In this document: piece by piece, positions 1-37,951 of the stretch
How the letters are laid out: each line of letters opens with the position of its first letter
Numbering within the stretch: position 1 is the first letter of the stretch
Assembly (NCBI GenBank): GCA_037447655.1
Contig: JBBHKE010002909.1
Location: 126,001 to 163,951, forward strand
DNA: 37,951 nucleotides
Reading direction: 5' to 3'
Origin: Zygnema cylindricum
Taxonomy: Eukaryota > Streptophyta > Zygnematophyceae > Zygnematales > Zygnemataceae
Notes under the pieces: model-generated
What the model saw: the letters and a program-made list of their open reading frames with translations, nothing else
Databases searched by the model: none
Told to the model about the DNA's origin: nothing
Position numbers and translations under genes: made by a program

Positions 1-192
1 ATGCCGATCACTGTTTATGTAGCATAAATATGAAATCAAAATCAATCATACGAAATTGGTGGAATGCGTGCCATAGTTCACTCACTTAAATAACTGAAAA
101 AAAAAGATATTTACAGTCTTTGATGATTTTTGGTCAAACAAATTTAAGATCAAATCAATATTATCAACACCTAATACCGATGAGCAGTGTAA

Positions 193-388
193 TCACTCTC
201 CTCGAACCTCATTCTTCTTGACACACAACTTTGTCGAACACTCGCAATAAAACCCACTGTAAAAGGGAATTTGCAGATGGTTAAATCTACAAACTCCATC
301 TATTGCCCATTTCTTGGTGAGAGAATTAACGTGCAATTTCCCCAATATATTACTTTTCCTATTGATTTTCCTAATCCGCAGATTTATG
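193..388 (-). CDS. Candidate terminal exon, unrecognised protein
   Basis: On the minus strand a reading frame without any ATG stays open for about 64 codons and ends in TGA at 195-193. A good acceptor (CTCAG at 393-389) lies about 25 nt after a branch-point-like TACTAAT, so the frame may be a last exon entered in phase 2. Its C-terminal part is cysteine-containing (YCECSTKLCVKKNE). I recognise no domain. It could belong to the same minus-strand gene as the exons at 2112-5211, but the linking exons were not found, so this is inference. An open stretch of this length in AT-rich DNA could also be chance. Confidence 0.25.
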
Positions 389-2111
389 CTGAGCCCAAAA
401 CTCTCTAAAACTACAATTAGTATCCTTCAAACTATTTATGGAGAAGAGGTGAAGTGATTAGTATTAATTCAAAGGAGTGAAGAAACTAAATTGTAAAAGA
501 AAGTCCCCAATTTAATTAGACAGAAAAGGTTAAAAAATAATTCAAGTTGATTGAAATTAAGCTTATGATGCAAAATATCCCCTTGTAAATCATAGCCAAA
601 AAAAAAAAACAGCTTCAGTGTAGACTATACAGGGAGAGGAAGAGGTAGGTAGAGCAAAAGGGAGAGGGCGGGAGAGTGAGATGGGGAGAAGGAGAGGGAG
701 AGAGGGAGAGGAAGAGGGAAAGAGAGGGAGAGGGAAAGAGAGGGAGAGAGGGAGGGAGAAGGAGAAGGAGAAAGAGAGAGAGAGGGGAAAGGGAGGGAGG
801 AGAAGATGGGGATGGAGCGGCAGAGGAGCAAAGGGAGGGAGAGAGTGGGAGGAGCGTTAAAATGGGACACTGGCGGAATTAATAAAAGTATAACTTTAAA
901 AAAGCAACACAGAGATAAGCTCCCGAACACACTATTTTGTTTCTTTGTACTATTTTACACTTAAAAACAATGCATTTCTTCCTTCGGCATCAACAGCCAT
1001 TATTAGTAAAATCAAATACAAAGAAACGCAATTGGACAAATGAAGTCGTACACATTACTAAAAGTCAATTTTCAAAACAAAAAATTCACATACTGTGTAA
1101 ATCTCATATTTTTTATTTCAATAGAACAATTAAAAGCTGACAGTTTCAGCGTTTCATTTCGATAGAAGAAACAGTTAGATACAACAAGAAATAACTCCAA
1201 CCTACTAAATTAAATAAATTTAATCAGGTCCGAAAGATTCAAATGAATGGAGCAGATTTAGTATGCAAAATTTTCTTTAGTATTAACAGCAATTCAGAGA
1301 TACATTGGTTTATCAAACCTGCAACAAGAAAATTCTTCAATTTTTAAAGGCAAAACTTAAAAGAAACAAGCTCATAAACCCCACATATACTTCCCTAAAA
1401 TACTATTAATTTTAAGAAAAAGACAGTTCCTCAAATATGAGGAAATCAATCATTCTGACAAACGGTTAGAAAAATGTTAGCACAAATTACAAGAAAGTTT
1501 TCACACAAACATATTGCTAAACAAATGGACATTGGAATTTCCAAGTTAAGTTAAAAATTGAAAAGTTCTTAAAATGACAACCCAATTTGGGCCAATTAAC
1601 AGCTCTAAACAGTAAATCGCTGTTAGAGCTAAAAAGTAATAAGACAAAGAGAAAGAGGTCAAAGAGGCCATAAAAGTCTGACTTGGTATATTTAAAAATT
1701 GTATTTCTGGTTTGAATGACGTGGACGATTACGGACCACAAAGAGAATAAGTAATAAAAGAAAAATAATTCAGTATTAATAACACTATTTTGTGGTCAGA
1801 GGGCAAAAAAAAAACTAGGACCGAATTAGTGTTATTAACACTAACAACAATGTAGATATTAGAACACCGAAAAAATGGAGAATTGGAAGGAAAACCCTCA
1901 TTGATAGAGCTGATACCCTACTGATAGAGCTGATATAAAAATGAGTAAAGAGTTCGTACATAAGAGTTCGTATAAAAATGAATGCCCGAAAAGAGAAACA
2001 TAGTCTTTTCATTCCAACCAACCGTGTGGAGTTAATTATGTGAGTCAAATTAACACCATTTACAGCTTGACAAACAATATGCGTACAATATGAAAAAACA
2101 AAAGATTATAC
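389..2111. other. AT-rich intron-like or intergenic stretch
   Basis: I see no convincing gene. Apart from the GA-rich tract at 631-851 there is a small local duplication near 1900-1985 (two copies of TGATAGAGCTGATA, two copies of AAGAGTTCGTA). By position it is probably intronic to the minus-strand gene. Further short exons cannot be excluded. Confidence 0.4.
631..851. repeat. GA-rich (CT-rich on minus) low-complexity tract
   Basis: About 220 bp are almost pure purine on the plus strand, built from irregular GAGAGG and GAAAGAG units. The open frames across it on both strands are of extremely low complexity and are not credible proteins. Confidence 0.9.
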
Positions 2112-2167
2112 CTCAGTGATTTGTACCAACAGCTTCATCAGAAAATGAAAAATCTCATTCAGGACCC
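2112..2167 (-). CDS. Host gene, third recognised coding exon
   Basis: A 56-nt exon preceded on the minus strand by a long pyrimidine tract ending in CCTAG and followed by the donor GTATAATC. It enters in phase 1 (GG completes a Gly codon begun by the exon ending at 2750) and leaves in phase 0. It encodes the hydrophobic helix-like segment VLNEIFHFLMKLLVQITE. The phase match with the upstream exon is the main support. No function can be assigned. Confidence 0.55.
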
Positions 2168-2749
2168 CTAGGACCGGGAAAAAGAAAAAAAGAAAAAAGA
2201 AGAAACGCTGCCTCCAAAAAAAGCTGATAACTCTCAAGAACGTACTTAAATTTTACAAAATTAACTTCAATAACAAATTGAGAAGTGTCTCAGAAACAAT
2301 TTCTACTACCAAATTGTTGCTTGTTAGTAGCATTGCAAAAAAAGAATTCCATCTTCAAAATTTGACTACAATTGACTGATCGATCCTGAAAATTCTTCCA
2401 GCAATCACTCGAGACTTAGTTTCTCTCCATCTCATTCGCAGAGAAAAGCAAAGAGCAAATATTTCACTTACCCTTTACTTGACCACATTCTTAAAATCAC
2501 ATTCTTTCTCCTTCCTCTAATATAGCCACACATACGCCCATGAAAACACTTGAACTAATGAATTCTTCAAAGGAGTTTGAATTCTCACATTTTTTTTTCA
2601 CTCTCTGAGAAAAGGCCATCAAAAGTAGTTAAAAATCTCCCATGTCTATGAATCCTAAATGATTCCCCCTTCCCTGATCTTATTGAGTCATTAAAATAAA
2701 ACCAGAAACATAAAATACGATATCATTTACGTCCTTACATCATCCCTAC

Positions 2750-3116
2750 CTTGTGATAACATGCCTTTCGGTTTGTCACTCTCCTCTATTGGACTCTCCT
2801 TCATCTCCTTTGTCTCCTTGGTCTCCTTTGTCTCCTTTGTCTCCTTTGTCTCCTTTGTCTCCTTTGTCTCCTTTGTCTCCTTCGTCTCCTTCGTCTCCTT
2901 TGTCTCCTTCGTCTCCCTCAACTCTTTTGACTTCTCTGTAAGGGCCGCAACGACTTCCATCTGATTTTCAATAGCTTCCTCAATAGCTTCCTCTCCTTCG
3001 GCAGCCATGGCTGCCTCAAAAGGAGGCAAGAAGAGATCCCTCATAATATCTCCACACAACTTTCGCATACTGGAGCCTACTGCTCCGACAGAGCTCTCCA
3101 CATATTGGCTTGTATG
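2750..3116 (-). CDS. Host gene, second recognised coding exon with Glu-Thr-Lys repeat
   Basis: A 367-nt exon between the acceptor TTTGCAG and the donor AAG/GTAGGG, entering in phase 0 and leaving in phase 1. The first ~60 residues are ordinary sequence (HTSQYVESSVGAVGSSMRKL at its start, then an acidic Glu/Ala stretch). About a dozen Glu-Thr-Lys triplets follow, then a short Ser/Glu/Lys tail. The repeat would form a highly charged, probably helical or extended linker. The upstream exon ends in phase 0 and fits directly. Two other frames of the repeat are also open, as expected of a 9-bp repeat, but only this frame joins its neighbours in phase. I do not recognise the protein family. Confidence 0.6.
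2806..2912 (-). repeat. 9-bp coding minisatellite (Glu-Thr-Lys)n
   Basis: About 12 tandem copies of a 9-bp unit, TCTCCTTTG on the plus strand, with a few T/C and T/G variants. It lies in frame in the exon at 2750-3116, so each copy gain or loss would change the protein by exactly three residues. Confidence 0.9.
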
Positions 3117-5076
3117 CTGCAAATACCATCCATTTCTTTCTGTTACAGACTATCTCATAATTTCAACAATAACAAACACAACTGTCCGTTGAATAATAAA
3201 TTAGTCATAAACAGTTTTCAGAAGCAAGAATTCGCGGTTCAATTTTTTTGAGCAAAATGTTTAATGCATTTTTGAATAAGTTAAGTTCCTTGTTAACATG
3301 TGAATGGAGTGACTGTTGGGTACTTTTTAGATTATACTCTTTTTGTTTGAAAGCTGTGCCTAGCACTTCAAGAGTAAATTTGAGCTTCTGGCTTAAACAG
3401 TTCATTACAAGAATATAATCAATATTATATATTTTTACTTTTTTTATAGGTCGTTGTTTTGCCCTCCTGACCACACCACAACACACTGAAAACATGAAAG
3501 ACAACATAAACAGGCTCAGAACAAAAACACTCAAGTCCACTCAAGGATTTTCAAAACAGAAATTTAAAGAAAAGACTCATTCAAAACAGCACACGTTCCT
3601 GAAAACTATTTTACGGCTCTTATGGTTGGATTAAAAGCATACCGAAAAAAAAGAATAAAAAAAAATGTTTCAAGGGAGAAAATAAGTATTTCCAAGTGAA
3701 AAGATGATAAGAGAGCATAACCAACACTTGGAATTTGAGAGAAGACAACTTGGTCCTAAAAAAAATTAATTGAAAACTATGAACAAACTGCACCCGACGC
3801 ATTAGAAACAAAAGAGACCCCATGGTATATTATTACCTTTAAAACTTACAAAGCACTGTTACTAAAAATATAAACGTTTTCTGTCCTCCACACTCGCATT
3901 TTATACTGTCAACTTATCGCTCTAAAGGGTACTTCCAATGGGTTGACTGAAAAAAATGTTGAAAGTATCTTCATTACGCCAATGTAATCAGCCAAACCTA
4001 TAGCTAAGCATGTTACCCGGCTTCTCTAACTTTTACTTTATCAAATTTATCGAATTCCAAATTACACAACAGACATCAAAAATTCTTTTACATACTCACA
4101 ACTACGGAAGCGTGGTGTGACTACGATTGTCCAGAAAGTACACCAAAACAATATTCTCAAGCTCATGAAATTGCTCAGGTTTACTGGCTACGGTTAACAA
4201 TGTAAACAGGAACCAGCATTGGACTACTCTTGACCATTATGTTTGACTTTGTTGCAGTATAATTCCTTTCCAAAAGCCGCATTTCAACTACTCAAGTACT
4301 CTATCTGAGTTTCTCGATGACTCAATTCTAAACAACAAAAAATGTGATATTAATGTCTTAACGCCCTTCAACCACAGTGTGTTATAGACTCAACAAGTCT
4401 CTTAAAAAATTGTGTAAAGAACTGCCAAACAATTAGACTTTAAATGCCATTGTCCATGTCCTGTCATAGAGACATGCAAGAAAGTCTTGCTTTCCGAAAT
4501 ATATATCTGCAGTACGAAGATAGTACAAAATAAAGCATACGACAAGGTGACTGGCACACTGAATATGAAAGCTAGTTATATGCAATAGAGGGACCTCAAG
4601 AAATATATACAGAGAAACGGCTCTTGCAAGATTATGGCCATAGAAAGCAAAACAAAACTTTTTTCATCGATAACAATACTGCTAGTTTTCAACATTCAGC
4701 AAAACCAATTGCCGTTTTACCAATTCACACAATAACAAATACAGCTCGGCCCTCTCCTTCTTAACAAACGTGTTTCAAATACCTTTACAAAAGCTGTCAG
4801 CGAGCAACACTGTAAAAAAAAAAGTCATAAACAGAATATAAACTGGAACATCATTCCGTTGCAACCAAACGGGAATGCCAAAACCAAGACTCCAAGCAAA
4901 ATGAAATGATGTTGAAGGTTTTGTTCAACCAACCACAGTAAATTTTGAACTTCATTGAAAGTAAAAAGTAGCTCTCGACACAGGTTTCCTCTCAAACACC
5001 TGAACTGAAAGAGAAACTTTGCACTTCATTGAAAGTAAAAACAGACCTCTCAACAAGCTTTCAACTCAAAACTTAC
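3117..5076 (-). other. Intron(s) between recognised exons
   Basis: AT-rich, intron-like sequence between two phase-compatible exons. A 111-codon minus frame at 3205-3540 contains a plausible stretch, but its boundaries do not fit the phases of the neighbouring exons, so I did not call it. Otherwise I see nothing recognisable. Confidence 0.4.
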
Positions 5077-5097
5077 CTGAACTAAAATTGAAGGGGA
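4948..5097. repeat. Diverged tandem duplication covering the exon/intron junction
   Basis: Two ~75-bp units begin with ACTTCATTGAAAGTAAAAA-like sequence at about 4950 and 5022. Each ends with a minus-strand TTCAG-GT donor-like junction: TTCAG/GTGTTT near 5000 and the proposed real donor TTCAG/GTAAGT at 5077/5076. Confidence 0.6.
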
Positions 5098-5211
5098 TGC
5101 AATGGGCTCCACATCAATAAACGACTCCAATTTCAAATTCATTCGGTCAAACCAGGAGAGCTCTTTTGAAGCTGTGCCTCGATTGAGGACAGCCGAGTTT
5201 TTCGGTCCCAT
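5077..5211 (-). CDS. Host gene, first coding exon with start codon
   Basis: An ATG at 5211-5209 opens a 45-codon frame that runs exactly to the consensus donor CAG/GTAAGT (5077/5076), leaving in phase 0. The encoded N-terminus begins MGPKNSAVLNRGTASKELSW and is hydrophilic, with no signal peptide or transmembrane segment. Upstream AG acceptors (GTTCAG, GTACAG) near 5250 suggest that the 5' UTR contains an intron. The next recognised exon, starting at 3116, is phase-compatible. Start, donor and phase agree, but the family is unknown to me. Confidence 0.6.
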
Positions 5212-6430
5212 GACGATGAAAGGCTACCAGAATACTTCTGTACTGAACAGTTTTACAAAAACAGGACAAGGACAAGAAAACAACTGTTAAGTCTTCAAGT
5301 TTTGAGTTTCTTTTGACGTAAGTTTAAACTGTAAGCATGTGGCATAGACAAGAAAGGACTCTGGGTTTGAATAACTGTGGAGACTGCTCCTGAAAACAAA
5401 TAAAAAAAATCAAAAATAAAAAGAGAAAAAATTCAAAACTCTTACAAACCAAACTGACACGTGAAAGCAGAAAATGCCTTTTGACTTTACTGCAGTTTCG
5501 GGACAGAAGTTAAAACAAACAGAGCATAAAAAAAAGATAAATAACAGAACAGAGAGCCATTCAAGCAAAGAAAAAGAAGTGCCAGTAAAAACAAAAAGAC
5601 AGCTACGGATTGAGACACATTCACAACATATGACAACACGATAAATAAATAAGAACTTTCACACAGTTACAATTACAGAACTGAAAAAAGAGAGATAATA
5701 TTACAAGAGTGTAATATAATTACAAGCATAATAACAGGTGTATAATTACGGAAGCATACTAACAGAAGTATAATTACATGTAATTTAAATTACAGAAGTA
5801 AAATAACCGAGGTAAGATAACAGAGGTATAACTCTATAGTTATAATTACAGAAGTATATTTCCAAAAGTATAATTATGGAAGTAAAATTACAGGCGGATT
5901 ACAAGTAGCTCGCAAAACATAGAAAGAAAATTAGAAACAGAAACAGTTTGCAGTTTAAAAATATTGGCAGAATTGCATGGCATCATTGTTAATTCTTATT
6001 TCCAGAATAACACCAAAACAACAAACATAAAAAAACAAGAAGAAAAGACAGTTAGGTGACATTTATGAAGAGCCTTGCTAGCAAAAAATGAAAATTCTGG
6101 GAGTACAAGAAATGGTAGGAAACTCACTCAGCCTTTGTAAAAAAAAAAAATCACAAAACTTTCAAAAGGACGCCAAAAAATTACCAAAGCGCCCTCCATA
6201 AATACACTCCATTATTTGAAGAAACACACCAAAAACTGACAAAAAGAAAAAAGCAAAAACATTCTTCATTCTATTTTTATCCAGGCAAAAATATACACCA
6301 GACAGTCCACACCGACACCAGAAAACAGTAACCAATACAAACAAGCTGCAGTATACAAGGAAGAAAGTGCCTGGAAATTTACGCTGGAAGGAAGGCTTGC
6401 GACATATGTCACGCTTGCTGCTATGCTTAC
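5212..6430 (-). other. Probable 5' UTR intron with degenerate minisatellite
   Basis: AT-rich sequence between a possible leader-exon donor (GTAAGC at 6430-6425) and the first coding exon. Apart from the repeat at 5690-5905 I see no gene. Confidence 0.35.
5690..5905. repeat. Degenerate minisatellite, ~17-18 bp units
   Basis: Imperfect tandem copies of a unit close to ATAATTACAGAAGTA. Variants such as CGGAAGCAT, CCGAGGTAAG and CAGAGGTAT occur, and the spacing is irregular. Confidence 0.7.
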
Positions 6431-6480
6431 CTTTGCAAAGCTTCCTTCCTGCAATTTACAATTCGGAATTTCGGAAAGCT
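6431..6480 (-). other. Candidate untranslated leader exon end
   Basis: The minus strand reads GGAAGGAAGCTTTGCAAAG followed by GTAAGC, a strong donor. No ATG in a useful frame lies before it. It fits a 5' UTR exon of the minus-strand gene whose first ATG is at 5211. The upstream limit is unknown. Confidence 0.35.
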
Positions 6481-6710
6481 TTCTAAATTCTCACGTCGGC
6501 TGATTCGCGAATTGGGTAGGAAAAGAATTTGCATGCGGCCCCTCTAGCCCTGAGCTAGCCCAAATGTGAACACCTTCTGCCAAACGTAACGTCACTTGCA
6601 GCCACGTGGCCTACCAAAGCGACGTTCGCCGGTAGCGTCGCAGCGCTGACTTGCGACAAGAGACAGGCGCTCGTCCAGGATATTGGGAGTATGGCCACGT
6701 GTATCCGTAC
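6481..6710 (-). promoter_or_regulatory. Candidate promoter with G-boxes
   Basis: Composition shifts to higher GC just upstream of the proposed leader exon. A perfect 10-bp palindrome GCCACGTGGC lies at 6601-6610, a second CACGTG at 6696-6701 and an AACGTAACGTCAC motif near 6584. CACGTG is the bZIP/bHLH G-box core in plants. No clear TATA box was found, so the promoter call is inference. Confidence 0.3.
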
Positions 6711-8733
6711 ATATGTTTGCAAAAACTAGAACATTGAGCAGCATAGAACGGTGGTAATGGCTTTGGGTTCATGCGCTTTTAGTGTAGATCCACGTTGGAT
6801 AATGAACGCGCGGGAGGGCCACACGTATAGAAGGGTGTCATTATTGGGTGCAAGCTGGAGATATTCGGATAAGACTAAGTGGACCAGGATCATGTTAATT
6901 TCACGGTTAAGATTATGAACCGCCTTCATCGGACGGTATTGAATAGCGTTCAAAGCGACAAGAATGTGAGTCACGCCGGAGCGAGAAGATAATCAGGACA
7001 CGTGGCGACTTCGTGCATTGCCATGTACGTTTTCAGCACAAGGAACAAACAAACAAGTGCCTGACAAAGTGACAATGATATTGGTAATCCCGAGGGAAGT
7101 TAGCTTCTTGCGTCACTTGACCGTCCACGATTATTTTGGAGGCTGCTTCGTAAGGATACGGTTGAAGAAAGTATAATGGCTTTGACACGAGGCGCTATTG
7201 TACATCCAGACATCCCGGATCCAATGAAAGCACTTTGTTTCTTCGAGCACGGCCATCAAGCAGTCCACGTCGGTCAGACCTTCAATCGACAGCCAATGAG
7301 GCACGCCAGCTATATTTTTGCTGACCGAGATGCTGACGTTTGTACCTACGCAGACAGCAAGCATTAAACAGCGCTTTGGGTGAAATACTGCAATGCCACT
7401 TTATGGTGGGTCACATGGGAATGCCACGTCGTGGCCAATGAGTGCAATCCAGAACGTGGACCGGCGAAATCGTGCGAACAGCAATTGTTCCTTCGCAGCA
7501 CCGGCATCTAAATCCAGATTCTTACATCAATCTCGCTATTCGTATATGTCCGCACGTATATTCTCTCATAAAAAGAGTGAGCTTCACGGCAAGACTCATA
7601 GTGAATGGGTGACAGGATATGCGGTGCGGTGTACCCACCCAAAACTTTTTTCGGTTTTTGACTACCGCAACAGACGGGAGTTCGAATAGTGTACGGCTAT
7701 TGTACGGGATATTGTTTCATTGGTGGGCCATCCGAATGGGCAAATGGCATTTTCGACCTAGAAACGAGCACCCTCCAAAATGCCTTTTCCAGATAACCCT
7801 AAATACCTGAAAGTCTGAAACCATCGCGTGCACGTTACGGTCCTATATTAAAACGCTACAGTACAGTCCAGTACAGTTCTGTGGCGTCACGTTTGTTCCA
7901 TGCTATAAACGACAAATCCAAGCGCTGAGAGTCGATTTTACGGACACGATCTGAATTGGAAATAAATAGTGCTACGATTGCGGTAGGCGTAGGCTTCTGA
8001 ACCATAGTTCAAAAGTAGGTGAAAGTAGGCCCATACAATATGCCTATTGTACTCAAAAAATACAATATGGCCTTAAGACCCATATTGTATTGGTCGTAAA
8101 ATGAAAAATTATAGTGACAGGGTTGAGTTGCACAACGATCCATAGAGAATTAAATGTCATGTCTAAATTTTGAAAAACATTCGGACAAAATTTTATTTTT
8201 CCGTGAGTTTTGAGGTATTTTTTATTTAAACCGTCAGATTTGGACGATCGGACGGTCGCTGATCAAAGTAGCGATCTAAGAAGATCACATGAAAAGCACA
8301 TAACACAACTTACGATAGGACTTACGTCCACGTTTTTTTTTCCGGGTTTATTTTCCCGCGGAATGTCATCCTACGCCGTGTGAGTTCGCTAAAAAAAATC
8401 GTCCGGCGGCGTGCGCTGTACTATGGTGATACGTCAGATTTGTACGTTCGTACAAGAGTGTGCACAACGCACACACGTGCAGTATGCCTACTCTGCGCGA
8501 GTTTTGTGCGCCTACCAAAGGCCTACCGTAAAAACACCTACTTTTGAACTATGTTATGAACCTAAGGGTGGCGTTCCATCAGACAAAAAGTGAGGTTGTT
8601 TACAGAGATCCGGACCTATCCGCACTACGCCGTACCTTTTATTTTGTTTTTATACACGAACAAAATTACAGAGAATCTTGCCAACATTCTTCAAAGGTGT
8701 GGGAGGTAACAATGACCGTTGGATGTTTTTTCG
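6711..8733. other. No recognisable gene
   Basis: Moderately GC-rich sequence, rich in CGTAC-type words. Short open frames on both strands (for example minus 7364-7131 and plus 7176-7367) overlap each other and show no domain I recognise. An 11-bp inverted repeat (ATACAATATGG at 8060-8070, its complement at 8080-8090) is the clearest structure. A third CACGTG lies at 6999-7004. Confidence 0.5.
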
Positions 8734-8847
8734 CGAAGCATTCGCTTCGAAAGTTTATGTAAATGGTGATGTACCTTGAGGAGGTACATCACCATTTACA
8801 AAAAAAAATGAGCCGCGACACGTTGGATAATGAATGTACGTGTCGCG
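8734..8847. repeat. Three consecutive inverted repeats
   Basis: First, CGAAGC at 8734-8739 and GCTTCG at 8744-8749. Second, a perfect 19-bp stem, 8758-8776 against 8782-8800, with a 5-nt loop, followed by an A-run. Third, CGCGACACGT at 8814-8823 and its complement at 8838-8847 with a 14-nt loop. All three lie within 114 bp. Confidence 0.9.
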
Positions 8848-11800
8848 ACGGCAAACCAACGGAAATCGAAAAATTCCGCAAATGATATATGCATTACAAA
8901 ATTTAACACAAATCACGAGAGTGATCTCGTAACAAGCTTTCGTCGCGCTATTTTTGTTACCAGCCATTCATCACACTAATTGTGGAAGCTCTCATTCGTC
9001 ACCTCATTCGTCACGCGAAAAAGCAGAAACCCTACAAATAATGAGCTGGCATCTGACAAGCTGTTTGCAAAGAGTACAGAATGTGTGTGGTACGATGCCC
9101 TAGTCCGCACGTACATAGTATGCAAATGACGATTTCGAGTTGAAGTTGGTCGGTGTAAAAAATATTTGACGATTTTCAATATACGATCTTATCTTACGTG
9201 GTACCACTCATTTTGGAGCACATGGATTACAAACTCTGCGCGAGAACAGTGTTCAAAGTGTAGCATTCTGTAATGTTGTTCCTACGATGAAACGCCACCC
9301 CAAGGGTGCGTCAATATGTGCCAAAGTAATGGTTTTTTCATGTCGATTTCTTGTAAAACTTAGAGCCGTACTGCGTAAGTTTCAACCCTACAAAAAAATA
9401 GAAAAAAGGAGAAGTATATTTTGCGTCATCATCGAATTTAAGGTGTACTACATGTTGTCGTTCGTTGTTCTATGGCCACGGCAAAAAACGTCAACTTCAA
9501 ACTTTTCTTTAAAATACAGGGCCGATGTGTTTTAAAACAAAGTATTTTCAAAAAGCAAATAAGAACACGTATTGGCACGTGTATTTTTTTTTTACAAAAT
9601 TTTCAAATGAATTCAAGCGACGTCGAAAGGTACCCTATTCGTTATGTTTTGTCCATTTACTTCCATCAAAGTACACAATTTGTTTTTTTTTGTCGCGTTT
9701 CGTTCAGTACGAATTTTTCCATTCCATGGGTCTGAAAAATGCGATGCCATTTGACGAAATCGTGAGAAATATCTGAGGGCGCCCCAGCAAGCCGCACACG
9801 CCGTCTCTCTCACGCAGCCTCACATCCACACCTTCACAAACTTCACTATTCATCATCCTGTCACGAGGCGGCTACAATTTGGTGCGTCATCAAAGATTGT
9901 ACACTGTCGACAGCCGTCACGGGCATTGTCAACGTATACAATCGTAACGCCCTTAAGTGACAACTTCGTTTGGTACAAATAGGGTGTTGTCCATAGCCAT
10001 TTTCAGCCATGTATTACCCTCAGAATCACCACAGACTACCCCAAAAACTGCCTACTTTGAGTCCACTCAGAATTCTACAGAATAAACAAAACAAGCTGAA
10101 ACTACATAAACAGATAGTTTCTAGGTCATTAAGTATTCCCACAAATTTTCATATAAAAATACTAGAAATAATTATCACATCATCCAATCAAAGTTGCAAA
10201 AAAATAGTCTGCCAGAACTTTGATCTTTGATTGATCAGACGAGGTTCACAACGAAGTAAAACATAACCCACGCACAAAATAGGCCTGTAAATCTGTGACA
10301 ATATAAAAAATACAAAGTGGAACATACATGCAAAATTTCAGATAATTTTGCCAACAAATATAAGAGCAATCCTCAGATCAAATTACAAAAAAATGACGAA
10401 AAAAAACAGATTTGGTACAGCAAGTTCCCTAAAAGCAAAAATGACTAAGTCCTATTAATATACACTAGAGCTCACTTCTAAATGTACGGAGGCATACCAG
10501 GCGTACGTAATCTACCACCTACTTAAATTATTGTGAGTATGCCCGAATAATTCTAGGTATGTCAAAATGAATGAATCTAAACTAATAAACTAATTAACAA
10601 AAAGACAAACCTCTGTTACACCGACACTTCCGCAAAATCCACATACTAAGCGTCAACTTGCTTAGTCACTTGACGACAAGTCCATGTAGCAAACCGACAT
10701 CACATACATACCGTCCACCTGGTAATACATCATCAAAATAGTGTGAACCCACAAAAATATCGGCGGACGTCGTCCGCCCTCCAAATGTACTACGAACCAC
10801 GTGTAGAAGTAATACCATACCGTCCAAATCCTGTCCGTACCACACAATACTTCGTCATAAATGCGCCTGTCAAATATAAAGTTTTAAAGACAGATTCACT
10901 GTACTGTTGCGTCCTTTTCCATAAGTGTCGCATGTCGAATTAGGTTCCGTACGACCAACGTACACTTTAAAACATTCCGAATATTAACATCGATTCGCTT
11001 CGCGATCCGCCGTCCATTTCCCAACGCATTCCGCGCCACTTAATTAGTCCCTCACGTACCTTTAATTTAATTCGTACATTTACTCCCCTAATCAGCATAT
11101 CCATTCGAACCTCCATATTAAATTTAGTGGGTACTCACCAATTACAAATCACGTCGAGTACGCACGAAACCTTACATACGCATGAAATGTCGCGTACGCA
11201 CGAAACTAACATTTCAAAAACAGCGAAGGGACACTCGAAATCCGGTCAGCCGGATGTGCGCTAAAAACAAAGTAAATTCTCTAAGTTTGAAGTACATAAA
11301 GACGCACTCTAAGTAAGAAAGTATTTTAATACAATTATACGGAATAAAAAAACACAGAATACATAATTTAATAGATTTTGTATTATTATACAACACAATT
11401 TATACTTAATCTGTCAAATGATAGCTACAATACACTATTGAACCGTCGAGTGTAACGTCAATGAATTAATAGGAAAATGCCAAAATGGTTCATGCTGAGT
11501 ACTGCACTGCTAGGATTTTCTTGCCAGACCCCACATGTGAATTACTTTTAGAAATCTGTACTTAAAACATTCGATGTATGTTGTACGATGTTGTTCAGAG
11601 ACATTCACGATTCCCATTCTGAAAAAAGAATTAATCATTTTCGCAATTCTCAAAAAATATGAAAGTCCGCGATATACGAATTCGAAATTCTTAATGGTCG
11701 CTTTCCTTTTTGGCACACACACTTTGACTTTGGGTAACTTTGTCGTCAAGTACGACATAGTTGTATTTAACGTTTCCTGTGCAAGCTCATATTAAATACG

Positions 11801-11965
11801 AAGTAAAGTCTAGCCATAGTTGATCAAATTGCGCAATTTTATCATTTTTTCCGATTTTTACGTTTTATTCGTGACTTTTGAAAAAATCGCAAAAAAACGC
11901 GATGTAATTTCTGTCCGGTAAACTGAACGGACAATTTACGAAAGCTCTACGTAATTTGTTGTAGC
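8848..11965. other. No recognisable gene
   Basis: AT-rich stretches (10000-10650) alternate with CGTAC-rich stretches. No open frame is longer than about 90 codons and none resembles a known protein. No tRNA or rRNA gene was seen. Confidence 0.5.
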
Positions 11966-12170
11966 AGTACAGTTCTGTACGATGAATGTACAAACTTTGA
12001 CGAAAAGATACGTTGCACTTCATAGTACTTTTTGTCTAGTAAACAGAACATAAATATTACGAAAATGTACAGAATTGTACCGAAAATGTACGGACACGGA
12101 AATTGTACCGAAATGTACAAAATGTGGTAAATGTAAAATTGAGTTATTTTTTACATGTACGGTATAGTAC
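11966..12170. promoter_or_regulatory. Dense GTAC-motif cluster
   Basis: About eleven GTAC tetramers fall within roughly 205 bp, several in palindromic pairs such as GTACAGTTCTGTAC. GTAC is the core bound by plant SBP/SPL factors, including the copper regulators. No gene start can be tied to it, so a regulatory role is only possible. Confidence 0.35.
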
Positions 12171-14046
12171 GGATTCATAATCACTAACGATTTTTTATAA
12201 TCGACCTATCCGATTTCTATCTATTATTCGCGCGTTTGAATTGTGAATAAAATACGACCTGAACAACTATAATTCTAACCGTCTTATAGCCTATTCCCAG
12301 CGGAGCATTTGTAACATTTTGCCCATTCCGATGATTTTCCCAAAACTCATCGGTCTTGTTGACACCAAACTTTTGGCACGTAACTCTGACTGAAGGGGTC
12401 TTATGACACGTCATACGCTTCGACGTCATCAAACATAGGCGCGAAAAAAAACTTGCACTTTTTCAAACTTAATAATATGACGAGGATGGTTCAAAGTTGG
12501 ACAGTTTTTTCGCGCAAAAACAATGAAATAGCCGTTCGGATGTTGTTTTTGCTTCGTCAGCTTTTGGGTACTCTTTGCCTGTTTCAAAGAAAGACGCAAC
12601 CTTAACCCGACTTCAATATTGTAATATGATTTCCTACCTCTCAGAAAATCTCATTACTACAACTAATTTAAACCACACATTCCACACATTGGAAAATTAC
12701 ACATTCACATTGGAAAGCACTCACATAAGGATAAACTTTAAATTAGAAGAAGCTTTTGTCCAAATAACATTAGCTTGGTCTCTTGCCCTCGTGGCTCAAC
12801 CTTTCTTTTAAAGTGTTTTCCACTACTCCCCACTCTTAATAATTTTATCTCTTAACTACTAAAACACCACTTAGTTAGTAATGATTTTAGTGCAAAAATG
12901 CCATTGCTCCAATTTGGTTTTAATCGCTCAAGACCAAGATCGGTTAGAATTTCCACAAAGTTTTCCAAAGGAAAAGATGTTTACTCTTCTCTTAGACTTC
13001 CCTATTTATCCATCATCGCCCTGGACTAGCCAGGCCAAAGTCAACGCTTCGTTGAACAGGTTTTACCTGGGCCAATCATTGTCTAACTAGGACTCGGACT
13101 GACCTAAGCAAAAACATGCGAAATCTCTGACTTACTACGTAGGATTTACTAACCAATCAAACGCTACATTTCAGTACATAACATTTACGTTCAAAAGTGC
13201 GCGCCAAACGAAACGCCACTTCGCACGAACGTGGATTGCAAATTTCACACGCGCAACTATCTACGAAATTCCATAAAGTGAAAGTGACGTTTCGTACTAA
13301 AAATTGTATGAAACGAACCATCGTGCGTACCAAACTAAATATTAATTCATTTGGTACTTTTTAAACGTGCGCTTGGAATTCCGCGGCTAGTTTGACCCTT
13401 AACCCGTTCAAATTAACACCCACTCGTTATTTTGACCTCGCGCTGTCGCTTAAATACACCAATCGTTATATCTTTTAAAATACAACTCCAAATCGTGCGA
13501 TTCTTTCGCGGACGTCTACCAAATTCAAAACCATATATTCACAAAACTTAAATACCTATTTACGAAAAAGTTTGATCCACTATTAATGTTACATCATCCC
13601 TTTTTTATATTTAACTTACCTCAATTAAAACACATTTCATTCTCAAGACATGACTTCTATGTTATTATCCCTTTTATACATTTGTAAAAACTCAAGATTC
13701 TTATCTTCTAAAGTTAACTCATCTTCTAGCCTTCCTAGATAATGCCCTTGCCACAATATAGAATTGTTGACATTTAACCGTTGACCAACCCAATCTATTA
13801 CCCATCTATAGACCTTAGGTTTTATAATTATTGAGGGATCCAATTTAATTCTCCTTTAGTTGATCGAATATTTGTTGGTTTCAACTAAGTGATGTGTATC
13901 ACTGGATGAATTTTTGTTAAAGGCGGGAGTCCAAAAACGCAGCAACTGACGATATCATCTTGATTACAGTAAAATGGTCCAATGTACACAAGAGCAAATT
14001 TCCCCGTAGGATCCGATTGTCCCTCGATCTTGAACGTGTAATGAGT
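12171..14046. other. No recognisable gene
   Basis: AT-rich non-coding sequence. Two minus-strand frames (13843-13643, 66 codons; 14067-13885, 60 codons) have non-simple composition and could be decayed coding remnants, but I cannot identify them. An imperfect inverted repeat CGTTTCGTAC/GTATGAAACG lies near 13289. Confidence 0.45.
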
Positions 14047-14245
14047 TGTTGAAAGTGATGAAATCAATAAATTTAGTGGGTATTTTCAGGGTCTGAATAG
14101 ATTATGTAAAAGCGCAAACAGTTTGCCTCCACCTTCTCTCTCTAGCCCCCATACTTGTTATAGTCACTGAAGGTGAGAGAGAGTGGTGGAGCCATGGCTG
14201 CCTTAGCTACAAAGGTAGGACTATAGAGTGCAATAAGTCACTCTT

Positions 14246-14323
14246 AAAAAAAAGGTTGAGTCTGGCACGACTCGAACCTTCAACTGGCAGAGCTAGGCGT
14301 AGTCGTCAGCTCTAACTGATCTG
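14246..14323 (-). other. tRNA-like Pol III unit in LTR E
   Basis: On the minus strand an A-box-like CAGATCAGTTAGAGCTG (14323-14307) is followed by a B box GGTTCGAGTCG (14278-14268) and a run of eight T (14253-14246). This is the layout of a tRNA gene. It is antisense to the element. The cloverleaf is only partial, so it is not called a functional tRNA. Confidence 0.65.
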
Positions 14324-14689
14324 TCGTAAAGTTCGTTAGAGTATATAGGGTTTGATTGACATTTAAACATTCCTAAGGAACCTTAATCGGATTAACGGAA
14401 TTAGAGATAACAAGCACAAAGACTCGTTGTAATATAGTGCGAACAAAGACCCGCACGAAACAAATGTACATGACATTTGTTTTAACGGCTAATATTAAAA
14501 GTCGGTTTAGATCCGACGACACGCATCATCGCCGAGACCTCGGAATGGCCGCTTTGGCGGTTTTCGGGCGTGATATGACTTGGCGGTACGTGGCACAATA
14601 GAATTGGGAAGCACGAATCCCGAGGAGCATGGAAACAAGTCTACATGAGACAGAGGTCTACTCCATGGCCATGTCGTACACATGCCGTA

Positions 14690-14752
14690 CAGAAAAGACA
14701 TCGGCCATAGTACCTTTTTGTACTATATAGTTCTCTGATTGGTTCGTACATC
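14690..14752 (+). promoter_or_regulatory. U3 promoter candidate of LTR E
   Basis: Several GTAC motifs surround a TATA-like CTATATAG (14723-14730), followed by an inverted CCAAT motif (GATTGG). Transcription starting shortly downstream would place the leader hairpins and the primer-binding site in the RNA leader. The start site is inferred. Confidence 0.4.
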
Positions 14753-14904
14753 TGTAGATACGGTGTAGATATAGAGGGGTTTAGGACTTAGAGGATCGAG
14801 GAGGTAGCCGCCTCTCTCTCAATGAGCTTGTATAAATATTGGCATCTTTTGCCACTTGAAATTTAATCGCATGGTTGGGCGTTTTCAATGATTCTTCTTG
14901 CTGC

Positions 14905-14939
14905 GGACTCAGGGGAGTCCAAACTGCACAGAGGTGCAG
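14905..14939 (+). promoter_or_regulatory. Leader twin hairpins, copia E
   Basis: GGACTC-AGGG-GAGTCC (14905-14920), then CTGCAC-AGAG-GTGCAG (14924-14939). The second stem differs from the other families but remains fully paired. The site is about 115 nt before the primer-binding site. Confidence 0.75.
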
Positions 14940-15034
14940 TCAAATTGTGTATATGTTTGCTTGGGTAGCTGCGGTCCTAGTTGAAGAAGGGTTAGTCAAA
15001 AAATATCTAGAGGCTTCTTGAATTATGTAATCCA

Positions 15035-15621
15035 ATGGGGGACACAGAATTGCAGGTTATAAGCCCACCCTCTAGGGTGCCCATCTTCAATGGATATGGG
15101 CTCATTTATTGGGAAGCCATGATGGTAGGGGCTTTGTGTGAAAAACGATACTCGGGTACTATCTGTGGACAACTGAAACGTCCATCTCAAGGAATCTCAC
15201 CAAGGTTTAGTGGAGTGAGGTTTTCTGCAGTAGCATCTGCCTCAACGGAGGAGGCAGACGACTGGGATAACACTGTGTCCAAAAAGGAAAAAGGGAAAGA
15301 GACACCTCTCACTCGTATCGCCACAACAATCGAAGCGATGGCCGTGAAGATCGAGGAAACTGATATTAAAACGTGGGAATACAGAAACATGGATGCCAGA
15401 CATTTCATTATGAAGCACCTCACTCAAGGTTTGTCAACCTCTCATCTTCACATTCTCAAGGCCGAGGAGTTGTGGGTGACTTTAGTGGAGATCTATAGAG
15501 CTGGTATTGTTCAAGAGCTCCAGTTGGCTGAGCAAAAGCTAGGGGATTACACTTAAAAAGGGGAAAAAATGTTGGATTACTGTAATGACCTCTCTTGTTT
15601 GTATATGGAGATGGAAAGTGC
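15035..15621 (+). pseudogene. gag: Copia E gag, N-terminal fragment
   Basis: This is the N-terminal part of a copia Gag, the capsid-forming part of the polyprotein. The frame starts at an ATG in the last 20 bp of the LTR, reads through the primer-binding site and continues with the conserved PPSRVPIFNG motif. It then passes a glycine-rich region and the helical domain with KTWEYRN and an LTQGLS-type segment. A TAA at 15554-15556 interrupts it, but homology continues in frame to a Met-Glu-rich segment at 15621. There a B-type LTR is inserted. The gene resumes at 34958 and, after a second insertion, at 35489. It is closer to element B than to A/C. Confidence 0.85.
15055..15069 (+). other. Primer-binding site, copia E (mutated)
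   Basis: GGTTATAAGCCCACC, which differs by two G-to-A changes from the GGTTATGGGCCCACC of the other elements. That sequence is complementary to the anticodon arm of plant initiator tRNA-Met. The changes also remove the ATG that the others carry here. Confidence 0.75.
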
Positions 15622-15700
15622 TGTAGAAATTAATGGTCCGTTTAAAGTATTTTCTAAGTCTAAATAGAAATATAGAAAAGCCGAGGCAGTCTACCTCTAA

Positions 15701-15755
15701 CTTCTCTCTCCAACTTCTCAAACTTGTCGCAGTCATTGAGAAATTGGAGAGGAAG
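15701..15755 (+). other. Conserved U3 hairpin in B-type LTR
   Basis: Arms 15701-15721 and 15736-15755 pair over about 19 positions with one or two mismatches. The loop is ACTTGTCGCAGTCA (15722-15735). The same loop core occurs in LTRs E and F with different but still complementary arms. Confidence 0.7.
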
Positions 15756-15838
15756 CTAGAGCCATGGCTACCTAGGCTATCCAGAGGTTTACGAAAATAT
15801 ATATATTAGTTTATTTACCGATTAGAGGTTTATTTACT

Positions 15839-15923
15839 AAAAGGATATGTGGTGCCACCAAGATTTGATCCAAGTACCTGCCGGACGGTAAGCAGCCGGT
15901 AGCCGGAAGCCTTATCCGTTATG
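15839..15923 (-). other. tRNA-like Pol III unit in B-type LTR
   Basis: On the minus strand there is an A-box-like CATAACGGATAAGGC (15923-15909), a B-box-like TTGGATCAAATCT (15873-15861) and a TTTT run (15842-15839). The B box departs from consensus by a T-to-A change, as in element B. Confidence 0.55.
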
Positions 15924-16568
15924 TCCTGACCTATTGTTACCTACTATAGGGTTTGATATTTAGTTAAACATTTCCACGTAGGATAATTCATTTAACTGTA
16001 ACTATTTGCGGGATATATAGATTCAGTACTGTAAAAGTACGGATTGTGGTACGGATAAAGAAACGAATATCGCGCATTTGTTTCTTTAGCGAAACGAATA
16101 CCGCGCAGGTATTTATTACGGCTACGATTAAATGTGAATTTAATCGGACGACCGGAATGAACGCCGAGATCGCGGAAGAGGATTTCGGCGGTTTGTGGTC
16201 ATGGCCACATTGAATGACACGTGGCGGAATAACATTGGATCGCCGCATCTCCGAGGATTAAGGGAGCAAATCCGGATATACCACGTGTCGACATTAAGGC
16301 CATGTCGTACAATGTCCGTACAAAAAATACACCGACAGCTGTACTTTTGTGTACGGAAGTGGAATATGATTGGCTCCGTACATCAGTAGATAGAGTCAGT
16401 GAGAGAGATAGGACTTAGAAAAATTAGGAGATAGGACCCTCTCTCCCAAAGAGCTTCTGTACAAAAGGTTAACTTTGACCCTCATAACTAACTGTTGAAA
16501 AGAGGTAGCGCCATGGCTGCCGCCATATTTAGAAAGTGGCAGTTTTTGCAGTTAAGGGTATTTTGGCT

Positions 16569-16643
16569 AAAATGATGCCTAGGTCTAGATTTGAACCCGT
16601 GACCTCTAAATTTTTTATAGCCTAACGCCTTAACCATTAAGGC
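16569..16643 (-). other. tRNA-like Pol III unit in LTR A
   Basis: On the minus strand a D-arm-like GCCTTAATGGTTAAGGC (16643-16627) contains the A box TGGTTAAGGCG. It is followed by the B box GGGTTCAAATC (16598-16588) and TTTT (16572-16569). The D-arm resembles those of tRNA-Leu or tRNA-Ser. The remaining arms are weak. Confidence 0.7.
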
Positions 16644-16935
16644 AATACGAATCAATACGTGACGGGTATTATAAATATATAAACATTAACGAAACAGCTA
16701 ATTAACAGCAGACTAACCAAAAGGAGCAATTTCTGCATGTACGCGAATCTGAACCGTGTAAAATATGTTTTGATCGGACGGCCGGCATTATAGCCGCCAC
16801 GCAAAGTGAGCTTTTCGGCGGCATACGGATATAGCGTCACGCGGTGCCACGTGGGGCCACATTATTTGATACCGGAGAAGATGGGAGGAGGAACCATGGC
16901 TTCCGATATGACAGGTGTCACCTTGTAGACCTTGT

Positions 16936-16992
16936 CGTACAATGGTTGTACAATAAGTACATCGCCCATTGTACCTTCTTGTACTTTATAGT
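16936..16992 (+). promoter_or_regulatory. U3 GTAC cluster and TATA-like box, LTR A
   Basis: Five GTAC tetramers in about 55 bp end at GTACTTTATAG, followed by an inverted CCAAT motif. The same arrangement occurs in LTRs D and C and, with other spacing, in B and E. Confidence 0.45.
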
Positions 16993-17123
16993 GTTCCTAT
17001 TGGACTAGGGTTTAATAGTAGGTAGTCGTGAGTAGGCAGACTGAGACTTAGTAATATTTAGGTACCTCTCTCTCTAAGAGAGCTTGTAACTATAAAGGTC
17101 ATCTTTGACCAGCCATAACTTAC

Positions 17124-17194
17124 TGCTCGGGTGAGCAAATTCAGTGATTCTTTTTGCGTTTGACTCAGGGGAGTCTTATTCTCACAGGGGTGAG
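17124..17194 (+). promoter_or_regulatory. Leader triple hairpins, LTR A
   Basis: TGCTC-GGGT-GAGCA (17124-17137), GACTC-AGGG-GAGTC (17162-17175) and CTCAC-AGGG-GTGAG (17181-17194). They end about 120 nt before the primer-binding site. Confidence 0.8.
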
Positions 17195-17314
17195 GGTGGT
17201 CAGAATACTTTTGTGCCAGGGCGGCGCTTATTCAGTGGGGAAGTGGAAGGGGCAAATATTATCCTAGAGGCTAGGCTGCTCATTTTGTGGGTCAACGGAG
17301 ACCACAAAATTTAA

Positions 17315-17329
17315 GGTTATGGGCCCACC
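17315..17329 (+). other. Primer-binding site overlapping gag start, copia A
   Basis: GGTTATGGGCCCACC directly follows the LTR. It is the exact complement of the initiator tRNA-Met anticodon arm (GGTGGGCCCATAACC in plants). The gag ATG is at 17319-17321, inside the site. Confidence 0.85.
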
Positions 17330-19437
17330 CTCTAGGGTGCCCATATTTGATAGATCAGACTTTTTATATTGGGAAATGATGATGGAGGGAGTAGTATTTG
17401 AGAAGCATCTATGGGGCATAGTGTTTGGACAAATTCGATGCCCACCTCCACCTGGGTTTGGAGGGACACGGTTTTCTGGCATCTCTGCCTCTACAGTTGG
17501 TAGAACAACTGCCACCATCACCGAGGATGAAGATGAGGAAGGAGAGGAGATTGTCATGGAAGGAGAAAACGGAGGAGTTGCAACACAAGTAACACCATTG
17601 CCGAAGGCGATACCGGCAGCAGCACCACCAGCAACAGCGACAAGGGTTCAGACTGAAAGATGAGAGTATAAAAATTGGAACTACAAAGACAAGGTTGCTA
17701 AGCTATTAATTCTTAAAAGTGTAACAAAGGGCATTGCCATTCCCCTAATGCATGTCAAATCTTCATCTCAGATTTGGATATCACTAGTTAACAAATATAA
17801 GAGTGGATCATTGCAGCACCAACAATTAGCAGAAAATAAGATAGCAGCTTATACTTATAAGGGAGGAAGTATGGATAATTATTGCAATGATTTAGGAGCA
17901 ATTTTGGAGAGTGTGAGAGTGCAGGTAACTCATGCTCTGAGAGACAAAGAGTGAACACATTAATGATGAAACTACCTGAAGAGTATGAGAATATCATTAA
18001 CCAATTGCAAGACATAAGAGATAGCAATTGGAATTGGGATGACACTGTGGGAATGATTTTAGTGAAAGAAAGCACCATAGAGCTTAGGAGAGGGAGTCCA
18101 AGTGTTCAAGCATTGTCTGCAGGAGCTGATTGGCTGAAGCGTGATGAGGAGAGAGGGAAAGATCCCTATCGAAACTCTGGTGGAAGAGGACAAGGAGGTG
18201 GCAGATTTGATAGACAGGGGAGAGGAACTTCTCGAGGAGGATTATGTCACTTTTGCAAGAAACCGGGACACTATATGGCAGATTTTGTCAGACTTGCAGA
18301 TCTTTGACTGAAAGATGGTCAAGCAACCTCAAAGGACGGAGGAAAGAAAAAAGCTTTCCTGACTCAAGTTCTTGATGAGGAAGTGGAAGAAAAAACTAAA
18401 CGTGAAAAGAGCTTGAGAAGCTTCTCCTTAATCCGAAAAACACTAAAAAGCATGTCGACATTCCACATAGACAAAAGTGTGCTTTCGGAGGTAAGAGGGA
18501 TCCACCTGAGGATAGGTGGATCATACACTCAGGGGCTTCAATGCATATGTGCAAAGATAAGCGGTGGTTCACTAAAATGAGAAAGATCCCAACAGTTGAG
18601 ATAGAGTACGGAGATGGTAGAGTAGAAACCACAAGTCTTGTTGGAACTGTTGACTTGAAGGTTCTAGTTGATGGAAAGGCCTCAATTGTAACACTCTCAG
18701 CGTTCTTTACATTCCACAGCTTAGCAAGAACCTAGTCTCAACAGCTGTCTTAGATGAAAAGGAGTTTGAAACAGGAACTAGGAAAGGAATCTTCACAGCA
18801 AGCTTTGATAATGAGGTTTATTTCATAGCTGAGAAGGGCATTCAAGGAATGTTTAGAATTGTACTTTGCAATGAAAAGAGTGTTCTATACTCGTGTGCAA
18901 GTGAGATGATGCTTTGGCATAAAAGGTTGGGGCATGTGCATCTAGATAGATTAAAGAAAATGAAGAAAAAGGGAATAGTGTAGGGTATTACTTTTGAAGA
19001 TGATGAGACCTTTGATGATTATAGTGTATGTGCCCAAGGGAAGATTCATAGACTTCCATTTCCAAAGGCAACCACATATAGGAGAGAGAAAGTATTAGAT
19101 ATAGTTCACACTGATGTTTGGGGACATGCTAGGTATGCTTCACATGGGGGGAAGAGATGGATGTTAACTATCACAGATGATTGGTCTCGATACACGAAGG
19201 TATACTTTCTCAAACATAAGTCAGAGGTATTAAGATGTTTCAAAGAGTATAAAGTATGGAGTGAAAGCTACATGAAACCTCAATAAAAGAGATAAGAAGT
19301 GATAATGGGAAAGAATACACCTCAAGGGAATTTGAAGAATATCTTAAAGAAGAAGGAATTCATCATGAGAAAACAATTCCCTATAATCCGGAACAAAATG
19401 GAGTAGCAGAAGAGTGAATAGAACTTTAGGAGATATG
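17319..19437 (+). pseudogene. gag-pol: Copia A gag-pol, truncated and broken
   Basis: Starts at the ATG inside the primer-binding site (MGPPSRVPIFD). Gag, zinc knuckle, protease region, GAG-pre-integrase and the first part of integrase follow, then it is cut at 19437 by a TRIM. A TGA at 17661-17663 and later stops and frameshifts break it. The zinc knuckle (CHFC, then GHYMADF) has lost its last Cys. The protease Asp-Ser-Gly is His-Ser-Gly. The integrase HHCC region keeps WHKRLGH but has Tyr in place of the first Cys (DDYSVC). Integrase core motifs TDDWSRY and RSDNGKEY are visible. It is very similar to copy C at 29450-33858. Reverse transcriptase and RNase H are absent. Confidence 0.9.
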
Positions 19438-19484
19438 TGTTAGATTTCCTAGAAATCCGAGATTCGGCATGTCCCACACTTGGG

Positions 19485-19564
19485 AAAATTGAGCCGGCCA
19501 GGGTTCGAACCTGGGACCTTTCACTTCTTTGCTGGGGAACGCACTACCACTGTGCCACCAGCTC
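19485..19564 (-). other. tRNA-like Pol III unit in TRIM LTR, copy 1
   Basis: The tRNA-like part is 19564-19491, followed by TTTT at 19488-19485. D-stem, A box and B box (GGTTCGAACCC) match copy 2. The anticodon-arm region has diverged and does not give a normal loop. Confidence 0.75.
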
Positions 19565-19773
19565 GATGTTGAGACTGGCGGGTCCGTACCCATTTATTAC
19601 GGGCGGCTCGAGTATGGATATTTCCATATTCTACCCCGTATTGGACTGGCTTCACGTGCCAATCCAACATCCCCCCTCACGGGAAAGCCGGTCAAAAGAT
19701 CCGCAATCCCGCTGGCTCCGATACCATGTTAGATTTCCTAGAAATCCGGGATTCGGCATGTCCCACACTTGGG

Positions 19774-19852
19774 AAAATTGAGCCGGCCAGGGTTCGAACC
19801 TGGGACTTTTCACTTCTCAGCTGCGAACGCACTACCACTGTGCCACCAGCTC
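19774..19852 (-). other. tRNA-like cloverleaf in TRIM LTR, copy 2
   Basis: The 73-nt segment 19852-19780 folds as a tRNA: acceptor stem GAGCTGG with CCGGCTC (one G-U), D stem GCAC/GTGC, T arm CCAGG-TTCGAAC-CCTGG. The anticodon arm has an enlarged 9-nt loop. The A box is TGGCACAGTGG and the B box GGTTCGAACCC, and TTTT follows at 19777-19774. It resembles tRNA-Val in the region before the T arm. The abnormal anticodon loop argues against a working tRNA. Confidence 0.82.
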
Positions 19853-20009
19853 GATGTTGAGACTGGCGGGTCCGTACCCATTTATTACGGGCGGCTCGAG
19901 TATGGATATTTCCATATTCTACCCCGTATTGGACTGGCTTCACGTGCCAATCCAACACCCCCCCTCACGGGAAAGCCGGTCAAACCATCCGCAATCCCGC
20001 TGGCTCCGA

Positions 20010-20256
20010 TGTTGAAAATATATATGCGTTATAGATGTTGAAAATTATGTATTTTCTAGGTCTATATTGGAAAATTAAATAGAGTAAGTCAGCAAAGGCA
20101 ACCTGCTTCTCACTCAACTCTCTCCGGTCCCCATACTTGTTGCAGTCACTGAAGACCAGAGAGAGAGCTAGAGCCATGGCTGTCTAAAGAGGATAGGCTA
20201 ATTCGTAGTTTGTACCAAAATGGTTGTGAAGGTTCCAGGACTTGATCCCGGGTACC
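20010..20256 (+). mobile_element. Copia LTR fragment F, left part
   Basis: Starts TGTTGAAAA (20010, or 20036 after a small duplication) and follows the B/E LTR plan: a covarying hairpin near 20110-20170, AGCCATGGCT and a tRNA-like unit. It is cut at 20256 within that unit by element B. The sequence resumes at 26694 after the duplicated GTACC. Whether F is a separate LTR or the start of LTR D is unresolved. Confidence 0.65.
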
Positions 20257-21304
20257 TGAAACTCTGAGACCTCCATAAGTCCTCAGAGTGGACAGCTTCC
20301 AAGAAGCCTCTAGGATAATCCTGACCCCTTTGTGTTTAAGCAAAAATAACTGCCACCTTGGCAGAGAAAAACTCTGACCACCTTCACCCCTGTGAAGACA
20401 AGACTCCCCTGAGTCGGTAGCAAAAAGAATCTCTTAATTTGCTCCCTTGAGCAGTAAGTTATGGAGGGTCAAAGTTGACCTTTTGTACAGAAGCTGTCTG
20501 GGAGAGAGGGTCCTATCTTCCAATTTGTCTAAGTCCTATCTCTCTCACAGACTCTATCTACTGATGTACGGAACCAATCATATTACAGTTCCGTACGCAA
20601 AAGTACAGCTGCCGGTGTACTTTATGTACGGACACTGTACGACATGCCTTAAATGTCGACACGTGGTATGTCCGGATTCGCTCCTTTAATCCTCGGAGAT
20701 GCCGCGCTCCAATGTTACTTCGCCACGTGTCATCCGATGTGGCGATGCCCACAAACCGCCGAATTCTCCTTCCGCGATCTCGGCGCTAATTACGGCCGTC
20801 CGATTAAACTTGCATTTGATCGTAGCCGTAATAAATACATGCGCGGTATTTGTTTCGCTTACGAAAATAATGCGCGGTATTGATTTCTTATCCGTACTGC
20901 AATTCGTACTTTTATACTACCATATCTATGTACCCCGTTAACAGTTATAGTTAAATGACTTATCTTACGTGTACATGTTTAAATAATTATCGTACTATAT
21001 ACTACGTAACACTACTTCTAGACTTAACGGCTAAGGCTACCGGCTATCTACAATCTGACGGCCGACAGGTTTCGGGATCAAATCCTGTCGCCGGCACATA
21101 TCTTTTAGAAATTAATCCCTAGATTAATATAAATTTCCCGTAAACTTGAGGATAGCCTAGGTAGCCATGGCTCTAGCTTCCTCTCCAATTTCACAGTGAT
21201 TGCGACAAGTTTGAGAGTTAGAGAGAGAAGTTAGAGGTAGACTGCCTCGGCTTCTATATTTTTATTCAGACCTAGAAAATACTTAAAAACCATTAATTTC
21301 TACA
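20257..21304 (-). mobile_element. Copia B, 3' LTR
   Basis: Begins TGTAGAAATTAATGG at 21304 and ends GAGTTTCA at 20257. It includes leader hairpins at 20440-20453, 20402-20415 and 20382-20397, and a plus-strand tRNA-like unit (21025-21106). Confidence 0.9.
21025..21106 (+). other. tRNA-like Pol III unit, copia B 3' LTR
   Basis: A-box-like TAACGGCTAAGGC (21025-21037), B-box-like CGGGATCAAATCCTG (21073-21087) and TTTT (21103-21106). It is antisense to element B. Confidence 0.6.
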
Positions 21305-21317
21305 CTCCTCTTATTTT
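21305..21317 (-). other. Polypurine tract, copia B
   Basis: AAAATAAGAGGAG on the minus strand, directly before the 3' LTR and directly after the pol stop codon. It is the expected plus-strand priming site. Confidence 0.75.
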
Positions 21318-24300
21318 CTAGTCAATCTTTAATTTCACACCACACTTCTCATTGCAAAAAATTAGCTTAGGGGAAGGCACAAGTTTGGTCATCATATCTG
21401 CTACCATCTCACTATCTAGTCGGTACTCTAAACTGATTATTTTATTTTCTACTTTCTCTCTAACAAAGCTGAGTCTAATGTCTATGTGTTTAGCTTTAAA
21501 ATGATGTTTAGGATTGGCAGAAATAGCGATTGCTGCTTGATTATCACAAAACTTTTCTGCACACCACTCTTAAGGTGACCAAGCTCATCAATCAAAGACT
21601 TGACCCACATCAATTATTTTACAGCCGAGCAAGAGGCCATATACTCAGCCTCCATGGTGGATTGAGCAATAACTCTTTGCTGTTTGCTACTCCAACAGCA
21701 AGCCCCATCACCCACATATAATACATATCCAGAAGTGCATCTCCTCATCGGAGCATCACCATAACTGGCATCACTCCAAGTAGTGATGTCTGTATTCTCC
21801 CCACCCAAATGCAACCATATATCCCTAGTTCCTATCAAATATCTAAGGACTCTCTTAGCTGCCTCCCAATCCTTCTTAGTGGGAGCATTTAGACTTCTAC
21901 TCAGCACTCCTACTGCTGCAGCTAAATCCGGCCGGGTACAATTCATAAAATAGATTAGATTTCCCACTACTTGCCTGTAAAGAATAGTCTGCATGAACTT
22001 CTATTCTTCAGGAAATAATTCCTCGTCTAAGACTATGACTCCTTCTTCCTCACTTCCCTTCTTAAACTCCATTGGAGTTGTACAACTATTAGCTTTATCC
22101 AATTGAAATTTTTCAAGCATGTTCCCTATTGCTTCCTTTTGAGTGAGTCTTATAATTTTCCTTTTTCGGTCTCTCTCTACTTGAATTCCCAAAATATATT
22201 TTGCTTCTCCCATATCTTTCATTTCAAATCTCCGTTTAAGATCGGTTTTCAATTAATTAATTTTTTCTATTGATTTACTTAAAACAAGCAAATCATCAAC
22301 ATAAATTGCAATAAATAAAAAACCTTCCTCATCTTCGAAAATATAGATTGAGTGATCTGAGCTGATTCGAATATATCCCAGACCGGTAAGAAACACATCA
22401 AGCTTGTTATTCCATCGTCGAGGCGCCTGTTTCAAACCATAAAGAGTTTTAATCAGCCTGCATACCTTACTCTCCTCTCCTTCCTCCACAAATCATTCGG
22501 GTTGTCGCATGAAGATCTCCTCTTCCAATTCTCCATGCAAAAAGGCTTTCTTGATGTCCATCTGATGCACTTCCATGTCTTCCGCTGCTGCTAAACTGAG
22601 AAGTATGCGGACGGAGGGAAATCTGACCACCAGGGTAAAGGTTTCCTCGTAGTCAATTCCCTCCTTTTGTGTAAGTCCCTTTGCCACTAGACGCGCCTTC
22701 TAGCGCTCGATTGTGTTATCTGGGTTCAGTTTTAATTTGAAAACCCACTTACAACCGATTTGTTTTCGGTTAGGTGGACAATCCACTAGCTCTGAAGTAT
22801 CGGCCGCCATAATTGAGGCCATCTCTTCATTGATAGCTGTCTTCCACCGATTTCTTTCTGGACAAGTCATCGCCTCTCCATAAGTTTGAGGTTCATCTTG
22901 ATGAGATAGTTTAGTTACCTTGTATTAACCTGTTTTTCTTGCAGTCTTTTGCTACTTCTCCTTCCCCCGTCAAAATCTGAAGCTAGAATAGATGGTTCTC
23001 GTGGATTCTTTCGAACAAACTCGGCTTCTCCACTATCCCTTGATTCCGAATCAATTTCCACCACGTCTTACGCTTCGGGTAGAGTTGTCACTGGAGTTTC
23101 CACAGTCGAGTCCTTTTCGGTCTGATTTGTACCTGCAAGAATGTCATCTTCTCTAAAACCTGGATAGTTAGGAAGCTCAAAGTCATCGGAATTTTCTGAC
23201 TCAAATCTGATTTTTACTGACTTTGTATATTTGAAGGATCCACAGACTTTCTTTCATCCATAACTACTAGATGTTTTACAAAGATTATATCTTCCGTTTT
23301 TAGATCATAAACTCTATATCATTTAACATCCTCATCATATCCTAATAAGTATCCCGATTTTCGTTTAGGATCTAGCTTACAATTAGAATGATCTGTATCT
23401 AGACTAAATACTTGACTGTCAAAAACCTTTAAGTGAGATATGTCTGGTTTCCGGCTTGTCCATCTCTCATAAGGTGTTTGATCTTTTATAGCTGAAGTAA
23501 GAACTCTATTTTTGAGGTAATTAGCATAGTTCATTGCTTCTGCCCAAAACCTTTTTCCTATCTTCTTATCTGACAACATACTTCTAGCACTATCACTTAG
23601 TGTTCTATTTAACCTTTCAGCTACCCCATTCTGTTCCGGGTTTTTGTGGAACTGTCTTTTGGTGTTGGACCCCATCTTCCCTCAGAAAATCCTCAAACTG
23701 GTTAGAAGTATACTCTCCACCATTGTCACTCCTTATTCTCTTGATTGGAGTTTCATGGAGTTTTTGGCTCCATGCTTTATATTGTCTAAAACAATCCTGA
23801 GCGTCGGACTTGTTTTTCAAAAAATACACTCGGGAATACCGAGACCAATCATCAGTGATAGTCATCATAAATCTCTTCCCCCCCCGGTGAGGGTACTCTA
23901 GCCGGTCCCCAAATATCTGTGTGTACTTGATCTAGAATTTATTCTCCTTTATAGGTGGCTGTTTTAGAAAAGGGTAATCAGAGTGTTTTACCTTGAGCAC
24001 ACCCACTCTTATCACTTATATTATCACTCTCACTAAACTTAATCCCTTCCACCACTCCCATCTTTTTCATCTCTCTTAACTTGTCTAGATTCACATGCCC
24101 AAGCCTCTTATGCCACATCATAATATCATGAACACCAACATAATAAAGTTTTTTCGTTTCATTACTTAAGATCAGCCTAAACATCCCATGGTTACCTTTC
24201 TCAGCATGAAATAGACATCCTCCTCAAAACTAGCAGTAAAGACTCCTTCCCTAGTGCTAGTGAAAAAACCCTTATCATCTACACAGATGTAGAGATGAGG

Positions 24301-25664
24301 TTTTTTTTCAGCTCCGGAATAAACAATACATCGGAGAATGTTACTATAGATGTCTTTCCTTCTACTAACACTTTCATATCGATCGATCCTTCAAGAGTAG
24401 TAGTGACTATCCTCTTATCCCCGTACTCTATCTCTACCGTGGAAAAATCTTTCATATCTTAGTGAACAGGTGCTTATCCTTACACATGTGCATGGAGGCA
24501 CCTGAATCCAGAAACCAGCCTCCTTCACCTTTAAATCCACCGTAAGCACATTTGTGCCTTTGTGGAATTTCGACCTCGTTTTACGCCTCCAATTCCTCAT
24601 CCAATAGGAGCTCATCGTCCTCGTCCTCGGATTTTGCCTCATGCACCTGTGTCACAAGGGCCTTTTTCTTTCCTCTCGGGGTTCCACTGGTCTGCCCCTC
24701 CTTTAACTGAAGCTCGGTTAGCTTAGTGCACTCCGCCATATAGTGCTCCGATTTCTTACAAAAATGACAAAAACCTTTAGGAGCCTTTGGTCAAAACTCG
24801 TCGGTCTGATTTTTCTGCTCCCGCCCCCCATAGTTTCCGACCAATTTTGGGGTATCCTTGTTCCTCCAATCGGTTGCAGCTCCCAAGGTTTGCCCACTTT
24901 TTGTTCCTTTTCGGATCTCAATCATGATCTCTCGAACGAGAATCATCCCAACCACTGAGTTCCATATCCACCTTGAGTCCGGCAACTCTTGCACACGGTT
25001 GACTATTTTCTCGAACTCATGGGGTAACTTCATCTGTAAACATTTAACCTTTTATTTTTCACTAAAATCTTTTCCAGCACTCTCTAGCTCCATGAAAAGT
25101 GTAGCAAGCTCATTGCAAAAATCCAACATCTTTCCCCCTTTGTATACATATTCCTTAACTTTCTGATCAGCCAACTGTTGTTGCTGAATCGTACCACTTC
25201 GGTACATCTCTATGATAGCCATCCACAGATTGGATGCCCTTTCTACGTGCAAATGAGGACATGCAAGTCCTTGAGTAAGATGGAGTAGTATGAAGTACTT
25301 TGCCGCCATATTGTTGAAGTCCCTGGTTTGAGTATCATTCTCCTTGTTCCTCGGAATAGGTGACATAATTGCTGAACCAATTGTCATTGGTGTGGTCGTC
25401 TCCTTCTTTGCTCCTTTGTCCACACCTCTCCTTCTTTTGTTTCCTCCGTTGAAGGTGAATCCTCTTTCTGGTGAATCTGCTTCCTTTAAACCCTGGAGGA
25501 ATTCCAAGACTTGATGGACGCCCCAATCGTCCACTCACTATCCCCCAAAACCTTTTTTCGCATAGAGCTCCTATCATCATACTTTCCCAGTATATGAAGC
25601 CAGTTCCATTAAATATTGGCACCCTAGAGGGTGGGCCCATAACCTGAAACTCTGAGACCTCCAT
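21318..25664 (-). pseudogene. gag-pol: Copia B gag-pol, broken
   Basis: All copia domains are present in order on the minus strand, but several frameshifts and stops break them. Gag (25664-24800, with a frameshift near 25460) is followed by an intact zinc knuckle CHFC-KKSE-HYMAEC near 24760 and a protease motif LDSGAS near 24510. The GAG-pre-integrase segment (24184-23978) keeps WHKRLGH but has Lys for the first Cys of the CxxC pair. Integrase core (TDDWSRY, RSDNGGEY, GVAERLNRT) lies at 23868-23319. Reverse transcriptase (with YVDDLLVL) is at 22687-22001 and RNase H (WSDASYGD, STMEAEYMA) at 21994-21330. The stop is at 21320-21318. Length over 4.3 kb is normal for the family. An in-frame ATG in the LTR end (25664) precedes the ATG in the primer site (25640). 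Confidence 0.92.
25630..25644 (-). other. Primer-binding site overlapping gag, copia B
   Basis: The minus strand reads GGTTATGGGCCCACC directly after the 5' LTR, identical to copies A and C. The ATG at 25640-25638 lies inside it. Confidence 0.85.
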
Positions 25665-26693
25665 AAGTCCTCAGAGTGGACAGCTTCCAAGAAGCCTTTA
25701 GGATAATCCTGACCCCTTTGTGTTTAAGCAAATATAACTGCCACCCTGGCAGACAAAAACTCTGACCAACTTCACCCCTGTGAAGACAAGACTCCCCTGA
25801 GTCGATAGCAAAAAGAATCTCTGAATTTGCTCCCTTGAGCAGTAAGTTATGGAGGGTCAAAGTTGACCTTTTGTACAGAAGCTCTCTGGGAGAGGGGGTC
25901 CTATCTTCTAATTTTTCTAAGTCCTATCTCTCTCACAGACTCTATCTACAGATGTACGGAACCAATCAGAATTGAGTTCCGTACGCAAAAGTACAGCTGC
26001 CGGTGTACTTTATGTACGGACATTGTACGACATGGCCAAAATGTCGACACATGTCAAATCCGGATTCGGTGCCATAATCTCCGGAGTTTCCACAATCCAA
26101 CGGAATTTTGCCACGCGTCATCCGATGTGGCGATGGCCATAAACCGCCGAAATCTTCCTCCGCGATCTCGGCGCTAATCCCGGCCGTCCGATTAAATTCG
26201 GCTTTAATCGTAGCCGTAATAAATACATGCGCGGTATTTGTTTCATTTACGAAACAAATGCGCGGTACTGATTTATGTCCGTACCGTAAGTCGTACATTA
26301 CATATTACTGGATCTATGTATCCCGTAATAAATTCTAGTTAAATGGTTTATCGCTTGTATACATATATAAATAATTATCAAACTATATGCTACGTAACAC
26401 TACCGCTAGATGAAATGGCTAAGGCTACCGGCTACATTGTGTTTGCCGGCCGGCAGGTACAAGGATCAAATCTTGCCGCCGGCACACACCTTTTAATTAA
26501 ATATATAATCCCTAATATAAAATTCCCGTAAACCTCAGGATAGCCAAGGTAGCCATGGCTCTAGCTTCCTCTCCAATTTCTCAGTGACTGCGACAAGTTT
26601 GAGAGTTGGAGAGAGAAGTTAGAGATAGACTGCCTCGACTTCTATATTTCTTTTCAGACCTAGAAAATACTAATAAAACCATTAGTTTCTACA
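25645..26693 (-). mobile_element. Copia B, 5' LTR
   Basis: Begins TGTAGAAACTAATGG at 26693 and ends GAGTTTCA at 25645. It holds the covarying hairpin near 26565-26620, a GTAC cluster (25953-26030) and leader hairpins at 25828-25841, 25790-25803 and 25770-25785. The last two are GACTC-AGGG-GAGTC and CTTCAC-AGGG-GTGAAG on the minus strand. Confidence 0.9.
26413..26494 (+). other. tRNA-like Pol III unit, copia B 5' LTR
   Basis: A box TGGCTAAGGC (26416-26425), B-box-like AAGGATCAAATCT (26461-26473) and TTTT (26491-26494). GCCGGC repeats flank the T-arm-like part. It is antisense to element B. Confidence 0.6.
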
Positions 26694-26800
26694 GTACCTA
26701 CATCCTATAGTAGTCGTTAGATTTAGCCTATGGCTTAGAGTAAACGATATCATATATAGGGTACAATAGTTATTTATAAGCGGACAAGAAGAGAGTTCTA
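26694..26800 (+). mobile_element. LTR fragment F, right part
   Basis: After the duplicated GTACC the interrupted LTR continues with the A-box side of its tRNA-like unit and ATATATAGGGTACA, which resembles the ATAGGGTTTGAT that follows the unit in LTRs E and B. The junction with LTR D is not clear. Confidence 0.4.
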
Positions 26801-27715
26801 ACAAATTAACAAATAACCAAAAACTGCTCTAGACCAGATTTGAACCATGGTCTGTGGTTATATTTGTAGAGGTAAACCTTAACCAATAAGGCGTTATCGA
26901 AACGATGCACGTGACGGGTTTCATAAATATATAAACATTAACGCAACAGCTAATTAACAGCAGACTAACCAAAAGGAGCAATTCATGCATGTACGCGAAT
27001 GTGAACCATGTCAAATATGTTTTGATCGGACGGCCGGCATTATAGCCGCCAGGCGAAGTGATCTTTTGACGGCATACGGAGATAGCGTCACGCGGTGCCA
27101 CGTGGCACCACATTATTTGATACTGGAGAAGATGGGAGGAGGAACCATGGCTTCCGATTTGACAGGTGTCACCTTCTAGACCTTGTCGTACAATGAACGT
27201 ACAATAAGTACATCGCCCATTGTACCTTCTTATACTTTATAGTGTTCCTATTGGACTAGGGTGTAGTAGTAGGTAGTCGTGAGTAGGCAGACCAAGACTT
27301 ATTGATATTTAGGTACCTCTGTCTAAGAGAGCATGTAACTATAAAGGTCATCTTTGACCAGCCATAACTTAATGCTCCAGAGAGAAAATTCAGTGATTCT
27401 TTTTGCTGCGGACTCAAGGGAGTCCAATCTACACAGGATTGTAGTCGGTCAGAGGTTTTTACGTGTCAGGGTGGCACTTATTCAGTGGGAAAGTCAAAGT
27501 GGGGAATATTGTCCAAAACACATATTCAAGCTTTGCATTCTGTGGTGGAACTGAGCACACACAAGGTCTTCTCTTCACAGGGGTGAAGGTGTGTTGGGGT
27601 TCTAATTGTCAAGGGATCATTCATTTGGGTTTAAATCAACTTGGAGTCGTCACTATCTAGATTAACTTCTTTTGAATCTGCGAATTCTGTGGGCAATAGA
27701 GCCCATAGAATTTCA
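26801..27715 (+). mobile_element. Copia D, 5' LTR (5' edge uncertain)
   Basis: Homologous to LTR A from about 26815 onward and ends AATTTCA at 27715. It carries a tRNA-like unit (26819-26886), a G-box, a GTAC cluster and leader hairpins GGACTC-AAGG-GAGTCC (27410-27425) and CTACA/TGTAG (27429-27444). The true 5' end is missing or fused to fragment F. Confidence 0.75.
26819..26886 (-). other. tRNA-like Pol III unit in LTR D
   Basis: On the minus strand an A-box-like TTGGTTAAGGTTT (26886-26874), the B box TGGTTCAAATC (26847-26837) and five T (26823-26819). Confidence 0.65.
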
Positions 27716-27730
27716 GGTTATGGGCCCACC
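27716..27730 (+). other. Primer-binding site overlapping gag start, copia D
   Basis: GGTTATGGGCCCACC with the first true in-frame ATG at 27720-27722. Confidence 0.85.
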
Positions 27731-28767
27731 ATCTAGGGTGCCTATGTTAGATGGAACAGACTTCACTTATTGGGAGTTTATTATGGAGGGATTGCTTTTC
27801 GAGAAGCGCTTATGGGGAATTGTTTCGGGACAAGAGAGGTGTCCCCCACCAGGCTTTGGAGGAACTCACTATGGAGAATCATCTGGGGCTGCCCAGAAAA
27901 CCAACCGGAGTTCAGATGCAAAGGTTGGTGAAGGGAAAATCATTTCCATGGAAGGGGAAAAATGGGAGAAGGGAAAAGGAACACTGATGGTGAGGGGAGC
28001 TAAGCTCTCGACTATGGTTCCACTTGTAGGGGTTACAATTAAAACTGAAGAAAGTGACATTAAAATCTGGGAGTATAAAAACACCATAGCAAAACATCTC
28101 ATACTTAGAAACGTATCTAAGTCTATAGCTATCACTCTTATAAATTTAACGAAGTCTTCAGAGATATGGGAAGCACTAAGGCAGATTTATAAGAGTGAGA
28201 CTATTCAGAGGCAACAGTTAGTAAAACAGAAAATAGAGGCCTATGTTTATAAAGGCGGTAACATGATAGAGTTTTGCAATGATATTGCTGCGTTATATGT
28301 TGAGCTTGCTAGTGCGGGGTATGTAGAATCTGAGAAGAGAAAGATCATACATTACTCATGAAACTCCCAGATGAGTACGAAAACATCATTTATCGTATGT
28401 AGGCAATGGATGGCTCCTCATGGACTTGGAGCTTTACCATGGGGATAATTCTTGTGAGGGAAACCACTTTGGAGCTTCGTAGGGGAAGTGAGAGGGTAAC
28501 TGCATTTACAGCTGGTGGTGATTGGCGGAAGCGTGATGAGAGGAACGGCGGTGACGAGCGGAAGCGTGATGAGAGGAAGAAAGACGAAGGTAAACCTTAT
28601 CGGAACTTGGTGGAAAGAGAGGGAGAGGAAAAGAAAAAGGAGCTTTGAAAAAGGATGTTTACTTCTTTTGTAGAGAACCGGGTCACTATATGGAGGAGTG
28701 TCCTTGTTTGGAAGAACTTAGAAGTTGGAATGTGAAAGAGGAGGAAGAAGGGGAAGAGGATGAATAC
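27720..28767 (+). pseudogene. gag: Copia D gag, truncated
   Basis: Starts MGPPSRVPMLDGTDFTYWEF at the ATG in the primer site and stays open to a TGA near 28361, longer than in the other copies. It continues in another frame through the MKLPDEYENI region, which has an internal stop, and then a locally duplicated Arg-Lys-Arg-Asp-Glu segment (about 28525-28590). The zinc knuckle reads YFFC-REPG-HYMEEC and has lost its first Cys. It ends in an acidic tail at 28767, fused directly to the middle of LTR C. No protease or polymerase follows. Confidence 0.85.
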
Positions 28768-29445
28768 AGGTGACGGGTTTCATAAATATATAAACATTAA
28801 CGAAACAGCTAATTAACAGCAGACTAACCAAAATGAGCAATTTCTGCATGTACGCGAATCTGAACCGTGTAAAATATGTTTTGATCGGACGGCCGACATT
28901 ATAGCCGCCACGCGTAGTGAGCTTTTGGCGACATACGGAGATATCGTCACGCGGTGCCACGTGGCGTCACATTATTTCATACCGGAGAAGATGAGAGGAG
29001 GAACCATGGCTTTTGATTTGACAGGTGTCACCTTGTAGACCTTGTCGTACAATAGTCATACAATAAGTACATCGTAAATTATACCTTTTTGTACTATATA
29101 GTGTTCCTATTGGACTAGGGTTTAGTAGTAGGTAGTCGTGAGTAAGCAGACCAAGACTTAGTAAAATTTAGGTACCTCTCTCTCTAAGAGAGCTTATAAC
29201 TATAAATGTCATCTTTGACCAGCCATAACTTACTGTTCAGGTAAATTACTGTTCAGGTGAGCAAATTCAGTGATTCTTTTTGCGTTTGACTCAGCGGAGT
29301 CTTGTCCTCACAGGGGTAAGAGTGGTCAAAATACTTTTTTGCCTGGGCGGCGCTTATTCAGCGGAAATTAGAAAAGGCAAATATTATCCTAGAGGCTTTA
29401 CATAGGCTACTCATTCTGTGGGTCAATGAAGACCACATAATTTCA
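28768..29445 (+). mobile_element. Copia C 5' LTR (middle LTR of the composite), 5'-truncated
   Basis: The sequence enters the LTR at GGTGACGGGTTTCATAAAT and lacks the first ~220 bp, including the tRNA-like unit. It ends ATTTCA at 29445, before the primer site. Hairpins GACTC-AGCG-GAGTC (29288-29301) and CTCAC-AGGG-GTAAG (29307-29320) are present but partly decayed. Confidence 0.85.
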
Positions 29446-29460
29446 GGTTATGGGCCCACC
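29446..29460 (+). other. Primer-binding site overlapping gag start, copia C
   Basis: GGTTATGGGCCCACC. An in-frame TAA only four codons before the ATG (29450-29452) makes this ATG the first possible gag start in this copy. Confidence 0.88.
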
Positions 29461-32400
29461 CTCTAGGGTGCCCATATTTGATGGATCTGACTTTCTTTAT
29501 CGAGAAATGATGATGGAGGGAGAACTATTTGAGAAGCATCTATGGGGCATAGTGTCTGGACAAATTCGATGCCTACCTCCACCTGGGTTTGGAGGGACAC
29601 GTTTTTCTGGCACCTCCGCCTCTACAGTTGGCAAAACAGCTGCCTCTATCAGCGAGGATGAAGATGAGGAAGGAGAAGAGATTGTCATGGAAGGAGAAAA
29701 GGAAGGAGTTGCAACTCAAGTGACACCATTGCCGAAGGCGATACTGGCAGCAGCACCACGAAACACGGCGACAAGGGTTCAGACCAAAAGATCAGAGTAT
29801 GAAAAGTTGAACTACAAAGACAAGGTTGCTAAGCTCTTAATTCTTAAAAGTGTACCAAAGGGCATTGCCATTCCACTTATGCATGTCAAATCTTCATCTC
29901 AGATTTGGATATCACTAGTTAACAAATATAAGAGTGGATCATTGTAGCAACAACAGTTGGCCGAAATAAGATTACAACTTATACTTATAAAATAGCAAGT
30001 ATGAATAATTATTGCAATGATTTAGGAGCATTATTTGGAGAGTAAGAGAGTGCTGGTAACTCATGGTCCGAGAGACAAAGAGTGAACACATTAATGATGA
30101 AACTACATGAAGAGTATGAGAATATCATTAACCGATTGCAAAACATGGGAGATAGCAATAAGAATTGGGATGATATAGTTGGAATGATTTAAGTGAAAGA
30201 AAGCACCATTGAGCTTAGGAGAGGGAGTCCAAGTGTTGAAGCATTGGCTGCAGGAGCTGATTGGCGGAAGCGTGATGAGGAGAGAGGGAATGATCCCTAT
30301 CGAAGCTTTGGTGGAAGAGGACAAGGAGGTGGCAGATTTGATAGACAGGGGAGAGGAACTTCTCGAGGAGGATTATGTCACTTCTGTAAGAAACCGGGAC
30401 ACTATATGGCAGATTGTGTCAAACTTGCAGATCTTCGACTGAAAGATGGTCAAGGAACCTCAAGGGATGGAGGAAAGAAAAAGGCTTTCCTGACCCAAGT
30501 TCATGATGAGGAAGTGGAAGGAAAAACTGAACCAGAAGAGGAGCTTGAGGAGCTTCTTCTTGATCCGAAATACACTGAAAAGCATGTCGACATTCCACGG
30601 AGACAAAAGTGTTCTTTCGGTGGTAAGAGGGATCAACCCGAGGATGGGTGGATCATAAACTCAGGGGCTTTAATGCATATGTGCAAAGATAAGCGGTGGT
30701 TTACTAAACTGAGAAAGATCCCAACAGTTGAGATAGAGTACGGAGATGGTAGAGTAAAGACCACAAGTCTTGTTGGAACTATTGACTTGAAGGTTCTAGT
30801 TGATGGAAAGGCCTCAATTGTAACACTCTCAAATGTTCCTAACATTCCACAGCTTAGCAAGAACCTAGTCTCAACAGCTATTCTAGATGAAAAGGAGTTT
30901 GAAACAGGAACTAGGAAAGGAATCTTCACAGCAAGCTTTGATTATGAGGTTTATTTCATAGCTGAGAAGGGCACTCAAGGAATGTTCATAATTGTTCTTT
31001 GCAATGAAAAGAGTGATCTCTACTCGTGTGCAAGTGAGATAACGCTTTGGCATAAAAAGTTGGGGCATGTGCATCTAGATAGATTAAAGAAAATGAAGAA
31101 AAAATGAATAGTGGAGGGTATTACTTTTGAGGATGATGAGACCTTTGATGATTATAGTGGATGTGCCCCAGGGAAGATTCATAGACTTCCATTTCCAAAG
31201 GCAACCACATTTAGGAGAGAGAAAGTATTAGATCTAGTTCACAGTGATGTTTGGGGACCTGCTAGGTATGCTTCACATAGGGGGAAGAGATGGATGTTAA
31301 CCATCACAGATGAATGGTCAAGATACACGAAGGTATACTTTCTCATACATAAGTCAGAGGCATTAAGATGTTTCAAAGAGTATAAAGTATGGAGTCAAAA
31401 GCTACATGAAACCTCAATAAAAGAGATAAGAAGTGATAATGGGAAAGAATACACCTCAAGGGAATTTGAAGAATATCTTAAAAAAGAAGGAATTCATCAT
31501 GAGAAAATTGTTCCTTATAATCCGGAACGAAATGGAGTAGCAGAAAGAGCGAATAGAACTTTAGATGATATGTCCAGAAATATGTTAACTGATAAGAGGA
31601 TAAGGTTGCAGTTTTGGGCGGAGTCTATGAACTATGCTAATTTCATCAAAAATAGATTGCTAACTTCAGCAAATAAGGAGGAAACTCCATATGAGAGGTG
31701 GACACGAAGAAAGCCTGATTTGTCTAGTTTGAGAGTGGTCGGAAGTCAAGTCTACAGTTTGGATTCCGATAAGACTAAATGGAAGTTAGAGGGGAGAGGG
31801 AAGCCAGGATATCTTCTAGGATATGATGAGAGCACAAAAGGATATCGAGTGTATGACTTGAAAAAGAGAGATATAATTTTGGTAAAACACATAGTGGTGT
31901 TGAATGAAGAGAAGTCCATTGATCCATTCAAATATAATAAAGAAGTCAAAATCAGATTTGAAACGGATCAATTTTTTGACTTTGACTTTGAAAATGAAGA
32001 GAAGGTAGAGGGTGAAAAAGAAAAATCTGCAGATCTACCAAAAGGAGGGGGAAAGGACAACATCCGAGGCAACGCCACAACACAAGGTGGAAACCAATGA
32101 GGAACTTCATGAGACACCAGAATGGGAAGATTTGGGAGCTGAAAATATCCATTAACGAAACCCAAGGATGCCTTCCATACCGACGTCCGATTTTGAGGGG
32201 GGAAGAAGAAGTAGTAAACGACTTCAAGAAAGACAAGTAAATAACCAACTCACAAAGATGTCTCACCCAAATGAACCTCAAACATACTTAGAGGCCATAA
32301 ACACTCTAGAAAGTAGCCGGTGGATCACAACGATAAATGAAGAAATGGCCTCTATCATGGAAGCCAATACATGGGAGTTGGTAGATTGTCCACCGGACGG

Positions 32401-33858
32401 AAGACCGATCAGATGTAAGTGGGTGTTTAAACTTAAATTAAACCCGGATAATACCATTGAGAGGTACAAAGCTAGGTTAGTGCAAATGGTTATACTCAGA
32501 AAGATGGGATAGACTACGAAGAAACCTTTACACCTGTAGTCAGATTTCCTTCTGTTAGAATCCATTTAAGTATAGCCGCAGCGCGGGATGTGGAAATACA
32601 CCAGATGGATATTAAAACGACCTTTTTGCACGGAGAGTTGGAAGAATAAATTTACATGAGGCAACCGAAAGGATTCGTTGAAAGTGGGGAAGAAAGCAAG
32701 GTTTGTAAACTGATAAAATCACTCTATGGGCTTAAGCAAGCCCCGCATCAATGGAATATAAAGCTAGACAAATTTTTGACAGGTTTGGGGTATATCAGAA
32801 TTAGTTCAGATCACTCTATATATTTTTTTGAGGATGAGAATGGAGTGATGTTTATTGCTATTTATGTGGATGATTTGTTGGTCTTAATAAAGTCCTTAGA
32901 TAAAATTAACAAACTAAAACGGGATCTTAGAATTAATTTTGATACAATTGATCTTGGCGAAGCAAAGTACATTTTGGGAATTCAGATGGAGAGAGATAGA
33001 GGGAATAGAATTATAAGACTCACTCAAAAAGAAGCAATCGGTAATATGCTAGAAAAATTTCAAATGGAGAAAGCAAACAGATGTACTACTCATATGGATT
33101 TTAACAAAGTGTTTGAGGGGAGTGAAGAGAGAGGAATATTGATCATTAATGATGAGATGGATGAGATAAAAAGAAAATTTATGGAAAATATCCCTTATCG
33201 GCAGATTGTAGGCAGTTTAATTTATTTAATGAACTGTACCCGTCCGGATATAGCTGCAGCGGTAGGTGTCCTTAGTAGAAATCTAAATGAACCAAGAAAG
33301 AGAAACTAGGAGGCTGCCAAAAGGGTGATGAGGTAACTGGAGGGGACAAGGGAATTATGGTTGCATTTGGGAGGGGAGCACATTGACATCACCACTTGGA
33401 GTGATGCCAGTTATGGAGATGTGCCTTTAAGCAGGTGTACAACTGGATATGTGTTGCAAATTGGATCCGGTGCATGTTGTTGGAGTAGCAAGCAACAAAA
33501 AGTAGTTGCTTAGTCCACTATAGAGGATGAATACATGGCTTCCTGTGCTGCCACCAAAGAATTAATGTGGGTTAAATCTCTTCTTGAAGAACTTGGGTTC
33601 ATGAAGCTTGGAACTCAAAATGTTTTTTGTGATAATCAAGCTGCTATCTCTATTACAGCAAATCCGAAACATCACTTCAAAGCTAAGCATATGGATATTA
33701 GACTAAGCTTTGTTAGAGAGAAGGTAGAAAATAAAATTATTAAACAGGTTCATAAAATTGATAGAGAAATGATTGCAGACATGATGACAAAAGCAGTGCC
33801 TTCCCCTAAATTGATTTATTGCAGAGAAAACTGTGGAATAAAATTGAAAAGTGACTAG
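29450..33858 (+). pseudogene. gag-pol: Copia C gag-pol, near full length but broken
   Basis: About 4.4 kb covering a whole copia polyprotein. Gag starts at the primer-site ATG. The zinc knuckle CHFC-KKPG-HYMADC near 30380 is intact, but the protease Asp-Ser-Gly is Asn-Ser-Gly near 30655. GAG-pre-integrase has WHKKLGH with Tyr replacing the first Cys (DDYSGC). The integrase core (TDEWSRY, RSDNGKEY, GVAERANRT) is at about 31300-31560, reverse transcriptase with YVDDLLVL near 32865, and RNase H (WSDASYGD, CDNQAAI) near 33400-33645. Disruptions include stops at 29945, about 30190, 31105, 32098, 32647, 33307 and 33511 and a frameshift near 32490. It cannot make an active polyprotein. Confidence 0.93.
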
Positions 33859-33870
33859 GAACTAAGGGAG
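33859..33870 (+). other. Polypurine tract, copia C
   Basis: GAACTAAGGGAG lies between the pol stop codon and the 3' LTR start TGTTCAAAAG. Confidence 0.7.
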
Positions 33871-34756
33871 TGTTCAAAAGAGGTAATTAATAGTTCACTT
33901 CCCTATTTGAGTTTGCTTTAAAGAAAGAGAGTGAGGATCAAAGGCTCGCCATAGCTGCCGCTATATTTAGAAAGGGGCAGATTTGAAGTAAAAGGTATTT
34001 TACGAAAATGTTGCCTAAGTCTAGACTTAAACTTGCGACCTCTAGAATCTATATAACCTAACGCCTTAACCATTAAGGCGCTACGAAACGACACACCTGA
34101 CGGGTTTCATAAATATATAAACATTAACGCAACAGCTAATTAACAACAGACTAACTAAAAGGATTATTTTCTGCATGTACGCGAATCTGAACCGTGTAAA
34201 ATATGTTTTGATCAGACGGCCGACATTATACCCGCCAGGCGAAGTGAGCTTTTTATGGCATACGGAGATAGCGTCATGCGGTACCACGTGGCGCCACATT
34301 ATTTGATAATGGAGAACATGGGAGGAGGAACCTTGGCTTTCGATTTGACAGTTGTCACCTTGTAGACCTTGTCGTACAATGTTCGTACAATAATTACATT
34401 GCCCATTATACCTTCTTCCACTATATAGTGTTCCTATTGGACTAGGGTTTAGTAGTAGGTAGTCGTGAGTAGGCAAACCAAGACTTAGTAATATTAGGTA
34501 CCTCTCTCTCTAAGAGAGCTTGTAACTATAAAGGTCATCTTTGACCAGCCATAACTTACTGCTCGGGTGAGCAAATTCAGTGATTCTTTTTGCGTTTGAC
34601 TCAGGGGAGTCTTGTCCTCACAAGGGTGAGAGTGGTCAGAATATTTGTGTGCCTGTGCGGCGATTATTCAGCGGGAAAGTAGAAGGGGCAAATGTTATCC
34701 TAGAGGCTTTACATAGGCTGCTCATTCTGTGGGTCAATGGAGACCACAGAATTTCA
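33871..34756 (+). mobile_element. Copia C 3' LTR, outer right LTR of the composite
   Basis: An 886-bp LTR starting TGTTCAAAAGAGG and ending ATTTCA, followed by CTAAC (34757-34761), which matches the left flank at 16488-16492. TATA-like CTATATAG is at 34421-34428. Leader hairpins are at 34560-34573, 34598-34611 and 34617-34630. Confidence 0.9.
34005..34080 (-). other. tRNA-like Pol III unit in LTR C
   Basis: The D-arm and A box (TGGTTAAGGCG, 34072-34062) and the TTTT run (34008-34005) are kept. The B-box position reads CAAGTTTAAGT and has decayed. Confidence 0.55.
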
Positions 34757-34957
34757 CTAACTGCTCAGGGGAGCAAATTCCGAGATTCTTTTTGCTATCC
34801 ACTCAGGGGAGTCTTGCCTTCACAGGGGTGAAGTTGGTCAGGTTTTTGTCAGCCAGGGTGGCAGTTGTTCTTGTTGAAACATAAAGGGGTCACGGTTATC
34901 CTAGAGGCTTCTTGGAAGCTGGTCACTCTGAGGACTTATGGAGGTCTCAGAGTTTCA
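34757..34957 (+). mobile_element. B-type copia LTR, right part
   Basis: Continues the LTR begun at 15622, after the duplicated CTAAC. It carries all three leader hairpins in their most regular form: TGCTC-AGGG-GAGCA (34762-34775), ACTC-AGGG-GAGT (34801-34812) and CTTCAC-AGGG-GTGAAG (34818-34833). It ends GAGTTTCA at 34957, followed by the AGTGC duplication. Confidence 0.85.
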
Positions 34958-34988
34958 AGTGCCGAGAGGACAGTTATAATGAAGATGA
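34958..34988 (+). pseudogene. gag: Copia E gag, short middle fragment
   Basis: Between the AGTGC duplication and the TRIM. It resumes the gag frame left at 15621 and ends with GATGA, which is repeated after the TRIM at 35489. Confidence 0.7.
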
Positions 34989-35488
34989 TGTTAGATTTTC
35001 TAGAAATCTAAGATTCGGCATATCCCACACTTGGGAAAATTGAGCCGGCCAGGGTTCGAACTTGGGACCTTTCACTTCAGCTACGAACACACAACCACTG
35101 TGCCACCAACTCGATGTAGAGACTGGCGGGTTCGTAATCATTTATTACGGGCGGCTCGAGTATGGATATTCCATATTCTACCCTATATTGGACCGGCTTC
35201 AAGTGCCAATCCAACACCCCCCCTCACGGGAAAGCCGATCAAACCATCCGCAACCCCGCTGGCTTTGATACCATGTTAGATTTCTTAGAAATCCGGGATT
35301 CGGCATTTCCCACACTTGGGAAAATTGAGCCGGCTAGGGTTTGGGACCTTTCACTTCAGCTGCGAACGCACTACCACTCTGCCTCCAGCACGATGTAGAT
35401 ACCAGCGGGTTCGTAATCATTTATTACGGGCGGCTCGAGTATGTATGTTCTATATTCTACCCTCTATTGGACCGGCTTCAATCCAATT
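34989..35488 (-). mobile_element. Complete TRIM with tRNA-like LTRs
   Basis: A 500-bp element flanked by GATGA (34984-34988 and 35489-35493). LTRs are 34989-35216 (228 bp) and 35274-35488 (215 bp); the internal region is 35217-35273, only 57 bp. On the minus strand the internal region starts TGGTATCAAAGCCAG, one mismatch from the complement of the initiator tRNA-Met 3' end, and ends in a GAGGGGGGG purine tract. It encodes nothing and must use proteins of other elements. Its size and layout are those of TRIM/SMART elements. The tRNA-like LTR content recalls Cassandra, whose LTR carries 5S RNA. Confidence 0.92.
35036..35112 (-). other. tRNA-like Pol III unit, complete TRIM left LTR
   Basis: The tRNA-like part is 35112-35042, with TTTT at 35039-35036. 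T arm, D arm and a normal-sized 7-nt anticodon-position loop (AGCTGAA) are present. The matching unit in the right LTR (35274-35488) has lost its B box through a small deletion near 35340. Confidence 0.75.
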
Positions 35489-36574
35489 GATGAAAGTCAA
35501 CACTCTCATCATGAAGTTGCCTGGTGAAAATGAGAACTGAATGTATTGACTGTAGGAAATGGTTCGGATGATACCCGTGCAGGAGAACACTATTGAGATT
35601 CGGAGAGGAGGAAAGAGCGTTCAAGCTCTAGCTAGCGAAAGGGACCGGTGGGGGAAGGAGTCGAGGAAGTCGTTTGGAAACTTCAAAGGAGAGAAAGATC
35701 AATGTGGAGAACTAAGGCCCCGAAAGGGTCTTTGTCATTTCTGCGAAAAGCCGAGACAATTCATAGCGGATTGTACCAAGTTGTCAAAGCTGAGGCTCTA
35801 AAAGAACCGTGGAGGGAGCTCTAGCGGAGGAAAGAAGAAGGCACTTGTGGTCATACTAGTGAAAGGGGAGATCGAGGAGGACGAGGCCTCTAAAGAGGAG
35901 GATGGGGAGCTCTTTCTTGACAAAAATCTGGAAGAGAGGGAGACCTCTTGGAAACAGAGGTGTGCTCTTGGAGCCATTCGAAAAGCTCCAAAAGAAGGAT
36001 GGATCATCGATTCAGGTACATCCATGCATATGTGTCGTGATAGGCACATTTTTACCAAACTAAGAAAGATCCATCTGTAGAGATAGAGTATTGGGATGGG
36101 AGAGTAGTTACTACAGATCTAGTGGGTTCAGTAGCTCTAAAAGTCTTAGTGAAGGGTAAGACTTCTATACTCACTTTCTCAAATGTACTCTACATTCCTC
36201 AGCTGAGTAAAAATCTGTCTCTACCTCTGTGTTACATGGTAAGGAGTTTGAACCTTCACTAGAAAGGGATTTTTCACAGCTAAGTATGGGGATGAAGTCT
36301 ACTTCAAAGCAGATAAAGGTAGCCAAGGAATGTTTTGGCTTAACCTTTGTAATGAAAAGAAAAATGCTTATTATGTTGGTGTCCCAAACTTGATGATGTG
36401 GCATAAGAGGTTGGGGCATGTGCATTTTGATAGGCTATGGGAACTAAAGAAGCTTGGTAGTAGACGGCATTCAGTTTGAGGATAATGAAATGATGGATGA
36501 TTGTAGTAGCTGTGCTCAAGGTAAGGCTCACAAACTACCCTTCCCTAAAAGTGCCACATAAAGAGGTAAGAAAG
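35489..36574 (+). pseudogene. gag-pol: Copia E gag-pol, downstream fragment
   Basis: Resumes in gag (MKLPGENEN region). The zinc knuckle CHFC-EKPR-QFIADC has lost its His. The protease motif IDSGTSMHMC near 36010 is intact, and the GAG-pre-integrase segment keeps WHKRLGH and, unlike the other copies, the CxxC pair (DDCSSC near 36500). Stops near 35534, 35799 and 36077 and frameshifts break it. Homology ends at about 36574, where a TG-starting sequence of different origin begins. Confidence 0.87.
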
Positions 36575-37857
36575 TGTCAAGCGCGTGTGCATCTTCGGCA
36601 CATTTGCACTCCCAGGAGTTCCGGGGCTTCATTCCACTTTGTACGGACTCTAGCGTACGGAGAAGGAAGAGGACAATCAGCCGGATCAGATCTTTCTATT
36701 TTCATCCTGGAACACTACGCAATTTAGTTCACCTTAAACGGAGGTCGAACTGAGGAGTTAGTCCGGTGCAAAGTGTCTGATCCATTATAGTGTGTGTTCT
36801 ATGTAGCTCTAGTAGAGGGATACCTTAGAGAACGACACGTAACATTTGGGATTATCCCGTAGATCTTACTGTTAGCTGTCAGTATGATGTTAGTTCAGGC
36901 CCAACCATCGGGCAAAGCATTTATGACGTTGGGACAAAGTTAGGCGGTTTCACGTCGAGTCAAAACTTTGTTTCATTTTGTGTGTGATAGAAGGACCCTT
37001 GGCCGCTAATCCAGCCGGGACCAGTCGTCTAATTTTTAGCCCTGAGTGTAGTACAGTCTGTTTTGTCTTATGTCAATACGATAACAATTGCTGGCCGCTG
37101 ATTGGCTTGTCACATTGCTTTGACTTTGGAACTTGCAGTAGGACAAACTCTGGTTGTATAAGGCACTTGGGGCCGAAGGAGACAGGGGGCTTTTTCAGTA
37201 CTGTCTCCTGAGAAAACCCTTAGAGAATTAAATCAATCTTTTTGTTGGAGAACGGTTACATTGTGTCGTTGACTCTATTGCCATATTTGTTTTGGATTGT
37301 CTTTTGTGGAGACCGTAGCACGGGTGGGTAGTTGGCACTATCTCCTCTTTGGGCGGTTTGGACTTTCGCTGTTTGAAACTAAGAAGAGTCTTGTCGGATC
37401 CTTGCGGTGGAACCGGGAGGGTTGAGGGAGACTCATACCAGACTTCGGGGCCATTGGGAGAGGTTTTCTTCTGCTGAGTTTGGTCATCGTTGAACTCCGG
37501 GGTATGTGAATTCGCTTCACCATTATCATTCATTTCTATCTTTAATTCCATTCTCTGGGGCAAGGTGATATTGTTTAATGTGATAAGCCGATACTCTTTA
37601 TTTCTATATTTCTGCGTGGGAGTTATTTGCACACTCTTGTGGTCATCTTTGGGTTTGTCCGGAGTTTTGCGGAAAGGATCAGACGATTCTCATTTCCATT
37701 CTATTCTTTGGAGAGTAGCTGGGAGTGTGGCATTTCGTGGGCTTCAAGCGGAGTAGCACAGTACTGAAAAAGCCACTGTCCCCTTTTGTTTAAGAGGATA
37801 GCTGCTTAGGGTGGTGTATTTTATCTGAGAGCTCTAGCTCATCTGCTCGTGTAAGTC
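36575..37857 (+). mobile_element. Unidentified insertion, possible Ty3-like LTR and leader
   Basis: Homology to copia stops at GAAAG (36570-36574) and new sequence begins TGTCAAGCG, a possible LTR start. A TATA-like TGTATAAGG is near 37152 and an LTR-end-like AACGGTTACA near 37260. A purine-rich, low-stop region then leads to a possible gag start at 37858. I found no matching LTR or clear tRNA primer site, so the class is uncertain. A 134-codon minus frame (37632-37228) is probably incidental. Confidence 0.35.
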
Positions 37858-37951
37858 ATGGGCGGAGGTGAAGCTCTGGATAGGGATCCTTCCGGTGTTA
37901 GTCCGGAAGAACAGGAAAGACAAGAAGGGGTGGCACAAGAGGAAGAGTCCC
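37858..37951 (+). CDS. Possible N-terminus of a second retroelement gag, partial
   Basis: An ATG opens a frame that stays open to the window end (31 codons) and encodes a strongly acidic, Gln/Glu-rich N-terminus beginning MGGGEALDRDPSGVSPEEQE. Such starts occur in Ty3-type Gag proteins, and the position after a putative leader fits. It is too short for identification. Confidence 0.3.
   Translation, partial: MGGGEALDRDPSGVSPEEQERQEGVAQEEES

Follow-up and report, generated by a model that had tools for sequence, protein, structure and literature searches.

Antisense tRNA-like units in the long terminal repeats of gene-bearing copia retrotransposons of Zygnema cylindricum

Background

The locus described here raises the question of whether the long terminal repeats (LTRs) of retrotransposons in Zygnema cylindricum hold tRNA-like units of the RNA polymerase III (Pol III) type, and whether such units are chance matches, inherited relics or retained parts of the elements. 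A sequence-only reading of 37,951 nucleotides of contig JBBHKE010002909.1 (positions 126,001 to 163,951; this whole stretch is called the window, and coordinates refer to it) had listed units with an A box, a B box and a T-run at ten places in the LTRs of copia and TRIM elements, and had regarded the layout as the only thing that the families share. It had named a Pol III promoter, a TFIIIC boundary or antisense RNA against U3 as possible roles.

Units in the window

Candidate places in the window (710, on both strands) were ranked by a combined A-box, B-box and T-run score. Twelve LTR units, eight in copia and four in TRIM elements, take ranks 1-8, 10, 13, 15 and 20, which bears out the described layout; with the T-run term removed, 11 of the 12 are within the top 30 of 711 and the unit A3 is 43rd. 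The ten listed units are all present, and two had been missed: C1, split by an insertion of element B, and the unit in the second LTR of TRIM 2, which has lost its B box. The TRIM units are in sense and the copia units in antisense, again as described, and the sequence supports units of the Pol III tRNA-like type.

TRIM 1 (19438-20009, minus strand) was delimited by borders, PBS and repeats, and is composed of an LTR (19438-19669), an internal region (19670-19726), a second LTR (19727-19957) and a partial second internal region (19958-20009); the two LTRs of 232 and 231 bp and the internal region of 57 bp amount to 520 bp. The sense units of its first and second LTRs lie at 19485-19564 and 19774-19852 (minus strand), with Rfam tRNA scores of 49.7 and 53.8. 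TRIM 2 (34989-35488, minus strand) has LTRs at 34989-35216 and 35274-35488, the latter with a diverged end, around an internal region at 35217-35273; GATGA flanks it at 34984-34988 and 35489-35493, the right border and putative TSD being set by eye on one copy with a diverged right LTR end. Its units are at 35036-35112 and, with the T arm deleted, at 35326-35391 (both minus strand). The TRIM PBS resembles the 3' end of initiator tRNA, with 7-8 nt exact and mismatches thereafter, a G-rich tract precedes the second LTR, and 76 TRIM tRNA-derived units in 30 loci were found in the genome.

The copia elements of the window are gene-bearing, with gag, integrase and RT domains; along element A, Retrotran_gag_2 (below the Pfam cut-off), Pol_BBD, rve and RVT_2 are met in Ty1/copia order. 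An antisense tRNA-like unit is found at each of the seven copia LTR starts of the window, with two in LTR C. The LTR of copia E (14046-15054, plus strand, with TG/CA ends and a PBS) contains its unit at 14246-14323 (minus strand; B box 14269-14277; rank 10 of 710; T4 at 15 nt). In element A, the 5' LTR (16493-17314, plus strand; partner 3' LTR 33871-34756; TSD CTAAC) holds A5 at 16569-16651 (minus strand; B box 16588-16596; rank 4), and the 3' LTR holds A3 at 34005-34081 (minus strand; rank 20), whose B box at 34024-34032 is damaged: GTTTAAGTC. Element B is on the minus strand, its 3' LTR being at 20257-21304 and the partner 5' LTR running from 26693 down to about 25636; the units B3 (21015-21106; B box 21076-21084; rank 7) and B5 (26403-26494; B box 26464-26472; rank 5; T4 at 18 nt) are therefore on the plus strand. 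The unit of copia B' is at 15839-15931 (minus strand; B box 15862-15870; rank 15; T4 at 19 nt).

Element B is inserted inside the first unit of LTR C, with the TSD GTACC at 20252-20256 and 26694-26698. The 3' part of C1 is at 20222-20256 (minus strand; B box 20239-20247; rank 13; T4 at 18 nt), and its 5' part resumes beyond the insertion at 26699-26745 (minus strand, end approximate). The second unit of this LTR, C2, is A-type and lies at 26819-26890 (minus strand; B box 26837-26845; rank 8; T4 at 13 nt). A preference of insertions for the units was considered and dropped, as there are too few cases and any insertion into an element body lies upstream of that element's own antisense unit. Alignments of families A, B, C and E extend across the unit, so the copia units are one homologous unit and share more than the common layout to which the sequence-only reading had limited them.

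Rfam at its gathering score finds two TRIM units in the window and ARAGORN three, neither finding a copia unit, and we therefore applied a tRNA covariance model of our own. The TRIM units score 62.4 and 63.6 bits in TRIM 1 and 51.9 and 25.5 bits in TRIM 2. Among the copia units, A5 reaches 16.7 bits (E 0.0044), A3 14.2 (E 0.026), B' 11.3 (E 0.21), C1 10.6 and B3 9.8 (E 0.65), the last value being reached also by an unrelated place in the window; the E, B5 and C2 units are unlisted at E <= 10. Compared with individual typed tRNAs, the copia units show weak similarity, which was discarded as evidence: over the whole unit, B3, B5 and B' do not exceed shuffled sequence, which reached their scores in 21, 41 and 36 of 200 cases, respectively.

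Statistical support and genome-wide survey

If the units were chance matches to short motifs, LTRs should do no better than shuffled LTRs, one of the two comparisons on which the sequence-only reading had staked its claim. On the unit strand all 12 LTR zones score above their dinucleotide shuffles (300 per zone; p <= 0.05), the weakest being A3 with p 0.0498, and on the opposite strand A5 is the only zone to do so (p 0.013). The motif GWTCRANNC has 22 matches in the window; in the ten that belong to units the first T4 follows 13-19 nt downstream, and none of the other 12 has its first T4 at 10-22 nt (background 8-9%). Taken by itself, the B-box motif shows no enrichment in the window, which speaks for chance: 22 matches were found and 18.1 expected, or 51 vs 59 when one mismatch is allowed. 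These counts were set aside as evidence, being little informative alone, and one of the patterns used had been derived from the data.

The survey covered the genome of the window itself (353 Mb), where a 14-base motif neighbouring the unit has 11,279 matches, against 23 for the reversed pattern. We examined 54 of these matches as LTR copies, picked solely by that motif. An exact antisense B box occupies the slot in 41 of the 54, as opposed to none when the slot is read on its sense strand and none at 145 bp, and 38 of the 41 are accompanied by a T4 at 11-22 nt. Together with the ranks and shuffle tests of the window, this refutes chance as an explanation. Most of the 13 slots lacking an exact box have one with a single mismatch, which is weak evidence because 75 positions were tried. 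Copies with the exact box are present in 12 of 16 LTR clusters. The covariance model at E <= 5 gives 53 matches in the sampled loci, of which 32 fall in slots, which make up 2.5% of the sequence searched; 22 of the 54 slots are missed at this threshold. The unit is present in copies with near-identical LTR pairs, the pair of one carrier being 98.95% identical. No relatives were found in viral contigs by integrase or by the TRIM pattern; the hairpin-loop pattern had 35 matches there, none with blastn similarity to the window, and a search of the genome contig collection gave no match.

Conservation and structure

Conservation was assessed on an alignment of 15 LTR lineages, one of the 16 clusters having been excluded for an unclear slot; counts out of 19 add four window units. 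Within the unit, nine columns do not vary among the 15 lineages: A14, G19, A21, U33, T55, A58, C61, A73 and one terminator T. With the window units included, T55, A58, C61 and A73 are found in 19/19, and C56 and C72 in 18/19; U8 is kept in 13/15 and G18 in 10/15. Position 54 is the exception, with T in 4/19 and A in 15/19. Apart from it, the copia units have, at tRNA spacing, the canonical invariant tRNA residues.

These residues bear on the idea of a passive relic, according to which a tRNA or the head of a SINE entered an ancestor of these LTRs in the distant past and has since been passed on with no function. Position and homology are common to the families, the stems are degenerate, and a SINE insertion has been proposed by Kojima as the origin of Helenus (PMC10886601). 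In a relic, however, the boxes and core tRNA positions would hardly stand out as they do from the intervening and following bases, whose agreement is 0.24-0.6, and we consider this explanation improbable.

The best conserved motifs are the B box (0.74) and an AT-rich block upstream of the unit (0.76), compared with 0.51 outside motifs; of the thirteen invariant columns found beyond the unit, six belong to this block. Taken jointly, the motif columns exceed all 281 circular shifts. The expectation that the boxes are better conserved than their flanks thus holds for the B box and for the motifs together, while the A box by itself does not clearly exceed its surroundings (equalled by 56/281 and 27/198 shifts); the T-run alone is equalled by 43/281. 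This pattern would suit a role at the DNA level only, in which TFIIIC would land on the unit at the LTR's outer margin, marking a boundary or keeping chromatin open and shielding the Pol II promoter, any RNA being a by-product. The loss of anticodon and acceptor stem agrees with such a role. We regard it as unlikely all the same, since sites outside the boxes are also kept (U33 in 15/15, besides C72 and A73), and the T4 that accompanies nearly every exact box in the survey is needless for a binding site.

The T stem is paired in 82% of cells, compared with 30-67% when the stem is slid and 76% in shuffles among clusters (47 of 2,000 shuffles equal it). The acceptor stem has not kept its tRNA form, many of its positions being unpaired, the base following A34 varies, so that there is no fixed anticodon, and the copia units form no complete cloverleaf. 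Hairpins of the complement fold about equally well, and a separate hairpin nearby has compensatory changes, as would be seen if selection acted on sense-strand hairpins in the 3' U3 of the element RNA and the antisense tRNA likeness were secondary. Such hairpins would explain neither why the invariant sites fall at antisense tRNA positions nor why a T-run follows at tRNA-gene distance, and the T-arm hairpin is missing in some lineages; we hold this reading to be very improbable.

Proposed origin and role

In a large group of copia LTRs, the U3 harbours a unit that is antisense to the element, homologous across LTR lineages and conserved. Its most probable explanation is a Pol III tRNA-like gene of ancient origin on the antisense strand, tRNA-derived and maintained by selection, and the sequence suggests that tRNA-making machinery may act on the end repeats of copia. 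We infer from these features how the unit might be transcribed, processed and used. The A and B boxes would be bound by TFIIIC and the AT-rich block, some 31-36 bp upstream, by TFIIIB; Pol III would then produce an RNA of about 90-100 nt that terminates within the T-run preceding the LTR start and whose sequence is the complement of the U3 in the element's own transcript. The promoter layout and the tRNA-fold residues would be retained by selection, but not the anticodon and the 5' acceptor strand. As these two are lost, we would expect a tRNA mimic rather than a tRNA that serves in translation, and the conservation of U33 and A73 outside the promoter boxes points to an RNA product. More tentatively, and with considerable doubt, the mimic could be functional: a Pol III RNA with tRNA-like folding and 3' processing at A73 that pairs with or accompanies the element RNA and has a part in the element's life cycle, be it in packaging, in priming or the control of priming, or in titrating silencing.

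If this were true, the mimic would represent a tRNA-like small-RNA gene in thousands of LTRs of autonomous retrotransposons in one genome. Transcription of the units would mean that a second, opposite Pol III promoter system is built into the Pol II LTR of abundant gene-bearing retrotransposons, and that thousands of genomic tRNA-like units are overlooked by common annotation tools. It would make the relation of Pol III machinery at LTRs to silencing, boundaries, insertion choice and retrotransposition testable, and would show that LTRs bearing Pol III units occur in autonomous as well as miniature elements.

Comparison with known systems

A search of the open-access literature found no report of an antisense tRNA-like unit in gene-bearing copia elements. 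The nearest system is Helenus (TRIMp3), described by Kojima in 2024 with tRNA-derived sequence including A and B boxes inside the LTRs, PBS and PPT; it is gene-free, 311-1263 bp long, and has a 5-bp TSD in plants and fungi (PMC10886601). The TRIM of the window is likewise short and gene-free, with boxes in tRNA-derived LTR sequence, PBS and PPT, and it fits the plant lineage of Helenus, a known kind to which it adds a member. As tRNA-bearing TRIMs are already published under that name (PMC10886601), this part of the finding is not new. In contrast, the copia units are antisense and more degenerate, and their hosts are gene-bearing, which places them outside the miniature, gene-free Helenus as characterised there. 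In the same source, quite a number of Repbase LTRs are partly tRNA-like, only TRIMs below 1 kb being pursued, and autonomous partners are expected to use Pol II (PMC10886601).

Cassandra is also miniature and carries 5S RNA in its LTR, with a transcript spanning from LTR to LTR (PMC10886601). The copia units resemble it as putative Pol III small-RNA genes inside an LTR and differ in being tRNA-like, with a T-run directly after the unit; in the window, Rfam at gathering scores lists tRNA matches only and no 5S rRNA. Bovine foamy virus produces a Pol III pri-miRNA of about 122 nt within the LTR U3 (PMC5807749), a location and type of short unit that the copia elements share, their transcript being predicted; the viral RNA differs as a miRNA precursor of an animal retrovirus, for which the parts of that source consulted state no tRNA likeness. 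Plant nuclear tRNA genes, as outlined in PMC11700998, are AT-rich in the 50 nt upstream, with optional TATA and CAA, internal A and B boxes and T4 or longer downstream. The copia units share the AT-rich upstream sequence, the internal boxes and the downstream T4+, and differ in their degenerate stems, an anticodon that is not fixed and their location in transposon LTRs.

Organization of the window

The window consists of nested copia elements together with two copies of a small, gene-free LTR element (TRIM). LTR borders were taken from self-comparison, TG/CA ends, primer binding sites (PBS) and target site duplications (TSD). Copia E has an LTR at 14046-15054, and that of copia B' (15622-16492) is interrupted by element A, whose 5' and 3' LTRs (A5, 16493-17314; A3, 33871-34756) have the TSD CTAAC. 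The LTR of copia C (20010-20256 and 26699-27716) is interrupted by element B, with its 5' LTR (B5) from 26693 down, its 3' LTR (B3) at 21304-20257 and the TSD GTACC. A second A-type stretch (28764-31573) begins in mid-LTR and repeats 16651-19438 with 91% identity. At the copia LTR starts, a hairpin with the conserved loop ACTTGTYRYARTCAYTG adjoins GAGCCATGGCT (15680-15770, 20098-20182 and 14122-14200 on the plus strand; 21168-21243 and 26553-26633 on the minus strand). Its pairing holds in 95.5% of cells (22 pairs in five sequences, three of which are one family), and the stem changes are compensatory, with five pairs changed on both sides versus at most one when slid.

The PBS were compared with a plant-type initiator tRNA. 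Those of the copia elements (near 17315, 25635, 27717 and 29446) correspond to its anticodon arm, over 15-16 nt in A5, A2, B5 and C and 7 nt in E, whereas the TRIM PBS (19714-19726 and 35261-35273) resembles its 3' end over the first 7-8 nt. Because of this difference, these copia families are unlikely helpers of the TRIM. The agreement with a plant-type tRNA is our ground for taking the genome as plant-lineage.

Antisense tRNA-like units in copia LTRs

Each of the seven copia LTRs in the window has at its start a tRNA-like unit composed of an A box, a B box and a T-run. LTR C (20010-20256, 26699-27716) has two antisense units in tandem, C1 and then the A-type C2; C1 is split between its boxes by the insertion of element B. 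When the window was scored with tRNA-derived A-box and B-box matrices plus the T-run, all 12 LTR units, including those of the TRIM, were among the top 20 of 710 places; with the T-run term dropped they ranked 1-5, 7, 11, 13, 16, 20, 25 and 43 of 711. A covariance-model scan of the window placed copia units at ranks 5, 6, 7, 8 and 10 (rank 9 is not a copia unit), and the units of E, B5 and C2 were missing from it.

The genome searched comprises 352.8 Mb in 2,689 contigs. As an anchor we used GAGCCATGGCTNCC, which adjoins the unit, outside it, at most LTR starts of the window (as a variant in A) and has 11,279 matches in the genome versus 23 for the reversed pattern. Sampling the first 30 anchor places in the order of the contigs plus another 20 stretches yielded 54 LTR copies, of which 41 have an exact antisense B box (GWTCRANNC) in the slot beside the anchor, followed in 38 by a T4 at 11-22 nt. 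The other slots have one mismatch (ten copies) or two (three copies), which is weak evidence because 75 positions were tried. No exact B box was found in the 54 copies on the sense strand of the slot, nor on the same strand 145 bp away. The covariance model gave 53 matches at E <= 5 on the sampled loci, 32 of them in slots; slots amount to 2.5% of the sequence. Eight matches of at least 11 bits lie outside slots; the LTR hairpin loop lies about 100 bp away in four and GCCATGGC at 54 bp in two, so these may be additional LTR units. Grouping at 80% identity divides the copies into 16 clusters (14, 14, 9, 3, 2, 2 and ten singletons), and the spread of the unit is therefore not a single recent burst. 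The carriers appear to have been active recently, since two LTRs of like orientation separated by 5.4 kb (L112 and L113), taken as a pair from spacing and direction, are 98.95% identical over 1050 bp.

Conservation of putative promoter and tRNA-like features

In the alignment of families A, B and E, column scores are 0.74 for an AT-rich block upstream, 0.71 for the B box, 0.59 for the A box, 0.49 for the T-run and 0.42 for other columns. Among 198 circular shifts, 6 reach the B-box score and 8 that of both boxes. When the clusters are compared, columns outside the motifs score 0.51 and are exceeded by the AT-rich block (0.76), whose score none of 281 shifts reaches, and by the B box (0.74), whose score is reached by 12 of 281; A box, B box and T-run together are reached by four of 281 shifts and all four motifs by none. 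Neither the T-run alone (0.70; 43 of 281) nor the A box alone (0.63) cleared this test. In the comparison of boxes with flanks proposed with the sequence-only reading, the B box and the combined motifs are better conserved than their flanks, and the A box alone is not clearly so (27 of 198 and 56 of 281 shifts). Eight of 16 clusters have a TATA-like match 31-36 bp before the predicted 5' end of the tRNA; in three the distance is larger at the first A-box mark, three lack an A-box mark and two lack a match.

Residues were read at fixed B-box offsets in 15 clusters and four window units, the C1 row being element B sequence beyond eight bases upstream. T55, A58, C61 and the discriminator A73 are identical in 19/19 and C72 in 18/19, while agreement of the six bases following A73 is only 0.24-0.39. 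In the 5' half, A14 (our own numbering, as D loop length differs by one base), G19, A21 and U33 are identical in all 15 clusters. Within the unit, the ninth invariant column is a T in the terminator run; outside it, on the side before the anchor, there are 13 more, of which six belong to the AT-rich block.

Close to the outer U3 edge, the copia LTRs have inherited an antisense unit that combines an A box and a B box with an upstream AT-rich block, a terminator and tRNA core residues. TFIIIC and TFIIIB would recruit Pol III to this unit, and the product would be a short antisense RNA that ends before the LTR start and may act as a tRNA mimic upon the element's own RNA. U33 and A73 fall within neither box, and this is the main reason for supposing that an RNA is involved. 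Together with the T-run, they lead us to rank a functional RNA above the alternative that the antisense RNA is a by-product of an open-chromatin boundary. The chief point against a functional RNA is the partial loss of the stems: the T stem is paired in 82% of cells (12 clusters) versus 30-67% when slid and 76% when shuffled among clusters, and the partner of the 3' acceptor strand is, in some lineages, a strand directly 5' of the T arm and not the 5' end. In six units (L095, L068, L105, L089, L097 and L081) a minihelix-like hairpin replaces the cloverleaf. Several covariance matches are only about 40 nt long.

The TRIM

The TRIM consists of a 57-bp internal part flanked by two LTRs of about 230 bp, each with a sense tRNA-like unit. 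With the tRNA covariance model these score 63.6, 62.4 and 51.9 bits, and 25.5 bits for the fourth, which has lost its B box. ARAGORN typed the three good units as Ala, Ser and Gln; thus no anticodon is kept. The genome search gave 957 first-look candidates, of which 40 were scored. Among 76 units in 30 genome loci, 74 have a T4 12-14 nt past the B box and 65 have TAATAAAT upstream. TRIM 1 (19438-20009) has an additional, partial internal part. Overlapping match places point to head-to-tail chains with common LTRs at G000:C683:156897-158268 and G000:C1485:810094-811743. A tRNA-like match of 58.3 bits outside the copia slot (L083:778-849) may represent either a tRNA gene or another TRIM copy.

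Comparison with known elements

Bovine foamy virus U3 is a source of a Pol III pri-miRNA (PMC5807749). We found no report in the open-access literature searched of antisense tRNA-like genes common to gene-bearing copia LTR lineages. In Kojima's article (PMC10886601), a fair number of Repbase LTRs are said to have tRNA-like pieces, and there the TRIMs alone are followed further. By Kojima's definition, our TRIM is a Helenus, an added member of an already published group. The LTR elements with Pol III small-RNA genes described in PMC10886601, Cassandra, Helenus and Ajax, are each miniature, whereas the copia units found here reside in gene-bearing elements.
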